Below, one piece after another: positions 1 through 64,000 of a stretch of DNA of 64,000 nt; the first letter of the stretch is position 1; each line of letters opens with the position of its first letter. This stretch comes from Phenylobacterium sp. (GTDB taxonomy: Bacteria > Pseudomonadota > Alphaproteobacteria > Caulobacterales > Caulobacteraceae), in the NCBI RefSeq assembly GCF_013822795.1, contig NZ_PNLB01000001.1, positions 62,001-126,000 on the forward strand. The letters are read 5' to 3'. Below the pieces are notes generated by a model. The model saw only the letters and a program-made list of their open reading frames with translations, ran no database searches and had not been told where the DNA came from. The position numbers and the translations under genes were made by a program.

Positions 1-1152
1 GACGACGACATGCGCGCGCACTCTGCGCAGTCGAAGAACGCCCACATCGACAAGGCGGGCCAGGTCCGCTGGCTCAAGCGGCTGAACGACAAGGGCTGGA
101 TCGCCCCTGACTGGCCGAAGGAATACGGCGGCACCGGCTGGAGCCACGCCCAGAAGTACATCTTCGACATGGAGATGGCCCTGGCCGGCGCGCCCTCGAC
201 CTCGAACATGGGGCTGAAGATGTGCGCCCCGGTGGTGATGGCGTTCGGCACCCCCGAACAGAAGGCCCAGCACCTGCCGAGGATCCTCTCCACCGACGTC
301 TGGTGGTGCCAGGGCTATAGCGAGCCGGGCTCGGGTTCGGACCTCGCCTCGCTGTCCATGAAAGCTGAGAGGGACGGTGACCATTACGTCCTAAACGGTT
401 CAAAAATTTGGACAACTTACGCCCAGTGGGCCGACTGGATGTTCTGCCTGGTGCGGACCTCCAACGAGGCGATTCGCCAGCAGGGCATCTCGTTCCTGCT
501 GCTGGAGATGAACACGCCGGGCATCACCATCGTGCCGCTGCCGACCCTGGACGGTCCGCCCGAGGGCGACCAGGAGATCAACCAGGTGTTCTTCGAGAAC
601 GTCCGGGTGCCGATCGCCAACCGCATCGGCGAAGAAGGCCAGGGCTGGACCTACGCGAAGTATCTGCTGCAGTTCGAGCGCGGCAATCCCTACGCCGCGG
701 GTCTGACCAACCAGCTCAACAAGGTGCGCAAGATCGCCAGCCTGGAGCCGTCGGACGGCGGCGGGCGGATGATCGACGACCCTGACTTCCGCAAGAAGCT
801 CAGCGAGATGCAGATCAAGGTGGACGTGCTCAACGCCACCGAACTGCGGATGTTCTCGGCGCGCACGTCCGGCGAGGCGATGGGGGCGGCGTCCTCCATG
901 CTGAAGCTGGAGGGCAGCCAGGCGCAGCAGGCGGTGACCGAACTGGCGCTGGAAGCGGCGGGGGTCTACGCCCAGCCGTTCGTGCGCGACACCTGGGCCG
1001 AGATCCGCGGCGAGCGCAACGAACCGCGGGCCGGTCCGGACTACGCGGCGACCATCGCCCCGACCTACTTCAACTACCGCAAGACCTCGATCTATGCGGG
1101 GTCTAACGAAATCCAGCACAACATCATGGCCAAGATGGTGTTGGGTCTGTAG
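1..1152 (+). CDS. Acyl-CoA dehydrogenase, 5' end missing
   Basis: Flavin-dependent acyl-CoA dehydrogenase, expected to form the alpha-beta double bond of a fatty or branched acyl-CoA in the cytoplasm. The frame is open from base 1, and the first ATG (base 10) lies where family members already have about 40 residues, so the true start is upstream of the window. Family signs are the WPKEYGG motif near the N-terminus, the central GYSEPGSGSDLASL flavin/substrate loop and the C-terminal YAGSNEIQHNIMA signature. About 380 residues are visible and the C-terminus is complete. A perfect hairpin terminator follows directly. The substrate cannot be told from sequence. Confidence 0.9.
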   Translation, partial: DDDMRAHSAQSKNAHIDKAGQVRWLKRLNDKGWIAPDWPKEYGGTGWSHAQKYIFDMEMALAGAPSTSNMGLKMCAPVVMAFGTPEQKAQHLPRILSTDVWWCQGYSEPGSGSDLASLSMKAERDGDHYVLNGSKIWTTYAQWADWMFCLVRTSNEAIRQQGISFLLLEMNTPGITIVPLPTLDGPPEGDQEINQVFFENVRVPIANRIGEEGQGWTYAKYLLQFERGNPYAAGLTNQLNKVRKIASLEPSDGGGRMIDDPDFRKKLSEMQIKVDVLNATELRMFSARTSGEAMGAASSMLKLEGSQAQQAVTELALEAAGVYAQPFVRDTWAEIRGERNEPRAGPDYAATIAPTYFNYRKTSIYAGSNEIQHNIMAKMVLGL

Positions 1153-1160
1153 CAGACGGC

Positions 1161-1196
1161 TTCAAAAGGTTGCGGTTTCGGCCGCAACCTTTTGAA
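1161..1196. terminator. Hairpin terminator after acyl-CoA dehydrogenase
   Basis: Perfect 15-bp inverted repeat (arms 1161-1175 and 1182-1196) around a 6-base loop. The arm ends are A/T-rich, so an AAAA/TTTT tract lies inside the stem base, as in intrinsic terminators. It begins nine bases after the stop codon. The following bases up to about 1350 hold no gene I can support, only the leader of the next gene. Confidence 0.8.
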
Positions 1197-1350
1197 TATG
1201 AACTAAAATTCTGTTGCGTACCGGTGGCGCCGTCGTGCACCGTCTACTGGCGATCCCCCTCCCGGCCTAGCTAGTTTCCCCGATATCGGCGCTCGGAGCC
1301 GGGACCTATCGTGCCGCTCGTAGGCGACCTGCGAGAAGGACGGGATCCGA

Positions 1351-2157
1351 ATGCAACGGGTGTCTGGGGTAGTCCGCCTGATCTGGCTAGGCCGCCTTGC
1401 GGCCGCCGGCCTGAGTCTCAGTCTTGTCGGCGGCGCGCCGTCGCTGTCACAGCAGCCGGCGACGGCGCCGGCCGCGAGCCGGGTCGATCCGGCGGCGGTC
1501 AAGGCGCTCAGCCGGATGAGCAACTTCCTTCAGTCGCAGTCGACGTTTGCGCTCACCGCCAACACCAGCCTGGAAGTCGTCACCAACGACGACCAGAAGA
1601 TTCAGCTGGTCGGTACGGCGACGTACAAGGTCCGCAAGCCCGACGCCTTCGTCATCGACGTGGTCAGTTCGAGCTGGAACCGCCGATACATCTATGCCGG
1701 CGGTCAGTTCACGGTCTACGCGCCGGAGCTGGGCTACTATGCCACCGTGCCGAGCCAGGCGACGATCCAGGCCACTCTCGCCGACGTGGCGACCCGGTTC
1801 GGAATTTCCATTCCGCTGGACGACCTGTTCCGATGGAGCAGTCCGGAAGCCGGCCGTGAGGAGGCGCTGGACTCCGCCTTTCGGGTCGGGACCGAGGCGT
1901 TCGACGGCGTCATCACCGACCACTACGCCTTCCGTGAAGGCCACATCGATTGGCAGGTCTGGATCCAACAGGGCGCGCAGCCGCTGCCGCGCCGGGTGGT
2001 GATCACCGATCGCCGCGACAAGACCAACCCCGCCTACGTCGCCGACCTGACCTGGACGCTCAATCCGCCGCTCACCGACGCGGACTTCGCGTTCCAGCCG
2101 GGCAAGGGCGCGACGCGGATCCGTATCGACCAGGCAGCGCAGGGAGGCGGACAATGA
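1351..2157 (+). CDS. DUF2092 periplasmic protein
   Basis: 268-residue exported protein of the DUF2092 family, function unknown. The N-terminus has a basic start and a hydrophobic stretch (about residues 8-28), consistent with a signal peptide. The body matches the family: an alternating beta-strand pattern, the KVRKPDAFVIDV block, then the APELGYYATVP block and the IPLDDLFRW block. The predicted fold resembles periplasmic lipid- or lipoprotein-handling beta proteins, but I infer no activity. The gene ends in an ATGA overlap with the next gene, so the two are probably translationally coupled. Confidence 0.8.
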   Translation: MQRVSGVVRLIWLGRLAAAGLSLSLVGGAPSLSQQPATAPAASRVDPAAVKALSRMSNFLQSQSTFALTANTSLEVVTNDDQKIQLVGTATYKVRKPDAFVIDVVSSSWNRRYIYAGGQFTVYAPELGYYATVPSQATIQATLADVATRFGISIPLDDLFRWSSPEAGREEALDSAFRVGTEAFDGVITDHYAFREGHIDWQVWIQQGAQPLPRRVVITDRRDKTNPAYVADLTWTLNPPLTDADFAFQPGKGATRIRIDQAAQGGGQ

Positions 2158-3029
2158 GCCATTTCAAGCGGCTGGGCCTAGCGACCGCTCTGATCGCGAC
2201 CGGCGTCCTGATGGCTGATCAAGCGTTGGCCCGGGGCGGCCGAGGCGGCGGCGGTGGCTTTGGCGGCGGCGGCGGTCGCGGCGGCGGAGGCTTCAGCGCG
2301 GGCGGCGGCGGCGGCGTTCGCGGAGGCGGCGCGACCAGCATACGGGGCGGCGGTTACAATGGCGGCCGTGGCTCAAGCAGCTTCACCCGGCCCTCGGGCG
2401 GGATGGGCGCAGCCGGCCGACCCAGCGGCGGCGCGGGCATCGCCACGCGGCCCAGCGGCGGGCCGGGCGGACCCGGAGGCATTGGCGGTCCAGGAGGCGT
2501 CGGCGGTCCGGGCGGGGTTGGCGGCCCCGGGGGCGTCGGTGGTCCAGGCGGGGTCGGCGGTCCGGGCGGCATTGGCGGCGTCGGAGGCGTCGGAGGCGTT
2601 GGCGGTGTTGGAGGGGTTGGCGGTGTCGGCGGGCCCGGTCGACCGGGCGGGATCGGCGGCGCCGGCGGCATCGGCAACGGCGGCAATATCAACAGCGGCA
2701 ACAACATCAATATCGACGTCGATGGCGGCTGGGGCGGCTGGGTGGACTATCCCTTCCTGGCCGGCGCGGCGTTCGCCTGGACGACCGCGGCCGTCGTCGG
2801 GTCGATGTACTACGCCCTGCCGGCCGGCTGCGGGCCCTATTCCTGGGGCGGCTATGGCTACTACTACTGCGGCGGCGCCTACTACGAGCCCCGCTACGAG
2901 GGCGACACCGTGGTCTACGTCACGGTTCCCGATCCGTCGGGCGGCAAGCAGCCGCCCCCCAGCGACGCGAGCGCTCCGGCCGCTTCGCCGCCGTCGCCGA
3001 CCCCGACGCCCACTTCGCCGAAGGAGTAG
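2154..3029 (+). CDS. Glycine-rich secreted protein with collagen-like repeat
   Basis: 291-residue protein starting in an ATGA overlap with the DUF2092 gene; the frame is open further upstream but that part overlaps the neighbour. It has a signal peptide (about residues 1-26, ending ALA-RG) and a Gly/Arg-rich stretch. A long run of GGP/GGV/GGI triplets follows (roughly residues 100-180). The C-terminal part has a hydrophobic segment, a Tyr/Gly/Cys patch and a Pro/Ser/Thr-rich tail. The repeat obeys Gly-X-Y spacing but is dominated by glycine. It is probably a surface or envelope partner of the DUF2092 protein; no enzyme motif is seen. Confidence 0.7.
   Translation: MSHFKRLGLATALIATGVLMADQALARGGRGGGGGFGGGGGRGGGGFSAGGGGGVRGGGATSIRGGGYNGGRGSSSFTRPSGGMGAAGRPSGGAGIATRPSGGPGGPGGIGGPGGVGGPGGVGGPGGVGGPGGVGGPGGIGGVGGVGGVGGVGGVGGVGGPGRPGGIGGAGGIGNGGNINSGNNINIDVDGGWGGWVDYPFLAGAAFAWTTAAVVGSMYYALPAGCGPYSWGGYGYYYCGGAYYEPRYEGDTVVYVTVPDPSGGKQPPPSDASAPAASPPSPTPTPTSPKE
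2458..2690 (+). repeat. In-frame GGP/GGV coding repeat
   Basis: Degenerate tandem DNA repeat of 9- and 18-base units inside the glycine-rich gene. It encodes GGPGGV hexapeptides five or so times, followed by repeated GGV triplets. Third codon positions vary while the protein pattern is kept, which suggests the repeat is held by selection on the protein. Confidence 0.7.
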
Positions 3030-3036
3030 GACGATC

Positions 3037-3984
3037 GTGCCATGGCCGCTGTCCCAATTCGCCGCGATGCTCCTGGCGCTGCCGGTCCTGGCGCAGGCTC
3101 CCGCCCAGCCGTTGCCCGATAGCGCCAGCGCTAGCCCGGCGGTGCAGGAGGCCCTGAAGAAGGTCGACGACGGCGACGTGGCGCCGCTGGTCAAGCTGGC
3201 CGACGGCGGCGACGCCGACGCCCAATACTATGCGGGGCTCGTCTATCTGTTCGGCCGCGGCGCGATTGCGAAGGATCCAGCGCGAGGCTGCGCCTACGAG
3301 GAGAAGGCTTCCGCCCGGCGCGGGGACGCCATGCACCTAGTCGGCATGTGCCACCAGAGCGGGGCGGCCGGGACGCCAGACAAGGCCAAGGCCGAAGCGG
3401 CCTATACGCGCGCGGCGGCGATGGGCTTCACCAAGTCCAAATGCGCGCTCGGCCAGATGCTGATGGCCGATCCGCAAAGCGCGGCGCGCGGCCTGCAGCT
3501 GTGCAAGGAGGCCGCGGACGCGGGGGACGCGGACGCCCAGGCGGCCGTGGGCAACGCCTACTTCAACGGAACCGCCGGCGAGCGCGACCTGAAGGCGGCG
3601 CGCAGCTGGTACGAGAAGGCGGCCAAGCAGAACAACCTCGATGCCTCGCGGCGGCTGGGCGAGATGTACGCCAAGGGCGACGGCGGGCCGAAGGACGAGA
3701 AGAAGGCCATGGAGCTGTGGACCGCCGGCGAGAAGGCCGGTGATCCGCTGGTGTCGATCCTGGTCGCCGACCAACTGTTCTCGGAGATCTCGGGCGGCCG
3801 CAAGCCGGGACCGGGGACCTACGCCTTCCGGGGCGGGGTTCCAACCAAGGACATCGAAGTGATCGAGGAGTGGTATCGCCAGGCCAAGACAAAGGATCCG
3901 CGCCCGGACGTGCAGGCGCGCGCCGACTATGCATTGTCGATCCTGGCGGGGCTCAAGTCGGCCTCTAACGTCAAGAAGCGCTAG
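3037..3984 (+). CDS. Sel1-repeat (tetratricopeptide-like) exported protein
   Basis: 315 residues if started at the GTG at 3037. This start has GGAG ten bases upstream and gives a clean signal peptide (hydrophobic residues 8-20 ending LAQA). The rest is a row of Sel1-like helical repeats of about 36 residues, seen as DADAQYYAGLVYLFG, DADAQAAVGNAYFNG and NLDASRRLGEMYAKG. Such proteins are periplasmic or envelope scaffolds for protein-protein contact. It lies seven bases after the glycine-rich gene and probably shares its operon. An in-frame ATG at 3067 is a poorer start because it would remove part of the signal peptide. Confidence 0.75.
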   Translation: MPWPLSQFAAMLLALPVLAQAPAQPLPDSASASPAVQEALKKVDDGDVAPLVKLADGGDADAQYYAGLVYLFGRGAIAKDPARGCAYEEKASARRGDAMHLVGMCHQSGAAGTPDKAKAEAAYTRAAAMGFTKSKCALGQMLMADPQSAARGLQLCKEAADAGDADAQAAVGNAYFNGTAGERDLKAARSWYEKAAKQNNLDASRRLGEMYAKGDGGPKDEKKAMELWTAGEKAGDPLVSILVADQLFSEISGGRKPGPGTYAFRGGVPTKDIEVIEEWYRQAKTKDPRPDVQARADYALSILAGLKSASNVKKR

Positions 3985-4046
3985 CAAGCACTGCAGGCCA
4001 GCTTCGGCGCTTGGGCATCGCTCGCCGGGCGGATAACTGTGGTTCC

Positions 4047-4682
4047 ATGAGCACGGTCCCGCGGCGCCCCCGCCGCACACAGCAACAGAGGTCGGCCGAT
4101 ACGCGCCAGGCGCTGCTGGAAGGGGCTGTCCGCGCCATCTACGAGCGGGGATACGCCGGCGCGACGACGGCGGTGATCGCGCAAGAGGCCGGGATCACTC
4201 GCGGCAGCATCATCTTCCATTTCAGCACCCGCGCCCAGTTCATGGCCGAGGTGCTGCGCGCGATCTTCGAGGAGGAGCGCGAGGAGTACGCGCGGCTCGA
4301 GCATGACCTCAACCTCGGCTTTCAGGCCGAGGACTGGATCGAGATGTGCTGGCGCGTGTTGAGCCGGCCGTCAGGCGTAGCCTTTCTGGAAATCCAGATG
4401 GCGGCGCGCAGCGACCCCGAACTCGCCGAACAAGTGGCGAGCGTCAGCTCCGGCCTTGAGCAGATCGGCGTTGAGTTCCTCAGTGAAAGGTTCAAGGGCG
4501 ACGTCGAAGGCACGCTTGCGGCGATCCGATTGGTCGTGTGGGCGATCCGCGGCTTTTCGATCGGCAAGATGATCCTTCCCGACTGGGATGCCCAGGATCG
4601 GCCGGTGGAGATGTTCAAGGACATGTTCCGGGCCGGCGTAAAGGCTGGCGCCTTCGGCCCGCGGCCGGCCGCCAAGGCCTGA
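4047..4682 (+). CDS. TetR-family transcriptional regulator
   Basis: 211 residues from the ATG at 4047; an in-frame ATG at 4011 would add 12 residues without family support. The N-terminal helix-turn-helix is typical of TetR: TRQALLEGAVRAIYERGYAGATTAVIAQEAGITRG, with the recognition helix running into IIFHFSTRAQF. The C-terminal domain is the variable ligand-binding part. The gene lies just upstream of, and on the same strand as, an acyl-CoA ligase, so an acyl-CoA or fatty-acid ligand is a reasonable guess, but not shown. Confidence 0.85.
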   Translation: MSTVPRRPRRTQQQRSADTRQALLEGAVRAIYERGYAGATTAVIAQEAGITRGSIIFHFSTRAQFMAEVLRAIFEEEREEYARLEHDLNLGFQAEDWIEMCWRVLSRPSGVAFLEIQMAARSDPELAEQVASVSSGLEQIGVEFLSERFKGDVEGTLAAIRLVVWAIRGFSIGKMILPDWDAQDRPVEMFKDMFRAGVKAGAFGPRPAAKA

Positions 4683-4725
4683 CCGTCGCCTGGCGCTGCG
4701 CTAGGCTGAAATTCACCCGGGCAGG

Positions 4726-4743
4726 CCGTTCCGTGTTGAACGG
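4726..4743. promoter_or_regulatory. 18-bp inverted repeat before acyl-CoA ligase
   Basis: Six-base arms CCGTTC and GAACGG separated by six bases, in the 147-bp gap between the TetR gene and the acyl-CoA ligase. The size fits a TetR-type operator, and the position is right to control the ligase. A weak terminator for the TetR gene is the alternative, but there is no T tract. Confidence 0.3.
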
Positions 4744-4829
4744 ACGCGCGACATATGACTAGAGTTGATTGCATCTGAAGAAAAATGCGCGCGGCCAATG
4801 TAGTCGGCGCGCCAGCGGAGAAAACGTCG

Positions 4830-6443
4830 ATGGTCCTCGGGCTCATGCAGCCGACGCAGCTGCAGATCGCCAGCATCCTTCGGTATGCGCAGCAGGCGCA
4901 TGGGGCCCGCGAGATCGTCTCGCGGCAGATCGAGGAGCCGGTCTGGCGCTATGACTATGCGCGCTTCGCCAAGCGGGTGGAGCGGGCGGCCAAGGCGTTG
5001 CAGCGCTTGGGCGTCAAGCCGGGCGACCGGGTGACGTCGCTGGCCTGGAACACCCATCGGCACCTGGAGCTGTTCTATGCGGTGACCGGCCTGGGCGCGG
5101 TGCTGCACACGGCCAACCCGCGGCTGTTCGACGAGCAGATCGCCTACACCGTCAATCACGCCGAGAGCGGGGTGCTGCTGTTCGAGCGCAATCTGGCGTC
5201 GGTGGTGGAGCGCCTGGCGTCGCAGCTGGCCACCGTGCGGACGCTCGTCAGCCTGACGGCCGAACCGATGGCCGGCGCGCTTTGCTACGAGGACCTGATC
5301 GCGGCCGAGGAAGACGGTTTCGACTGGCCGGTCTTCGATGAGAACTCCGGCGCGTTCCTCTGCTACACCTCAGGCACCACGGGCGACCCGAAGGGGGTGC
5401 TCTATTCCCACCGCGCAGTGGTGCTGCACGCGATGGGCGCGGGCCTGAACGCGGCCTTCGGGTTCACCGCGTTCGACGTCGTGCTGCCGTGCTCGTCGCT
5501 CTATCATGCCACCGCTTGGGGCCTGCCGTTCGTGGCCCCGATGTGCGGGGCCAAGCTGGTGCTGCCCGCCGACAAGATGGACGGGGTCAACCTGCAGGAG
5601 CTGATCGCCCAGGAGGGCGTCACCTTCACCGGCGGCGTGCCGACCATCTGGACCATGTACCTGGCGCACCTGGAGCAGACCGGCGAGACGCCCGGTGCGC
5701 TGAAGCGGGTGATGATCGGCGGATCGGCCGTGCCGCGCGCCATGGCCGAGGCGCTGAAGAGCCGCTACGGCGTCGACACCCTGCAGATCTGGGGCATGAC
5801 CGAGACCGCGCCGATGGGCGTCATCTCTTCGCCGACGCCGGCCCTGGCCGAGTTGGGCGAGGAGGAGATGCTGGAGACCATCTGGTCGCGCCAGGGCCGC
5901 CTGCAGTACGGCGTCGAGCTGCGCATCGTCGACGAGGCGGGGCAGGTGCTGCCGTGGGACGGCGAGACGCCGGGAGCGTTGCAGGTCCGCGGCCCCTGGG
6001 TGGTGCAGCGCTACTTCCGTCAGGATCACGATGCGGCGGGCCCGGATGGCTGGTTCGACACCGGCGACGTGGCGACCATCGACGCCAACGGCTTCATGCG
6101 GATCACCGATCGGACCAAGGACGTCATCAAGTCGGGCGGCGAGTGGATCAGTTCGATCGACCTGGAGAACGTCGCCGTCGGCTGTCCGGGCGTGAAGATC
6201 GCCGCGGTGGTCGGCGTGCATCATCCCAAGTGGGAGGAGCGGCCGATCCTGGTCGTCGAGCCCCATGACGGCGCCGAGGTCACCGCCGATCAGATGCGCG
6301 AGTACCTGGCGCCGCGGATCGCCAAGTGGTGGACGCCAGACGACGTGGTCTTCGCCCGCGTACCGCTGACCGCCACCGGCAAGATCGACAAGAAGGTGCT
6401 GCGCGAAGCCTACCGCGAGCATCTGACCAACAAGAAATCCTGA
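4830..6443 (+). CDS. AMP-forming acyl-CoA synthetase (fatty-acid CoA ligase)
   Basis: 537-residue member of the adenylate-forming superfamily that activates a carboxylic acid to its CoA thioester through an acyl-AMP. The P-loop [11 protein letters not shown] lies near residue 180, the A5-type [10 protein letters not shown] motif in the middle, the GWFDTGD hinge region near 406, and the catalytic lysine motif TGKIDKK close to the C-terminus. I chose the ATG at 4830 because GGAG precedes it and family members begin at MVLGLMQ-like sequence; an ATG at 4785 is in frame. It resembles medium/long-chain acyl-CoA ligases. The substrate is unresolved, and could be a phenolic acid given the tannase next door. 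Confidence 0.9.
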
Positions 6444-6462
6444 CCGCTTCTCGGGGGCACTC

Positions 6463-8025
6463 ATGAAAAAGACCATCCGCCTGGGCGCCGGCGCGCTCGG
6501 GGCCGCCGCGGCGCTCTGGCCGCTCGCCAGCGCGCAGGCCGCGGGCTGTGAAGACCTGGTCGGCAAGAAGGTCGGCGGCGGCGTTGTGACGTCGGCCGAA
6601 CGGCTGCCCGCCGGGGCCAAGCTCTCGCTTTCCGGCGCGTGGGCCGCGGCGCCGATCGCCCCCCTGCCGGCGGCGATCTGCCGGGTGAAAGCGCAGATCT
6701 CGCCGGTCGCCGGTTCGCTGATCAATGTCGAGGTCTGGCTGCCCGAGACCTGGAACGGCAAGTTCGTCGGCCTGGGCGGCGGCGGCTATAGCGGCGGCCT
6801 CGACACGGCGGCGATCATGTTCCCGCCGTTGACGACCCAGGGCTACGCCACCGCCGCCACCGACGTCGGCCACCCGAGCAGCGAAGACGCGAAGTGGTCG
6901 AACGGACAGCCCGAGAAGCTCATCGACTGGGCGCACCGCGGCAACCACGTCACCGCGGTGTTCGCCAAGGCGCTGATCGCCTCGCACTACGCCAAGGAGG
7001 CCCAGCGCTCCTATTTCCACGGCTGCTCCAACGGCGGACGCGACGCGCTGATGGAGGCCTGGCGCTATCCGCAGGACTATGACGGCATCGTCGCCGGGGC
7101 GCCGGCCGCGCCCTGGACCCGGGCGATGACCGGCTTCGCCTGGAACATGCAGGCCCTGGACGGTCCGCCGAAGGTGACGTTCACGCCGGCCAAGCTGAAG
7201 CTGGTGACCAAGGCGGTGATGGCGCGCTGCGACGCGCTGGACGGCGTCAAGGACGGGGTGCTGGAAGACCCGCGCCTCTGCCGCTTCGATCCGGCCGAGC
7301 TGCAGTGCAAGTCGGGCGACAGCGCCGACTGCCTGAGCGGCGACGAGGTGAAGGCGCTGCGGGCGATCTATCAGGGCCCGCGGACGCGCGACGGCAAGCA
7401 GATCTCGGCCGGCTTTGCGCCGGGCGGCGAGGCCAGCGACTGGCCCGCGTGGATCACCAACGCCAAGTCCAACCAGCGCAACTTCGCGACGGAAACCTTC
7501 CGCTGGTTCGTGCATCGCGATGAGGCCTGGACGCTGGATCGCTTCGACCTGGACCGCGACTTCGCGCTCGGCCTGAAGCGGATGGGGCCGGTGATCGACT
7601 CCGACAACCGCGACCTGCGCCCGTTCCTGAAGCAGGGCGGCAAGCTGATCCTCTATCACGGCTGGAACGACGCGGCGCTGCCGCCGGAGAACACCATCGC
7701 CTACTACGGACAGATGTCGAAGCTGGCCGGGCCGATGGCCGATCAGGCCCGCCTGTTCATGGCCCCGGGCATGGGCCACTGCTTCGGCGGCGAGGGGCCC
7801 AGCAAGTTCGACATGGTGGCCGAACTCGACCGCTGGTTCGAGAGCGGCGCGGCCCCTGAGCGGGTGATCGCCAGCAAGCCCGACAACATGCTGGCCATGC
7901 TCGCCGGCTGGCCGACGCAGACCGTGCAGTCGCGACCGCTCTGCGCCTTCCCCAAGCGCGCCCGCTGGAACGGAACCGGCTCCACCGACGAGGCGGCGAA
8001 CTTCAGCTGTGTGGCGGCGGAATAG
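6463..8025 (+). CDS. Tannase / feruloyl esterase family protein, secreted
   Basis: 520-residue alpha/beta hydrolase of the tannase and feruloyl esterase family, cleaving gallate or hydroxycinnamate esters of plant material. It has a signal peptide (residues 1-26, ending AQA), the nucleophile motif GCSNGGRDAL with Ser near residue 189, the acid-region motif HGWNDAALPP near 400, and the C-terminal GMGHCFGGEGP carrying the catalytic His near 439. Paired cysteines around the Ser and His are usual in this family. It lies 19 bases after the acyl-CoA ligase and upstream of a second esterase. Together with the rhamnosidases this suggests attack on esterified pectin or flavonoid glycosides. Confidence 0.9.
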   Translation: MKKTIRLGAGALGAAAALWPLASAQAAGCEDLVGKKVGGGVVTSAERLPAGAKLSLSGAWAAAPIAPLPAAICRVKAQISPVAGSLINVEVWLPETWNGKFVGLGGGGYSGGLDTAAIMFPPLTTQGYATAATDVGHPSSEDAKWSNGQPEKLIDWAHRGNHVTAVFAKALIASHYAKEAQRSYFHGCSNGGRDALMEAWRYPQDYDGIVAGAPAAPWTRAMTGFAWNMQALDGPPKVTFTPAKLKLVTKAVMARCDALDGVKDGVLEDPRLCRFDPAELQCKSGDSADCLSGDEVKALRAIYQGPRTRDGKQISAGFAPGGEASDWPAWITNAKSNQRNFATETFRWFVHRDEAWTLDRFDLDRDFALGLKRMGPVIDSDNRDLRPFLKQGGKLILYHGWNDAALPPENTIAYYGQMSKLAGPMADQARLFMAPGMGHCFGGEGPSKFDMVAELDRWFESGAAPERVIASKPDNMLAMLAGWPTQTVQSRPLCAFPKRARWNGTGSTDEAANFSCVAAE

Positions 8026-8050
8026 AATTTTGTATCTGAGAGGAAACGCC

Positions 8051-8977
8051 ATGAAGGCCGTCTCGATGTCGCTCGCCGCGGGGCTCGCCGCGATCCTGTT
8101 GGCGGGATCGCCCGCCCTGGCGGCCACCCCGCGTCCCGGCGCCGAACTTAAGTCGGTCGAAACCATCCGGCTCTATCCGGGCGTCGCCCCGGGCTCGGAG
8201 AGCTGGAAGCAGGTCGAGCGTACGACCCCGCACATGGCCGGGCAGGGCAGCCGTCTGACCCGCAACGTCGTCTCCCCGACGCTGGAGGTGTTTCTGCCCG
8301 ACCCGGCCAAGGCGACCGGGGCCGGGGTGATCATCGCCCCGGGCGGCGGCATGCGCTTCCTGTCCTATGACACCGAGGGGGTCTGGGTCGCTCAATGGCT
8401 GGCCGAGCGCGGCGTCGCGGCCTTCGTTCTCAAGTACCGGACGGTCGAGACCCCGGCCGGCGACCTGGAGTTCCTGCAGTCGCTGCAGGCGATGTTCGCC
8501 AAGCTGGGGGCGAGCCCGACCGGGGCCGGGCTGCTGGAGGGCGCGGACTTCGCCACCGCCGACGGCGTGCGGGCGCTGCAGGTGGCCAAGGAGCACGCCA
8601 AGAGCTGGAAGGTCGATCCGAACCGCATTGGGATCATGGGGTTCTCGGCCGGCGCGCGGGTGACGGTCGGGGTGGTTGGTGCGGGCGCGAAGCCCGCCTT
8701 CGCCGCGCCGATCTACGGCGGCGCGTTCGGCGAGGACCTGAAGCTGGACGACGCCCCGCCGATGTTCCTGGCCGTCTCGTCGGACGACAAGCTGGCGGCG
8801 CCCACTGTCATCGACCTGTTCACGAAGCTGCAGGCGGCCGGCAAGTCGCCGGAGCTGCACGTCTACCACACCGGCGGCCACGGCTACGGGCTTGAGGCCA
8901 AGGCCAACAGCTCGGTCCACTGGATCGACGAGTTCTACTGGTGGCTGGAGTCGGCCGGGTTTCTGAAGGCGCGCTGA
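8051..8977 (+). CDS. Secreted alpha/beta-hydrolase, carbohydrate-esterase-like
   Basis: 308-residue exported hydrolase. The start at 8051 has GAGAGGAAA upstream and opens a clear signal peptide ending SPALA. The early APGGGMRFLSYDTEG block forms the oxyanion hole, GFSAGAR carries the Ser nucleophile near residue 199, the SSDDKLAAP block is the likely Asp region, and TGGHGYGL carries the catalytic His near 276. This layout matches the esterase/acetyl-xylan-esterase-like group that removes acyl groups from plant glycans. It lies 25 bases after the tannase gene and probably shares its transcript. Confidence 0.8.
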   Translation: MKAVSMSLAAGLAAILLAGSPALAATPRPGAELKSVETIRLYPGVAPGSESWKQVERTTPHMAGQGSRLTRNVVSPTLEVFLPDPAKATGAGVIIAPGGGMRFLSYDTEGVWVAQWLAERGVAAFVLKYRTVETPAGDLEFLQSLQAMFAKLGASPTGAGLLEGADFATADGVRALQVAKEHAKSWKVDPNRIGIMGFSAGARVTVGVVGAGAKPAFAAPIYGGAFGEDLKLDDAPPMFLAVSSDDKLAAPTVIDLFTKLQAAGKSPELHVYHTGGHGYGLEAKANSSVHWIDEFYWWLESAGFLKAR

Positions 8978-8987
8978 CGTCGAGCGG

Positions 8988-9008
8988 CCGCCTCCCCATC
9001 GGAGGCGG
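8988..9008. terminator. Hairpin between convergent esterase and DeoR genes
   Basis: Eight-base arms CCGCCTCC (8988-8995) and GGAGGCGG (9001-9008) with a five-base loop, in the 36-bp space between two converging genes. No T tract is present, so efficiency as an intrinsic terminator is uncertain. Confidence 0.45.
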
Positions 9009-9013
9009 TCGTC

Positions 9014-9793
9014 TCACTCGGCGATGATCAACTGAACGCCGGCCTTCTCGACGACGCGGCGCTCGTCGTCGGTGACGCCGCTGTCGGTGATCACGATGTC
9101 GATTTCTTCGAGGCCGCAGACCACGTTGCCGGACGGGCCGCGGAACTTGGAGCTGTCGACCAGCAGGACGAGCTGCTCGGCGCGGTCGATCAGGCGGCGT
9201 TCGGCGGCGACCAGCACCACGTCGGCCTGCATGATGCCGTGCGGACCGACGGCGGCCGCGCCCATGAACAGTTTCGGCGCATGGAAGCGCGGCATGCTCT
9301 CCTCGCCGGCGGCCGAGAGGATGATGTTCTGTTCGCGGAAGACCGATCCGGCCGGGACCAGGACGCGGGTTCCTGGCTGCGGCAGCAGGGCGTCGACGAT
9401 GTGCAGGGAATTGGTCAGCACCTGCAGGTTCAGGCCTTCCAGGTGCGGGCACATTTGCAGGGTCGTCGATCCGCCGTCGATCATCACCGCCTCGCCAGGC
9501 GCGCAGAGCGCGGCCGCGGCCTTGCCGATGGCGGCTTTTTCCTTGCGGTGATGGGCGATGTTCTCGTGGAAGGGCACGCCGCTGAGCATCGGCACGGCGC
9601 CGGCGCCGGCCTGGCTCGGCAGCTTCGCGCCGCCGCGCACGCGCACCAGCTGGCCTTCCTGGGCCATGCGCTCGAGGTCACGCCGAATGGTGGCCGGCGA
9701 GGCGTCGAGGTTGGCGATGAACTCCTGGTAGGACGCAAAGCCTCGCGGCCGCATCAGCTCCAGGATCAGCCGCTCGCGCTCCGTGGCGTGCAT
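9014..9793 (-). CDS. DeoR/GlpR-family repressor of rhamnose genes
   Basis: 259-residue DeoR-type regulator. The N-terminal winged helix-turn-helix is seen as MHATERERLILELMRPRG, SPATIRRDLERMAQEG and LVRVRGGAKL, the classic family signature. The C-terminal sugar-phosphate-isomerase-like sensor holds IDGGSTTLQMCPHL and LVDSSKF. It is the last gene of the rhaD-rhaI-regulator run. DeoR-type repressors control rhamnose genes in rhizobia, so a sugar or sugar-phosphate of this pathway is the likely inducer. That is inference from family and position. Confidence 0.88.
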   Translation of the reverse strand: MHATERERLILELMRPRGFASYQEFIANLDASPATIRRDLERMAQEGQLVRVRGGAKLPSQAGAGAVPMLSGVPFHENIAHHRKEKAAIGKAAAALCAPGEAVMIDGGSTTLQMCPHLEGLNLQVLTNSLHIVDALLPQPGTRVLVPAGSVFREQNIILSAAGEESMPRFHAPKLFMGAAAVGPHGIMQADVVLVAAERRLIDRAEQLVLLVDSSKFRGPSGNVVCGLEEIDIVITDSGVTDDERRVVEKAGVQLIIAE

Positions 9794-9861
9794 TCGGTCG
9801 AATCTCCCCCTTCAGATGGGCAAGGACACTTCTTTCCGCCGCTTCGTGAACAAGCAAGCAA

Positions 9862-9870
9862 TATCAATCA
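9862..9870. promoter_or_regulatory. TATCAATCA motif upstream of the DeoR gene
   Basis: Nine-base motif about 70 bp upstream of the DeoR start, in the 93-bp gap after rhaI. The same nine bases occur at 13479-13487 in the rhaD/rhaK divergent promoter. It could be a half-site for autoregulation. Evidence is limited to these two copies. Confidence 0.25.
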
Positions 9871-9886
9871 TCATGCGTCGTGATGG

Positions 9887-11179
9887 TCAGACGATGCCGG
9901 CGCCGAGGCCCACCGGGCGACGCTCCTGCGCTTTGCGCGCGCGCCAGCCGCTGTCGCGATAGGCGGCGAGCACGTCGACGGCGCCGCCGGCCCGGACGCG
10001 GGCCATGGCCAGGATCGGAGTGACGTCGGTCCGGTAGCCGCGGCGCAGGGCCTGGAAGGCCATCATCACGTCGTCGGCTTCCTGAGCCGCGCTCAGGGCG
10101 GCGCGGTCGACCAGCAGCGCCTTGGCGTAGGCGCCGAGGATCGCCTCGGCCGAGGACAGCATGCTCTCGATGGGATCGGTGACATTGTGCGACTGGTCGA
10201 TCATGTAGGCCGGATCGAAGCCCTCGCGCGGGTTCAGCTCGGCCTGCACCAGCTCGTTGAACACCAGGAACAACTGGTGCGGATTGATCGACCCGGAGTC
10301 GAGGTCGTCGTCGCCGTACTTGCTGTCGTTGAAGTGGAAGCCGCCGAGCTTTCCGAACCGGTGCAGGCGCGCGACGATCTGCTCGATGTTCACGTTCGGG
10401 GCGTGGTGGCCAAGGTCGACCAGGCATTGGGCCTTGGGGCCGAGCTGCTGGGCGGCCAGGATGCTGGAGCCCCAGTCCTGGATCACGGTCGAATAGAAGG
10501 CCGGCTCGTACATCTTGTGCTCGAGCAGCATGCGCCAGTCGTCGGGCAGGGCGGCGTAGATGTCGGCGGCGCTGTCGAGGTAGCGGTCGAGCGAGGCGCC
10601 GAGGTCCTGCTGGCCCGGAAAGTTCGTGCCGTCGCCGAGCCAGACGGTGAGGGCGGTGGAGCCGAGCTTCCGGCCGATTTCGATGCACTCGACGTTGTGG
10701 GCGATGGCCTGGGCGCGGACGGCGGGATCGCGGGCGGTCAGGCTGCCGCTGCGATAGGAGTGCGGCTGGCCCGGCTGGTCCTGGAAGGTGTTGGAATTGA
10801 CCGCGTCGAAGCCGAGGCCGAGCGCGGCGGCTTCCTGGCGCAGGCCGGCATAGTCGTCGACGAAGTCCCAGGGGAAGTGCGGCGAGACCCGTGGGGTGGC
10901 GCGGCTGAGCTGGTTGACGACTGCGCAGTCCTGCAGCTTCTCGTGGATGTTGGTCGGCTCGCCCGGGATCGGGAACTTGGCGAAGCGCGTGCCGCCGCGC
11001 CCCGAGCCCCACGTGGGCAGGGCGACGGCATAGGCCTGGACGCGGGCGGTGATCGCCTCGATGTCGACGCCGCGGCGGTCGAGCGCGCGGCCAAGGCTGT
11101 CGTACTCGTCGGCGAGGGCCTCGCGGCGCGCGTCGTTGTGGCTCTCGATCGCGTCCTGCGAGAGGGGAAGGCCGCTCAT
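9887..11179 (-). CDS. rhaI: L-rhamnose isomerase, alphaproteobacterial type
   Basis: 430-residue TIM-barrel isomerase turning L-rhamnose into L-rhamnulose in the cytoplasm. It matches the rhizobial-type L-rhamnose catabolism isomerase family rather than enterobacterial RhaA. Diagnostic blocks are the early PTWGSGRGGTRFAKFPIPGE, LTVWLGDGTNFPGQQD, and the metal-site strands LLEHKMYEP, CLVDLGHHAPN and GGFHFNDSKYGDDDLD that supply Glu, Asp and His ligands. The length is usual for the family. It sits 110 bp downstream of rhaD on the same strand, with the DeoR gene after it. Function is strongly supported by both neighbours. Confidence 0.95.
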   Translation of the reverse strand: MSGLPLSQDAIESHNDARREALADEYDSLGRALDRRGVDIEAITARVQAYAVALPTWGSGRGGTRFAKFPIPGEPTNIHEKLQDCAVVNQLSRATPRVSPHFPWDFVDDYAGLRQEAAALGLGFDAVNSNTFQDQPGQPHSYRSGSLTARDPAVRAQAIAHNVECIEIGRKLGSTALTVWLGDGTNFPGQQDLGASLDRYLDSAADIYAALPDDWRMLLEHKMYEPAFYSTVIQDWGSSILAAQQLGPKAQCLVDLGHHAPNVNIEQIVARLHRFGKLGGFHFNDSKYGDDDLDSGSINPHQLFLVFNELVQAELNPREGFDPAYMIDQSHNVTDPIESMLSSAEAILGAYAKALLVDRAALSAAQEADDVMMAFQALRRGYRTDVTPILAMARVRAGGAVDVLAAYRDSGWRARKAQERRPVGLGAGIV

Positions 11180-11289
11180 GTCGTTTCGTCCCGGTACTGT
11201 CGTCTTCTGATTAGATCACGGCCGGAGCCTCCAGGGCATCGGCGACCCCGGCCGTGACAGGCTGACGGAGGGCTCGACCTCCTCCTGGC

Positions 11290-13407
11290 CTAGCGGGTGA
11301 ACGCCTGCGCGTTGCCGGCGTCGACGTTGAGGATGTTGCCGGTGGACTTGGCCGAGGCCTCGCCGGCGAAGAACCAGACCGCTTCGGCGATGTCCTCAGG
11401 AAGCACGCTGCGCTTGAGCATCGAGCGGTTCTTGTAGAACTCCTCCAGCTCCTCGCCTGGATCGACGCCATAGGCGCCGGCGCGCTCCTGGCGCCAGTCG
11501 CCGTCCCAGATCCGCGAGCCGCGGATCACCGCGTCGGGATTGACCACGTTGACCCGCAGCCCGTCCGGCGCGCCTTCCAGCGCCAGGCAGCGCGCCAAGT
11601 GTAGCGCGGCGGCCTTGGCCGAAGCGTAGGCCGAGGCGTTCGGGGTCGCGGCCAGGGCGTTCTTGGAGCCGATGAAGACGATGCTGCCGGCCTTCTGCAG
11701 CTTCATCAGCGGGAAGGCGGCGCGCGAGGTCAGGAAGTAGCCCTCGGCCAGCACGTCGTAGTTCTTGCGCCAGAGCGCGACGCTCGTCGCCTCGATCGGG
11801 GCCGAGGAGGCGATGCCGGCGTTGGCGACCAGGATGTCCAGGCCGCCGAACTCGCGGGCGCAGGCCTCGAAGGCGGCCGCTACCTGGGCCTCGTCGGTGA
11901 CGTCGCAGACCGCGGTGCGGACGAGGTCGCGGCCGAAGGTCTGGGCCAGGGCGTCCTTGGCGCCCGCGAGCGTCTCGGCGTCGAGATCGAGCAGCATCAC
12001 ACAGGCGCCGTCGGCCAGCAGCCGGGCGGCGGTGGCGCGGCCGATGCCGCCGGCCCCGCCGGTGACAATCGCGACCTTGCCGACCAGCGCCTTTGGCTTG
12101 GGCATGCGCTGCAGCTTGGCTTCCTCCAGCGCCCAGTACTCGATGGCGAAGGCCTCCTGCTCGGGCAGGCCGACATAGTCGCCGATCGCCTCGGCGCCGC
12201 GCATCACGTTGATGGCGTTGCCATAGAACTCGCCGGCCAGGCGGGCGGTGGTCTTGTCCGCCGCGAAGGTGAGGCGGCCAAGGCCCGGGACCAGGATCAC
12301 GACCGGGTTGGGATCGCGCATCTTGGGATCCGCGGGACCCGCGCAGCGCTCGTAGTAGGCGGCGTAGTCCTGGCGGTAGGCGGCGAACTGCTCGGACAAG
12401 TAGGCGTCTTCGTCGAGCCTGGCGGGGTCGAGCGTCAGCGGCGCGATCTTGGTGCGCAGGAAGTGGTCGGGGCAGGAGGTGCCGATGGCCGCGAGCCGCG
12501 CGAAGTCGTTCGAGCCGACGAACTCCAGGGCTTCAGCGTCGTCCGAGAAGTGGCCGACCTTGGAGCGTTCGCCCGGCATGTTGGCGCGCAGGCGCGGCAT
12601 CAGGCGGGCGGCGGCGGCGGCGCGGTCCGCCGGCGGCTGCGGCGGCTGAGCTTGGCCGCCGAACGCCGGGCGCCCGGCCATGCGGGCGTTGAGGTGATTG
12701 GCGGCGTCGGCGATGAGGTCGATGGTGTTCTGGTAGCAGGCCTGCGAGCTGTCGCCCCAGCAGATGATCCCGTGACCCGCCAGCATCACCCCGCGCAGCC
12801 CCGGATGGGCCGCCACGTAGTCGCGGATCTGCACGCCGAGTTCGAAGCCCGGGCGTTTCCAGGGCAGCCAGCCGACCGCCCCGCCCCAGATCTCGCGGGT
12901 CGCCGCCTCGCCGCCGGACGAGGCGGCCAGGGCGATGAGCGCGTCCGGGTGGACGTGGTCGATGTGCGCAAAGGGCAGGAGGCCGTGCAGCGGCGTGTCG
13001 ATGGAGGCGGCGCGCGGGTTCAGGTTGAAGGTGCAGTGGGGCAGGTAGCCCACCATCTCGTCTTCGAACGCCACGCCGCGGTAGAGCTTCTCGGTGGCGC
13101 GGAATTTGTCGAGGTAGAGCGTCGAGAAGCCATCGAGCTTCATCGAGCCGATGTCGCCGCCCGAGCCCTTCACCCACAGCACTTCGACCGGTTCGCCGTT
13201 AAGCGGATCGACGCCGGCGAGCTTGGCCGAGGTGTTGCCGCCGCCGAAGTTGGTGACGGTGAGGTCGGAGCCCAGCAGGTTCGACCGATAGAGCAGCAGC
13301 CCCTCCGGCGACATTGTCGCCGCCGCAGCGTTGTCCCACCGGCTTTCGGGGACCGCGAACGGGAGGGCCACGGCCTGGTCGGCCACGGGGCCGGCTTCAC
13401 TCTTCAT
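11290..13407 (-). CDS. rhaD: Bifunctional rhamnulose-1-phosphate aldolase / lactaldehyde dehydrogenase
   Basis: 705-residue fusion enzyme. The N-terminal half (about 1-420) is a class II aldolase with the metal-binding HIDHVHPDALIAL block and VMLAGHGIICWG. It splits L-rhamnulose 1-phosphate to DHAP and L-lactaldehyde. The C-terminal part (about 435-700) is a short-chain dehydrogenase with the nucleotide motif VTGGAGGIGRA, the NAGIA strand and the YASAK catalytic Tyr/Lys, oxidising lactaldehyde to L-lactate. This fusion is the standard RhaD of Rhizobiales and Caulobacterales. It diverges from the rhamnulokinase gene across a 100-bp promoter region. Confidence 0.95.
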   Translation of the reverse strand: MKSEAGPVADQAVALPFAVPESRWDNAAAATMSPEGLLLYRSNLLGSDLTVTNFGGGNTSAKLAGVDPLNGEPVEVLWVKGSGGDIGSMKLDGFSTLYLDKFRATEKLYRGVAFEDEMVGYLPHCTFNLNPRAASIDTPLHGLLPFAHIDHVHPDALIALAASSGGEAATREIWGGAVGWLPWKRPGFELGVQIRDYVAAHPGLRGVMLAGHGIICWGDSSQACYQNTIDLIADAANHLNARMAGRPAFGGQAQPPQPPADRAAAAARLMPRLRANMPGERSKVGHFSDDAEALEFVGSNDFARLAAIGTSCPDHFLRTKIAPLTLDPARLDEDAYLSEQFAAYRQDYAAYYERCAGPADPKMRDPNPVVILVPGLGRLTFAADKTTARLAGEFYGNAINVMRGAEAIGDYVGLPEQEAFAIEYWALEEAKLQRMPKPKALVGKVAIVTGGAGGIGRATAARLLADGACVMLLDLDAETLAGAKDALAQTFGRDLVRTAVCDVTDEAQVAAAFEACAREFGGLDILVANAGIASSAPIEATSVALWRKNYDVLAEGYFLTSRAAFPLMKLQKAGSIVFIGSKNALAATPNASAYASAKAAALHLARCLALEGAPDGLRVNVVNPDAVIRGSRIWDGDWRQERAGAYGVDPGEELEEFYKNRSMLKRSVLPEDIAEAVWFFAGEASAKSTGNILNVDAGNAQAFTR

Positions 13408-13455
13408 AAAAGGGGTCCTTCCGCGGACGCGGCGCTTTGGTGCAATTCGCTGGTC

Positions 13456-13504
13456 TTATATGATCAATTTCGCTAACTATCAATCAAACGAATTCAGGAG
13501 GGGG
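13456..13504. promoter_or_regulatory. Divergent rhaD/rhaK promoter with repeated ATCAA motifs
   Basis: AT-rich patch in the 100-bp divergent gap. ATCAAT occurs at 13463 and 13479, and ATCAAA at 13483. The nine-base TATCAATCA (13479-13487) is shared with the gap upstream of the DeoR gene. A strong Shine-Dalgarno AGGAGGGGG spans 13496-13504 ahead of the kinase start. Repeated short direct motifs suit a DeoR-family operator; the exact site is not established. Confidence 0.4.
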
Positions 13505-13507
13505 CGT

Positions 13508-14929
13508 TTGCAGTCTGGGCTGACCGTGGTGCTGGACGTCGGTAAGACGCTGACGAAGCTCAGTCTTTGGGGGCCGTCCGGCGTCGTTGTGGTGCGCGAG
13601 TCGCGGCCCAATCAGCGGGTCGACGCCGGCCGCTACGCCGCGCTCGACGTCGAAGGCGTCGAGGCGTGGGTCGCGAGCGTGCTGAAGGAGTTCGCGCGGC
13701 AGGGGCGAATCTCCCGGATCGTGCCGGTTGGGCACGGGGCGGCGTTCGCGGTGCTGCGCCGGGGCGCGCTGGCCTGCCCGCCGCCCGACTATGAGGAGCC
13801 GCCGCCCCAGGCGATCGGTCAGGCCTACGATCAGGCGCGCGACGCCTTCGCGCTGACCGGTTCGCCGCGACTGCCGAACGGCCTGAACTTCGGCGTCCAG
13901 CTGGCCTGGCTGCAAGCGCTGCACCCGGACCTGCTCGACGACGACGCGGTCATCGTCACCTGGCCGCAGTACTGGGCATGGGTCTTCAGCGGCGTGGCGG
14001 CGAGCGAGGTCACCAGCCTGGGCTGTCACAGCGATCTGTGGCGGCCGATCGAGGGGCGGGCGAGCGAGCTGGCGCAGGCGCGCGGCTGGGCGTCTCGTCT
14101 GGCGCCCTTGCGGCGGGCGGGCGAGGTGCTGGGCGTCGTGCGGCCGTCGTGGGCCGAGCGCACGGGCCTGCCGGCTGACACCGAGGTTCACGTCGGGCTG
14201 CACGATTCCAATGCCGCCCTCTTGGCCGCGCGCGGTTTCGTCGAGATCGCCGACCACGAGTCGACCGTGCTCTCGACCGGTACCTGGTTCGTCGGGATGC
14301 GGTCTGCGGCTGACCGCTCGACGGTCGACCTCGGCGCCCTGCCCGAGGCCCGCGACTGCCTGGTCAATGTCGACGCCTATGGCGCGCCGATTCCGTCGGC
14401 CCGATTCATGGGCGGGCGGGAGGTCGAGCTGCTGTCAGGGATCGATACCCGGCGGATCGACATCAAGCCTGACCAACCGCTGCTGCTGGCCGCCGCCGAC
14501 GAGGTGGTGCGCGCCGGAGCGCGGGTGCTGCCGACCATGACGCGGGGCGTCGGTCCGTTCCCGAATGGCCACGGGCGCTGGATCGCGATGCCGACCGACC
14601 CGGTCGAGCGGCGCTCGGCGGTCTGCCTCTATCTGGCGATGACCGCCCACGCCTCGCTCGGTCTGATCGGCGCGCGCGAGCGGATCGTCGTCGAGGGGCG
14701 GTTCGCCGAGGCGCAGGTGTTCGTGCGGGCCTTGGCTTCGCTGCGGCCGGCCGATGCGATCTATGTGTCCAACGCCGAGCACGATGTCTCCTACGGGGCG
14801 CTGCGGTTGCTCGACCCCGAACGGCGGCCGTTGTCGTCGCTGACGCGGGTGAAGCCGCTGGAGGTCGACTTGCGCGACTATGCCCAGCAGTGGGAGCGCG
14901 AAGCCCAGCGGATTGAGGCGGCGGCGTGA
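13508..14929 (+). CDS. rhaK: Rhamnulokinase, FGGY carbohydrate kinase
   Basis: 473-residue FGGY-family kinase, taken to phosphorylate L-rhamnulose at C1 with ATP. I start it at the TTG at 13508, because AGGAGGGGG lies three bases upstream and the product then begins directly with the phosphate-1 loop [14 protein letters not shown]. An in-frame ATG at 13460 has no comparable ribosome site and sits in the promoter. Other family features are the [14 protein letters not shown] adenosine-site block and STGTWFVGM. It overlaps the next gene by GTGA. The substrate assignment rests on the rhaI-rhaD neighbourhood. Confidence 0.85.
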
Positions 14930-16092
14930 AGGCGGCGTCGACGTCGGACTACCGCGAGCTCGCCCGCCGGCGCCTGCCGCGGTTCCTGTTCGAGTACATC
15001 GACGGCGGCGCCTATGACGAAGTGACGCTGGCCGCCAATCTCGACGACCTGCGAAGCTTGGCCCTGCGCCAGCGCGTGCTGCGCGACGTCTCAGCGGTCG
15101 ACACCTCGACGACCCTCTTCGGACGCAGTCAGCGGCTGCCGGTGGCGCTGGGGCCGATCGGCCTAGCGGGCATGAACGCGCGGCGCGGCGAGGTGCAGGC
15201 CGCGCGTGCGGCCGAGGCGGCCAGCGTGCCGTTTACGCTCTCGACGGTGTCGGCCTGCAGCCTCGACGAGGTCGCCGCCGGCGTCAGCGCGCCGTTCTGG
15301 TTCCAGCTATACATGATCAAAGACCGCGGCCTTATGCGCGCGATGCTGGAGAAAGCTGCGTGGCTCGGCTGCAGCGCGCTGGTGTTCACGGTCGACATGC
15401 CAGTGCCGGGCACGCGCTACCGGGATTATCGCTCGGGACTGGCCGGAGCCGCGGGACTGGCCGGGGCCGCCCGGCGCGCGTGGCAGGGCGCTTGCCGGCC
15501 GGCCTGGGCGCTCGACGTCGGTCTGCTGGGCGGCCCGCACCAACTGGGCAATGTCGCTCCGGTGCTCGGGCGCGACACCGGGCTGGAGGATTTCTTCCGT
15601 TGGATGCGGGAGAACTTCGACCCGACCATCACATGGCGTGACCTGGAGGCGGTGCGCGAGGCCTGGAGCGGGCCGCTGATCCTCAAGGGCGTGCTCGACG
15701 CCGACGATGCGCGCAACGCCGCCAGCCTGGGCGCGGATGGGGTGGTCGTCTCCAATCATGGCGGACGCCAGCTCGACGGAGCGCTGTCGACGGCGCGGGC
15801 GCTGCCGGAGATCGCCGAGGCGGTCGGCGAGCGGCTGACGGTGCTGGCCGACGGCGGCGTGCGCTCGGGGCTCGACGTGGTGCGGCTGATGGCTCTGGGG
15901 GCTAAGGGCGTGCTGCTCGGGCGGGCCTGGGCCTATGCGCTGGCGGGCGGTGGCGGCAAGGGCGTCAGCCACGTTCTGCAGTTGATCGAGGCCGAGATGC
16001 GGGTGGCGATGGCGCTAACCGGCGTCACGCGCGTCGAGGATATCTGTGCGGAGATCCTGGCGGGCGCGCCTAGGGATCGCGCCGCGGCTTAG
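14926..16092 (+). CDS. lldD: FMN-dependent L-lactate dehydrogenase (alpha-hydroxyacid oxidase family)
   Basis: 388-residue FMN enzyme that starts at a GTG inside the rhamnulokinase stop (GTGA overlap), so it is translationally coupled. Family blocks are the N-terminal [36 protein letters not shown], the catalytic [10 protein letters not shown] (proton-abstracting His and substrate-binding Arg), and the C-terminal [22 protein letters not shown] phosphate-binding region. It would oxidise the L-lactate made by RhaD to pyruvate with electrons passed to the respiratory chain or oxygen. The position in the operon explains the need for it. Whether it prefers lactate over other 2-hydroxyacids is not proven. 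Confidence 0.88.
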
Positions 16093-16126
16093 CCGCGCGG
16101 CTTGTTCGAGTTCTGGGGGTACATCA

Positions 16127-19100
16127 ATGCGTAGCGGCGGCTTTCGAATGACGCGCAGGTCTCTGATCGCTTCCGGCGCCGCGCTGGCCCTGACGCCCGC
16201 CGCCGCCGGCGCTGCGCCGGGCGCGGGCGACCTGCTCGCCGGCTTTCGCGCCCCGCCGCAGGCCGCGCGGCCGCGGACCTGGTGGCATTGGCTGGCCGGT
16301 AACGTCACCGCCGAGGGGGCGCGGCTCGACCTCGAATGGATGCGGCGCGTGGGCCTGGGCGGCGTGCACACCTTTTCCGGCCAGCTGATCGGCGAGCCGG
16401 CCCTGGCTGATCCGCGCGCGCCGTTCATGAGCCCGGTGTGGCGCAAGGTGTTCCGCGACTCCGCTGAGTTCGCGCACGGCGCCGGCATGGAGGTCGGCAT
16501 CGCCGGCTCGCCCGGCTGGAGCCAGACCGGCGGGATCTTCGTGGAGCCGCAGGACGGAATGAAGAAGTACGTCTGGAGCGTCACCGAGATCGAGGGCGGA
16601 ACGACGATCTCAGGACCGCTGCGGGCGCCGCCGCGGGCGACAGGTCCGTTCCAGGGCATGGCCAAGGCCAGCCGGGCGCGGCAGCTGAAGGGTGATGTCT
16701 ACAGCGAGGCTTTCGTAGTGGCGTTTCCGACGCCGGCCTCAGAGGAGGGCGCGAGCGTCCCGGAATATGTCGCCGACTCCGGGCCGTTCGACCTGACGCC
16801 GCTGGCGGCCGGCGACCTGTCGGCGTCGGTCAAGCTGCCGATCCGGGCGCCGGCCAAGTCGGCCTGGATCGAGGCGCGCTACGCCGCGCCGACCCGGGTG
16901 ATGGCTTTGACCGTCGGCTTGAAGGACGGGGCGGCGGTCGAGGTTCTGGCCAGCGACGACGGGGTCACGTTCCGCAAGGTGGCCGAGGAGGTGGTCATTG
17001 CGACCTCTGGCGTCGATCATCCCGCCCCGCAGCAGACGCTGTCCTTCGAAGCTGTCACCGCCCGGGTGTTCCGGGTCGTGCTGACCGAGCTCGCGCCGCC
17101 GCCGCCGCTGCCCGGTCTGCCGCCCGGTTTTGGCCGGCCGCGGCCGCCGCTGAAGGCGTTCGACATCGCCGCCTTCGGCCTGGAGCGGTCGGGCCGCGTC
17201 CATCGGTTCGAGGCCAAGGCCGGCTTCGACACCACCATCGGCGCAGCCGGGTCGACGCCGGCGGTCGCTAAGGACGCGCTGGTGCGGCGCGCCGACGTCA
17301 TCGACTTGACCGCCAAGCTTGGGGCCGACGGGACGCTCGATTGGACGCCGCCGCCGGGGCGCTGGACGGTGCTGCGCTTCGGTTGGTCTCTGACCGGCGC
17401 CAGCAACGGGCCGGCCGAGCCGGAGGCGACGGGCCTGGAGGTCGACAAGCTCGACGCCGCGGCGGTGCGCCGATACGCCGACGCCTATCTCGGGCTCTAC
17501 GACGAGGCGACCGGATCCAAGGTCGGCGCGAACGCCGTCACCACCTTGCTCACCGATAGTTGGGAGGCCGGGTTCCAGAACTGGACGCCGGCCTTATTCG
17601 ACGAGTTCCGTCGTCGCCGCGGTTATGAACCGACGCCCTATGCCCCGGTGCTCGCCGGCCGGGTGGTCGATAGCGCCGAGACCAGCGACCGGTTCCTCTG
17701 GGATCTGCGGCTGACCCTCAAGGAACTGCTGGCCGACGCCCACTATGGGACCTTGGCCAAGGCGCTGCACCAGCGCGGCATGACCTATTACACCGAGGCG
17801 TCTGGCGACAATCCGCGCATCCTCGGCGACGGCATGGCGATCAAGGGGCGGTCCGATATCCCGACGGCCGAGTACTGGTACCGCGACTTCGCCTCGGGGC
17901 CCGGGCAGCTGTCACTGAAGGCCGACCTGGAGGAGGCGGCGTCCGCCGCGCACGTCTATGGCAAACGCCTGGTCGCGGCGGAGTCGCTGACGGTGGCGGC
18001 CGGTCCCGATCCCTGGGCGTTCTCGCCGCGTATGCTGAAGCCGGTGGCCGACGAGATTTTCGCGCGCGGGATCAACCGGATCATCATCCATGACTCGCGC
18101 CAGCAGCCGCTGGTCGACGCCAAGCCGGGGATGACGCTGGCGATCTTCGGCCAGTACTTCAATCGCAACGAGACTTGGGCCGAGGACGCGGGCCCATGGG
18201 TCGACTATCTGGCGCGGACTTCACACTTGCTGCAGCAGGGCGATTACGTCGCCGACGTCGCCTACTACTACGGCGAGAATCGCAATCTCTCGGAGCTGTT
18301 CCGGCGCCGGCTGAACACCGACGTGCCGGTCGGTCACCGCTACGACTACGTCAACCGCGAGGCGCTGCTCGACCTGCTCTCGGTGCGGGGCGGACGCATC
18401 GTCACCCCCAGCGGCATGAGCTACCGGGTTCTCTACCTGCCCGACCATGTGACCCGGCACACTGAGCCGGCGCTGCGCAAGATCGGCGCGCTGATCCGGG
18501 CTGGTGCGGTCGTGGTCGGGCCGCGGCCGGTCGGCGGCCTTGGCCTGACCGCGGCGGACGAGGCGATCGAAGGCCTGGCGGGCGAGATCTGGGGCGCAGA
18601 GCCGCTGGCGGCGAGCGGCCGCAAGGTCGGGCGGGGCAGGCTCTTTGCGACGCTGGCCGATGCGTTCGCGGGGGAGGGCGTGGCGCCGGACTTCAGCTTT
18701 GCCGGTGCGGGCGACTCCGAGCTGCTGGCGCTGCATCGGCGCACGCCCGAGGCCGACATCTATTTCGTCACCAACCAGAAGGACCGCGCGGCGGAAGTCT
18801 CGGCGGCGTTCCGGGTGACCGGCCGTGCGCCCGAAATCTGGCGGGCTGCTGACGGTTCGACCGAGCCGCTCAGCTATTCGATGGAAGGCGGGCGGACCAA
18901 AGTTGCCCTAAAGCTCGAACCGCACGAGGCGCTGTTCGTCGTGTTCCGCAAAGCGACGCGTCAGGCTGGCTGGCAGGCGCCGGACCGGAAAGTCTCGGTC
19001 GCGGCGACCATTGAGGCGCCCTGGAGCGTGAGCTTCGGGCCGGGGCTGGCGGCGCCGGCCCCGACGACCTTCGGGGCGCTGACCTCGTGGGCGGAGTCGA

Positions 19101-19486
19101 GCGATCCGCGGATCCGTTACTATTCCGGCTCGGCGACCTATCGCTCGAGCGTAACAGTGGAAGGCTTGGCGCGCGGTGAGCGCTGGCTGCTCGACCTGGG
19201 GCGGGTGCATGAACTGGCCGTCGTCGAGGTCAACGGCCGGCCGGTGGGCACGGCCTGGCATGCGCCCTACCGGCTCGACGTCACCGACGCCTTGAAGGCC
19301 GGCCGCAACGAGATTGCGGTCCGCGTCGTGAACCTGTGGCCCAATCGGCTGATCGGCGACAAGCAGCCGGGGGCTAAGCCGGTGACCTTCGCGCCGATGT
19401 CGACCTACACCGCGCAATCACCGCTGCTGCCGTCCGGCCTGCTGGGGCCGGTGCGGCTGCTCGTCTCGCGCGATGCCTTGAAGTGA
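16127..19486 (+). CDS. GH106-type alpha-L-rhamnosidase, Tat-exported
   Basis: Large glycoside hydrolase, 1119 residues from the ATG at 16127; a second ATG at 16148 opens the same export signal. The N-terminus has a twin-arginine motif TRRSLIASGAALAL and an Ala-rich cleavage region. The body matches the GH106 rhamnosidase family: the opening PRTWWHWLAGNVT, then SPGWSQTGG and LLTDSWEAGFQNW, a central (beta/alpha)8 region, and a C-terminal beta-sandwich with ARGERWLLDLGRVHE and NEIAVRVVNLWPNRL. It would release terminal alpha-L-rhamnose from pectin side chains or plant glycosides in the periplasm. It starts 34 bases after lldD, in the same operon. Confidence 0.88.
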   Translation: MRSGGFRMTRRSLIASGAALALTPAAAGAAPGAGDLLAGFRAPPQAARPRTWWHWLAGNVTAEGARLDLEWMRRVGLGGVHTFSGQLIGEPALADPRAPFMSPVWRKVFRDSAEFAHGAGMEVGIAGSPGWSQTGGIFVEPQDGMKKYVWSVTEIEGGTTISGPLRAPPRATGPFQGMAKASRARQLKGDVYSEAFVVAFPTPASEEGASVPEYVADSGPFDLTPLAAGDLSASVKLPIRAPAKSAWIEARYAAPTRVMALTVGLKDGAAVEVLASDDGVTFRKVAEEVVIATSGVDHPAPQQTLSFEAVTARVFRVVLTELAPPPPLPGLPPGFGRPRPPLKAFDIAAFGLERSGRVHRFEAKAGFDTTIGAAGSTPAVAKDALVRRADVIDLTAKLGADGTLDWTPPPGRWTVLRFGWSLTGASNGPAEPEATGLEVDKLDAAAVRRYADAYLGLYDEATGSKVGANAVTTLLTDSWEAGFQNWTPALFDEFRRRRGYEPTPYAPVLAGRVVDSAETSDRFLWDLRLTLKELLADAHYGTLAKALHQRGMTYYTEASGDNPRILGDGMAIKGRSDIPTAEYWYRDFASGPGQLSLKADLEEAASAAHVYGKRLVAAESLTVAAGPDPWAFSPRMLKPVADEIFARGINRIIIHDSRQQPLVDAKPGMTLAIFGQYFNRNETWAEDAGPWVDYLARTSHLLQQGDYVADVAYYYGENRNLSELFRRRLNTDVPVGHRYDYVNREALLDLLSVRGGRIVTPSGMSYRVLYLPDHVTRHTEPALRKIGALIRAGAVVVGPRPVGGLGLTAADEAIEGLAGEIWGAEPLAASGRKVGRGRLFATLADAFAGEGVAPDFSFAGAGDSELLALHRRTPEADIYFVTNQKDRAAEVSAAFRVTGRAPEIWRAADGSTEPLSYSMEGGRTKVALKLEPHEALFVVFRKATRQAGWQAPDRKVSVAATIEAPWSVSFGPGLAAPAPTTFGALTSWAESSDPRIRYYSGSATYRSSVTVEGLARGERWLLDLGRVHELAVVEVNGRPVGTAWHAPYRLDVTDALKAGRNEIAVRVVNLWPNRLIGDKQPGAKPVTFAPMSTYTAQSPLLPSGLLGPVRLLVSRDALK

Positions 19487-19499
19487 TCACGAGCGAGCG

Positions 19500-19542
19500 A
19501 GCCGGCGCATCGCCCCGCGAGGCGTGAGGCGGCTTCCTTTTT
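19500..19542 (+). terminator. Probable terminator after the GH106 gene
   Basis: Imperfect hairpin with outer arms AGCCG/CGGCT and an inner CGCC/GGCG pair, followed directly by TTCCTTTTT. It begins 14 bases after the stop codon. The remaining gap to 19730 is AT-richer and carries the promoter region of the TonB receptor. Confidence 0.5.
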
Positions 19543-19631
19543 GTGGGGCAACATATTGTAAATAAAGGGCTATTTTGGTCGTATGCCGGTGGTTCGCCCT
19601 TAGAAAACCGGCCGGCCGCGCGTGAAGCGGT

Positions 19632-19651
19632 ATGATCGAAAATGATCGCAA
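19632..19651. promoter_or_regulatory. Tandem 10-bp repeat ATGATCGNAA before TonB receptor
   Basis: ATGATCGAAA (19632-19641) is followed immediately by ATGATCGCAA (19642-19651), giving a one-helical-turn direct repeat about 80 bp ahead of the receptor start. DeoR-family repressors often bind such short direct repeats. TATGATC also occurs in the rhaD/rhaK gap (13459-13465). It is a candidate rhamnose-regulator site. Confidence 0.35.
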
Positions 19652-19730
19652 TAGTTATAACTTGCCCAAAGCTGCGCGCTGACGTAAAGATTCACGCAAG
19701 AACGTAAGAACAATTTCCTGGGGGGAATTC

Positions 19731-22379
19731 ATGCGCCGTCGTTCCAATCGCGCTGTCCAATTGCTCGGCGGAGCCGCGCTGTCCGCAATCCTCGCCTCGC
19801 TCGCATCGCCGGTCCTGGCGCAGGGCGCCCAGGCCGAGACGGTCGAGGAAGTCGTCGTCACCGGGACCATGATCCGCGGCGTCGCGCCGGTCGGCACCAA
19901 CGTCATCGGCGTCAACGAAGAGCAGATCCAGAAGCTGGGCGCGGTCAGCACCCAGCAGGTGCTGGCGCAGATCCCGACCATCACCAGCCAGTTCAACCGC
20001 ACGCCGTCGACCGTGACCGGCATCGGCGCGACCACCCAGCGGCCGAACATCCGCAACCTGGGCGGAGCCGGCGGCAACACGACCCTGGTGCTGATCGACG
20101 GGCGCAACGTGGTCGGCGCCGGCATCCTGATGACCACGCCGGACTCCAGCATCCTGCCGCCTAGCGTGCTGCAGAGAGTCGAGGTGATGGCCGACGGCGG
20201 CTCGTCGCTCTACGGCGCCGACGCAGTGGGCGGGATCATCAACTACATCACCAAGCGCAAGGCCGACGGCTTCGAGGTGTCCGGCCACTATGGCGTGGCC
20301 GATCCTGGCTACTGGGCCGGCGACCTGAACCTGACGGCGGGGACCAGCTGGACCGGCGGCTCGGCGTACATCGCGGCGTCGTATCGCGAGAACAGCAACC
20401 TCACGGCTTCCAAGCGCAGCTATCCGCGCCAGGACCTGCGTCCGCAGGGCGGCGACGACTTCCGGGTCACCAACTGCGCCGCCCCGAACGTGACGGTCGG
20501 CGCCGTGACCTTCGCCGCGCCGGGCTTCGCCGCCGGCTCGCTGAATCGCTGTGACACGTCGCTGTTTGACGACATCGTGCCGGAAGAGCGCCAGTGGGGG
20601 CTGTTCGGCTCGTTCAGCCAGGAACTCTCCGATAGCTTGAGCTTCAACGGCACGGCCTATTGGAGCGAGCGCAAAACCACCCAGGCCAACGCCCAGCTGA
20701 CGGCGTCCGGCGTGGTGGTGCCGCAGACCAACCCGTTCTTCGTGCGTCTGGCGCCGGGGACCAGCGAGACGCTGGCCTTCAGCTTCTCGCCGGTGCTGGG
20801 CGACTACGCCTATTCGAACGCGTCGCTGAAGCAGTGGGGCGTCACCCCCGAGCTCACCGCCAAGCTGGGCGGCGACTGGCAGCTGAAGGCGATGTTCAAC
20901 TACGGCCGCAGCGAGACCGAGACCTTCTCGCCGTTGGTCAATCCGCTGGCGCTGGCGCTGGCGGCGGCGGGGACGACGACCACGACGGCGCTCAATCCGT
21001 TCAATCTCTCGCAGACCAATCCGGCGGTGATCAGCGCCATCACCAACTATGGCAAGGACGCCAGGGCGATCCAGTCGCTGACCGACCTGCGCGCCATCGC
21101 CGACGGCCCGCTGTTCTCGCTGCCGGGCGGCGACGTCCGCATGGCCGTGGGCGCCGAGCACCAGATCCAGACCTCGCGCGCGAGCAGCGTCGACGGCCCG
21201 CCCGGCGGGTTCGGCGACCTGACCATCAAAGACGCCGATCGCAACGTGACCTCGGTGTTCGCCCAGGTGGTCGTGCCGGTGATCGGTGCGGATAACGCCC
21301 TGCCGCTGGTCCGGTCCTTCATCCTCGACGCCTCGATCCGCTACGACGATTACAGCGACTTCGGCGACACCACGAACCCGAAGGTCGGCTTCACCTGGGA
21401 GGTGGGCGCGGGCTTCAGCGTGCGCGGCAACTACGGCACCGCCTTCAACGCGCCGAGCCTGGCCGACACGACCGGCGCAGTCGACAGCCGCGCCCAGGTG
21501 CTGCCGGTCAGCCCGATCCGCGCCCCGACCTCGCCGATCACCGATCTGTTCCGGCCGACCATCGTGCTGGCCGGCGGCAATCCCGACCTGAAGCCGCAGA
21601 CGGCCGATACCTGGTCGGTCGGCGTCGACTGGAAGCCCGACTTCCTCCCCACGCTCGAGGCCGGCCTGACGTATTGGAACGTGGAGCTGGAGGACGCGAT
21701 CACCGTGGTGCCGCCGGGCTTCCCAGCCTCGCTGTTCACGGTCCCGGCGTTCCAGAAGTTCATCACCATCAACCCGACCCTGGCGCAGGCGCAGGCGGCG
21801 ACCGCCGGCCTGGTCATCGACGGCGCGCCGAGCGTCGCGGCCCTCTACTCGCCGTTCTCCAGCCCCTACGCGATCATCGACGCGCGGCGGAAGAACGTCG
21901 GCTCGCTCTACGTCTCGGGCCTGGATTTCTACGCCAACTACGCTCAGCCGGTGTCGTTCGGTACGGTGTTCGCCAGCGTCAGCGGGACCTACACCCTGAA
22001 CCGCGAGAGCGAAGCGTATGACGGCGCGCCGAAGACCGACCTGCTGGACGCCAATGTCAGCCGCCTGCAGCTCGGCGCCACCCTGGGCGCGACCTGGGAC
22101 AAGCTGACGGCGTCGGCGACGGTCAATCACAGCGAGGGCTATGACGTGACCGGGGCCGGGACCCAGACCCGCACCGACTCCTTCTCGCCGGTGAACCTGG
22201 CCTTCGTCTACGACTTCGGCGGCGAGACCTGGGACCGCGACCTGACCCTGACGCTGAACATCGACAACGTGTTCGACGAGGAGGTCCCGTTCCTCAACAT
22301 CACCCCGGGCGTCGGCGCGCCGGTGAACGGTTCGACCCTGGGCCGGTTCGTGAACCTGGGCGTGCGCAAGCGCTTCTGA
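19731..22379 (+). CDS. TonB-dependent receptor, probably for rhamnose-containing oligosaccharides
   Basis: 882-residue outer-membrane receptor. It has a signal peptide (1-30, ending VLA-QG), then a TonB-box region VEEVVVTGTMIRG and a plug domain with RNLGGAGGNTTLVLIDGR and VEVMADGGSSLYGADAVGG. A 22-strand barrel region follows, ending in the aromatic terminus LGVRKRF that suits BAM insertion. The start has a GGGGG ribosome site. It lies between two rhamnosidases and is followed by a sugar-type MFS permease, so uptake of rhamnose-bearing oligosaccharides or glycosides is likely. Ligand identity is inference from context. Confidence 0.9.
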   Translation: MRRRSNRAVQLLGGAALSAILASLASPVLAQGAQAETVEEVVVTGTMIRGVAPVGTNVIGVNEEQIQKLGAVSTQQVLAQIPTITSQFNRTPSTVTGIGATTQRPNIRNLGGAGGNTTLVLIDGRNVVGAGILMTTPDSSILPPSVLQRVEVMADGGSSLYGADAVGGIINYITKRKADGFEVSGHYGVADPGYWAGDLNLTAGTSWTGGSAYIAASYRENSNLTASKRSYPRQDLRPQGGDDFRVTNCAAPNVTVGAVTFAAPGFAAGSLNRCDTSLFDDIVPEERQWGLFGSFSQELSDSLSFNGTAYWSERKTTQANAQLTASGVVVPQTNPFFVRLAPGTSETLAFSFSPVLGDYAYSNASLKQWGVTPELTAKLGGDWQLKAMFNYGRSETETFSPLVNPLALALAAAGTTTTTALNPFNLSQTNPAVISAITNYGKDARAIQSLTDLRAIADGPLFSLPGGDVRMAVGAEHQIQTSRASSVDGPPGGFGDLTIKDADRNVTSVFAQVVVPVIGADNALPLVRSFILDASIRYDDYSDFGDTTNPKVGFTWEVGAGFSVRGNYGTAFNAPSLADTTGAVDSRAQVLPVSPIRAPTSPITDLFRPTIVLAGGNPDLKPQTADTWSVGVDWKPDFLPTLEAGLTYWNVELEDAITVVPPGFPASLFTVPAFQKFITINPTLAQAQAATAGLVIDGAPSVAALYSPFSSPYAIIDARRKNVGSLYVSGLDFYANYAQPVSFGTVFASVSGTYTLNRESEAYDGAPKTDLLDANVSRLQLGATLGATWDKLTASATVNHSEGYDVTGAGTQTRTDSFSPVNLAFVYDFGGETWDRDLTLTLNIDNVFDEEVPFLNITPGVGAPVNGSTLGRFVNLGVRKRF

Positions 22380-22415
22380 GCCGCCCGGCGGACGACGCCT
22401 GAGGAGAGACCGCGT

Positions 22416-22447
22416 GCGCCCTCCCTGCCGACCAGCGGGGAGGGCGC
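22416..22447 (+). terminator. Hairpin between TonB receptor and MFS permease
   Basis: Perfect 10-bp arms GCGCCCTCCC (22416-22425) and GGGAGGGCGC (22438-22447) around 12 bases, in the 94-bp gap. There is no T tract, so it may be a transcript-stabilising or partial-readthrough element inside the operon rather than a full stop. Confidence 0.45.
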
Positions 22448-22473
22448 GACGTTCGAGGCAAGAGGGAAGAAAC

Positions 22474-23802
22474 ATGGGCTCCGAGCGAACGTCCGCCGCG
22501 ACCGCCGATGTCGCCGTCGAGGCGTCCGAGACGCGCGAGGATTGGAAGAACACCATCCTTGCGGGGCTGGCGAACTACATCGACGCCGGTTCGATCGTCG
22601 CCGGCTCGGCGGCGCTTGCGCTGTGGGCGAGCGCCTATGGGCTCAGCACGACGTTTATCGGCCTGCTCGGCGCGTTCAGCGCCAACGCGATCTCGGCGGG
22701 CGTCGGAGCGCTGATCGGCGGTCGGCTCTGCGACCGCTTCGGCCGCAAGCGCATCTACCAGTACGACATGCTGTTCTACGCCTTCGGCATGCTGTGGCTG
22801 GTGTTCGCCACCGCGCCCTGGATGATCGTGGTCGGCTTCGTGCTGGTCGGACTGGCGGTCGGCGCGGACATTCCGGCCTCCTGGTCGCTGATCGCCGAGC
22901 AGGCCCCCAAGGGCAAACGCGGCAAGCACAGCGGCGTGGCCCAGGTGCTCTGGTACCTCGGCCCGGTCGTGGTGATGGTGATGTTCTTCGTGCTGGCGCC
23001 GCTGGGCCTGCTGGGCGCGCGGATCGTGTTCGCCCACCTGGCGATCCTGGCGCTGGTGCTGACCCTGCTGCGCTCGCGCATGAAGGAATCGGAGCGCTGG
23101 ACGCAGGCCCAGGAGGAGGCCAAGCGCGCCAAGCTGGCGGGCGAGGCTTCTGCGACGGTGTCGCCCTGGCGCGAGCTGATGCAGCCCAAGAACCTGAAGG
23201 CCATGGCGTTCCTGATCGGCATGTACGGCATGTGGAACCTGTGGGCCGGGACCAACGGTTTCTTCTTCCCCTACATTCTGAGCACGGTCGGCAATCAGAC
23301 CCAGGCGGTCAGCGTGGCGGTGCAGGCGCTGAACTTCGGCCTCGGGATCGTCTCGATCATCTTCATCTTCATGAAGTTCGCCGACCGGGTGAACCAGCGG
23401 CTGCTGTTTGCGATCTCGGCGTTGATGCAGGTCGTCGCCATGGCGCTGTTGGCGATCTTCCCGCTAACCCTGCCGGTCGCGCTGCTGCACGTGGTGCTGG
23501 GCGGCATCGCTGTCGGCTTTGGCGCGCAATCGTTCTTCCAGCTCTGGAGCTCGGAGCTGTTTCCGACCAGGATCCGCAGCACCGCGCAGGGCGTGACCTT
23601 CGCCGTCGTGCGGTTCGGACTGGGGATCTGGAGTTTCTTTGTACCGATGTTGACCGCGACCGGCTTCCACACCCTGGCCTGGATCCTGACCGGCTTCCTG
23701 ATGGTCAGCGGCCTGATCGGGACCATCTGGGCTCCGCGCAACGAGGGCAAGTCGTTGGAAGAGATCGAGGCCGAACGCGACGGCGCGACCAGGACCGCCT
23801 GA
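22474..23802 (+). CDS. MFS sugar-porter-type permease
   Basis: 442-residue inner-membrane transporter with about 12 predicted membrane spans. The start at 22474 follows GAGGGAAGAA; an earlier in-frame ATG at 22414 lies inside the hairpin. The family loop motif GGRLCDRFGRKR follows span 2, and the second-half span-8/9 loop holds KFADRVNQRL. The hydrophilic mid-loop (about residues 205-240) separates the two six-helix halves. Placed between the TonB receptor and GH78, it probably carries rhamnose or a small rhamnoside across the inner membrane. This would replace the RhaSTPQ ABC importer, which is not seen here. Confidence 0.85.
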   Translation: MGSERTSAATADVAVEASETREDWKNTILAGLANYIDAGSIVAGSAALALWASAYGLSTTFIGLLGAFSANAISAGVGALIGGRLCDRFGRKRIYQYDMLFYAFGMLWLVFATAPWMIVVGFVLVGLAVGADIPASWSLIAEQAPKGKRGKHSGVAQVLWYLGPVVVMVMFFVLAPLGLLGARIVFAHLAILALVLTLLRSRMKESERWTQAQEEAKRAKLAGEASATVSPWRELMQPKNLKAMAFLIGMYGMWNLWAGTNGFFFPYILSTVGNQTQAVSVAVQALNFGLGIVSIIFIFMKFADRVNQRLLFAISALMQVVAMALLAIFPLTLPVALLHVVLGGIAVGFGAQSFFQLWSSELFPTRIRSTAQGVTFAVVRFGLGIWSFFVPMLTATGFHTLAWILTGFLMVSGLIGTIWAPRNEGKSLEEIEAERDGATRTA

Positions 23803-23805
23803 CCG

Positions 23806-26439
23806 ATGTCGGCCGAAGCGCGCGACGACACGGTTCGCCCGGTCGGGCTGCTCGCGCAGGACAGCGCGGACGGAGCCATGGTCGGCATGGCGGCGCCCCG
23901 GCTCAGCTGGCGGCTGGAAGCTGATCGCCCGGCGGTGCGGCAACTGGGCTACGAGATCCAGCTGGCCGGCGATGCGGGGTTCTCAAGCGGCGTCGAGACG
24001 TCGGGTCATGTCGCTTCAACGTCCCCGGTCGCGGCCGGCTGGCCTGGCGTTCCGCTGAGCAGCCGCGAAGCGCGCTTCGCCAGGGTTCGGGTCTGGACCG
24101 AGCGCGGATCGACCGACTGGAGTCCGCCCCTGCGCCTCGAGGCGGCGCTGCTTGATCCGTCGGACTGGACGGCGCGGCCGGTCTCGCCGCGCTTCAACGT
24201 CGCGATGCGCGAGCCCGGCCCTGCGCCGTTGCTGCGGCGCGGGTTCGTCGTCGACCGGCCGGTGGAGCACGCGCGGCTCTACGTGACCTCGCTCGGGGTC
24301 CATGAGACCTGGCTGAACGGCGAGCGGGTGGGCGATGCGGTGCTCGATCCCGGCTGGACCGCCTATCAACAGCGCCTGCTGTATGCGGCCTATGACGTCA
24401 CCGACCTGCTGCAGCAGGGCGAAAACGTCGTCTCGGCCGCGGTGGGCGACGGCTGGTGGCGTGGGCATCTGACCTGGTTCAAACGCCGCGCCGTCTATGG
24501 CGACACCACCGCGCTGCTGGCCCAGCTGGAAATCCGGTTCGCCGACGGCACGGAGCAGGTGATCGGCACCGACGGGGCATGGCGGGGCGCGAGCGGGGCG
24601 ATCCTGGCCGCCGATCTCTACGATGGCGCCAGCATGGACCTGCGCAAGGAGCTGACCGATTGGCGCCGCGCCGGGTTTGACGATCAGGCCTGGGAAGCCG
24701 TCGAGACGCTGGCGCAGCCCAAGGGGCTGGAGCTGCGCGGGGCCCCGCCGGTGCGGGTGGTCGACAGCTGGCCGCTGGAGCTGCACGCCAGCAGTTGGGG
24801 AACCTGGATCGCCGACTGCGGGCAGAACCTAGCCGGCTATGTGAAGCTGCGTGTCCGCGGGCCCAGCGGATCGACGATCACGGTGCGCCACGCCGAATTG
24901 CTGGGGCCAGAGGGGCGGCTCTTTACCGAGGCGCTGCGGACCGCGGCGGCGACGGACCGCTACGTGTTGGCCGGAGAGGCGGTCGAGCTGACTCCACCGT
25001 TCACCTTCCACGGCTTTCGCTACGTCGAAATCGAGTGCGACCCGGGCGTCAAGATCGAGGCGGCCGAGGTCTGCGCGCTGTCGTCCGACTTGCGCCAGAC
25101 CGGCGAGTTTGCGTGCAGCGACCCGCGGTTGGACAAGCTGTTCCAGAACGTCCGCTGGTCGCAGCTTGGCAACTTCCTGGCGCTTCCGACCGATTGTCCC
25201 CAGCGGGACGAGCGGATGGGATGGACCGGGGACATCCAGGTGTTTGCGCCGACCGCCTGCGCGAACGCTGACGCCAGGACCTTCCTGAACGGCTGGCTGA
25301 AGGACCTGGCGATCGAGCAGCGGCCTGACGGTTGCGTGGCGGTGACGGTTCCGCATGTGCTGGGCGATCATCCTATGGCCTGGGGCGCGGTCGGTTGGGG
25401 CGACGCGGCGACGCTGACGCCCTGGGTGCTCTACGAGGCCTACGGCGACATCGGCGTGCTGGAGCGCCAGTATCCGAGCATGTCCCGTTGGGTGAACTGG
25501 TGCGCCTCGCGCCGCGGCGCGGACGGGTTCTGGACCGGCGACTTCCAGTTCGGCGACTGGCTCGATCCGGGCGCTCCGCCCGACAGGCCGCAGAAGGCGA
25601 CGACGCGCAGCGACTACGTCACCAACGCCTATCTCGCCCATAGCGCCAGGACGCTGTCGCGGGCCGCGCTCCTGCTCGGCAAGATCGGCGATGCCCAGGT
25701 TTATCGGAGGTTGGGTGACCAAGTCGCCGATGCGACCTGGCGGCGCTGGCGCGAACATGCGCTCACCACCCAGGCCGGCTGCGCCATCGCGGTGATGTTC
25801 GACATCTGTCCCGAGCCCGAGGTCGCGGCCGTCGCCGCGCAGCTCGCCGCGCTGGTCGAGGCCGGCGATGGGCGGATCGCCACCGGTTTCCTGGGCACGC
25901 CCCTGTTGTTGCCGGCGCTGACCCGCGGCGACCAGATCGACGCCGCCTATCGCTTGCTGCTGAACGAGGCCTGCCCAGGCTGGCTCTATCAGGTGAAGCT
26001 GGGCGCCACGACCATGTGGGAGCGCTGGGACGCGATCCGTCCCGACGGTTCGATCCATCCCGGCGCCATGGCGAGCGGCGAGGGCGCATCCATGCTGAGC
26101 TTCAACCACTACGCTTACGGCGCGGTGGCCGAGTGGCTGTACCGATCGGTGGCCGGCCTCGCGCCGGTAGCCTCCGATCCGGGGTACGGGCTGATCGCCT
26201 TTGCACCCCGGCCCGGAGGCGGGCTTTCGCACGCGCGGGCGAGCATCGAGACGCCTTACGGCCGGGCCGCAATCGCCTGGCGGGTGGACGAGGACGCTTC
26301 GCTGCGGGTCGAGCTGGACATCCCGCCCGGTGCGCGGGGCCGGTTCGATGTCCCGCGCGGCTGGGAGTTGGCCGCTGGCGCCGGGCCGCTGGCGCTGGCC
26401 TCCGGCAGGCATGAGCTGGTGCTACGCCGCACGCCTTAG
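23806..26439 (+). CDS. GH78 alpha-L-rhamnosidase
   Basis: 877-residue glycoside hydrolase of family 78. The N-terminal beta domains include RLSWRLEADRPAVRQLGYEIQ and the lectin-like DPGWTAYQQRLLYAAYDVT region. The (alpha/alpha)6 catalytic barrel carries the family motif DCPQRDERMGWTGD near residue 463 (acidic catalytic/binding residues), GWGDA near 530, ATTMWERWD near 733 and SFNHYAYGAVAEWL near 765. No signal peptide is visible, so it likely acts in the cytoplasm on imported rhamnosides. It lies three bases after the MFS gene, in the same transcript. Together with the exported GH106 enzyme it gives two cellular sites of rhamnose release. Confidence 0.93.
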   Translation: MSAEARDDTVRPVGLLAQDSADGAMVGMAAPRLSWRLEADRPAVRQLGYEIQLAGDAGFSSGVETSGHVASTSPVAAGWPGVPLSSREARFARVRVWTERGSTDWSPPLRLEAALLDPSDWTARPVSPRFNVAMREPGPAPLLRRGFVVDRPVEHARLYVTSLGVHETWLNGERVGDAVLDPGWTAYQQRLLYAAYDVTDLLQQGENVVSAAVGDGWWRGHLTWFKRRAVYGDTTALLAQLEIRFADGTEQVIGTDGAWRGASGAILAADLYDGASMDLRKELTDWRRAGFDDQAWEAVETLAQPKGLELRGAPPVRVVDSWPLELHASSWGTWIADCGQNLAGYVKLRVRGPSGSTITVRHAELLGPEGRLFTEALRTAAATDRYVLAGEAVELTPPFTFHGFRYVEIECDPGVKIEAAEVCALSSDLRQTGEFACSDPRLDKLFQNVRWSQLGNFLALPTDCPQRDERMGWTGDIQVFAPTACANADARTFLNGWLKDLAIEQRPDGCVAVTVPHVLGDHPMAWGAVGWGDAATLTPWVLYEAYGDIGVLERQYPSMSRWVNWCASRRGADGFWTGDFQFGDWLDPGAPPDRPQKATTRSDYVTNAYLAHSARTLSRAALLLGKIGDAQVYRRLGDQVADATWRRWREHALTTQAGCAIAVMFDICPEPEVAAVAAQLAALVEAGDGRIATGFLGTPLLLPALTRGDQIDAAYRLLLNEACPGWLYQVKLGATTMWERWDAIRPDGSIHPGAMASGEGASMLSFNHYAYGAVAEWLYRSVAGLAPVASDPGYGLIAFAPRPGGGLSHARASIETPYGRAAIAWRVDEDASLRVELDIPPGARGRFDVPRGWELAAGAGPLALASGRHELVLRRTP

Positions 26440-26509
26440 GTGCTTGGCCGCGCGTCCCGCTTCCTCTAGGGCTTGGAGCCAAAGAACAGGCGAAACAGGG
26501 AGGAGCGCC

Positions 26510-27490
26510 ATGATCAAGACCCGCATTACCGAGATGTTCGGTGTCGAGACGCCGCTTATCATGGGCGGCATGACCGGCGTGGGCTATGCGCCGCTGGTCG
26601 CCGCCGTGGCCAACGCTGGCGCGCTCGGCTTCATCACCGCGCACCACTCGCCGACCGCCGAGGCGCTTTGGGAGGAGATCAAGCGCTGTAAGGAGCTGAC
26701 CGATAAGCCGTTCGGGATCAACCTGACCCTGCTGCCGTCGCTGAACCCCATCCCCTATGACGAATACCGCGAGGCGATCATTGAGAGCGGCATCAAGATC
26801 GTCGAGACCGCCGGCCGCAACCCGACCGACCACCTGCCGCGCTTCAAGGAGAACGGGGTGAAGGTGATCCACAAGTGCACCTCGGTCCGCCACGCGGTGA
26901 CCGCCGCGCGCCACGGCATCGACGTGATCTCCATCGACGGCTTCGAATGCGCCGGCCACCCGGGCGAGGACGATGTGGGCCTGGTGGTGCTGCTGCCGGC
27001 CACGGTGGACGCCGTGGACGTGCCGGTGATCGCCTCGGGCGGCATGGCCGACGGCCGCGGCCTGGCCGCCGCCCTGGCCCTGGGCGCCGAGGGCGTCAAC
27101 ATGGGCACGCGCTTCATGGCCACTCAGGAGTGCGCCATCCATGAGAACGTGAAGAAGAAGATCGTCGAAAACACCGAGCGCGACACGCTGCTGACCAACC
27201 GCACGCTGCGCAACACCAGCCGCGTGGCGCGCAATGCGGTCTCCGAGGAAGTCGTGCGCATCCAGCAGGACCCGACCAAGACCATCGAGGACGTGCGCCA
27301 CCTGGTCGCCGGCGTCCGCGGCCGGACCAACGTGATGGGCAAGGGCGACACCGACGACGGCATCTGGACCGTCGGCCAGAGCCAGGGCCTGATCCACGAC
27401 ATCCCGACTGTCGCCGAAATGGTGCGCAACATCATGGGCCAGGCCGAACAGGTGCTCGAGCGCAGCGCTCGCCGGTTGCAGACCGCCTAG
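26510..27490 (+). CDS. Nitronate monooxygenase-like FMN protein
   Basis: 326-residue TIM-barrel flavoprotein of the 2-nitropropane dioxygenase / nitronate monooxygenase family, which oxidises alkyl nitronates using FMN and oxygen. The ATG at 26510 follows AGGGAGGAG. Seen blocks are PLIMGGMTGVGYAPLVAAVA at the N-terminus, the FECAGHPGEDD loop with the candidate catalytic His, and the FMN-phosphate strands VIASGGMADGRGLAAALALG and GVNMGTRFMAT. Some members are instead enoyl reductase-like or act on other substrates, so activity is not certain. It stands alone on its strand, with a hairpin right behind it. Confidence 0.85.
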   Translation: MIKTRITEMFGVETPLIMGGMTGVGYAPLVAAVANAGALGFITAHHSPTAEALWEEIKRCKELTDKPFGINLTLLPSLNPIPYDEYREAIIESGIKIVETAGRNPTDHLPRFKENGVKVIHKCTSVRHAVTAARHGIDVISIDGFECAGHPGEDDVGLVVLLPATVDAVDVPVIASGGMADGRGLAAALALGAEGVNMGTRFMATQECAIHENVKKKIVENTERDTLLTNRTLRNTSRVARNAVSEEVVRIQQDPTKTIEDVRHLVAGVRGRTNVMGKGDTDDGIWTVGQSQGLIHDIPTVAEMVRNIMGQAEQVLERSARRLQTA

Positions 27491-27498
27491 GAGCGTGA

Positions 27499-27523
27499 AG
27501 GGCCCGCGCGATGTGCGGGCCCT
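27499..27523. terminator. Bidirectional hairpin between convergent genes
   Basis: Nine-base arms AGGGCCCGC and GCGGGCCCT with a seven-base loop, filling most of the 33-bp gap between the nitronate monooxygenase and amine oxidase stops. The position and symmetry suit a shared terminator; there is no U-run on the plus side. Confidence 0.55.
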
Positions 27524-29095
27524 CTACGCGCCGGCCAGCCTGAACGTCCGCGCCTGCTCGGCGATGTTGGCGACGGTGCGGTGGGCCGAGGCGACCGCGC
27601 CTTCCTGCCAGCTCGGCAGATGGCTGAGATGCGCGCCGGCCAAGTGGATGCGGCCCTGGGGGGCGAGCAGCTGGCGATAGGCGGCGAGGTTGTTGCCGTC
27701 GGCGTTCCAGTGCAGCCATGGCCCGAGGTTGAACGGGATCTTGTTCCAGTTGACGACGATGGGCGCCGTCAGCTTGTCGCTCTGGCCCGGATGCAGCCGC
27801 TCGACGGCGGCGCGGGCCAGGGCCACCTGTTCGTTCAGTGGGCGGGCCTGGAAGGCGGCGGCCGGCTTGGCGACCATATAGGCCGCGACCAGCAGGCCGC
27901 GCGGGGCGTTGAAGTCGTTGCTCGGATACCAGACCGCGCCGGTGCCGCCGCTGGGGAACGACAGTCCGCCATAGATCTGCTCTGCTTCCCAGAACCGCGG
28001 GGCGTCGAACGCCACCTTGGCCGCCTGGTCCTGCACGGCGCCGGAGATGGCCGCCTTGAAGGCCGGATCGAAGTCGGTCTCGACCTGGGCCAGGGTGCTC
28101 AGCGGCAGGGTGACGACCAGATAGTCTGACGCCAGGCGCCGCACGGCGCCGGTGCGCCGCTCGCGCCAGGCGACCTCCGCCGCGCCGGGCGTCTGGCGGA
28201 TCGACAGCACCTCGGCGCCCAGTCGCACTGGGCCTTTCAGCGAGCCCGCCAGGGCGCGCGGCAGGCGGTCCATGCCGCCGGCCGGCTGGAACATCGTCGC
28301 CTGCATAAGGATGTTGTCCTCGAACAGGATGTTCGGGGTCGACTCGCCGCGCAGCAGGTCGCGCAGATCCAGCGGCGGGCGCCGCGTCCCGGCGTCCTCG
28401 CCGGCGCCGGGCGCGGTCACGTAGCCTGAGCGCTCGGAGCCGCGGTAGGCGAGGTCGGGCTGCAGGTCGCCGTAGAGCTTGAGGAACGACAGCAGCCGTT
28501 CGCGGTCGTCGGTGGTCAGATCGGCATTCAGCGCGCCGCGATCGGCGGCCTTGGCCAACAGTTCGGAGATCTGGCCGCGGACGTCGTTGACCACCTGACG
28601 CTGCTGCACGGGCCGGCCGGCTAGGGCGCCGTCCGACTGCAACAGGGCGCTGCGGCTGGTGTTGACCTCGACCTCCAGTGGCACGCCGAGCGCCTTGCAG
28701 TAGTCGAGCACGCCCTGGTGATGGCTGGGGATCCGGGCCGGGCCGGCGTTGAAGTAAAGCCCCTTGGAGAGCCGGGCGACCTGGTCGTTCTCGCCGCGCA
28801 TCTCGACCCGGTCGCCGTCGCGGATCGTCCAGGTGCGTCCGCCGACCCGCTCGCGCGCCTCGAGCACGGTGACCGCAAAGCCGGCCTTCTCCAGCTGGTG
28901 GGCGGCGACGAGGCCGGCGATCCCGGCGCCCAGCACGGTGACCTTTCGCCCGCCGCCGAACGCTGCGGGCAGGGCGGGCGCGGCCTGGGCCGGCGCGGTC
29001 GAGAGCAGGCCGAGCGCCTGCATGCCCGCATAGGCGGCCCCGTAGCCGCCGCCGGCGGCCAGGCGGCTGATGAAACGACGACGGCTGAGCCCCAC
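27524..29095 (-). CDS. Flavin-dependent amine oxidase, Tat-exported
   Basis: 523-residue FAD enzyme of the monoamine/L-amino-acid oxidase family, making an imine and hydrogen peroxide from an amine or amino acid. The N-terminus has a twin-arginine signal (SRRRFISRLAAGGG, then a hydrophobic run to AQAAP). The dinucleotide fold follows: VTVLGAGIAGLVAAHQLEKAG, then LEARERVGGRTWT, the GG-arginine motif of the family. It lacks a clear C-terminal FAD block of the GWxEGA type but holds IHLAGAHLSHLPSWQEGAV, which serves the same role. Many exported relatives use amino acids. The substrate is not resolved. Confidence 0.85.
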   Translation of the reverse strand: MGLSRRRFISRLAAGGGYGAAYAGMQALGLLSTAPAQAAPALPAAFGGGRKVTVLGAGIAGLVAAHQLEKAGFAVTVLEARERVGGRTWTIRDGDRVEMRGENDQVARLSKGLYFNAGPARIPSHHQGVLDYCKALGVPLEVEVNTSRSALLQSDGALAGRPVQQRQVVNDVRGQISELLAKAADRGALNADLTTDDRERLLSFLKLYGDLQPDLAYRGSERSGYVTAPGAGEDAGTRRPPLDLRDLLRGESTPNILFEDNILMQATMFQPAGGMDRLPRALAGSLKGPVRLGAEVLSIRQTPGAAEVAWRERRTGAVRRLASDYLVVTLPLSTLAQVETDFDPAFKAAISGAVQDQAAKVAFDAPRFWEAEQIYGGLSFPSGGTGAVWYPSNDFNAPRGLLVAAYMVAKPAAAFQARPLNEQVALARAAVERLHPGQSDKLTAPIVVNWNKIPFNLGPWLHWNADGNNLAAYRQLLAPQGRIHLAGAHLSHLPSWQEGAVASAHRTVANIAEQARTFRLAGA

Positions 29096-29419
29096 GCGCT
29101 GACCTCACAGTTGCGAGCCTCAGGCATCGACCGCCGGCCGGCGGGGGCGGAACCCAGATTTTCTAGTTCAGCGGCGCCTTTTTGCTAGGGCGGGGCCGCG
29201 ATCCCTGGCGGTGTCCGGGTTCGGCCGCGCGGTGGGCGCATATGAATTCTTCTGATGGGTTCGATGAGCGCTGCAAAGGTCGCGAAGATGACTTCGGCTC
29301 ATGAGTTATATTGTTGATTTAGATATAGAAAAATCTCTTCGGTTCGGCAGAAATTGTTGGTCGCTGGGCGTGGCCGCCTGTTGTTCCTGTGATGGGCGTC
29401 CATCACCAGGGAGAGCCCG
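29096..29419. other. 324-bp intergenic region, promoter of the sulfur island
   Basis: No gene is supported here. The part at about 29230-29345 is markedly more AT-rich than its surroundings and carries TTATATT (29306-29312) within TTATATTGTTGATTTAGATATAG. This is probably the promoter of the TauD-led operon. The same TTATATT heptamer occurs in the ssuC/lysR divergent gap (50178-50184). A ribosome site AGGGAGAG precedes the TauD start. Confidence 0.4.
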
Positions 29420-30259
29420 ATGAGCTCCGCCGTACTTGAAGCCAGCGACCTGCAGCTGACGATCGACCGCCTCAACCCGACCATCGGCGCCGAGGTCGGC
29501 GGCGTGGACCTGACCCGTCCCTTGAGCGCCCAGTTGCGCGAGCAGCTTCGCGAGCTGCTGCTGAAGCACAAGGTGCTGTTCTTCCGCGACCAGGACATCA
29601 CCCGCGACCAGCAGGTCGCCTTCGCCCTGAACTTCGGCGAACTCTACGCCCACCCGACCGGCGGGGTGGAGACCCATCGCGTGGTCCAGCCGATCGCCGC
29701 GGAGAACATCAAGAAGTACACGGCCAGCAACGAGAGCCACTGGCACACCGACACCAGCTGGCGGATCGATCCGTCGTTCGGCGCGGTGCTGCGGGCGGTG
29801 ACCATTCCCGAGGTCGGCGGCGACACGATCTGGGCCGACGGGGCGGCGATCTACCGGGGGCTGCCCGAGGACCTGAAGGCCAGGATCGACGACCTCTACG
29901 TGATCCACGACTACCAGGACGCCCTGCGCCGCTCGGGCGTGAAGTACCCGCTGGTCGCCCATCCGATCGTGCGCACGCACCCGGAGACCGGCGAAGACAT
30001 CTTCTGGGTCAACTTCGGCCTGAAGCCGCGGATCGTCGACCTCGACAAGGCCGAGAGCGATGCGCTGCTGGCGCGGCTCTACGAAGAGGTGAAGCGGCCC
30101 GAGTATCACGCCCGTTTCCGCTGGCGGAAGAACTCGGTGGCCTTCTGGGACAACCGCGCGGGGCTGCATTTTGCGGTCCGCGACTATGGCGACTTCCCGC
30201 GGGTGATGGAGCGGGTGCTGATCGCCAGCGACGACATTCCCTACCGCGTCCGCCGCTAG
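29420..30259 (+). CDS. TauD/TfdA-family Fe(II)/2-oxoglutarate dioxygenase
   Basis: 279-residue non-haem iron enzyme that couples 2-oxoglutarate decarboxylation to hydroxylation next to sulfur or an ether, as in taurine or alkylsulfate cleavage. The iron triad is visible: H109-x-D111 in ESHWHTDTS and the distal H250 in WDNRAGLHFAVRDYG, with the 2-oxoglutarate-binding Arg near 261-265. The length is normal. It heads a plus-strand operon with a TonB receptor, a sulfonate-type binding protein and the AsfAB-like pair. An organosulfonate or alkyl sulfate substrate is therefore more likely than 2,4-D, but taurine specificity is not shown. Confidence 0.88.
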   Translation: MSSAVLEASDLQLTIDRLNPTIGAEVGGVDLTRPLSAQLREQLRELLLKHKVLFFRDQDITRDQQVAFALNFGELYAHPTGGVETHRVVQPIAAENIKKYTASNESHWHTDTSWRIDPSFGAVLRAVTIPEVGGDTIWADGAAIYRGLPEDLKARIDDLYVIHDYQDALRRSGVKYPLVAHPIVRTHPETGEDIFWVNFGLKPRIVDLDKAESDALLARLYEEVKRPEYHARFRWRKNSVAFWDNRAGLHFAVRDYGDFPRVMERVLIASDDIPYRVRR

Positions 30260-30267
30260 CCGGCCCT

Positions 30268-30292
30268 GGGCGCCGGCGGAGAGACGGCGCCC
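30268..30292 (+). terminator. Hairpin plus T-rich tail after TauD-type gene
   Basis: Eight-base arms GGGCGCCG and CGGCGCCC with a nine-base loop, followed by GACCTTCTTTC. It sits between the dioxygenase and the TonB receptor. Since the following gene is 54 bases on and in the same direction, it may act as an attenuator that lowers expression of the downstream genes. Confidence 0.55.
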
Positions 30293-30345
30293 GACCTTCT
30301 TTCAGATCAAACCAACAGGCGGCCGTCAGAGCCGCCGGAGTCCTC

Positions 30346-32877
30346 ATGCGCATTGTTTCCCTTCGCGCGGCGCTGATCGCGTCCGCCGCGCTTGTTTCCA
30401 CGCCCGCCCTGGCCCAGTCGGGCGCGCCCAATGCCAGCCAGTCCGGAGTGGACGCGGCCGACGACGCCGTCGCCGAACTGGTGGTCACCGGCCTGCGGGG
30501 GCAGGCCCGGAGCATCGTCGACAGTCCGGCCCCGATCGACGTGGTCTCGGCCGAGCAGCTCACCGACACCGGCAAGCAGGGCCTGAAGGAGGTGCTGAAC
30601 ACGCTGCTGCCCTCGTTCAACCTGCCGGGCGTCAACGGGGGCGGGACGTCCTGGACCGTCCGGTCGGTGACGCTTCGTGGCCTGAACGGCGACCAGGCCC
30701 TGTTCCTGGTCAACGGCAAGCGGCGGCACACGACATCGCTGATCAACAACCTGGCGCGGGTAGGACGCGGCGGGGTGCCGGTCGATCTCGACCTGATCCC
30801 GGCCGCCTCGATCGCGCGCATCGAGGTGCTGCGCGACGGCGCCGCCGCGCAGTACGGCTCGGACGCCATCGCCGGCGTCATCAACATCATCCTCAAGAGC
30901 GACGACGAGGGCGGCCAGTTCGGAGTGAACACCGGCCGCAATTATCTTGGCGACGGCGAGACCATCGGGGCCTCGGCCACCTACGCGCGGCCGCTCGGCG
31001 AGGACGGCTTCGTCGATTTCGGGATCAACTGGAAGAACAGCCGCGCGGCCTCGCGCGCCATCCAGTCGACCGCCAAGTACATCTATCCGGCCCTGCCGGG
31101 CGGGGCGGCCGACCCGCGTGATGCGACCATCCCGCGGGACTTCTGGGGCCAGAGTTATGGACCTGGCGAAGAGGACGTGATCGCCACCTCGGTCAACGCC
31201 GAGCTGCCGATCTCGGACAAGACCCAGCTCTATGCGTTCGGCACGTTGAGCCACCGCAGCTCGAAGAAGAACACCGGCAGCTATCTGCCCAACAACGTCA
31301 CCCGGCCGAATACGACCACGGCGCTGCCCGAGGTCTATCCGGAGGGCTTCAACGCCCTGCGGCGGATCTTCCAGCTCGACACCCAGGTGGCGTTCGGGGC
31401 GCGGGGCGAGCGCGGCGACTGGCGCTGGGACCTGTCGACCACCGTCGCCCACGACAACGCCCAGCTGGACGGACAGAACACGCTGAACGCGACGCTGGGC
31501 CCGTCCAGTCCGACCTATTTCCACCTCTCGACCCACGTCTTCGATCAGGCGACGACCAACTTCGACATCGCCCGTGAGTACGAGGTGGGTCTGGCCGGGC
31601 CGCTGACCCTGGCGCTGGGCGCCGAGCACCGCTTCGAGCAGTTCGAGATCCATCCGGGCGACGAGGCGTCGTACGTGATCGGCGACTATGTCATCCCGGC
31701 CGGGCAGCCGTTCGCCGGTCGCCCGCCAGCCCCGGGCCTGTCCTCCTATGCCGGCACGACGCCGGACGATGCGGGCAAGATCAGCCGCAACAGCTATGCG
31801 GCCTATGTCGACGTCGGGGGCGACGTGCTGGAGAACTGGTACGTCGGGGCCGCGGCGCGGGCCGAGTACTATACCGGCGGCGTCGGCTCCACCGTCAGCG
31901 GCAAGCTCTCGACCCGCTGGGAGTTCGCGCCGGGCTATGCGGTCCGTGCGACGGTCTCCAACGGTTTCCGCGCGCCGTCGCTGGCGCAGACGATCTTCGG
32001 CTCGTCGACCTTCTCGAGCATCCAGTGCCCGCCGCCGGCCGGCGTGGTCGCCAACTGCCAGCCGGGCGTCCCGTACGTCTCGGCGCCGACCAAGGTGCTG
32101 CCGACTTTCAGCCCGGCGGCGATCTCGCTGGGGGCCGAGCCGCTCGAACCCGAGACCTCGGTCAACTACAGCTTCGGGATCACCGCCGAGCCGTTGCCGA
32201 AGCTGCGGGTGACCGTCGACGCCTACCAGATCGAGATCGACGATCGCATCGTCGACGCCAGCGTGATCCGGGGGCCGGTCGTCGGCGCCATCCTGGCGGC
32301 CAATGGGCTGCAGAGCGACCTGTCGGTCTCGTACTACACCAATGCGGTGAACACCCGGACCCGCGGGGTCGACGCCGTGGTCGAGTACGCTGTCGACCTG
32401 GCTGCTTACGGCGACCTGCGGCTGTCGGCGGCCTATGCCTGGAACAAGACTGAGATCACCCGGATCAAGCCGACGCCGGCGGTGCTGGCCAACCTCGGCT
32501 ATGCGCTGTTCGACCGCCAGAAGCAGGCCGACCTGACCATCGGCACGCCGCGGGACAAGTTCTCGCTCTCGGAGATCTGGAGCCTGGACCGCTGGAAGGT
32601 CAGCCTGCGCCAGACCCGCTACGGCGAGTACACCGAGGCCGGGTCCCAGCCGGTCAACGACCGCACCTACAGCCCCCAGTGGGTCGTCGATCTCGACGTT
32701 TCCGTCGACCTGGACGCCAACACCACCCTGGGGATCGGCGCCAACAACCTCTTCGATCAGTACCCCGACGAGATCGGGCTGCTGAGCCCGGACACCGGCA
32801 CGGGCCGGTTTGGGAGCTTCTCTCCGTTCGGCATCACCGGCGGCTACTACTACGCCCGGTTCGAGCGGCGTTTCTGA
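30346..32877 (+). CDS. TonB-dependent receptor of the sulfur island (first)
   Basis: 843-residue outer-membrane receptor. The signal peptide ends ALA-QS, followed by VAELVVTGLRG (TonB box area) and plug motifs LRGLNGDQALFLVNGKRR and IEVLRDGAAAQYGSDAIAGVINI. The barrel ends in RFERRF with a terminal Phe. It lies between the TauD-type dioxygenase and a sulfonate-type binding lipoprotein, so it likely imports a sulfur compound too large or too scarce for porins. It is clearly different from the second receptor of this island, suggesting a different ligand. The ligand is unknown. Confidence 0.9.
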   Translation: MRIVSLRAALIASAALVSTPALAQSGAPNASQSGVDAADDAVAELVVTGLRGQARSIVDSPAPIDVVSAEQLTDTGKQGLKEVLNTLLPSFNLPGVNGGGTSWTVRSVTLRGLNGDQALFLVNGKRRHTTSLINNLARVGRGGVPVDLDLIPAASIARIEVLRDGAAAQYGSDAIAGVINIILKSDDEGGQFGVNTGRNYLGDGETIGASATYARPLGEDGFVDFGINWKNSRAASRAIQSTAKYIYPALPGGAADPRDATIPRDFWGQSYGPGEEDVIATSVNAELPISDKTQLYAFGTLSHRSSKKNTGSYLPNNVTRPNTTTALPEVYPEGFNALRRIFQLDTQVAFGARGERGDWRWDLSTTVAHDNAQLDGQNTLNATLGPSSPTYFHLSTHVFDQATTNFDIAREYEVGLAGPLTLALGAEHRFEQFEIHPGDEASYVIGDYVIPAGQPFAGRPPAPGLSSYAGTTPDDAGKISRNSYAAYVDVGGDVLENWYVGAAARAEYYTGGVGSTVSGKLSTRWEFAPGYAVRATVSNGFRAPSLAQTIFGSSTFSSIQCPPPAGVVANCQPGVPYVSAPTKVLPTFSPAAISLGAEPLEPETSVNYSFGITAEPLPKLRVTVDAYQIEIDDRIVDASVIRGPVVGAILAANGLQSDLSVSYYTNAVNTRTRGVDAVVEYAVDLAAYGDLRLSAAYAWNKTEITRIKPTPAVLANLGYALFDRQKQADLTIGTPRDKFSLSEIWSLDRWKVSLRQTRYGEYTEAGSQPVNDRTYSPQWVVDLDVSVDLDANTTLGIGANNLFDQYPDEIGLLSPDTGTGRFGSFSPFGITGGYYYARFERRF

Positions 32878-32888
32878 TGGAGGGCCGC

Positions 32889-33848
32889 ATGGATCGCAGG
32901 CGCATTCTGCAACTGGGCGCGGGGTTGATGCTGGGGGCGGCGCTGCCGGCCTGCTCGCCCGCCGGCGACAAGGGCGCCGTCCTCAAGGTCGGCAGCCAGA
33001 AGGGCGGCGCCAAGGCGCTGGTCCTGGCCTCCGGCGTGCTGGAGGGCGCGCCCTATCGGGTGGAGTGGAGCGAGTTTCCCGCCGCCCAGCACCTGCTGGA
33101 GGCGATCGGGGCGGGCGCGGTCGACCTGGGCGCGGTGGGCGACGCGCCGTTCCTGTTCGCCTACGCCGCCGGGGCGCCGATCAAGGCGGTGCAGGCCTCG
33201 CGCTCCTCGGGGGGCGGGGCCTCGACCGCCGTGCTCGTGCGGGGTGACTCGCCGCTCACCAGCGCCGCCCAGCTGAAGGGCCGGCGCGTCGCCACTGGCC
33301 GCGGCTCGATCGGCCACTTCCTGCTGCTCAAGGTGCTGGAGCGCGAGGGGCTGAAGCGCAGTGACGTGGATCTGGTCTTCCTCGCGCCCGGCGACGCCAA
33401 GGCCGCCTTCGCGACGGGGGCGGTGGACGCCTGGGTGACCTGGGGTTCGTACGTCGCGCTGGCCATCGAGCATGACGGCGCGCGGGTGCTGAGCGACGGG
33501 CGCGGCCTGTTGAGCGGCTATGGTTTCGAGGTCGCCGGCGACCGGGCCATCGCCGGCAAGTCGGCTGAGCTGACCGACTTCCTGCGTCGGCTGGCCCAGG
33601 CCAAGCGCTGGGTCGGCGGCCATCGCGACGAGTACGCCAAGGTGCTGGCCAAGGAGACCGGGCTGGAGCTGTCGATCGCCGCCTACACGGTGGCCAACAC
33701 TCGTGGCGAACCGGTGCCGATCGACCAAGCGGTGATCGGCGAGCTTTCCGAGGTGCTGGCGGTGTTCCGTGCGGCCGGGGAGCTGAAGGCGGCCCCCGAG
33801 GTCGGCGCGGCGTTCGCGCCGGCGTTCAATGCGGCGCTGACGTCATGA
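32889..33848 (+). CDS. SsuA/AsfC-like sulfonate-binding lipoprotein
   Basis: 319 residues from the ATG at 32889, which has GGAGG five bases upstream; an ATG at 32877 overlaps the receptor stop. The N-terminus is a signal with a lipobox (LPAC), so it is likely a membrane-tethered periplasmic binding protein. Body motifs are VGSQKGG, DLGAVGDAPFLFAYAAGAP, LKGRRVATGRGSIGHFLL and VDAWVTWGSYVA, typical of aliphatic-sulfonate binding proteins. No permease or ATPase follows it; the island's only SsuBC pair is about 15 kb away. Its order before AsfA/AsfB-like genes recalls asfC of pseudomonads. It ends in ATGA overlapping the next start. Confidence 0.85.
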   Translation: MDRRRILQLGAGLMLGAALPACSPAGDKGAVLKVGSQKGGAKALVLASGVLEGAPYRVEWSEFPAAQHLLEAIGAGAVDLGAVGDAPFLFAYAAGAPIKAVQASRSSGGGASTAVLVRGDSPLTSAAQLKGRRVATGRGSIGHFLLLKVLEREGLKRSDVDLVFLAPGDAKAAFATGAVDAWVTWGSYVALAIEHDGARVLSDGRGLLSGYGFEVAGDRAIAGKSAELTDFLRRLAQAKRWVGGHRDEYAKVLAKETGLELSIAAYTVANTRGEPVPIDQAVIGELSEVLAVFRAAGELKAAPEVGAAFAPAFNAALTS

Positions 33849-35425
33849 ACGACCCGCTGCGGTTGGAGGCGGACGTGCTGGTGATCGGCGGCGGGCTGGC
33901 CGGCTGCTGGACCGCCGCGGCCGCGGCGCAGGCAGGGGCCAGCGTGATCCTGGCCGAGAAGGGCTATTGCGGGACCAGCGGCGTGACCGCCACCGCTGGC
34001 CCTTCGCACTGGTGGGTCCCGCCCGAACCGCCCGCCGCCCGCGAACAGGCGATCGCCGAGCGTCACGCCCGCGGCTTTGGCCTTTCGGACCCGGCCTGGA
34101 TGGCGCGGATCCTCGACATCACCTGGCGGACGCTGCCGACGCTGGCGCCGTTCTATCGGTTCTCAGTCGACGACCAGGGACAGGTTCAGCACCGCGGCCT
34201 GCGCGGCCCGGAATACATGCGGGCCATGCGCGCGCTGGTCGAGCACCTGGGCGTGACGATCCTGGACCAGAGCCCGGCTCTTGAACTGCTCACCCGCCAC
34301 GACGGGACGGTCGCGGGAGCGGCCGGGCATCGTCGGCAGGAGGGCCGCGACTGGATCGTGCGAGCCGGGGCAGTGGTGATCGCCACCGGCGGCTGCGCCT
34401 TCGCCTCGCATCTGCTGGGGGCCGGCAACAACACCGGTGAGGGGCTGCTGATGGCGGTCGAGGCCGGCGCCGATCTCTCGGGCATGGAGTTCACCAACTA
34501 CTACACCGTCGCCCCGGCCGGCACGACGATGACCCGGTCGATGGCCTACACCTTCGGCCGCTACTTCGACGCCGATGATCGCGAGTTGGGGATCCATCCC
34601 GGGCCGGACATGAACCGGGCGTTGGGCGAGGCGCTGCTGAAGGGGCCGGTGTTCTGCCGTCTGGACCGCGTGCCGCAGGACATCCGCGAGCGCATGCCGC
34701 AGGTGCAGCCGAACTTCGTGCTGACCTTCGCGCGGCAGGGGATCGATCCTTATCGCGACCGCTTCGCGGTGACGCTGCGCGCCGAGGGCACCGTGCGCGG
34801 GATCGGCGGCCTGCGGCTGCAGGACCAGGACTGCCGCACGCGCGTGAGGGGGCTCTATGCGGCCGGCGACGCGGCGACCCGCGAGCTGGTGGCGGGCGCC
34901 ACCTCCGGCGGGGGCAATCAGAATTCGGCCTGGGCGCTGTCGTCCGGCCAGATCGCCGGGGCGGCGGCGGCCGGCCTCGCCCTGCGCGAAGGCCGCGGCG
35001 TGCAGCGCATCGCCTATGTCGCCGGCCGCGCCGGCCTGCGGCCGTCAGCCGGGGCGCGCAGCTTCGATGTTGGCGCGGCGGTGGAGCTGGCTCGCCGTGA
35101 GATGGGCGATCTCGACAAGAACATGTTCCGTCGCGGCGAGGACCTTGCGGCCTCGCTGGACCGCCTGAGTAGCGCATTCGCCGAGCTGGCGACGCATGGC
35201 TCGGCGCTTGGGGGCGAGCGCCAGCGGCTGCGTGAGGCGGCCGGGATGCTGGCCGCTGCTCGCTGGAGCAAGGCCTCGGCCCTGGCGCGGGCCGAGAGCC
35301 GCGGCATGCACCACCGCTCCGACGCGCCGGCTAGCCGCGCGCAGTTCGCCAGCCGCCAGCGCTCGGGCGGGCTGGAGAGCGTCTGGACCCGTTTCGAGCG
35401 CCAGCCGGCGGAGGCCGTCCCATGA
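33845..35425 (+). CDS. asfA: AsfA-like FAD oxidoreductase (APS-reductase/fumarate-reductase fold)
   Basis: 526-residue flavoprotein. The N-terminal FAD fold is clear (VLVIGGGLAGCWTAAAAAQAG, then LAEKGYCGTSGVTATAGPS), with the second FAD block RGLYAAGDAATRELVAGATSGG. It resembles the catalytic subunit of adenylylsulfate reductase and the fumarate-reductase flavoprotein group. A helical C-terminal tail extends from about residue 400. It overlaps the binding protein before it and the two-cluster ferredoxin after it (ATGA both times), so the three act together. In Pseudomonas putida S-313 the AsfA/AsfB pair serves arylsulfonate desulfonation. The symbol is assigned by this architecture and recall, not alignment. 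Confidence 0.65.
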   Translation: MNDPLRLEADVLVIGGGLAGCWTAAAAAQAGASVILAEKGYCGTSGVTATAGPSHWWVPPEPPAAREQAIAERHARGFGLSDPAWMARILDITWRTLPTLAPFYRFSVDDQGQVQHRGLRGPEYMRAMRALVEHLGVTILDQSPALELLTRHDGTVAGAAGHRRQEGRDWIVRAGAVVIATGGCAFASHLLGAGNNTGEGLLMAVEAGADLSGMEFTNYYTVAPAGTTMTRSMAYTFGRYFDADDRELGIHPGPDMNRALGEALLKGPVFCRLDRVPQDIRERMPQVQPNFVLTFARQGIDPYRDRFAVTLRAEGTVRGIGGLRLQDQDCRTRVRGLYAAGDAATRELVAGATSGGGNQNSAWALSSGQIAGAAAAGLALREGRGVQRIAYVAGRAGLRPSAGARSFDVGAAVELARREMGDLDKNMFRRGEDLAASLDRLSSAFAELATHGSALGGERQRLREAAGMLAAARWSKASALARAESRGMHHRSDAPASRAQFASRQRSGGLESVWTRFERQPAEAVP

Positions 35426-35769
35426 TCTCGTTCGTCGCCGAGGACCGCTGCGAGCCATGCGGCGCCTGTGTCGCCGTCTGCCCGGCGAATGTCTTCGAGG
35501 CGGGGCCGGGCGGGCGCCCGGTCATCGCGCGCCAGACGCAGTGCCAGACCTGCTTTCTTTGCGAGCTCTACTGTCCCGCGGACGCGCTCTACGTCGACCC
35601 GGACTGCGAGACCGTCCGGCCTGTCGACCCGGCGCAGGCTGCGCCGCTGCTCGGCCAGTACCGACGCGAGTCCGGCTGGGGCGAGTGGGCCGACGTTTAC
35701 GCCAACGAGCACTGGCGGATGGGCGAGATCTTCGCCCGCGCCCGCGCCTTGGCGACGCCCCGCACCTGA
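35422..35769 (+). CDS. asfB: AsfB-like ferredoxin with two [4Fe-4S] sites
   Basis: 115-residue electron carrier coupled by ATGA to the flavoprotein gene. It has two full CxxCxxCxxxCP motifs: Cys10, 13, 16, 20 and Cys41, 44, 47, 51, which predict two [4Fe-4S] clusters as in AprB or bacterial ferredoxins. The tail after residue 60 has aromatic and charged residues (RRESGWGEWADVYANEHW), as in AprB-like subunits that wrap their flavoprotein. It most likely passes electrons to or from the AsfA-like subunit. It could be a general ferredoxin, but the overlap argues for a dedicated partner. Confidence 0.7.
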   Translation: MISFVAEDRCEPCGACVAVCPANVFEAGPGGRPVIARQTQCQTCFLCELYCPADALYVDPDCETVRPVDPAQAAPLLGQYRRESGWGEWADVYANEHWRMGEIFARARALATPRT

Positions 35770-35795
35770 ACCCCCGCAAAACAAGGAGAAGCGGC

Positions 35796-36458
35796 ATGGC
35801 TGTGCAAGATACATTGAGGAGCCGGCTGGCGGCGCTGCACGAGGAGCGCAAGCGGACCTGGGAGCCGGCGGCGCTGCAGGCCAACATCGACCAGCGCCGG
35901 CGGCTGGTGGAGGCGGCCGATCCGGGTTCGTGGGTGAGGGCCGGCAACGTGGTCGCCCCGTTCACGCTCAGCGAGGTCGACGGGCAGGAACTGACGCTCG
36001 ATGGTCTGCTGGTCAAAGGGCCGCTAGTGCTGGTGTTCTTCCGGTTCGCCGGCTGCCCGGCCTGCAACATCGCCCTGCCGTACTATCAGGAGCGGCTGGC
36101 GCCCGGCCTGGCCAAGCTGGGCGCGACCCTGGTCGCGGTCAGCCCGCAGGTTCCGGAGAAGCTGGCCGAGATCAAGCGTCGTCACGACCTTACGTTCCTG
36201 GTCGCCTCCGACCGCAACGAACTCGGCCGGCGGTTCGGGATCCTCTACGAGCCGGACGAGGCGTCGAAGGCCGCATCGCGAGCCAAGGGCTCGTTCATCG
36301 GCGATACGACTGGCCTGGGGACCTGGGAGTTGCCGCAGCCGGCGGTGGTGGTGATCGGGCAAGACCGGGTCGTACGGTTCGCCGAGGTCAGCCCCGACTG
36401 GCTGGTCCGCGCTGAGGCCGAGACGGTGCTCGAGGCGCTGAGCGTTCCGGCGATCTGA
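35796..36458 (+). CDS. Peroxiredoxin-like thiol peroxidase (AhpC/TSA family)
   Basis: 220 residues from the ATG at 35796, with AAGGAGAA upstream. After a helical N-terminal extension (about 1-50) comes a thioredoxin-fold AhpC/TSA domain. The active-site strand is VLVFFRFAGCPACNIALPYY, with Cys87 and Cys90 in a CxxC arrangement instead of the single peroxidatic Cys of classical 2-Cys enzymes. Later blocks are LVAVSPQVPEKLAEI and PAVVVIGQDRVVRF. It likely removes peroxide made by uncoupled flavin monooxygenases or keeps sulfur intermediates reduced. It is the last gene of the plus arm, before the shared hairpin. Confidence 0.8.
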   Translation: MAVQDTLRSRLAALHEERKRTWEPAALQANIDQRRRLVEAADPGSWVRAGNVVAPFTLSEVDGQELTLDGLLVKGPLVLVFFRFAGCPACNIALPYYQERLAPGLAKLGATLVAVSPQVPEKLAEIKRRHDLTFLVASDRNELGRRFGILYEPDEASKAASRAKGSFIGDTTGLGTWELPQPAVVVIGQDRVVRFAEVSPDWLVRAEAETVLEALSVPAI

Positions 36459-36470
36459 GCCGAAAAAGAA

Positions 36471-36497
36471 CCCCCTCTCCACGGCGTGGAGAGGGGG
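36471..36497. terminator. Bidirectional terminator at the centre of the sulfur island
   Basis: Near-perfect 13-bp arms CCCCCTCTCCACG and CGTGGAGAGGGGG. On the minus strand the hairpin is followed by TTCTTTTTC, a good intrinsic terminator for the flavin-reductase operon. On the plus side it ends the peroxiredoxin gene without a U-run. The two arms of the island converge here. Confidence 0.8.
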
Positions 36498-36503
36498 CGG
36501 AGG

Positions 36504-37046
36504 CTACGCCAATTGGTGGAAGCCGCGCTCGAAGTAGAGCAGGGGAGCGCCGCCCTGGGTCCTGGCGTCGCTGACGTCCAGAATGAAGACCGTGTGGCTC
36601 GCCGCGTCGATACGGCAGCAGACCGGGCCGGCCAGCGAAACCAGCGCTTGGCGATAGGCCGGCGGCGATTGCGGCTGCAGGGCCCAGCGATCGGCCGCGA
36701 AGCGCTCGCCGGCGCGGTCCGGGCGGGAGAAGCGCTCGGCCTCAGCCTGGTCGTCGTCGGCCAGGATCGACAGGCTGACAGCGTCGGCGTGCAGCAGCGC
36801 CTGGTGGGCGCTGGCCGCCTTGCGCACGCAAAACAGAATTCGCGGCGGATCGCTGGAGAGGCCGGTCAGCGAGCTGACCAGCAGCCCGCGCGGACCCTCT
36901 GGCGTCCAGCAGGCGACGACCGCCACGCCCGAGGCAAGCTTGGCCAGCCCGTCGCGGAACGCGGCCTCGTCCACCGGCGGCCAGAGCCGGACGACATCGC
37001 AGGTCCCCTCGGCGGCGCTCGCCGCCCGCACGCTACCGTCGGCCAT
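36504..37046 (-). CDS. Flavin reductase (FMN reductase domain) for the monooxygenases
   Basis: 180-residue flavin reductase-like protein of the HpaC/DIM6 split-barrel family, supplying reduced FMN from NAD(P)H. Start at the ATG at 37046; the open frame further upstream overlaps the monooxygenase gene. Motifs are FRDGLAKLASGVAVVACWTPEG, GLLVSSLTGLSSDPPRILFCV near the flavin site and PLLYFERGFHQL at the end. It follows the LLM monooxygenase gene by 11 bases on the same strand. That makes it the likely reductase partner of this and perhaps also the second LLM enzyme and the DszC-like enzyme. It is not the SsuE flavodoxin-fold type. Confidence 0.85.
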   Translation of the reverse strand: MADGSVRAASAAEGTCDVVRLWPPVDEAAFRDGLAKLASGVAVVACWTPEGPRGLLVSSLTGLSSDPPRILFCVRKAASAHQALLHADAVSLSILADDDQAEAERFSRPDRAGERFAADRWALQPQSPPAYRQALVSLAGPVCCRIDAASHTVFILDVSDARTQGGAPLLYFERGFHQLA

Positions 37047-37057
37047 GGCGCGACCCC

Positions 37058-38152
37058 TTAACTGGCGACCGCGGCGGCCCGCGCGTCGCGTTCGGCGACG
37101 AGCTGGCGGACGAGAGGCAGCAATTCGGCGCCATAGGCCTTGGCGTCGTCCAGCGGGTCGAAGCCGCGGATCAGGAAGGTGCTGACGCCGAGGTCGTAGT
37201 AGTCGAGCAGGCCTTCGGCCACCTGTTCGGGCGTGCCGACCAAGCCCGTGGAGTTGCCGGACGCGCCGGTGACGGCGGCGACGCCGGTCCACAGACGCTT
37301 GTCGATCCGGTGGCCCTGGGCGGCGGCCTGCAACAGGCGCTGGGCTCCGACGTTCGGCGGGGCGTGGCCCTCGGTCGCCAGGCCGGCGGCCTTCCGCAAT
37401 TCGATGGTGCGCGCGACGATGTCGTCGGCGCGTTTCCAGGCCGCCTCTTCGGTGCCGGCGATGACGGGACGCAGCGACAACGAGAAGCGGACGTCGCGGC
37501 CGTGCTTGGCCGCAGCGGCGCGGACGCGGGCGATGGTCTCGCGCACCTGGGCCTGGCTCTCGCCCCACAGCGCGAAGATGTCGGCGTGCTTGCCGGCCAC
37601 TGGAATGGCCTCGTCCGACGAGCCGCCGAAATAGATTGGAATGTGCGGCTTCTGCAGCGGCTTCACCGCGCCGTACGCCTGGACGACGTCGTAGTAGTCG
37701 CCCTTGTAGTCGAAGGGCTTTTCGCTGGTCCATTCCTGCCGGACGATGTCCAGGTACTCGCTGGTGCGCGCGTAGCGCTGGGCCTTGGTCAGGTGGTCGC
37801 CGTCCTTCTTCATCTCGTCATCGGCGCCGCCGGTGATGATGTGGACCGCAATCCGCCCCTTGCTGAAGTGGTCGAGGGTGGCGAGCTGGCGCGCGGCGAT
37901 GGTCGGGGCGGTGAAGCCCGGACGGTGGGCGATCATGAAGCCCAGCTTCTCGGTTACGCTGGCCGCGTGCTGGACGATCCCGACGCTTTCGGGCGAGGTC
38001 GAACCGAAGGCCACCAGGGCCCGATCGAAGCCGCCGGCGTCGTGGGCCTTGGCGACCTCCTCGACATAGGCGACATCCAGTACCGGCCCTTTGGGCGGAT
38101 GGATTTCCGATGAATGGTTGGCGCCGATGTAGCCGATGAATTCGACGGGCAT
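37058..38152 (-). CDS. LLM-class FMNH2-dependent monooxygenase, SsuD-like (first)
   Basis: 364-residue luciferase-like TIM-barrel monooxygenase. It uses reduced FMN and oxygen, and SsuD relatives split alkanesulfonates into aldehyde and sulfite. Family signs are PTIAARQLATLDHFSKGRIAVHIITGG, then GDHLTKAQRYARTSEYLDI and IPIYFGGSSDEA. A paralogue lies at 46158-47261 and aligns over the full length by eye. The 100-bp AT-richer gap upstream suggests its own promoter, giving a two-gene unit with the flavin reductase. The exact substrate is unknown; sulfones and aryl or alkyl sulfonates are candidates. Confidence 0.88.
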   Translation of the reverse strand: MPVEFIGYIGANHSSEIHPPKGPVLDVAYVEEVAKAHDAGGFDRALVAFGSTSPESVGIVQHAASVTEKLGFMIAHRPGFTAPTIAARQLATLDHFSKGRIAVHIITGGADDEMKKDGDHLTKAQRYARTSEYLDIVRQEWTSEKPFDYKGDYYDVVQAYGAVKPLQKPHIPIYFGGSSDEAIPVAGKHADIFALWGESQAQVRETIARVRAAAAKHGRDVRFSLSLRPVIAGTEEAAWKRADDIVARTIELRKAAGLATEGHAPPNVGAQRLLQAAAQGHRIDKRLWTGVAAVTGASGNSTGLVGTPEQVAEGLLDYYDLGVSTFLIRGFDPLDDAKAYGAELLPLVRQLVAERDARAAAVAS

Positions 38153-38253
38153 GCCGGTCTCCGATCAGGGTGTTCTTCAATTCCGAGTGTAGTGCTGGGA
38201 ATTGCCGGATCAGGAACGAATTGTTCTCATCGGCCCTATCAGCGACGCTGAAG

Positions 38254-38904
38254 TCAGGCGCGGACCAGCAGCCGGTCGGGCGAGGTTTCGCGGGCGATGG
38301 CCCGGCCTACGGACGGCCGCGCCAGGGTCCGCCGAGCATGGGTGTCGAAAGCTGGGAAATCTGAGGTCGTAATGTCGAGCCGCGGCGCCCAGCGATGGAA
38401 GACCAGGGCATAGGGATCGAGCAGGCTGAAGGTCTCGCCGAGCAGCCAGGGCCCGCCGTGCGACAGCCGTTCGTCCAGCTCGGCGAAGGCGGACAGCACG
38501 TTCTCGCGGCCGCCGGCGCGGAGCGCGGGCCAGGCGGCCTCGTCGCGGGTGAAACGCTCGGGCCGGAACACTTGGGCGAACGAGACATGCACCGAACTGG
38601 AGAACCAACCGATCAGCTCATAGGCGCGGCCGACGGCGATCAGGTCGCCGGCCGGGAGCAACCGAGCGGAAGGATAGGCCTGGGCGATCAGCGTGAGCAC
38701 CGCGGCGTTCTCGCCGATCGCTTGGCCGTCGATCGCCAGGGCCGGGACGCGGCCGCGCGGGTGCAGGGCCAAGTACTCGGCCGAGCGCTGATCGCCCTCG
38801 GCGAGCACGAGGCGGACGGCGTCGAAGTTGGCGCGCGCCTCCTCCAGACCCACGAGAGCGGGCAGGGAGCAGGAACCGCCGGCGAAGTAGAGCGTGAGCG
38901 ACAT
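38254..38904 (-). CDS. Glutathione S-transferase-family protein
   Basis: 216-residue protein with a thioredoxin-like N-terminal domain (MSLTLYFAGGSCSLPALVGLEEA, and the cis-Pro region GRVPALAIDGQAIGENAAVLTLIA) and an all-helical C-terminal domain with GPWLLGETFSLLDPYA. The active position has Ser-Cys-Ser where beta-class bacterial GSTs have Cys. It lies eight bases after the multi-rhodanese gene in a sulfur operon. It may conjugate or deconjugate glutathione from a sulfur substrate, or bind a persulfide intermediate. The role is inferred from context only. Confidence 0.8.
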   Translation of the reverse strand: MSLTLYFAGGSCSLPALVGLEEARANFDAVRLVLAEGDQRSAEYLALHPRGRVPALAIDGQAIGENAAVLTLIAQAYPSARLLPAGDLIAVGRAYELIGWFSSSVHVSFAQVFRPERFTRDEAAWPALRAGGRENVLSAFAELDERLSHGGPWLLGETFSLLDPYALVFHRWAPRLDITTSDFPAFDTHARRTLARPSVGRAIARETSPDRLLVRA

Positions 38905-38912
38905 GGCGGACC

Positions 38913-40481
38913 TCAGATGACGTAAAAGCCGTGCGCGCCGTCGCGCGCCAGTTGGTCGACCAGGCCGAATTCCCAGTCGAGATAGGCCTGCATGGCCTCG
39001 GCGGCGTTGTCGGTGCCTTCGTAGGGACGGCGATAGACGTCTTCGGGGGCGCTAGCGGCTTGAGTGAATCCGTCTTCGAGCGGCAGGCGTCCGACGATCC
39101 ACGCGGCCGTACCGCCTTCCAGCACCGCCGGCGTGCGGCCGGTGAGCGCGCCCAGATCGTCGGCCGCGAGGCGGGCCAGAGCTCCGTCCGGCGAGGTCAA
39201 TACGAGTTCGCGGTCTTGCGGCAGCTGTGTCAGCGCCGCCTCCAGGCGGCTGCGGATCGCGAACCAGGCGCCGGGGATGTGGCCGCGGCGATAGGCCGGG
39301 CTGGGGGCCAGGTCGATGACGGTCACCTCGCCGAGGCGGGCATGGAGTTCGGCGGCGGTCAGGGTCGGGGTGTCGGGCAACGCTGGGGCGGCGGCGCGCC
39401 AGGGGCCCTTGGCCAGCTCCCCGTCGAAACCGCCGTCCAGCACGTAGACCCCCCAGCCCATCTGGGCGAGCCAGGAGGCGCTCATGTGGGCCCGCACGCC
39501 ACGGTCGTCGGCCAGCACGATCCGCGCACCGCGGACTGGGGCGAAGACGTCGGTCTCCTGCACCAGCTGGCCGCCGGGGGCGCTGCGGAACCCCGGAATG
39601 TGGCCGCTTGCGTAGTCCTCGGGCGGGCGCACGTCGAAGCGGTAGAGGGTGCGGGCCGCATCGCGTCCCAGGATCTCCAGCCCGCGCACGTCGATCACCT
39701 TGACCCCGGCGCGGTAGGACACCGCCTGCGCGGCCTTCAGCGCCTCGCCGGCGCGGCCCTCGGAGACCTCCGGGAAGCGATCCTGGCGACCATGTTCCAG
39801 GGTCTGGCCGGCCAGCGTCCAGCCGATGGTGCCGTTGCGCAGGGCGAAGACCTTGTTGGGCAGGCCGGCGTTGATCAGCGACTGGGCGCCGATGATGCTG
39901 CGGGTGCGGCCGGCGCAGTTGACGATGATGGTGGTCGAGGGATCGGGCGCGATCTCGCGCGCTCGCAGCACCAGTTCTGCGCCCGGCACGCTGACGCCGC
40001 GCGGGATGCTCATGGTGTTGTATTCCTCGAACCGGCGCGCATCGAGGACGACCAGGTTTTGTTCCTGTTCGATCAACGCCTTGGCGTCGGGGGCGGGGAC
40101 CGAGGGCGTGTGCCGCCGGCTCTCGACCAGCTCGCCGAAGGCCTTGCTGGCCGAATTGACGTCCTGGAAAAGCTCCAGGCCGGCCTGGCGCCAGCCGGCA
40201 AGGCCGCCGGCCAGAGCCGAGACCTGGGTGTAGCCGAGGGCGCGCAGCCGCTCGGCCGCCTTAGGAACCAGGCCTTCGTCGTTGTCGTAGAGCACGATCT
40301 TGGTGGCGCGCCGCGGAACCCGGTCGAGGATCTCCAGCTCCAGCCGGCTGAGCGGCAGTTGGGCGGCGAACAGCGGATGGTCCTTGGCGAAGGGGTCTTC
40401 CTCGCGCAGGTCGATCAGCGCCACCTCGCGGCGGGCGATCCAGTCCAGGCGAACGTCGGCGGGTGAGGTTTCCGAGATCAT
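38913..40481 (-). CDS. Four-domain rhodanese (sulfurtransferase)
   Basis: 522-residue protein made of four rhodanese domains (about 1-105, 125-235, 255-375, 385-500). Only domain 2 has a catalytic cysteine, Cys189 in the loop NCAGRTRS, which fits the six-residue loop of sulfane-sulfur transferases. The same position holds Asp in domain 1 (YDNDEG), Asp in domain 3 (LADDRG) and Ser in domain 4 (TSPDGA), so three domains look inactive. It starts three bases after the thiol-dioxygenase stop. It likely moves sulfane sulfur from a persulfide to sulfite, cyanide or a carrier protein. The long inactive array may serve as scaffold. Confidence 0.88.
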   Translation of the reverse strand: MISETSPADVRLDWIARREVALIDLREEDPFAKDHPLFAAQLPLSRLELEILDRVPRRATKIVLYDNDEGLVPKAAERLRALGYTQVSALAGGLAGWRQAGLELFQDVNSASKAFGELVESRRHTPSVPAPDAKALIEQEQNLVVLDARRFEEYNTMSIPRGVSVPGAELVLRAREIAPDPSTTIIVNCAGRTRSIIGAQSLINAGLPNKVFALRNGTIGWTLAGQTLEHGRQDRFPEVSEGRAGEALKAAQAVSYRAGVKVIDVRGLEILGRDAARTLYRFDVRPPEDYASGHIPGFRSAPGGQLVQETDVFAPVRGARIVLADDRGVRAHMSASWLAQMGWGVYVLDGGFDGELAKGPWRAAAPALPDTPTLTAAELHARLGEVTVIDLAPSPAYRRGHIPGAWFAIRSRLEAALTQLPQDRELVLTSPDGALARLAADDLGALTGRTPAVLEGGTAAWIVGRLPLEDGFTQAASAPEDVYRRPYEGTDNAAEAMQAYLDWEFGLVDQLARDGAHGFYVI

Positions 40482-40484
40482 GCT

Positions 40485-41072
40485 TCAGAGGCTCTTGGAG
40501 GCGTCCCAGAGATTGGGCAGCACGCTGTTGGAGTAACCGGAGATGAAGGGCTTGGGCCGCCCTTCGGCGTCGTAGGTCGAGCGCCGCACCGCGCCGATGT
40601 TGGCGCCGTAGACGTGGATGCTGACGGAGTCGCGGTCGTCAAAGGCGTTGGACACCTGGTGGATGTCGCCGATGGTCGGGGACACGGTCTCAACCTCGCC
40701 GGGCTCCAGCCGGTGCGGCGGGCCGTGGGGCGCGAGCAGGCCGTCCGGTCCCCGCTCGAAAGCCTGGGAGATCTCGGCGCCGCGCAGGACGCCGACCAGA
40801 CCCCAGACGGTGTGATCGTGGACCGGGGTCTGCTGTCCGGGACCCCACACAAAGCTGACGATCGAGAACCGCTGGCGGCTGTCGCAATGCAGCAGGTGTT
40901 GGCTGTAGCGCTCGGGATTGGACTGGGCGAAGGCGTCCGGCAACCAGTCGTCGTGGGCGACCAAGTCGGCCAGCAGGGTCTTCCCCGCCTCCAGCACCTG
41001 CGCCTCGGCCGCGTTTGCGTCCAGGAGTGCGGCGATGTCGGAGACGAAGGTGCGGAGGCGGGGAAGGTTCAC
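40485..41072 (-). CDS. Gln-type thiol dioxygenase (3-mercaptopropionate dioxygenase-like cupin)
   Basis: 195-residue cupin of the cysteine-dioxygenase family. The iron ligands are His85, His87 (PVHDHTVWG) and His138 (GDIHQVSN), and the Ser-His-Tyr triad is S151-H153-Y155 (SIHVY). The residue matching CDO Arg60 is Gln58 (YSQHLLH), and mammalian Cys93 is replaced by Gly91. These features mark the Gln-type, 3-mercaptopropionate dioxygenase group rather than a strict cysteine dioxygenase. The product would be a sulfinic acid. The GTG start overlaps the TonB-receptor stop (GTGA), and the rhodanese gene follows. The natural thiol here is unknown. Confidence 0.82.
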   Translation of the reverse strand: MNLPRLRTFVSDIAALLDANAAEAQVLEAGKTLLADLVAHDDWLPDAFAQSNPERYSQHLLHCDSRQRFSIVSFVWGPGQQTPVHDHTVWGLVGVLRGAEISQAFERGPDGLLAPHGPPHRLEPGEVETVSPTIGDIHQVSNAFDDRDSVSIHVYGANIGAVRRSTYDAEGRPKPFISGYSNSVLPNLWDASKSL

Positions 41073-43255
41073 AGGGCGTACCTCAGCGTCAGGAGGACGG
41101 TCCGCGGGTCGGGGAAGTTCTGGTAGTAGACCCCGGTGCTGGGCGTGTAGGTGGCGCTCACTGGCTTGTCAGAGTCCAGCAGGTTGCGGCCCGAAAGCAC
41201 CAGCGACCAACGTGGATCGGGCGACGTCCAGGTCGCGACGGCGTTCAGGAAGCCCTGGGCCGGGATCGTGTGCTGGCCCCCGGGCGAGGGGATCGCGTTC
41301 GAGTAGGTCTTGGTCTGGTACTGGGCGTTGACGCCCAGCCGCAGCGCACCAGGGATATCGACCGGCACATCCCAGGTCAGGCCGCCAGACAGGCTCCAGC
41401 GCGGCGAGTTGGTCAGCCGATTGCCGTCGGCGTCGACCCCGGCCCCGCCGGCGCCCTTGTACTCGTCGTAGATCGCAAACAGGTAGCCGGCCGAGAACTG
41501 GGCTGAGAGCTGCTCGCTGAGCCGCGCGTCGGTCTCCAGTTCAACGCCATAGCTGTGCGCCTGGCCGGCGTTGCCGCGGCGGCTGCCGACATAGGCCGGG
41601 TCGTAGAAGGCCACCTGCAGGTTCTGGTAGTCGTTGTAGAACACCGCCAGGTTTGCCCGCAGGCGGTGGTCGAGCCACTCGCTCTTGAGGCCCGCCTCGT
41701 AGGTGATCACGTCCTCGGGCGCGAAGGGCAGGGTGGCGAGGTCGAGGCGCGTGGCGCGGTTGTCGAAGCCGCCCGACTTGAAGCCCTTGGAATAGGTCAG
41801 GTAGCCGAGCACGTCCGGCGTCCAGGCGTACTGCACCGACAGCTTCGGCGTGATCGCCGACCAGATCTTCTGAGCCTCGCCCTTGATCGAGGGGGCGACG
41901 ACCTGGCCGGCCAGGTTCAGCACGGCGTTGTCGAAGGTGAAGGTCTTCTCTTCGTTGGTCCAGCGCAGGCCGCCGGTCAGCTTCAGCTTGTCGCTGACGC
42001 TCCAGGTCGCCTCGCCGAACACCGCATAGGCGTCCGTGTTGGTGACGTTGTGGGCGCGTAGGAAGTTGTAGTTGCCCGGCGTCGTGACCGGGTCGGTGTT
42101 CAGGGCGTTGCGGCGGCTGTAGCCGTCGCGCTCCACGAAGAAGCGCTCGTGCAGATAGAAGAGCCCGGTGGTGAAGGTGACCGCGCCGTAGTCGCCGTTC
42201 AGCTGGATTTCCTGGGTGTAGTACTGATCGTTGTAGTGGATCAGGTTCTTCTGGATGAGGGCTGCTTCCCCGTCGTTGTCGTAGTTCACGGGGTTGAGGT
42301 TGAAGCCGCCGTAGGCGCTGATCGACTTCAGTTGCAGGCGGTCTGAGAGGTCGTAGGTGATCCGCAACGAGCCGGAGATCTGGTCGAGGTCCTGGGTCGG
42401 CGGGACCTCGGAATAGGACTTGGTCTTGTCGAAGACGCCGCCCGGCTGGCGGACCGGGATGTAGGAACGTGTGTCGCTGCGGTCGCGCAGGGCGTTGATG
42501 GTCAGCAGCGCGTCCAGCCGATCATTAGGCGTCCAGCGCAGCTTGGCGCGGTAGGCGTCAAGGTTGATACGGTTGACGTCGTGGCCGAGGGTCGGGTCGT
42601 CGGTGACGCCGTCGCGCTTGTGGTGGATATAGGAGAAGCTGCCCGACAGCGTGTCAGTGAGCGGCCCCTCGACCAGGGCGCGGACATCGACCGCGCCGTA
42701 GTTGCCTAGCCCCACTTCGCCCTTCAGCCGCAGGTCGCGGCCGGGATCGCGGGTGATGATGCGCAGGGCGCCGGCGCTGGAGTTGCGGCCATAAAGCGTG
42801 CCCTGCGGACCGCGCAGCACCTCGATCCGCTCCAGGTCGTTGAACTCGACCATCGAGCCGATCTGGCGTGGGATGTAGACGTCGTCGACATAGACGGCGA
42901 GCACCGGCTCCTGGATCGGATCGCTCTCGCCGACGCCGCGCAGCGAATAGGTCTGGGTCGTGTGGCTGATCGTGACCCGGCTCACCGAAAGGTTCGGCAC
43001 CGAGCCGGCCAGATCGCGGATGTTGTCGATCTTGCGGTCCGCCAGCGTCTGGGCGCTGAAGGCGGAGATCGCGATCGGGGTCTCCTGGAGGTTGGTCGCG
43101 CGCCGCTCGGCGGTGACGATCAGTTCCTCCACCGACGGCGCGTCTGCAGCGGCGTCCTCCGCGGCCGCGCTTCCGGACCAGGCGACCGCGCCGGCCAGCG
43201 CGACCGAGGCGAGCAGCGCCGGCCGCGGATTTCGATGTTCAGGTTTCCAAAGCAT
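41069..43255 (-). CDS. TonB-dependent receptor of the sulfur island (second)
   Basis: 728 residues from the ATG at 43255, which opens a signal peptide ending SAAAE; an in-frame ATG at 43318 would add 21 residues that look non-signal. The TonB-box region is VEELIVTAERRATNLQETPIAISAFS and plug motifs are YSLRGVGESDP and IEVLRGPQGTLYGRNSSAGALRI, the form common in iron- or small-molecule-type receptors of Sphingomonadales and Caulobacterales. Its stop overlaps the thiol dioxygenase start. It probably imports the compound processed by the dioxygenase-rhodanese-GST genes. An inverted repeat lies just upstream. Confidence 0.9.
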   Translation of the reverse strand: MLWKPEHRNPRPALLASVALAGAVAWSGSAAAEDAAADAPSVEELIVTAERRATNLQETPIAISAFSAQTLADRKIDNIRDLAGSVPNLSVSRVTISHTTQTYSLRGVGESDPIQEPVLAVYVDDVYIPRQIGSMVEFNDLERIEVLRGPQGTLYGRNSSAGALRIITRDPGRDLRLKGEVGLGNYGAVDVRALVEGPLTDTLSGSFSYIHHKRDGVTDDPTLGHDVNRINLDAYRAKLRWTPNDRLDALLTINALRDRSDTRSYIPVRQPGGVFDKTKSYSEVPPTQDLDQISGSLRITYDLSDRLQLKSISAYGGFNLNPVNYDNDGEAALIQKNLIHYNDQYYTQEIQLNGDYGAVTFTTGLFYLHERFFVERDGYSRRNALNTDPVTTPGNYNFLRAHNVTNTDAYAVFGEATWSVSDKLKLTGGLRWTNEEKTFTFDNAVLNLAGQVVAPSIKGEAQKIWSAITPKLSVQYAWTPDVLGYLTYSKGFKSGGFDNRATRLDLATLPFAPEDVITYEAGLKSEWLDHRLRANLAVFYNDYQNLQVAFYDPAYVGSRRGNAGQAHSYGVELETDARLSEQLSAQFSAGYLFAIYDEYKGAGGAGVDADGNRLTNSPRWSLSGGLTWDVPVDIPGALRLGVNAQYQTKTYSNAIPSPGGQHTIPAQGFLNAVATWTSPDPRWSLVLSGRNLLDSDKPVSATYTPSTGVYYQNFPDPRTVLLTLRYAL

Positions 43256-43338
43256 TCTGACGCCCCGTGTTGAGATGAGGGCGTTGAATAGCTTCGAGTG
43301 AAGCGCGGCAACGTACATTAGCTGTTTTTGCGTATAGG

Positions 43339-43373
43339 TGATCTATTATCGAGATGGCGAATACTATAGATCA
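43339..43373. promoter_or_regulatory. Inverted repeat TGATCTAT...ATAGATCA upstream of TonB receptor
   Basis: Perfect eight-base arms (43339-43346 and 43366-43373) separated by 19 bases, in the 125-bp AT-rich gap between the second binding-protein gene and the TonB receptor, both on the minus strand. It lies about 85-120 bp ahead of the receptor start. The ATAG/CTAT cores resemble those of the site in front of lysR at 50193-50211, so the same regulator may bind here. Confidence 0.4.
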
Positions 43374-43380
43374 TGAATAT

Positions 43381-44349
43381 TCAATACTTGGGGGCGAGGT
43401 CGGTATTCAGGTCTTGAGTCCAGAGTTTGCTGACGTCGACTTTGGCGGGGATCGCGCCGATCTGGGCGAAGACATCTGCGACTGTCTGCTGCGAGGCGAT
43501 CGCTTCCTCGTTGACGGGGGCGAGCTCTGTCCGGGCGCTGCGCTCTCGGTGCTGTTGCTCGTAGACCGCGACGGGCACGCCGGTGGCCTTGGACTGGGCC
43601 GCGGCCCAGAGCGATGGGTTGGCGTCGGCCCAGTCGTAGGCGCGGCGCACGCGCTGCAGGTGGTCGACGATCGCGGCGCGGCGTGGCGGGTCGAGGAGGG
43701 CCTCGTCGAGGGCGGCGTGCAGGTAGTTGCCAGACAGCCGGCCAAGCCCGGTGGTCAGCACCCGTGCGCCGAGCTGAGAGCGGGCGAGGTTGCCCTGCAC
43801 CCCATAGATGACCCAGGCGTCGAGCGATCCTTGGCTGAAGGCTGACAGCCCGTCCTGCGGCGAGAGCGCGATCGGCGAGACGTCGGCCAGGGTCAGGCCC
43901 TGCTCGGCCAGCAGCCGCACGAGGAAGTACTGCGCGGTCGTGGCGCGGACATAGCCGATGCGCTTGCCCTTGAGATCAGCCGGGGTGCGGATCGGCGAGT
44001 CCTTGGGGACCAGCGTCACCTGCGAATTGACGTCGCCCTTCTGCACCGCGACCAAGCGCAGATGAGTGGGCCGGCCAGCCACGAAGACGGGCGGGATCTC
44101 GCTCATTGAGCCGATGTCGATGGCGCGCGCATCGATGGCCTCGGTGATCAGGTTGCCGCCGGCGAACTCGGCCCACTGGACCTTGTAGGGCGTCTGATCG
44201 AGACCGGCCGCCTGCAGCAGGTGATGCACGCCGCCCTTGTAGGTGGCCACGCGCAGCACGTCGGCCGAGGCTGCGCCGCGCGGCGCGCAGGCGGCCAGCG
44301 CCGCGCCGGCCGCCAGCAGCCCGCGGCGCGAAAAGCTGGTCACGCTCAT
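43381..44349 (-). CDS. SsuA-like sulfonate-binding lipoprotein (second)
   Basis: 322-residue periplasmic binding protein with both a twin-arginine-like start (SFSRRGLLAAGAALAAC) and a lipobox (LAAC). Domain features are VATYKGGVHHLL, VQWAEFAGGNLITEAIDARAIDIGS, LKGKRIGYVRATTAQYFLVRLL and LDAWVIYGVQGNLA, matching sulfonate/nitrate/taurine binding proteins. It follows the aldolase gene with a one-base stop/start overlap. It is the binding protein nearest the SsuBC transporter genes on this strand, so it is the likelier SsuBC partner of the two. Confidence 0.88.
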   Translation of the reverse strand: MSVTSFSRRGLLAAGAALAACAPRGAASADVLRVATYKGGVHHLLQAAGLDQTPYKVQWAEFAGGNLITEAIDARAIDIGSMSEIPPVFVAGRPTHLRLVAVQKGDVNSQVTLVPKDSPIRTPADLKGKRIGYVRATTAQYFLVRLLAEQGLTLADVSPIALSPQDGLSAFSQGSLDAWVIYGVQGNLARSQLGARVLTTGLGRLSGNYLHAALDEALLDPPRRAAIVDHLQRVRRAYDWADANPSLWAAAQSKATGVPVAVYEQQHRERSARTELAPVNEEAIASQQTVADVFAQIGAIPAKVDVSKLWTQDLNTDLAPKY

Positions 44350-45191
44350 CAGTCGAACAGGTCCGGCTCTTCTTCGCTGACCACGTCCCAGTAGGGCTGG
44401 AAGGCGTAGATCCCGCCGACCTCGCTGCCGACCTGGCCGGCGGTGTGGCGGGCGACTTCGGGGGGCATAGGCCGGGTCTGACCGGCCGCCTCGGCCAGCA
44501 ACTGCACCTGGCAGGCGTTTTCCATGGCCAAGTAGCGCCAGACCGCCGCCTCGACGCTTTGGCCGACGGTCAGGATGCCGTGGTTCTGCAGGATCACCGC
44601 CTTGCGGGGGCCGAGCGCCTCGGCGATCTTTTCGCCCTCGCTGGTGTCGAGCACGACGCCGGAGAACTCCTCGAAGAGCGAATGGTCGTCGTAGAAGGCC
44701 GCGGCGTCCTGGGTCAGCGGGTCGAGCAGGCGGCCGAGCGCCGACCAGGCCTTGCCATACAGGGAGTGCGAGTGGGCGGCGGCGATCACGTCGGGCCGAG
44801 CCTTGTGCAGCTCGGAGTGAATGGCGAAGGCCGCGCGGTTCAGGCGCGGCTTGGCGTGGGCCGGCGGCTGGACGATCTCGCCCTCATGGCTGACCAGCAT
44901 CAGGTCCGAGACGGTGATCCGGCTGAAGTGGACACCCGCCGGATTGACCCAGAAATGGTCGGGATGCTCGGGATCGCGGGCGGTGATATGGCCGGCGCCG
45001 CCCATGTCGAAACCGTTGCGCGCAAACAGTCGGTAGCCAGCGGCCAGCCGCTGCTTGCGATAAAGGCGCTCGGCTTCCAGCGTCGGCTGCTGGGGCACGA
45101 CGCCGGGCGCGCCGAACGCGCGCTCGGGCAGGGCCGTCTCGATCTTGTCCGGATGGGACGCCCGCAAGGGGCGCTGAAGGGGCAGGTTCAT
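44349..45191 (-). CDS. Class II aldolase/adducin-family protein
   Basis: 280-residue metal-dependent class II aldolase-like protein. It shows the metal-binding AAAHSHSLYGKAWSAL motif (two His), a third His in LQNHGILTVG, and the FARNGFDMGGAGHITAR opening block that binds substrate phosphate in true aldolases. Relatives of this length (about 260-280) are often uncharacterised and may be decarboxylases, epimerases or aldolases. It lies between a 2-hydroxyacid dehydrogenase and a sulfonate-binding protein. It may cut or decarboxylate the carbon skeleton left from, or still carrying, the sulfonate. No specific reaction is claimed. Confidence 0.8.
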   Translation of the reverse strand: MNLPLQRPLRASHPDKIETALPERAFGAPGVVPQQPTLEAERLYRKQRLAAGYRLFARNGFDMGGAGHITARDPEHPDHFWVNPAGVHFSRITVSDLMLVSHEGEIVQPPAHAKPRLNRAAFAIHSELHKARPDVIAAAHSHSLYGKAWSALGRLLDPLTQDAAAFYDDHSLFEEFSGVVLDTSEGEKIAEALGPRKAVILQNHGILTVGQSVEAAVWRYLAMENACQVQLLAEAAGQTRPMPPEVARHTAGQVGSEVGGIYAFQPYWDVVSEEEPDLFD

Positions 45192-45204
45192 GCGGGCTCC
45201 TGGC

Positions 45205-46155
45205 TCAATAGCCGCGGACGGTGTCGACCAGGTCGGCCAGCGGCGCGCCCTCGCGGAACCGAGCGAGGTTGGCGGCGAACTGGGCGGCGAGGTTGCGCCG
45301 GGTGTCGGGGGTGTGGACCGAAGTGTGCGGCGAGAGCCGGACCTTCGGGTGATTGTAGTAGCGGTGATTGAAGGGCAGCGGCTCGGGGTGGGTGACGTCG
45401 AGACTGGCGCGCGCCACCCGGCCGTCGTCCAGCGCCTCCAGCAGCGCGGCGTCGTTGATCAGGGCGCCGCGGGCGATGTTGATCAGGTGCAGGCCGGGCT
45501 TGGCGCGGGCCAGCACCTCGGGGCCGATCAGGCCGACGGTTTCCGGCGTCGCCGGTGCGGCCAGCACGACATAGTCCGAGCGGGCGAACAGATCGCCAAG
45601 GTCCTGCAACTGCTCGACGCCGGGGACGCCGATTGGGGCGGTGGAACGGCGGACCGCGACCACGTCCAGCCCCAGCGCCTGGGCGCGCGGGGCGAGGGCC
45701 TCGCCGATCGAGCCAAAGCCGACCAGGCCAAGGGTCTTGCCGGCGACGAGGCTGAGCGGGGTCGGCGCCCATTGCTCGAACCTGTCGATCCAGATCTCCG
45801 GCAGGCGCTTGGCCTCGGCGAAGATCGCAGCCAGGGCGAACTCGGCCAGGGCCACCGCCGACGACCCGCGCGCTGAGGTCACCGCAGGACCGTCGAACAG
45901 CCACTCCGGATAGAAGTCGATGCCGACCGAGACGAGCTGCACCCACTTCACATTGAACGGCCATCCCGGCGGCGGGGCGACCGGCAGCGAGCCGCCGGCC
46001 TTGCGGAAGGGCGCGGCGATCAGCACCTGGGCCTCGCGCGGCAGGCCCGCCGGGGTTCCGACTGGAACCCCGACGATGTCCACGTCGGGAAGCTGTTCGG
46101 CGAAGGCGGTGTTGAACGCCTCGTTCAGCTGGCTGGCGACGACGAGCCGGCTCAT
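45205..46155 (-). CDS. D-2-hydroxyacid dehydrogenase
   Basis: 316-residue NAD(P)-dependent dehydrogenase of the D-isomer 2-hydroxyacid family. The nucleotide fold is GKTLGLVGFGSIGEALAPRA (about 138-157). The catalytic set is visible: Arg in NIARGALINDAALLEAL, Glu in DVTHPEPLP, and His in LSPHTSVHT. It is shorter in the substrate domain than lactate or phosphoglycerate dehydrogenases, similar to GhrA-like enzymes. It sits three bases after the second LLM gene's... neighbour start and 13 bases before the aldolase. It may oxidise a sulfo- or hydroxy-acid, or recycle the aldehyde/acid product of desulfonation. Confidence 0.85.
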   Translation of the reverse strand: MSRLVVASQLNEAFNTAFAEQLPDVDIVGVPVGTPAGLPREAQVLIAAPFRKAGGSLPVAPPPGWPFNVKWVQLVSVGIDFYPEWLFDGPAVTSARGSSAVALAEFALAAIFAEAKRLPEIWIDRFEQWAPTPLSLVAGKTLGLVGFGSIGEALAPRAQALGLDVVAVRRSTAPIGVPGVEQLQDLGDLFARSDYVVLAAPATPETVGLIGPEVLARAKPGLHLINIARGALINDAALLEALDDGRVARASLDVTHPEPLPFNHRYYNHPKVRLSPHTSVHTPDTRRNLAAQFAANLARFREGAPLADLVDTVRGY

Positions 46156-46157
46156 GG

Positions 46158-47261
46158 CTATTCGGCCGCCAGGATTTTCGGCGCGCCGCGCTGGGCCACC
46201 GCCGCGCGCAGCTGCGGCAGCAGTTCGCGGCCGTACTCGATCGCGTCCTCCAGCGGGTCGAAGCCGCGGAACAGGAACTTGGTGATCCCGAGGTCGTAGT
46301 AGTCGAGCAGGGAGTCGACGACCTGCTCGGGCGTGCCGACCAGCGAGGTGGAATTGCCCTGCGCGCCGGTCAGGGCGGCGATCTCGGTCCAGAGCCGCTT
46401 GTCGCGCACCTTGCCGCCGGCCGCGGCCTCCAGCAGGCGCTGGCCGCCGCGCGCGGTGGCGTAGCGGGTCGGCGCCCCGCCGCCGGCGGCCTTCAGCGCC
46501 TTGGCGTCCTCCAGGATCCGCTCGGCGCGGGCCCAGGCGTCTTCCTCGGTGCGGCCCAGGATCGGGCGCAGCGACAGCGAGAACTTGATCTCGCGGCCGT
46601 TTTGCGCGGCCGCGGCCCGGACGCGTCCGACGATTTCGCGGACCTGCTCAACCGTCTCGCCGAACAGCGCGTAGACGTCGGCCTGGCGGCCGGCGATCTC
46701 GAGCGCCTCGTCCGAAGAGCCGCCGAAGAACACCGGCAGGTGCGGCTGCTGCAGGGTCTTCACAGCCGCCGGCGCGCCCTTCACCCGGTAATGCGGGCCG
46801 TCGTGGTCGAAGGGGCCGTTGCTGGTCCAGGCCTTCTTGAGGACGGTGATGTAGTCGTCGGTGCGGGCGTAGCGCTCCTCCTTGGTCAGGAAGTCGCCGT
46901 CGCGCTGCTGCTCCTCGTCCGAGCCGCCGGTGATGATGTGCACCGCCAAGCGCCCATCGCTGAGATGGTCCAGCGTCGCCAGCTGCCGGGCGGCCACGGT
47001 TGGGGACGTCACGCCCGGACGATGGGCGAGCAGGAACTTCAGCTTCTCGGTCTGTTGGGCGGCGTAGGCTGCGACCTGGAAGCCGTCGGGCGAGGCCGAG
47101 TTGTAGCCGATCAGCACGCGGTCGAAGCCGGCGTACTCATGGGCCTTGGCGTGGGCGGCGAGGTAGGCCTTGTCGATCAGGCCGCTCTTCGCCGGGTGGG
47201 TCTCGGACGCGTACTGGGTCGAGATCAGGCCCAGGATCTCAAGGTCGGGCGTATCGGTCAT
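46158..47261 (-). CDS. LLM-class FMNH2-dependent monooxygenase, SsuD-like (second)
   Basis: 367-residue luciferase-like monooxygenase, paralogous to the one at 37058-38152. Matching blocks are PTVAARQLATLDHLSDGRLAVHIITGG, GDFLTKEERYARTDDYITV and LPVFFGGSSDEALEIAGRQ. The N-terminus (LEILGLISTQYASETHP) and parts of the C-terminal third differ from the first copy, so substrate range likely differs. It lies directly after the DszC-like gene and before the dehydrogenase-aldolase pair. It needs reduced FMN, and the only flavin reductase seen in the island is at 36504-37046. Confidence 0.88.
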   Translation of the reverse strand: MTDTPDLEILGLISTQYASETHPAKSGLIDKAYLAAHAKAHEYAGFDRVLIGYNSASPDGFQVAAYAAQQTEKLKFLLAHRPGVTSPTVAARQLATLDHLSDGRLAVHIITGGSDEEQQRDGDFLTKEERYARTDDYITVLKKAWTSNGPFDHDGPHYRVKGAPAAVKTLQQPHLPVFFGGSSDEALEIAGRQADVYALFGETVEQVREIVGRVRAAAAQNGREIKFSLSLRPILGRTEEDAWARAERILEDAKALKAAGGGAPTRYATARGGQRLLEAAAGGKVRDKRLWTEIAALTGAQGNSTSLVGTPEQVVDSLLDYYDLGITKFLFRGFDPLEDAIEYGRELLPQLRAAVAQRGAPKILAAE

Positions 47262-47292
47262 GGGGAGTGCTCCGGGGAGGGAGGGGAAGGGA

Positions 47293-48453
47293 TCAGCGGG
47301 CGAGCGCGGCGAAGGCCGCCTTGCCGGCGCCGGCCAGGACGACGTCGGCCTGGGGCGTGTGGACGCGGCCGCAGAGGACGTCGCGGTAGTGGCGCTGCAG
47401 CGGGTTGTGACGCGAGAGGCCGGGATTGCCGCTGGCGGCGATGGCCTTCTCGACGGCGGCGATGGCGTTCTCGGTGACCAGGTGCTTGACCAGGCCGCCG
47501 TACGGCGCGCCCAGCCTGCCCTCGGCGGCGGAGTCGAGCAGCACGCGGTTCTGCAGCAGCAGGCCGTCGATCTCGCCGACTAGTTCCTGGAAGCGCGGCA
47601 GGGTGGCCAGCGACGCGCCCAGATTGGCCGGCTTGCGGTCGACGACGAAATGCACGAACCAGTCGCGGGCCGAGCGGGCGGCGGCGTCGTAGATCGCGGC
47701 GGTGAGCACCGGCGACCAGACGGCCATGGCGGGGTCCGGCGGCTGCGGCGAGCTTGGCGGCCGCGGCGACAACGCATGGTGCTCGGGGATCGGGGCAGCC
47801 TCGAAGATCACGTCGTGGCTGCCGCTGGCGCGCAGGCCGGTGTGGTCCCAGGTCTCTTCGATCCGTCGGCCGGGGGCGTCCTTGTGCACAAGGAAGCCTC
47901 CGACGCGGGGCTCGTCCTCGTCGGTGCGCGCCCAGACGATCATCCAGGTCAGGGCCGGCGAGCCAGTCGAGTAGATCTTGCGTCCAGACAGGCTCCAGCC
48001 ATCGGCCGTGCGCCGCGCCACGGTCGCGGGGAGGCCGCCCCGCGCGGGGGTGCCGAGATCGGGCTCGACCCGCAGGGCGTTGATCAGCGCGCCATTCTCG
48101 ACGGCGTCGCGGACCACCTTGGCCTTGAGGTCGTCGGTGAAGCCCGCGCGGCCGTCGAGCGACGCGTGGAACAGGTACTGCATCGTCAGCACCAGGGCGG
48201 TGGCGGGCTCTCCTCTCGCCACGGCCGCGACCACCTTCAACGTCGTCGGCAGGTCGGCCGCGCGGCCGCCGAAGCGGGCCGGGGCGGTCAGCGCCAGCAA
48301 CTGCTCCTGATGCAGCCGCGCGAAGTTCTCGAACGGGAAGCTGGAGTCGCGATCATGCTGCTCGGCCCCGGCCGCGAAGGCCGCGGTGAGCTCGGGCAGC
48401 AGGGCGTCGAGATCCTGGTCCGGCGCGATCGCCGTGGCGGCAAGCGCGCTCAC
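47293..48453 (-). CDS. DszC/SfnB-like acyl-CoA-dehydrogenase-fold flavoprotein
   Basis: 386 residues from a GTG at 48453 that overlaps the ssuB stop (GTGA). The acyl-CoA dehydrogenase fold is seen in ALTAPARFGGRAADLPTTLKVVAAVARG, then LSGRKIYSTGSPALTWMIVWAR and the C-terminal LQRHYRDVLCGRVHTPQ. Unlike true acyl-CoA dehydrogenases it lacks the usual catalytic Glu region and has the short C-terminal loop of flavin-dependent monooxygenases such as DszC (dibenzothiophene) and SfnB (sulfur acquisition). In this operon an oxygenase acting on a sulfide, sulfoxide or sulfone is more likely than beta-oxidation. The frame upstream of the GTG is shadow coding. Confidence 0.8.
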   Translation of the reverse strand: MSALAATAIAPDQDLDALLPELTAAFAAGAEQHDRDSSFPFENFARLHQEQLLALTAPARFGGRAADLPTTLKVVAAVARGEPATALVLTMQYLFHASLDGRAGFTDDLKAKVVRDAVENGALINALRVEPDLGTPARGGLPATVARRTADGWSLSGRKIYSTGSPALTWMIVWARTDEDEPRVGGFLVHKDAPGRRIEETWDHTGLRASGSHDVIFEAAPIPEHHALSPRPPSSPQPPDPAMAVWSPVLTAAIYDAAARSARDWFVHFVVDRKPANLGASLATLPRFQELVGEIDGLLLQNRVLLDSAAEGRLGAPYGGLVKHLVTENAIAAVEKAIAASGNPGLSRHNPLQRHYRDVLCGRVHTPQADVVLAGAGKAAFAALAR

Positions 48454-49241
48454 GCGACCACCTCGCCGCTCGGGAACGAGATCAGCGCGCCCTCTTGGGC
48501 GACCGGACGCAGGTTCTGCACGCCCAGATGCCCGAGCAGCCGCTGGCGGACGGCTTGGAAGGCGGCGTCGGCCTCGCGCGGGCGGGGCAGGGCGATCACC
48601 TCCTCGGCGGCGATCTGGCCGTGATCGAGCACCAGCACGCGGTCGGCGAGGGCGATGGCCTCGTCGACGTCGTGGGTGACCAGCAGCACCGCCGGGGCAT
48701 GTTTGCGCCACAGCGACAGCACCAGCTCGTGCATCCGCAGCCGGGTCAGGGCGTCGAGGGCGGCGAACGGCTCGTCGAGCAGCAGCAGGCCGGGCTCGCG
48801 GATCAGGGCGCGGGCCAGAGACACGCGCTGGCTCTCGCCGCCGGACAGCGTCGCCGGCCAGACATCCAGCCGGTGATCGAGGCCGACCTCGCCGAGCGCG
48901 GCCTCGGCGCGGGCGCGGACGTCCTTGCCTTTGAGGCCCAGGGCCACGTTGCGCCACACCCGCTTCCAGGGCAGCAGCCGGGCGTCCTGGAACACGACGG
49001 CGCGGGCCGCCGGGGTGACGACGTCCTGGCCGGGCGCGGGGTCGAGCCCGGCGAGCGTGCGCAGCAGCGTGGTCTTGCCCGACCCGCTGCGGCCCAGCAG
49101 GGCGACGAACTCGCCCGGGGCGATGTCGAGGTCGAGGTCTTTCAGGACCACGGTGTCGCCGAACCGGCGGGTGAAGCCGCGAACCCGGACGACCGGTTCG
49201 CGGTCGTGCGTGGCGGCGGAGCGAAGAGGCGAGATGGACAC
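48450..49241 (-). CDS. ssuB: Aliphatic sulfonate ABC importer ATPase
   Basis: 263-residue ABC ATPase. Walker A is GRSGSGKTT (residues 50-58), the Q-loop VVFQDARLLPWKRVWRNV near 82-99, signature LSGGESQRV (132-140), Walker B LLLLDEPFAALDA (152-164) and the switch His in VTHDVDEA. The RLLPWKRVWRNV block is the usual SsuB/TauB form. It powers uptake through the SsuC-like permease encoded just upstream. SsuB is favoured over TauB because two SsuD-like monooxygenases accompany it. Confidence 0.9.
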   Translation of the reverse strand: MSISPLRSAATHDREPVVRVRGFTRRFGDTVVLKDLDLDIAPGEFVALLGRSGSGKTTLLRTLAGLDPAPGQDVVTPAARAVVFQDARLLPWKRVWRNVALGLKGKDVRARAEAALGEVGLDHRLDVWPATLSGGESQRVSLARALIREPGLLLLDEPFAALDALTRLRMHELVLSLWRKHAPAVLLVTHDVDEAIALADRVLVLDHGQIAAEEVIALPRPREADAAFQAVRQRLLGHLGVQNLRPVAQEGALISFPSGEVVA

Positions 49242-49278
49242 GGGTCGCGGCCTTTCGTGCGGAGGTCGGAGCCGAGGC

Positions 49279-50154
49279 TCAGGATTTGATGAGGGCCGGC
49301 CGCCAGGCGAGCGCGCGTTGCTCGACGGTGCGGACGATGAGGTCGGCGGTCAGGCCCAGCAGGGCGTAGACCAGCAGGCAGACGACGATGATGTCGGTGC
49401 GCATGAAGTCCCGGGCGTTGTTGATCAGGTGGCCGAGCCCGGCGGAGGCGTTGATCTGCTCGGCGACGACGAGGACCAGCAGCGCGACGCCCATGGAGTA
49501 GCGCAGGCCGACCAGGAACGAGGGCAGGGCGCCGGGCAGGATCACCTGAGTGATCTGCTGGGCCGGGCTCAGGCCGAAGCTGCGCGCGGCCTCGACCAGT
49601 CGGACGTCGACGCCGCGGATGCCGGAGAACAGGTTGAGGTAGATCGGGAACACCGTCGCCACGGCGATCAGGGTGATCTTCGGCGCCTCGCCGATCCCGA
49701 ACCAGACGATGAACAGCGGGGTGAGGGCCAGGCTGGGGATCGTGCGCTTGATCTGCATCAGCGGATCGACCGCCGTCTCGCCTGCGCGCGACAGTCCGGC
49801 GATCAGCGCCAGGGCGGTTCCGGCCACCACGCCGATCGCCAGGCCGACGCTGGCGCGCGCCAGCGAGACCAGCAGGTTCGACGGCAGTTCGCCGCTGATC
49901 GTCAGCTCCCAGAGCGCGCCGATGACTGTCGAGGGCGCAGCCAGGATGCGCGGCGGAATGACCCCGGTGCGCGAGCCCAACTCCCACAACAGCAGCAGCA
50001 GCACCGGCGACAACCAACGAGCATTGCTAATGCTCAGCCGTGGCAGGCGAAGCTCGATAGGTTTTCTGGCGGCGGTCGATAGAGACACTGAAAAGGCTCC
50101 GAACGTTTGCCGCACAAGGGAAAATTCCGCTTGGCGTTTCGTCAGAAAGCCCAT
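49279..50154 (-). CDS. ssuC: Aliphatic sulfonate ABC importer permease
   Basis: 291-residue inner-membrane permease with about six spans; the first is near residues 48-64 (LSPVLLLLLWELGSRTG). The cytoplasmic EAA loop that docks SsuB is EAARSFGLSPAQQITQVILPGALPSFLVG. The ATG at 50154 has AGGA five bases upstream. It is the first gene of the long minus-strand arm and diverges from the LysR gene across a 71-bp gap. TauC or nitrate permeases look alike, but the gene set supports organosulfonate uptake. Confidence 0.9.
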   Translation of the reverse strand: MGFLTKRQAEFSLVRQTFGAFSVSLSTAARKPIELRLPRLSISNARWLSPVLLLLLWELGSRTGVIPPRILAAPSTVIGALWELTISGELPSNLLVSLARASVGLAIGVVAGTALALIAGLSRAGETAVDPLMQIKRTIPSLALTPLFIVWFGIGEAPKITLIAVATVFPIYLNLFSGIRGVDVRLVEAARSFGLSPAQQITQVILPGALPSFLVGLRYSMGVALLVLVVAEQINASAGLGHLINNARDFMRTDIIVVCLLVYALLGLTADLIVRTVEQRALAWRPALIKS

Positions 50155-50225
50155 TAATTCCTATCAACTCAATAGACTTATATTCAACTGAGCTATCAGA
50201 GAAACTCATAGGTAAGCCCTTGGCT
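50155..50225. promoter_or_regulatory. Divergent ssuC/lysR promoter with LysR-type site
   Basis: AT-rich 71-bp gap. It contains CTAT-N11-ATAG at 50193-50211, which satisfies the T-N11-A core of LysR-type binding sites. A nearby CTAT-N7-ATAG (50161-50175) and TTATATT (50178-50184) may be a second half-site and promoter elements. The site is directly ahead of lysR, as expected for autoregulation with divergent activation of ssuC. Confidence 0.5.
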
Positions 50226-51050
50226 GTGAACTTGCCGACCGAGCTGCTGCGAAGCTTCGCCGCCATCGTGGATTCCGGATCGATGCTGCGCGCGACCGAG
50301 CGGGTCTATGTCACCCAGTCGGCGCTGAGCCTGCAGATGAAGCGGCTGGAGGAGGCGGTCCAGGCGCCGTTGTTCCACCGCGACGGCCGCCGTCTGGTGC
50401 TGACGCCGGTCGGTCAGAGCCTGCTGGGCTTCGCGCGCGAAATGCTGGCCACCAACGACCGCGCGGTGGCCGCCCTGACCGGCGGAGCTTTGGCGGGGCC
50501 GGCCCGCGTGGGCTTGGTGCAGGACTTCGCCGAGACGCTGCTGTCGGGCGTGCTGGCGCAGTTCGCCCAGCTGAACCCCGACGTCCAGCTGCAGGTGCGG
50601 GTGGGCGGGTCGCAGGAACTGCTGGAGCTGCTGAAGTCCGACCGCCTGGACGTGGTGCTGTGCATGGGGGCCGGCGATGACCCGTCGGCCGTGCGCGTCG
50701 CGCCGACGATCTGGATGGGCGATGCGGCGCTGCTCGAGCAGGAGGTGCTGCCGTTGGCGATTCTAGAGGAGCCTTGCCGCTTCCGCGATGCGGCGCTGGC
50801 GGCGCTGAAGGCCGCCGGCCGGCCGTATCGGGTGGTGCTCGAGACCCCGAGCCTGTCGGTGCTGCGCGCGGCGGTGACCGCGGGACTGGGCGTCACCTGC
50901 CGCACCGAGATGTTCTCCGACCGGACGCTCGAGGGCGTCGGCCTGCCGGCGCTGCCGGCGGTCGGCTACGCGAGCCATACGCGGCATGAGCCGCACCAGA
51001 CGATCTCTCGACTAGCCGATCTCATGCAAACCGCGGTCCTGAAACTATGA
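50226..51050 (+). CDS. LysR-family regulator of the sulfur island
   Basis: 274 residues from the GTG at 50226; a TTG at 50220 is in frame and would add two residues. The N-terminal helix-turn-helix is LLRSFAAIVDSGSMLRATERVYVTQSALSLQMKRLEEAVQ, a typical LysR pattern. The effector domain starts near residue 90 and holds RLDVVLCMGAG. Divergent placement from ssuC and the LysR-type site in the gap make it the likely controller of the minus arm. A sulfur metabolite effector, as for CysB, Cbl or AsfR, is plausible. It is translationally coupled to the RutE-like gene by an ATGA overlap. Confidence 0.85.
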   Translation: MNLPTELLRSFAAIVDSGSMLRATERVYVTQSALSLQMKRLEEAVQAPLFHRDGRRLVLTPVGQSLLGFAREMLATNDRAVAALTGGALAGPARVGLVQDFAETLLSGVLAQFAQLNPDVQLQVRVGGSQELLELLKSDRLDVVLCMGAGDDPSAVRVAPTIWMGDAALLEQEVLPLAILEEPCRFRDAALAALKAAGRPYRVVLETPSLSVLRAAVTAGLGVTCRTEMFSDRTLEGVGLPALPAVGYASHTRHEPHQTISRLADLMQTAVLKL

Positions 51051-51643
51051 GCGAACACGACGCCCTTTCCGATCCCGCCCTCGATCAGCTGTTCCGCAGC
51101 GCCAGGTCGGCCAACGCCTGGACGTCGGAGGCGGTGCCCGAGAGCCTGCTGCGGCAACTCTATGATCTCGTTAAACTCGGCCCGACCTCGGCCAACGTCT
51201 CGCCAGCCCGGTTCGTGTTCCTGGTCACGCCGCAGGCCAAGGCCCGGCTCGCGCCGCACCTGTCCAGCGCCAACCGCGCCAAGTCGCTGGCCGCCCCGGT
51301 CACTGCGATCATCGGCTATGATCTGAACTTCGCCGAGAAGATCCCCGAGCTGTTCCCGCACAATCCCGGCGCCAAGGCGTGGTTCGCTGATCCCGAGCTG
51401 GCGGCGATCACGGCGCTGCGCAATGGCACGCTGCAGGGCGCATATCTGATGCTGGCCGCCCGCGCGCTGGGCCTGGACTGCGGGCCGATGTCCGGTTTCG
51501 ACCATGCCGGCGTTGACGCCGAGTTCTTCGCCGGGACTTCGCTGGTCAGCAACTTCGTCTGCAACATCGGCTACGCGGACCACAGCGGCGCCTTCGCCCG
51601 ACTGCCGAGGCTGTTGTTCGAAGACGCCTGCCGGATCGAGTAG
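51047..51643 (+). CDS. RutE-like nitroreductase (malonic semialdehyde reductase family)
   Basis: 198-residue FMN-dependent nitroreductase-fold enzyme. Motifs are WTSEAVPESLLRQLYDLVKLGPTSANVSPARFVFL at the N-terminus and NGTLQGAYLMLAARALGLDCGPMSGF, matching the RutE group, which reduces malonic semialdehyde to 3-hydroxypropionate. It overlaps the LysR gene (ATGA). In this place it could detoxify an aldehyde released by sulfonate cleavage; the C3 aldehyde of RutE would fit a C3 thiol or sulfonate substrate such as 3-mercaptopropionate derivatives. This is inference. It is not in a pyrimidine (rut) cluster. Confidence 0.85.
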   Translation: MSEHDALSDPALDQLFRSARSANAWTSEAVPESLLRQLYDLVKLGPTSANVSPARFVFLVTPQAKARLAPHLSSANRAKSLAAPVTAIIGYDLNFAEKIPELFPHNPGAKAWFADPELAAITALRNGTLQGAYLMLAARALGLDCGPMSGFDHAGVDAEFFAGTSLVSNFVCNIGYADHSGAFARLPRLLFEDACRIE

Positions 51644-51646
51644 GAG

Positions 51647-52456
51647 TCAGGCGGTCACGGTCACCTTGAGGAAGGTGGCGGGGATCTCGGTGCGTCCTGC
51701 GTCGCCGCGGTTCTGACTTTCGAACAGGGCTGAGAGTTCCGACTGCAGCTGCGCCTCGCGGCCGTCGTCCTTGGCGGCGGCGAAGGCGTTCATGGTCGGG
51801 CCGTAGTAGTCGCGGAACACTGCCAGGAAGCTGTCGGGCGAGCCCGGGTGGCGGAAGGTGTAGGTCGCCCGCTCGCAGCTGATCCGGTCGGCCGGCACGC
51901 CGGCCTGGCCGAAGCGGTCGCGGACATTGTCCTCCAGCCCCCAGGTGACGGGGCTGATGAAGCCCTCCGGCGGCGGCGGCGTATAAGCCGCGCTGGTCTG
52001 CAGGATCTTGGCGATCAGGGTCGGGTCGCCGGGAATCCAATTACCCATGACGATGCGGCCCCCCGGTCGGGTGACGCGGACCATCTCGCGCGCGACGTCG
52101 AACGGGCGCGGCGCGAACATCGCCCCGAACATGCTGACCACCAGGTCGAAGCTGTCGTCGGCGATCCCTTCGAGGTTGGAGGCGTCGCCCTCCTCGAAGC
52201 GCAGGTTTGACAGGCCGGCGGCCTTGGCGCGTTCGCGGCCGGCGGCCACGAGGTTGGATGCGATGTCGACGCCGAGCACGTTGGCGCCTCGCTGGGCTGA
52301 GGGCAGGGCGGTGGTGCCGTCGCCGCAGCCGAGGTCGAGGACGTCCATCCCCGCCTTGACGTCCAGGCCGGCGACCACTTCGTCGCCGCTTTCACGCATG
52401 GTGGAAGCCAGGCGCGTGAAGTCGCCTTTCTCCCACAGGGCCTTGTTAGGATTCAT
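51647..52456 (-). CDS. SAM-dependent class I methyltransferase
   Basis: 269-residue Rossmann methyltransferase. Motif I is VLDLGCGDGTTA, followed by the acidic loop GVDIASNL, then RFEEGDASNLEGIADDSFDLVVSMFGAMF (motifs II-IV) and REMVRVTRPGGRIVMGNW. The C-terminal 100 residues form a substrate cap with aromatic residues (FLAVFRDYYGP). It resembles UbiE/BioC-like small-molecule methyltransferases. It converges with the RutE-like gene and is followed by nothing on its strand, so it appears to be a single-gene unit. Substrate unknown. Confidence 0.85.
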   Translation of the reverse strand: MNPNKALWEKGDFTRLASTMRESGDEVVAGLDVKAGMDVLDLGCGDGTTALPSAQRGANVLGVDIASNLVAAGRERAKAAGLSNLRFEEGDASNLEGIADDSFDLVVSMFGAMFAPRPFDVAREMVRVTRPGGRIVMGNWIPGDPTLIAKILQTSAAYTPPPPEGFISPVTWGLEDNVRDRFGQAGVPADRISCERATYTFRHPGSPDSFLAVFRDYYGPTMNAFAAAKDDGREAQLQSELSALFESQNRGDAGRTEIPATFLKVTVTA

Positions 52457-52535
52457 CTGGCGCTCTCCGAGATAACGTCGTTCTCGATACTATCTTCGGA
52501 GCGCGCGCGCCATCAGGCGTGCACCGCAGGGCCGG

Positions 52536-53153
52536 TCAGCGCAGGACGGTGCCGATGAAGTTGTCGATGTAGCGCGCGACGGCGGCGTCGACCTGCGGGC
52601 GCGGCGGCATCTCGGTCGTGGTGGTGAAGTGCTCGCGGCGGATCAGGGTCAGGCCGGCGGCGAACATCCGCGCAGTTTCGCGCGGGTCTGGGGCGATCAA
52701 GCCGTGCGCCTGCGCGAAGTGGGCGCAGTAGTCGGCGAGCAGCTGGATCTCCTCGCGGTAGAGGGCGTCGTTGAATCGCTGTTGGCCGGGGCCGCCGGGG
52801 CCTTCCTTGCTGATCATCGCCATGTAGCGGTGCTCGCGCGGGTCGATCCAGCGATCGACCAGATGCCGACCGCAGAGCCGGAAGAAGGCAGGCGGGTCGT
52901 CGGCCAGGGCGCGATATTCCGGGCTCTTCAGGCGCTGGACGAATTCAGCCGGGCCCCATTGGGCGATCAGGGCGTTGTAGAGGTCGTCCTTGCCCGCGAA
53001 GTGGTTGTAGAGGCTGCTCTCGCGCAGGCCCGCCGCCCGGGCCAGCATCCGCATCGAGGTTCCGGCGAAACCATGCTGGGCGAACAGCTCCAGCGCGGCG
53101 TCCATGATCCGCCGCCGCGTCGTGCCTTCCTCAGCTCTGTCCATCACCTGCAT
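52536..53153 (-). CDS. TetR-family repressor of the adjoining operon
   Basis: 205 residues from the ATG at 53153 (an ATG at 53144 would trim three). The TetR helix-turn-helix is TRRRIMDAALELFAQHGFAGTSMRMLARAAGLRESSLYNHFAGKDDLY. The C-terminal part is a ligand pocket typical of the family. The gene diverges from the VOC-led operon, and the gap holds two matched 14-bp palindromes. Local repression of both transcripts is therefore strongly suggested. The frame extends upstream but that part is the operator region. Confidence 0.88.
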   Translation of the reverse strand: MQVMDRAEEGTTRRRIMDAALELFAQHGFAGTSMRMLARAAGLRESSLYNHFAGKDDLYNALIAQWGPAEFVQRLKSPEYRALADDPPAFFRLCGRHLVDRWIDPREHRYMAMISKEGPGGPGQQRFNDALYREEIQLLADYCAHFAQAHGLIAPDPRETARMFAAGLTLIRREHFTTTTEMPPRPQVDAAVARYIDNFIGTVLR

Positions 53154-53205
53154 GGCCCGGTCGTACGCTGAAACCACCCGGCTCAACAATCGCCCTTGTG
53201 ACACG

Positions 53206-53252
53206 AACGAACGTTCGTTACGAGTTGCGTCAACGCGGCGAACGATCGTTCG
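53206..53252. promoter_or_regulatory. Paired palindromic TetR operators
   Basis: Two perfect 14-bp palindromes: AACGAACGTTCGTT at 53206-53219 and CGAACGATCGTTCG at 53239-53252. They share the GAACGNNCGTTC-like core, and their centres are 33 bp apart, about three helical turns, so bound dimers would lie on the same DNA face. They lie between the divergent TetR and VOC genes. Confidence 0.75.
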
Positions 53253-53297
53253 TGGACCGGCGCGTAAGCCGCCGGCGACAAGCTCCAGGGAGGAACC

Positions 53298-53825
53298 ATG
53301 AGCCGGATTTTCGGGAAGGTCTGCCAGAACGGTTACGTCGTGCGCGACATCCAGGCGGCCATGAACCACTGGATCGACGTCATGGGCGTTGGCCCCTGGT
53401 TCTACATCGAGGACGTCAAGACCGACTGGTTCAAGCACCGCGGCGTCGACTCCGACGTGAAGATGTCGATCGCGCTGGCCAATTCCGGCGACCTGCAGAT
53501 CGAGCTGATCCAGCAGCGCAACGACGCCCCCTCGATGTACAAGGAGTTTCTGGACGCAGGGCTCGAAGGCCTGCAGCACATGTCTTACTGGACCCACGAC
53601 TATCAGGGGCTCTACGACAAGGCGCTGGGACTGGGCTACGTCGTCGGCCACGAGGGCGCGATCGGCGGCGAGAAAGGCCGCTTCGCCTATTTCGACACCC
53701 AGGCGCACCCGGGCACCATCGTCGAGATTTCCGACATCAGCGGCACGAAGGGCCGCACCTTCGAGCACATCCGCAAGGTCGCCGAGGGCTGGGACGGGAC
53801 CGACCCGATCCGGATCATCAAGTGA
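53298..53825 (+). CDS. VOC-family (glyoxalase-fold) protein
   Basis: 175-residue vicinal-oxygen-chelate protein. The start has CAGGGAGG upstream. The paired beta-alpha-beta-beta-beta modules are visible as FGKVCQNGYVVRDIQAAMNHWIDVMGVGPWFYI and LQHMSYWTHDYQGLYDKALGLGYVVG. Candidate metal ligands are His of LQHMSYW and Glu of GTIVEISD. It could be an isomerase, a lyase or a ring-cleaving-like enzyme; relatives are often methylmalonyl-CoA-epimerase-like. It is the first gene of the TetR-controlled operon. Confidence 0.8.
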   Translation: MSRIFGKVCQNGYVVRDIQAAMNHWIDVMGVGPWFYIEDVKTDWFKHRGVDSDVKMSIALANSGDLQIELIQQRNDAPSMYKEFLDAGLEGLQHMSYWTHDYQGLYDKALGLGYVVGHEGAIGGEKGRFAYFDTQAHPGTIVEISDISGTKGRTFEHIRKVAEGWDGTDPIRIIK

Positions 53826-53836
53826 GCGGCCCGACC

Positions 53837-54808
53837 ATGCGCGCGCTGCTGCCGTCGGCCGAAGGTCCGAAGCTGGCGCAGGCGCCGCGGCCGGAGCCGG
53901 GACCTGGCCAGGTGCTGGTGCGAGTGCGCGCCGCGCCGCTGAACAGAGCCGATCTGGCGATGCTGCGCGGGGCCTCGCACGGCACGGTCGGCGGCAAGGG
54001 TGCGCCGCTGGGCCTGGAGTGGGCGGGCGAGATCGCAGCGCTCGGCGAGGGAGTCAGCGGCTGGAAGATCGGCGATCAGGTGATGTCTGCGGGCGGCGGC
54101 GGCTTCGCTGAGTATGCCCTGGGCCATTCGGCGCTGATCCACGCGATCCCCGAGGGGCTCGACTTCGCCCGAGCCGCGGCGATGCCGGTGGCGATCCAGA
54201 CCATGCACGACGCCATCACCACGCATGGCGCGCTGGCGGCCGGGCAGAGCGTGCTGATCCTGGGGGCAAGCTCGGGCGTCGGGCTGATGGGCTTGCAGAT
54301 CGCTCGCGAGCTGGGCGCTGGGCTGGTGATCGGCACCTCGAGCTCGCCCGACAAGGCCGCGCGTCTGCCGCAGTTCGGGGCCGACGTCGTGGTGTCGACG
54401 AGCGAGCCGGGCTGGGTCGAGGCGGTGCTGGCGGCGACCGACGGCAAGGGCGTCGACCTCGTCGTCGACATGCTGGCCGGGCCGCTGTTCAACGACACCC
54501 TGCGAGCTACGAAGATCGGCGGCCGGATCGTCAATGTCGGCCGCATGGCCGGCGAACGCGGCGAGGTCGACTTCGACCTGCATTCGATGCGGCGGATCAC
54601 CTATGTCGGCGTCACCTTCCGCACCCGCAGCGGGCGTGAAGTGATCGAGCTGGTTGGCAAGGCGCGCGCTGCACTGGCCCCGGCCCTGGCCGCGGGACGG
54701 CTGACCATCCCCGTCGACGCCTGCTTTGACCTGGCCGACGCGCCGGCGGCCTTCGCGAAGATGTCGGCCAATCGGCACTTCGGAAAAATCGTCCTGACCA
54801 TCGACTGA
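53837..54808 (+). CDS. Quinone-oxidoreductase-like medium-chain dehydrogenase
   Basis: 323-residue member of the NADPH:quinone reductase / zinc-free alcohol dehydrogenase superfamily. Substrate-domain blocks are VLVRVRAAPLNRADLAMLRG and LGLEWAGEIAALGEGVSGWKIGDQVM; the nucleotide fold is SVLILGASSGVGLMGLQIARELGA. The structural zinc cysteines of true alcohol dehydrogenases are absent, so it likely reduces an enone or quinone. The ATG at 53837 is chosen; a GTG at 53822 would overlap the VOC stop (GTGA) and adds five residues. It lies in the TetR-controlled operon. Confidence 0.85.
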   Translation: MRALLPSAEGPKLAQAPRPEPGPGQVLVRVRAAPLNRADLAMLRGASHGTVGGKGAPLGLEWAGEIAALGEGVSGWKIGDQVMSAGGGGFAEYALGHSALIHAIPEGLDFARAAAMPVAIQTMHDAITTHGALAAGQSVLILGASSGVGLMGLQIARELGAGLVIGTSSSPDKAARLPQFGADVVVSTSEPGWVEAVLAATDGKGVDLVVDMLAGPLFNDTLRATKIGGRIVNVGRMAGERGEVDFDLHSMRRITYVGVTFRTRSGREVIELVGKARAALAPALAAGRLTIPVDACFDLADAPAAFAKMSANRHFGKIVLTID

Positions 54809-54825
54809 GCGGCCGGAGGCCCAAG

Positions 54826-55377
54826 ATGCACTATCCCGACCTCGAAAATCTGTCGCCCGAGCTCAAGGAGATCCTGGCCGGCAAGCGTGACGCCAACGTC
54901 TACAAGATGCTGATGCACTCGCCGAACCTGGCCCCAGGCTTCACCGCCCTGGCCGACGCGGCGATGTGGAGCAAGAAGTGGCCCGCGACCTGGCGTGAGC
55001 TGGCGATCGTCCGGGTCGGCCGGCTCTACAACTCTCCCTACGAAGTCCATCAGCACGAACAGATCGGCCGGCTGATGGGTTTGAGCGACGAACAGCTGGC
55101 GGCCTGCGCTCTTGGCGCTGATCAGTCGGCGCTATCGGACGACGAGCGCACGATCCTGCGCCTGACCGACGCCCTGGTGGAACGCCACACGCTGAGCGCG
55201 GCCGAGCGGGACGAGGGGCTGAAGATCCTCGACGTCAACGGCTTTGCGGACTTCGTGATGACCGTCGGCTTCTACCAGCTGGTCAGCAACTTCCTGAATG
55301 TCTTCGAGGTCGAAATCGAGCCGCATGACCTGTTCCCCAAGCCGGACGGGCGCCGCGCCCAGGCGGTGAAGGCGTGA
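54826..55377 (+). CDS. Carboxymuconolactone decarboxylase-family protein
   Basis: 183-residue helical protein of the carboxymuconolactone-decarboxylase / AhpD superfamily. The fold core is WRELAIVRVGRLYNSPYEVHQHEQIGRLMGLSDEQLAA and DERTILRLTDALVERHTLSAAERDE. The CxxC pair of AhpD peroxidases is missing; its region reads YEVHQHE, with two His. It is therefore more like decarboxylase or uncharacterised members than a thiol peroxidase. It is the third gene of the operon and overlaps the SDR start by GTGA. Confidence 0.82.
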   Translation: MHYPDLENLSPELKEILAGKRDANVYKMLMHSPNLAPGFTALADAAMWSKKWPATWRELAIVRVGRLYNSPYEVHQHEQIGRLMGLSDEQLAACALGADQSALSDDERTILRLTDALVERHTLSAAERDEGLKILDVNGFADFVMTVGFYQLVSNFLNVFEVEIEPHDLFPKPDGRRAQAVKA

Positions 55378-56168
55378 GCGGGCTGGCGGGCAAGGTCGCC
55401 GTCGTCACCGGCGGCGGCACCGGCATCGGACGGGCGATCAGCCTGCGGCTGGCGCGCGACGGCGCCGACGTGGTCGTGGTCTCCAATGTCGCGTCGCAGG
55501 CGCAGGCGGTGGCCGACGAGGTCAGCGCTCTCGGGCGAAAGGGCGGGGCGCGCGTGGTGGACGTCACCGACGCTGCTGCGGTGGTCGAGCTGGCCGCAGC
55601 AGTCGAGGCGGAATTCGGCCGGGCGGACATCCTGGTGACCAGCGCCGGCGTTATGGGCGCACGCGCCTTCCTGACCGACACGCCGGTCGAGGAATGGCGC
55701 AAGACGATCGAGGTCAACCTCAACGCCGGCTTCTACTGCATCAAGGCGTTCCTGCCGGGCATGCTGGCGCGCGACAGCGGCCGGATCATCACCGTCTCGT
55801 CGATTTCCGGGAAGCTGCCGGCGGCGATGAACAGCGACTATGCGGCCTCCAAGCACGGGGTGATCGGCCTGACCAAGGCGCTGGCGCTGGAACTGGGGAT
55901 CCTGGGCAAGAACGGGATCACCGCCAACGCCTTGTGCCCTGGGACGACGGACACTCCGATGATGGACCAGATCACCGACCACATGCTGCCCAAGAGCCGG
56001 ATGACGCGCGACGAGTTCATCAAGAAGGCGGTGGCGTCCAAGAGCATTCAGCGCCGGTTGCTCGACCCAGAGGAGATCGCCGACATGGCTGGGTTCCTCG
56101 CTTCGGACCAGGCGCGCGGCATCACCGGTCAGGCGCTCAACGTTTGCGGCGGGGCGGTGCTCTTCTAA
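55374..56168 (+). CDS. Short-chain dehydrogenase/reductase
   Basis: 264-residue classical SDR. The cofactor motif is VTGGGTGIGRAISL (TGxxxGIG), with SAGVM in place of the usual NNAG, and the catalytic Ser-Tyr-Lys in TVSSISG and YAASKHGVIG. The acidic or basic residue after strand 2 that sets NAD or NADP preference is not obvious. The GTG start overlaps the previous gene (GTGA), so it is translationally coupled. The operon VOC / quinone-reductase / CMD / SDR looks like a catabolic set for a cyclic or aromatic compound, but none that I can name. Confidence 0.88.
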   Translation: MSGLAGKVAVVTGGGTGIGRAISLRLARDGADVVVVSNVASQAQAVADEVSALGRKGGARVVDVTDAAAVVELAAAVEAEFGRADILVTSAGVMGARAFLTDTPVEEWRKTIEVNLNAGFYCIKAFLPGMLARDSGRIITVSSISGKLPAAMNSDYAASKHGVIGLTKALALELGILGKNGITANALCPGTTDTPMMDQITDHMLPKSRMTRDEFIKKAVASKSIQRRLLDPEEIADMAGFLASDQARGITGQALNVCGGAVLF

Positions 56169-56171
56169 GCG

Positions 56172-57566
56172 TCAGTCGGTCTGGCCGCCGCCAAGGGCGA
56201 TGTAGAGCGATACCTGGTTGCGCAGGTTGGCTCCGCGCAGTTGGAGCAGCGATTGCTGGGCCGAGAACAGGTTCCGTTCGGCGTCGAGCACTTCGAGATA
56301 GATGGCGATCCCGTTCGCGTAGCGCAGGTGTGCGGTTTCGGCGAGCCGCTCCTGGGCGGCGACGGCGAGCTCCTGGGCGGTGATCTGGTCGGCGATGTAG
56401 CGCCGGCCGGCCAGTGCGTCGGCGACATCCTGGAAGGCGCCTTGCACGGTTCGTTGGTAGGTGGCGACGGCGATGTCGCGCTGAGCCCGAGCGGTGTCGA
56501 GCTGCCCGCGGCGGGCGCCCCAGTCGAGCAGCGGCAGGACGATCCCGACGCCGTAATTCCAGGCCTGGCGGTCGGCGCCGACGAGGCCGTCGAGCTCGCG
56601 GGAGGCGTACCCGGTGGCGCCGGTCAGCGAGATGCGCGGGAAATACGCGGCCCGCGCCGCGCCGATATCGGCGTTGGCGGCGCGCAGTTCGGCCTCGGCC
56701 TGCATGATGTCGGGGCGGTTGATCAGCAGCTCGGACGGCAGGCCGACGTCAAGCCGGTCGAACATCTGCTGCTGGGCCAGCGGCAGGGCCCGCGGGAGCG
56801 TCGAGGTGTCGATCGGCCCGCCGACCAGGACGGTGAGCAGGTTGATGGCGACGGCTTCTGTCCGGCGCAGTTCGGCCAGCTGGGTCTGGGCGTCGGTCAG
56901 CAGGGACACCGACTGATCGTAGTCGGCCGAGGAGGTGACCCCGGCCTCGAGGCGCAGGCGGGCGATCTCGAGCCCTTCGCGGCGCGAGGCGAGCGTGCGT
57001 TCGGCCAGGGCGATGCGCTCGCCGTTCTCGCGCAGGGTCATGTAGGCGATGGCGACCTGGCGGATCAGCGACAGGCGGAAGGCGCGCTGGCCCTCGACGC
57101 TGGCCAGATAGCGGTAGCGGGCGGCGTCCGAGAGGTTGCGGACCCGGCCCCAGAAGTCGAGCTCGAAGGCCGTTATGCCCAGGTCGAGGTCGTAGGATTC
57201 GGCGGTGATCGGCTGGCCGGTCGCGGTGATGTCGCCGGGCTGGCGGGTGCGGCCCCCCGAAGCCTCAAGGTCGACGTTCGGCAACTGGGCGGAGCGGGCG
57301 ATGCGATACTGCGCGCGGGCCTGCTCGACCTGGGCGACCGAGACGGCGAGGTCGCGGTTGTTGGCCAGCGCGGTGGCGATGACGATCTCCAGGCGCGAGT
57401 CATTGAAGAAGTCGCGCCAGCCGAGCTGGGCCGCTTTCACGGTATTGTCCGGGGTGACGCCGTAGGTCGGGAAGGTCTGGGCGACCGGTAGGACCGGCTG
57501 CTCATAGCGCGGGGCCAGCGAACAGGCGCTCGCGGCGAGGGCGAACAGCAGCGGCCAGCTACGCAT
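56172..57566 (-). CDS. NodT-type outer-membrane efflux factor (with RND pump)
   Basis: 464-residue TolC/OprM-like outer-membrane channel lipoprotein. The signal ends in SAC, followed by SLAPRYEQP. Two repeats of long helices and paired beta strands are visible, with the family blocks AQLGWRDFFNDSRLEIVIATALANNRDL and LLINRPDIMQAEAELRAANADIGAARAAYFP. It forms the exit duct for the RND pump whose gene it overlaps by eight bases, being the last gene of the three. Confidence 0.9.
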   Translation of the reverse strand: MRSWPLLFALAASACSLAPRYEQPVLPVAQTFPTYGVTPDNTVKAAQLGWRDFFNDSRLEIVIATALANNRDLAVSVAQVEQARAQYRIARSAQLPNVDLEASGGRTRQPGDITATGQPITAESYDLDLGITAFELDFWGRVRNLSDAARYRYLASVEGQRAFRLSLIRQVAIAYMTLRENGERIALAERTLASRREGLEIARLRLEAGVTSSADYDQSVSLLTDAQTQLAELRRTEAVAINLLTVLVGGPIDTSTLPRALPLAQQQMFDRLDVGLPSELLINRPDIMQAEAELRAANADIGAARAAYFPRISLTGATGYASRELDGLVGADRQAWNYGVGIVLPLLDWGARRGQLDTARAQRDIAVATYQRTVQGAFQDVADALAGRRYIADQITAQELAVAAQERLAETAHLRYANGIAIYLEVLDAERNLFSAQQSLLQLRGANLRNQVSLYIALGGGQTD

Positions 57567-60500
57567 GGGGCGGCTCCTGCGGGGCCTGACCGGCGTGTAT
57601 GCGCCCGCGGGTCAGCCAGCGGCGGGCCGAGAGGTAGAACAGGGGGGTGAGGAAGACCCCGAGCAGGGTCACCGCAATCATGCCGCCGATGACCCCGGTG
57701 CCGACCGCTTGACGGCTGGCCGCGCCGGCGCCGCTGGCCGTGAACAGCGGGACCATGCCGAGGATGAATGCCAGCGAGGTCATGACGATCGGGCGCAGGC
57801 GCAGCCGCGCCGCCTCCAGGATCGCCTCGCGCGTGCTCTTGCCGGCCTCTTCCTGCTCAATGGCGAATTCGACGATCAGGATGGCGTTCTTGGCCGACAG
57901 CCCGATGATCGTGATCAGCCCGACATTGAAGTAGATGTCGGCCGACAGGCCGCGCAGCAGGGTGAACAGCACCGCGCCCATCACCCCGATCGGCACCCCC
58001 AGCAGCACCGAGAGCGGGATCGGCCAGCTCTCGTAAAGGGCGGCGAGCACCAGGAAGACGATCAGCATCGACAGCGCCAGCAGCGAAGCGACCTGGGAAC
58101 CGGCCTGCTTTTCCTCGAAGGCGATGCCGGTCCACTCGTAGCCGAAGCCGGCGGGCAGGACGCGGTCGGCGATCTTCTCCATCTCGTCCAGGGCCGCGCC
58201 GCTGGACTGGCCGGGGGCGGCGGCGCCGGAGATGGTGAGCGAGGGATAGCCGTTGTAGCGCTGGAGCTGAGGCGGTCCCGCGGTCCACTTGGTGCGGCTG
58301 AAGGCGGAGAACGGCACCATCTGGCCGCTGGAGTTGTGGACCTGGAGATTCAGCAGGTTCTCCGGGGTCATGCGCTGCTCAGCCGACGACTGGATCAGCA
58401 CCCGGGCTATGGCCCCGTTATAGGTGAAGTCGTTGGCGTAAGATGAGGCCAGCGCGATCGAGAGGGTGTTGTTGATGTCGCCGATGGCGACGCCGAGCGC
58501 CCGGGCCCGGACCCGGTCGATGTCGAGATAGAGCTGCGGCGCGTCGGGCTGGCCCTCGGGGCGCACGCCGACCAGTAACGGACTTCGCGAGGCTTCAGCC
58601 AGCATCTGGTCGCGCGCGGCGGTGAGGTCTGCGGCGTCGGCTCCGCCACGGTTCTGGATCTTCATGCTGAAACCGCTGGAGGTGCCGAGTGCGGGGATCG
58701 GCGGCGGGTTCAGGGCGAAGATGTTCGCGCTTTTCACCCCAGATAGGGCGGCCATGGCGCGGGCGCTGAGGGCGTCGACGCCGTGCGCGGCGCCGGGGCG
58801 TTCCTCCCAGGGGTGCAGGGCGATGAACCCCATGGCGGCGTTTTGACCCTGACCGAAGAAGTTGAAGCCGTGGATCATCACGATGTTCCGCACTTCAGGC
58901 TGGGCCTTGAAGAAGGCGCTGGCCTGGTCGATGGCGGTTTGGGTGCGCTGGGCCGTGGCGCCGGGCGGGGCGTCGATGGTGACCAGCATCACCCCCTGGT
59001 CCTCGGACGGCAGGAAGCCGCCGGGCAGGCGCATGTAGAGCAGACCGGTGACCAGCACCGCGACCAGGAACACGACCAGCCAGCGCAGCGGCGCGCTGAG
59101 GATCCGGCCGACCCCCGCCTCGTAGCGGTGGGTGACGTTGTTGAAGCCGCGATTGAAGCCGCCCAGAAACCGGTCGATGAACGCGAAGTAGGGGAGCTTC
59201 GGTGCGGCGTGCGCCCGGTGCGGCTTGATCAGGGTCGCGCAGAGCGCCGGCGTCAGGGTGAGGGCCAGCAGGGCTGAGAAGCCGATCGACACCGCCAGGG
59301 TGATCGAGAACTGCCGATAGATGCCGCCGGACGTGCCCGGAAAGAACGCCATCGGCAGGAAAACGGTCATCAGCACCAGGGTGATGCCGATGATCGCCGA
59401 GGTTATCTGGCCCATCGCCTTCACCGTCGCCTCGCGCGGGGAAAGGCCCTCTTCGGCCATGATGCGCTCGACGTTTTCGACCACGACGATGGCGTCGTCG
59501 ACCAGGATGCCGATGGCCACCACCATGCCGAACAGCGAGAGGATGTTGATCGAGTAGTTGAAGATCAGCAGGCCGAAACACGCCCCGGCCAGGGCCACAG
59601 GCACAACGATGGTCGGGATCAGAGTCGCCCGCCAGTTCTGCAGGAACAGGAACATCACGATGAAGACGAGGACCATCGCCTCGATCAGCGTCTTCACCAC
59701 TTCGTCGACCGATGCGCGGATGAACGGCGTGGTGTCGTAGGGCGTCGACCAGGCGATGTCCGCGGGGAAGGTGCGGGACAGCTCGTCGAGCCGCGCGCGG
59801 ACGCCCTCGGCGGTGGCCAGGGCGTTGGCCCCGGTCGCCAGTTGGATCCCGATGCCGGCCATGGTCGCCCCGTTCAGGGTTGACCCGGTCAGATAGTTGT
59901 CCGCGCCCAGTTCGACCCGGGCGACGTCGCCGAGATGGATGGCCGAGCCGTCAGGATTGGCGCGCAGGATGATCTGGCGGAACTGCTCGGGGTTGGTGAA
60001 CCGGTTCTGGGTGATGACGGTGGCGTTGAGCTGGGTCTTGCCTGAGGTGGGCTGATCGCCGAGGCTGCCCCCGGCGGTCTGGCTGTTCTGCTCCTGCACG
60101 GCGGCGAGCACTTCGGAGGCCGAAAGTCCGTAGCCCGCCAGCTTCTGCGGATCGAGCCAGATGCGCATGGCGTACTGGGTGCCGAACAATCGCACGTCGC
60201 CGACGCCGGCCACCCGCCGCAGTTCGTCGACGACGCTGTTGGAGGCGAAGTTGCCCAGGCCGAGGCTATCGGTGCGGCCGCTCTTGGAGGTCAGCGCGAC
60301 CAGCATGAGGAAGCCGGTGTTGGCGGCGTTGACCTGCACGCCTTGGCGGCGGACCTCTTCGGGCAAGCGCGGCTCGACCCGGCTGAGCCGGTTCTGGACC
60401 TCCATTTGGGCGACGTTGATGTCGGTCCCCGACTCGAAGGTCACGGTCAGCGAGGCGGTGCCGTTCGAGCGACTGGTGGCCTCCATGTAGAGGAAGCCGG

Positions 60501-60720
60501 GGACGCCGTTCATCTCCTTCTCGATCACCGAGGTGACGTTCTGGTCGAGGGTGGCGGCGTCGGCGCCGGGATAGGTGACCGATAGGGTGAGCGAGGGCGG
60601 TGCGACGGTTGGATACTGTTCGATCGGCAGCGAGCGCAGGGCGATCAGCCCGGCCAGCAGAATCCCCAGGGCGATGACCCAGGCGAAGACCGGGCGATGG
60701 GCGAAGAAGCTGCTGTTCAT
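57559..60720 (-). CDS. RND multidrug efflux pump, HAE1 type (AcrB/MexB-like)
   Basis: 1053-residue inner-membrane proton antiporter. TM1 is near residues 11-28. The proton-relay Asp pair D408-D409 lies in GILVDDAIVVVENVER (TM4), and the matching Lys is in GLSAKNAILIVEFA near 940 (TM10), so all three key ionisable residues are present. Large periplasmic loops follow TM1 and TM7, and the length is standard. It probably exports hydrophobic drugs or plant compounds. It sits 18 bases after the membrane fusion protein gene and overlaps the outer-membrane factor gene. Confidence 0.95.
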   Translation of the reverse strand: MNSSFFAHRPVFAWVIALGILLAGLIALRSLPIEQYPTVAPPSLTLSVTYPGADAATLDQNVTSVIEKEMNGVPGFLYMEATSRSNGTASLTVTFESGTDINVAQMEVQNRLSRVEPRLPEEVRRQGVQVNAANTGFLMLVALTSKSGRTDSLGLGNFASNSVVDELRRVAGVGDVRLFGTQYAMRIWLDPQKLAGYGLSASEVLAAVQEQNSQTAGGSLGDQPTSGKTQLNATVITQNRFTNPEQFRQIILRANPDGSAIHLGDVARVELGADNYLTGSTLNGATMAGIGIQLATGANALATAEGVRARLDELSRTFPADIAWSTPYDTTPFIRASVDEVVKTLIEAMVLVFIVMFLFLQNWRATLIPTIVVPVALAGACFGLLIFNYSINILSLFGMVVAIGILVDDAIVVVENVERIMAEEGLSPREATVKAMGQITSAIIGITLVLMTVFLPMAFFPGTSGGIYRQFSITLAVSIGFSALLALTLTPALCATLIKPHRAHAAPKLPYFAFIDRFLGGFNRGFNNVTHRYEAGVGRILSAPLRWLVVFLVAVLVTGLLYMRLPGGFLPSEDQGVMLVTIDAPPGATAQRTQTAIDQASAFFKAQPEVRNIVMIHGFNFFGQGQNAAMGFIALHPWEERPGAAHGVDALSARAMAALSGVKSANIFALNPPPIPALGTSSGFSMKIQNRGGADAADLTAARDQMLAEASRSPLLVGVRPEGQPDAPQLYLDIDRVRARALGVAIGDINNTLSIALASSYANDFTYNGAIARVLIQSSAEQRMTPENLLNLQVHNSSGQMVPFSAFSRTKWTAGPPQLQRYNGYPSLTISGAAAPGQSSGAALDEMEKIADRVLPAGFGYEWTGIAFEEKQAGSQVASLLALSMLIVFLVLAALYESWPIPLSVLLGVPIGVMGAVLFTLLRGLSADIYFNVGLITIIGLSAKNAILIVEFAIEQEEAGKSTREAILEAARLRLRPIVMTSLAFILGMVPLFTASGAGAASRQAVGTGVIGGMIAVTLLGVFLTPLFYLSARRWLTRGRIHAGQAPQEPPHA

Positions 60721-60738
60721 GGCCCGCCCTCCCTGGTT

Positions 60739-61911
60739 CTAAGGCTTGCCGGCCGGGGCCGTTGCGGCCTTCGGCTTGGCGATCGTCACCTTCTGGCCGG
60801 GCTTGATCTTTTGCAGGCCGTCGACGACCACCCGCTCGCCCGCCTTGAGGCCGGAGCCGACGACGAACTGGTCGCGGATCATCGCCCCCAGCTCCACCGG
60901 ACGGGCCTCGATGGTCCCGTCGGGGCCGACGACCATGACGCTCGCCTTCTCGCCCGACATCTGCACGGCCTGCTGCGGCACGGTCAGGGTGTTGGGGTTG
61001 GGGGCGCCGGCCAAGCGGGCGCGGACGAACTGTCCGGGCAGCAGCAAGCGGTCGGGATTGGGAAATTCCGCCCGGAGCAGCAGGCCGCCGGTCGATGGAT
61101 CGACCGCCTGGTCAAGGAAGTTGAGGTGCCCCACCGGGCCATAGGTGCTGCCGTCCTCAAGCACCAGCCGGACCTCGACCCGGCTTAGCTGCGGCAGGGT
61201 GAGTTTGGCGTTGGCGGCGCGGCGGCGCAGCTCGAGGATCTCGACGTTGGGCAGCGAAAAACGGACATAGATCGGGCTGAGCTGCTCGACCCGGGTCAGC
61301 AATGTCGCCTGGGAGGCCGAGACCAGCGCGCCTTCTGTCACCTCGGCGCGGCCGACGCGGCCCCCGATCGGAGCGGTGACGGTGGTGTAGCTGAGGTCGA
61401 GCTTGGCCTTTTCGACCACCGCCTCGGCGGAGGCGACGTCGGCCTCGCCCTGGCGAACCGCGGCCTGGGCGGCGTCGAACTCCTGAGCGCTGATGGCCTT
61501 GCGCTGAACGAGCGGGGTGTAGCGGGCAAGGTCCTTGCGGGCGTTGTTCAGCGTGGCTTGCGCTCGCTGGAGGGCGGCGCGGGCGCTGGCCTCGTTGGCG
61601 CGCATCTCACGCGGGTCGATGGCGAACAGCGGGGCGCCTGCGGGCACATCAGTGCCTTCGTCGTACAGTCGCCGTTCGACAATGCCGTCGACACGGGCGC
61701 GGACCTCAGCGGTGCGGACGGCCTCGACCCGACCGGGAAGCCCGACGCTCTCGTCGACCGTGCGCGGGGTGAGGGTGACGGCGTCGACCTCTGGCGGGGG
61801 CGGCGTCGCGGCTGTCTGGCCGCCGCGGCTGCAGCCGGCCAGCAACGCCAGGCCCATACTGACGCTTATGACTATAGCCCAAGCGCTGCAGCGTGGATGA
61901 CTACCGACCAT
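60739..61911 (-). CDS. Membrane fusion protein of RND efflux system
   Basis: 390-residue periplasmic adaptor lipoprotein: signal and lipobox LAGC near residue 27. The lipoyl half-motifs are VRARVDGIVERRLYDEGTDVPAG and LSYTTVTAPIGGRVGRAEVTEG. Between them lies a coiled-coil hairpin (about 105-165), rich in Ala, Glu and Arg, and beta-barrel and membrane-proximal domains follow. It is the first gene of the fusion protein - pump - outer-membrane factor operon. No regulator gene adjoins the operon in this window. Confidence 0.92.
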   Translation of the reverse strand: MVGSHPRCSAWAIVISVSMGLALLAGCSRGGQTAATPPPPEVDAVTLTPRTVDESVGLPGRVEAVRTAEVRARVDGIVERRLYDEGTDVPAGAPLFAIDPREMRANEASARAALQRAQATLNNARKDLARYTPLVQRKAISAQEFDAAQAAVRQGEADVASAEAVVEKAKLDLSYTTVTAPIGGRVGRAEVTEGALVSASQATLLTRVEQLSPIYVRFSLPNVEILELRRRAANAKLTLPQLSRVEVRLVLEDGSTYGPVGHLNFLDQAVDPSTGGLLLRAEFPNPDRLLLPGQFVRARLAGAPNPNTLTVPQQAVQMSGEKASVMVVGPDGTIEARPVELGAMIRDQFVVGSGLKAGERVVVDGLQKIKPGQKVTIAKPKAATAPAGKP

Positions 61912-62001
61912 GGCCGCGCGCCCCCAATCGTCCGGTTCAGCTTGCTGTGAACGCGGGAGCGGGCGATCGGGTTTCGAAGATCGGCGTTCGCGGCGTCTGG
62001 C

Positions 62002-63483
62002 CTAGCCGCCAGAAGACGCCGGCGAGGCGCCCGTGCGCCAGTCGGCGCCGGTCGCGGCGAACAGGCGGACGGCGTCGGCGAGGCGCTGTCCTTCCGCGCG
62101 GGCCAGGGACGAGCGCCCCTCATTGACCCGCCGCTGGGCGTCGAGCACGTCGAGAAAGGCCCCGCCGCCGCGTTCGTAGGCGACCTTGGCCAGGCGCAGG
62201 TTTTCGTCCGCCTGAGACAGGCTGCGCTGGTGCGCGGCGCGCGATTCCTCGTCCGCGGATAGGGCCGAGAGGGCGTCGGCCACCTGGGCGAAGGCGGTCA
62301 GCACCGTCTGCTGATAGCGGGCCGAGGCGGCGCCGGCCGCCTCGCGGGCCTGCTGACGGCGAGCCTTCAAGGCGCCGCCGTTGAAGAGCGGGGCGGTCAG
62401 GCCGGCGCCGATGTCCCAGCCGGTGGCGCCGTAACCAAACAGGTTGGCGCCCTTCAGCGAGCCTTGGGCGATCGACGAGGTCAGCTGCAGTTTCGGATAG
62501 AGGTCGGCCGTCGCCACGCCGATGTCGGCGGTGGCCGCATGCAGGTCGGCTTCGGCGGCCAGGATGTCGGGACGGCGGCGCACCAGCTCGGAGGGCAAGG
62601 TGACGGGGATCGGCGCGGCGAGCGTCAGGTGCGTCAGCTGGAAGTCCGGCGCCGTCCAGTCGGCCGGCGCCTGTCCGACCAACACGGCCAGGGCGTGGCG
62701 GGCGGCGGCGAGCTGGGCGCGTAGCGGCGGCAGCAGGGTGCGGTCCTGTTCGAGCTGGCTCTGGGCGGCGACGCGCGCAGTGCTGGTCGATCCGCCAAGT
62801 TCGTTGGCCCTGCGGACCAGTTCGACATTGGCCTCGTCGGCGGCGAGCATCTGCTCGGTGGCCTCGATCTGGGCCTGGAGCGTGGCGATGGTCACCGCCT
62901 GCAGCGCGACATTGGCGGTGAGGGTGAGGTAGGCCGCTTCGGCGCGGCGGGCCTGAGCCTCGGCGCGGGCGCCTGCGCCCTCGACGCGCCGCCGCTCGCC
63001 GCCGAACAGGTCGAGATCGTAGCCGACGCCGCCGCCGACCGAGTAGAGCGTGAAGGTCGGGTTCTCCAGCTGCACGTCGCCGAAGCCGGTGAAGCCGAAG
63101 GCCTGGAGGTTGGCGCGCTCGCGGTGGAGGCCGGCGTTGAGGTCGGCCTGGGGGCCAGCCTCGCCGCGGGCCTGAGCCAGGGCGGAGCGGGCTTGGCGCA
63201 GGGTGGCGTCGGCCTCGGCCAGGGTCGGGCTGCCGGCGATCGCTTGGCGGACCACGGCATCGAGTTCGGGCGAGCCGAGCGCGATCCACCAGGGGCCGCT
63301 GGCCGCGGTGGCCGGATCGAGCCGGGCGGCCTGCGGCGCGGAGTCGCCGGCCATGGCGTAGCCGTTCGCGCTCGGCGCGTCGGGCGACTTGAAGTCGGGG
63401 CCGACCGTCGCGCAGGCGGCCAGCAGAATGGAGAGGCTCGCGCCGAGCAGCGCGCGCCGACGAGCGTTAATCGACAGCGACAT
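62002..63483 (-). CDS. NodT-type outer-membrane efflux factor (with DHA2 pump)
   Basis: 493-residue TolC-like lipoprotein with lipobox LAAC and the opening ATVGPDFKSPDAP common to NodT proteins. Family repeats are visible as ARLDPATAASGPWWIALGSPELDAVVRQAIAGS and LVRRRPDILAAEADLHAATADIGVATADLYP. Its start overlaps the 3' end of the DHA2 pump gene by 17 bases, which pairs it with that system. It lies 90 bp before the RND operon, so two independent outer-membrane exits are encoded side by side. Confidence 0.9.
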   Translation of the reverse strand: MSLSINARRRALLGASLSILLAACATVGPDFKSPDAPSANGYAMAGDSAPQAARLDPATAASGPWWIALGSPELDAVVRQAIAGSPTLAEADATLRQARSALAQARGEAGPQADLNAGLHRERANLQAFGFTGFGDVQLENPTFTLYSVGGGVGYDLDLFGGERRRVEGAGARAEAQARRAEAAYLTLTANVALQAVTIATLQAQIEATEQMLAADEANVELVRRANELGGSTSTARVAAQSQLEQDRTLLPPLRAQLAAARHALAVLVGQAPADWTAPDFQLTHLTLAAPIPVTLPSELVRRRPDILAAEADLHAATADIGVATADLYPKLQLTSSIAQGSLKGANLFGYGATGWDIGAGLTAPLFNGGALKARRQQAREAAGAASARYQQTVLTAFAQVADALSALSADEESRAAHQRSLSQADENLRLAKVAYERGGGAFLDVLDAQRRVNEGRSSLARAEGQRLADAVRLFAATGADWRTGASPASSGG

Positions 63484-64000
63484 GGTGGTCCGTCTCAGTC
63501 CTGGTCTTGGGGGAGCGCATCAGCAGGATCAGCGGCGCGCAGAGGATGGTGATGCCCAGCATCAGCCGGAAGTCATCGATGTAGGACAGCATCGCCGCCT
63601 GGCGGGTGATCATGCCGTTGAGGCCGGCGATGGCGCTTTGGGTATGGAAGACGAGCGGCGCATAGGCCTGGTAGAGCGGGTTGTCCGGACGCGCGTGCTC
63701 GACCAGGGTCGAGTGGTGGACCTCAATGCCGCTGACGAAGCGAGCCTGCATGATCGAGATGCCGGCGGCCGAGCCGATGTTGCGGATCAGGGTGAAGAGG
63801 CCGGCGCCCTCGGCCCGGTGCTCCGGGCGCACGGTGGCGAAGGCGATGGTCGACAGCGGCACGAAGATCAGGCCCGTGCCGACCCCTGAGAGGAAGCCCG
63901 ACACGATGATCAGATGGGTGTCCATGCCCAGGCTGAAGTGGGTCATCTGCCAGAGCGAGATCGCGCTGATCGACAGCCCGACCATCAGGATGACCTTGAT
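63467..64000 (-). CDS. DHA2-family MFS efflux pump (EmrB-like), 5' end beyond window
   Basis: 177 C-terminal residues of a 14-span drug:proton antiporter; the frame stays open to the window edge, so the N-terminus and earlier spans are missing. Visible are the GFLSGVGTGLIFVPLSTIAFATV span and TLIRNIGSAAGISIMQARF, both typical of EmrB-type pumps, and a final span near LGITILCAPLILLM. The adaptor (EmrA-like) gene is not in the window and would be expected further upstream. The 17-base overlap with the NodT gene shows they are coupled. Confidence 0.88.
   Translation of the reverse strand: MKVILMVGLSISAISLWQMTHFSLGMDTHLIIVSGFLSGVGTGLIFVPLSTIAFATVRPEHRAEGAGLFTLIRNIGSAAGISIMQARFVSGIEVHHSTLVEHARPDNPLYQAYAPLVFHTQSAIAGLNGMITRQAAMLSYIDDFRLMLGITILCAPLILLMRSPKTRTETDHHVAVD

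Follow-up and report, generated by a model that had tools for sequence, protein, structure and literature searches.

A 64,000-nucleotide window from Phenylobacterium sp. (contig NZ_PNLB01000001.1) contains 21 genes at 29420-51643 that, judged by sequence comparison, probably form a horizontally moved, modular, O2-dependent island scavenging organic sulfur (we put the probability at roughly 0.7). The genes are organized as two convergent operons and a divergent LysR-nitroreductase pair. This gene map agrees with the two converging operons reported for one locus in a first-pass annotation; every gene family named there was recovered, and the nitroreductase was found in addition.

Operon 1 (plus strand) encodes, in this order, a TauD-type Fe(II)/2-oxoglutarate dioxygenase (29420-30259; PF02668, 218 bits), TonB-dependent receptor 1 (30346-32877; PF00593/PF07715), an SsuA-family substrate-binding protein (SBP1, 32889-33848), an AsfA-like FAD oxidoreductase of the fumarate reductase flavoprotein superfamily (33845-35425; PF00890), an AsfB-like 2[4Fe-4S] ferredoxin (35422-35769; Fer4 families) and an AhpC/TSA-type peroxiredoxin (Prx, 35796-36458; PF00578). 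Operon 2 (minus strand) comprises 13 genes, from an SsuC-like ABC permease (49279-50154) to a flavin reductase (36504-37046; PF01613, 94 bits). Within either arm, genes overlap or are separated by gaps of at most ~100 bp, and each arm is therefore probably a single transcript. A LysR-type regulator (50220-51050, plus strand; PF00126/PF03466) and a nitroreductase-family flavoprotein (51047-51643, plus strand; PF00881) complete the locus.

Genomic context

We compared the window to the corresponding regions of its relatives by blastn. In all three close relatives (G022, G023, G101) the genes on either side lie almost next to each other, and a 24.2-kb block (27491-51656), comprising an amine-oxidase gene (27524-29095, minus strand) and the organosulfur genes, is missing. 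These relatives are otherwise collinear with the window, with 96-97% protein identity in the right flank, and the block thus has the presence/absence pattern of a genomic island. A fourth region (G016) contains the right-flank gene only, the left one being missing, and is uninformative on the site. Two congeners, G009 and G031, carry the island in another neighbourhood with its gene order unchanged. The G009 version is devoid of AsfAB, TonB receptor 2 and the nitroreductase; that of G031 is devoid of AsfAB, TonB receptor 2 and one monooxygenase (LLM2, below), with the nitroreductase present after LysR. AsfAB, noted at first pass as belonging to the locus, is therefore no fixed island part and most likely a swappable insert. 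We favour a gain at this site over a loss because the four-domain rhodanese of operon 2 (Rho4) is rare in the genus (5/60 genomes), the direction of the event not being polarised by the comparison itself. No tRNA gene is located within the 64-kb window, and no integrase was found among the four block-end genes scanned, the block junctions having been read by eye. Close by, at 6.4-26.4 kb of the window, there is a second indel.

Recurrence in other bacteria

The first-pass annotation had named conserved clustering beyond this strain as its own test, and such clustering was indeed found. Caulobacter zeae and C. endophyticus harbour 19/21 families within ~22 kb, one further Caulobacter genome has 18/21, and, with LLM2 set aside, the remaining 12 genes of operon 2 occur in the window's order in these three Caulobacter genomes. 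Composite clusters are also present in Pseudomonas, Andreprevotia, Asticcacaulis and Sphingobium (pTomTYG65a), among 14 maps that were chosen for island genes already detected there (16 loci were searched; L052 and L032, with no Rho4 near AsfA, were left out). Across these 14 loci, gene order varies between genera and the order of the arms differs from the window's. The TonB receptors, proposed earlier to be part of the locus, recur within related clusters.

We next scored AsfA-centred loci, taking the top 80 among 528 confirmed stretches, 20 of them shorter than 20 kb; they stem mostly from Caulobacter and Pseudomonas and hence amount to fewer than 80 independent cases. In 22/80 of these loci, 10 or more of the 21 island queries map within 21.6 kb or less (controls were near zero), and in the remaining 58/80 fewer than 10 do; in this scoring one LLM gene may count for both LLM queries, and likewise for the binding proteins and TonB receptors. 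In this best-80 set, AsfA and AsfB are found in 80/80 loci each, and 16 further island genes in 6 to 49 of 80, the peroxiredoxin reaching 49/80; by contrast, 26 control genes from the window flanks score 0/80 (24 genes) or 1/80 (2 genes). Flavin reductase (1/80), GST (1/80) and nitroreductase (0/80) do no better than the controls. One locus (L075) is a metagenome-assembled contig titled Chitinophaga that may be mis-binned. Recurrence in the AsfA-centred loci and in the Caulobacter, Pseudomonas and other maps rules out a one-strain accident. In the literature on the cluster or its parts, we found no description of a composite with the whole gene set.

The LLM monooxygenases define a clade apart from SsuD

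The two luciferase-like (LLM) monooxygenases of operon 2, LLM1 (37058-38152) and LLM2 (46158-47261), had been taken as SsuD-like. We compared them at Cys-54, Arg-226, His-228, Arg-297 and Tyr-331, which we take to be the known catalytic residues in SsuD numbering. All five are lost in our alignment, where LLM1 and LLM2 contain S,S,R,T,F, and all five are kept in 18/18 SsuD/MsuD-family references. Ser-226, Arg-228 and Phe-331 are shared by 38/38 island-type sequences, and our tree places LLM1, LLM2 and 36 homologues in a clade of their own, separate from SsuD/MsuD and SfnG. Both proteins score below the TIGR03565 (SsuD/MsuD) cut-off of 518 bits (239 and 238 bits, respectively), and a true SsuD is encoded elsewhere in the host genome. 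The name SsuD was consequently rejected. SfnG was rejected as well, with TIGR04021 scores of 157/154 bits against a cut-off of 383 and with A,N,F,N,F at the five positions in 5/5 SfnG references versus S,S,R,T,F here. By these sequence criteria, LLM1 and LLM2 belong to an SsuD-related, uncharacterised S/R/F clade. In Sphingobium (L011), such a clade enzyme is annotated as alkanesulfonate monooxygenase.

Other enzymes of the island

The TauD homologue retains the Fe and 2-oxoglutarate ligands His-99, Asp-101, His-255 and Arg-266, together with His-70 and Arg-270 of the taurine contacts, but Tyr-73 and Asn-95 are replaced by Gly and Thr in our alignment (these ligand and contact positions are those we assume for TauD). 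It scores 248 bits against the NF007104 cut-off of 313; its earlier assignment as TauD-type thus holds for the cofactor site and only in part for the taurine contacts. The acyl-CoA-dehydrogenase-fold flavin enzyme of operon 2 (47293-48453; PF02770/PF08028), previously called DszC/SfnB-like, can be placed in this superfamily but in neither family: an N-terminally extended version scores 87 bits with SfnB (cut-off 430.9) and 28 bits with DszC (cut-off 850), and we rejected both names. Its nearest solved structure is 5gj7, and it is probably a flavin-dependent monooxygenase. The flavin reductase likely supplies FMNH2 to the monooxygenases.

The thiol dioxygenase (40485-41072) scores 284, 281, 274 and 270 bits with 4qma, 6xb9, 3uss (with 4tlf) and 4wvz, respectively, as compared to 35 bits for mercaptosuccinate dioxygenase and at most 25 bits for mammalian-type cysteine dioxygenase; it is predicted to be of the 3-mercaptopropionate type. 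The neighbouring Rho4 (38913-40481; PF00581 in four stretches) contains a single cysteine, Cys-189 in domain 2, which is found in 51/51 aligned homologues, whose rows may include overlapping loci. Four-domain rhodaneses occur in at least 82/387 alphaproteobacterial genomes (E ≤ 1e-90; as for AsfA below, at most three candidates were scored per genome and the count is possibly low). Among 19 regions around such genes, a thiol dioxygenase adjoins in 3 and lies within ~5 kb in 1. Being common and often solitary, the rhodanese was rejected as a sole island marker.

The protein labelled aldolase at first pass (44349-45191; PF00596) is indeed a class II aldolase homologue, yet its closest matches are 4xxf (246 bits), a structure titled fuculose-1-phosphate aldolase, and NovR (9ryg, 225 bits), with only ~51 bits for FucA. 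Its three metal-site histidines are kept, and Glu is absent from what we presume to be the FucA catalytic position. Operon 2 further encodes a D-2-hydroxyacid dehydrogenase (HADH, 45205-46155; PF02826, 147 bits) and a glutathione S-transferase homologue (GST, 38254-38904; GST_N/GST_C).

Transport and regulation

TonB-dependent receptor 2 (41069-43318; PF00593/PF07715), SsuA-like protein 2 (43381-44349; PF09084) and an SsuB-like ABC ATPase (48450-49241) are encoded in operon 2. SBP1 scores 193 bits with TIGR01728 (cut-off 163.5) in an N-terminally extended version, a start codon having been chosen for it, and SsuA-like protein 2 scores 148 bits; judging from their N-termini, both are probably lipoproteins. 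The SsuB-like (NF008420, 252 versus 395 bits) and SsuC-like (NF008470, 245 versus 347 bits) proteins score, like both LLMs, under their curated cut-offs. In promoter alignments, the AT-rich 65-bp ssuC-lysR gap (50155-50219) contains a conserved footprint, which the window has in common with 12 further Caulobacteraceae loci; it is indistinct in the more distant loci L082 and L113, and no assignable regulator motif emerged from these alignments.

Comparison with known systems

The reductase/ferredoxin pair lies next to a binding protein of the SsuA type, and the locus also contains a LysR gene. In both respects it resembles asfRABC of P. putida S-313, which is required for aromatic sulfonate use and activated under sulfate limitation (PMC4267179). 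A characteristic of asf systems is that growth on aromatic sulfonates depends on them, whereas growth on aliphatic ones does not. Compared with the S-313 system, our LysR gene sits at the far end, ~15 kb from and non-adjacent to AsfA, the asf operon includes TauD, a TonB receptor and a peroxiredoxin, and a second, 13-gene operon is attached. Solved relatives of the AsfA-like protein are 3p4p and 8a8o. AsfA is rare, occurring in at least 2/387 alphaproteobacterial genomes, the host's own included.

With ssuEADCB the island shares an SsuB/SsuC-like transporter, SsuA-like binding proteins, an LLM monooxygenase and a flavin reductase; it differs in its LLM active sites, its sub-threshold SsuB, SsuC and LLM scores and its TonB receptors. 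With tauABCD it shares a TauD-type dioxygenase, whose taurine site is altered. The sfn genes for dimethyl sulfone use presumably combine an LLM, an acyl-CoA-dehydrogenase-fold enzyme and a flavin reductase, as does the island, whose proteins differ in score and in the residue set at the five LLM positions. A 3-mercaptopropionate-dioxygenase-type gene adjoining a sulfurtransferase gene is known as 3mdo-tst in Pseudomonas (PA2602-PA2603; CHA0; PMC12947264); in the island the pair sits inside an operon that also encodes transport proteins and monooxygenases. The composites of C. zeae, C. endophyticus, Andreprevotia, Pseudomonas and Sphingobium pTomTYG65a are also similar, with up to 19/21 families in ~22 kb and a different arm order.

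Proposed function

We infer the transport route, substrates, order of steps and regulation from gene content, conservation, presence/absence and active-site signatures. The two TonB receptors would bring organosulfur compounds into the periplasm, where the two binding lipoproteins would hand them to the single SsuBC transporter. A cytoplasmic O2-dependent battery consisting of the TauD-type dioxygenase, the two LLMs, the acyl-CoA-dehydrogenase-fold monooxygenase (supplied by the flavin reductase), AsfAB and the thiol dioxygenase would then oxidise or cleave C-S bonds to yield sulfite, with the AsfAB redox pair acting on aromatic sulfonates. As suggested at first pass, the island may draw sulfur from several oxidation states. 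Sulfite would pass to the host sulfite reductase; the host genome encodes NIR_SIR-family proteins. The NovR-like aldolase homologue and HADH may process carbon remnants, while thiol or persulfide intermediates may be dealt with by rhodanese, GST and peroxiredoxin. When sulfate runs short, the LysR protein would activate the island, though each operon might answer to a signal of its own.

Going further, we tentatively suggest, at slightly less than even odds, that operon 2 represents a route for aerobic C-S cleavage that has not been described before. A third clade of SsuD-related LLMs (S226/R228/F331) would form its core and would use substrates other than alkanesulfonates and dimethyl sulfone; coupled to these LLMs would be a NovR-like non-heme-iron enzyme, the pair of thiol dioxygenase and rhodanese, and uptake through TonB receptors. 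The pathway would spread across proteobacterial classes as an island of cassette type, in which desulfurising inserts, AsfAB among them, can be exchanged.

A less likely but still plausible reading is that operon 2 serves one organosulfur compound only, such as a thioether or a mercapto-carboxylic acid, and that the AsfAB/TauD operon is a neighbour sharing its transporter. Genes for thiol dioxygenase, rhodanese, LLM, aldolase homologue and the acyl-CoA-dehydrogenase-fold enzyme are clustered free of AsfA in Paraburkholderia sprentiae (L013), a Comamonadaceae (L014) and two alphaproteobacteria (L175, L177), and in the otherwise syntenic G009 and G031 most of operon 2 is retained although AsfAB is missing. 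However, TauD, TonB receptor 1, SBP1 and Prx remain beside operon 2 in both congeners, AsfAB joins the same island families in Andreprevotia, Pseudomonas and Sphingobium, and in Bradyrhizobium (L074, L085, L090) HADH and the aldolase homologue follow AsfAB with no thiol dioxygenase or Rho4 match in the locus.

Accretion at a recombination hotspot, with sulfur genes separately acquired and regulated and no joint pathway, appears unlikely. It could account for the differing gene order between genera, the neighbouring indel and the variable slot between SBP1 and Prx, which is occupied by AsfAB, by a luciferase-family monooxygenase and an unnamed 319-aa protein, or is empty; the tight, often overlapping genes, the constant order of operon 2 (LLM2 apart) in three Caulobacter genomes and the single LysR gene beside a conserved footprint argue against it. 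Breakdown of a lignin-like or aromatic compound under misleading sulfur-family labels would suit the altered LLM active sites and the carbon-type enzymes (NovR-like homologue, GST, HADH) but is very improbable given that the SsuA/B/C-type transporter, thiol dioxygenase, rhodanese and AsfAB recur together.

Organic sulfur represents >95% of soil sulfur, and asfA serves as a marker gene for desulfonation (PMC4267179). Our comparison shows that AsfAB can belong to a much larger conserved locus, which also occurs without AsfAB, and that some enzymes annotated as alkanesulfonate monooxygenases fall into a clade of their own, lacking the known catalytic residues. With its defined set of genes, the locus poses a clear question about substrates that can be addressed in Caulobacter and Phenylobacterium strains amenable to culture.

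Gene content of the organosulfur island and its recurrence around AsfA

We assigned 21 genes within 29420-51643 of the window (G000:C1:62001-126000, from a 4.41-Mb genome that is 99.8% complete), using Pfam and NCBIfam scans with gene starts checked; the nitroreductase gene was assigned by Pfam only. All families that the first-pass annotation had named for this stretch were recovered. A plus-strand arm of six genes converges with a minus-strand arm of thirteen, and a LysR gene and the nitroreductase gene are divergent from ssuC. The 65-bp ssuC-lysR region (window 50155-50219) is AT-rich and contains a footprint conserved in 13 Caulobacteraceae sequences (Phenylobacterium, Caulobacter), a candidate regulator site.

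We scanned 84,980 species genomes with an AsfA alignment, confirmed 528 stretches, and kept the 80 best, scoring island genes as present at 45% identity and 60% coverage. Among these 80 loci, AsfB was found in all, peroxiredoxin (Prx) in 49, SsuB in 33, SsuC in 31, TauD and the acyl-CoA-dehydrogenase-fold enzyme (AcDH) in 29 each, the TonB receptor TonB1 in 28, the four-domain rhodanese (Rho4) and the luciferase-like monooxygenases LLM1 and LLM2 in 22 each, the thiol dioxygenase (CDO) in 21, the SsuA-type binding protein SBP1 in 20, the 2-hydroxyacid dehydrogenase (HADH) in 17, LysR in 12, SBP2 in 8, TonB2 and the class II aldolase homolog (AldII) in 6 each, flavin reductase (FlvR) and GST in 1 each, and nitroreductase in none; the two LLM queries may match one gene, and the same holds for the SBP pair and the TonB pair. 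As controls we took 26 other genes of the window: 24 matched none of these loci and 2 matched a single one each. At least 10 of the 21 island queries were present in 22 of the 80 loci, namely 10 from Caulobacter, 10 from Pseudomonas, one from Asticcacaulis, and one MAG contig. Thiol dioxygenase, Rho4, and AsfA occur together in 17 of the 60 loci that span at least 20 kb. This co-occurrence stands despite the distribution in 387 evenly drawn alphaproteobacteria, where AsfA was found in 2 genomes (our own included) and Rho4-type proteins in 82, counts that may be low.

Gene order was mapped in 14 chosen loci, extended with extra flanking DNA. Caulobacter zeae and C. endophyticus 774 harbor 19 of the 21 families in ~22 kb, with FlvR-LLM1-GST-Rho4-CDO-TonB2-SBP2-AldII-HADH-AcDH-SsuB-SsuC in the order of the window and without LLM2; LysR follows SsuC, and beyond it lie TauD-TonB1-SBP1-AsfA-AsfB-Prx. 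The single locus envisaged in the first-pass annotation recurs beyond our strain, in Caulobacter with the order of the minus-strand operon apart from LLM2. Caulobacter BK020 shows the C. zeae arrangement minus TauD. In the betaproteobacterium Andreprevotia, SsuC-SsuB-AcDH-LLM-LLM-HADH-AldII-SBP2-TonB2-CDO-Rho4-TonB1-SBP1-AsfA-AsfB lie on a single strand. Pseudomonas loci read LLM1-CDO-Rho4-TauD-TonB1-AsfA-AsfB-SBP1-Prx-AcDH-HADH, varying between loci (TauD and TonB1 are missing in PDM05), and their aldolase-family match reaches just 35-38% identity. The composite on Sphingobium plasmid pTomTYG65a comprises TonB receptors, TauD, AsfAB, Prx, a shorter rhodanese match, thiol dioxygenase, and SsuBC, and Prosthecomicrobium contains LLM, AcDH, CDO, Rho4, and AsfAB. 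A proteobacterial-type composite also lies on a contig titled Chitinophaga pinensis MAG (L075), possibly by mis-binning.

The island is variably present and modular among close relatives and congeners

Three close relatives, G022 (on a chromosome-size contig), G023, and G101, lack 24.2 kb between window positions 27474-27490 and 51649-51657. Here, matches to the window flanks (87-93% identity) are just 46 to 51 bp apart. Upstream of the island, the missing block also takes in an amine-oxidase gene; no tRNA was found in the window, and no repeats were seen at the block ends when the junctions were inspected by eye. A second, adjoining block (window 6433-26442) is missing in G022 and G101, where matches to 6432 (6428) and 26443 nearly abut. 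The whole stretch around the island and this block looks like a plastic region.

In two congeners, G009 and G031, the island is found in another gene neighborhood with its gene order unchanged. Both copies lack AsfAB and TonB2, together with nitroreductase in G009 and LLM2 in G031, and neither genome yielded an AsfA in a whole-genome search. The AsfAB site of the window, between SBP1 and Prx, is occupied in G009 by a luciferase-family monooxygenase of ~496 aa together with a protein of 319 aa that has no Pfam match (L123:10814-13137), possibly an alternative desulfurizing insert. In G031, Prx directly follows SBP1. Rho4 of G031 matches as two overlapping pieces (L125, ~16500-18100) and may therefore be frameshifted. 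Counting our own genome, 5 of 60 genomes from the genus encode Rho4, and 2 of the 48 examined for AsfA encode it; the closest AsfA outside our genome is that of G017 from the same genus. The thiol dioxygenase, rhodanese, LLM, and aldolase-homolog set is also found without AsfA in four loci (L013, L014, L175, L177). A smaller cluster in another congener, G104 (L127, ~14400-18600) contains thiol dioxygenase (52%), Rho4 (58%), HADH (68%), and the aldolase homolog (80%).

The island monooxygenases form a clade apart from SsuD

LLM1 and LLM2 share 55% identity with each other, and 32-36% with E. coli SsuD. At the SsuD catalytic positions, which we take to be C54, R226, H228, R297, and Y331, both carry S, S, R, T, and F. 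Among 38 island-type sequences, S226, R228, and F331 are invariant, with S at position 54 in 29 and T at position 297 in 24. The five positions read C, R, H, R, Y in all 18 SsuD/MsuD-family sequences and A, N, F, N, F in all 5 SfnG sequences. The three sets form separate tree groups (SH-aLRT 97, 98, and 100, by a quick method without bootstrap). A genuine SsuD is encoded elsewhere in our genome (C15:8237-9277, 547.7 bits), within ~5 kb of another TauD homolog (both in G000:C15:3307-9277), so that the host probably carries a more conventional sulfonate locus apart from the island.

Other enzymes and a proposed pathway

The thiol dioxygenase scores 270-284 bits against solved chains of the 3-mercaptopropionate type and at most 25 bits against mammalian-type CDO. 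Rho4 contains one cysteine, C189, kept in 51/51 aligned homologs. The island TauD keeps the metal and 2-oxoglutarate ligands; Y73 and N95 are not kept. Nearest to the aldolase homolog are NovR and 4xxf, a structure titled fuculose-1-phosphate aldolase. Pyruvic oxime dioxygenase, another class II aldolase homolog, is Fe(II)-dependent (PMC5216522), and an O2-dependent role is thus possible for the island protein. In the loci L074, L085, L090 (Bradyrhizobium), and L185, two tandem AsfAB pairs are followed by HADH and a class II aldolase homolog, tying these two enzymes to AsfAB as well.

A known relative exists for each island module. For AsfAB of P. putida S-313, PMC4267179 reports that asfA mutants lose aromatic and keep aliphatic sulfonate use. 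We found no description of the large conserved composite or of the LLM clade in our searches of the open-licence literature; the main text of an X. citri transport paper (PMC4501297) mentions neither TonB nor asf. For the island, we infer substrate ranges, the order of steps, and regulation. Its parts are consistent with import, oxidative sulfite release, and sulfite use by a host reductase. Here, the TonB receptors and SsuA/B/C proteins would mediate import, several oxygenases would release sulfite oxidatively, and a host reductase would take up the sulfite, the NIR_SIR-family proteins encoded in our genome being candidate users.
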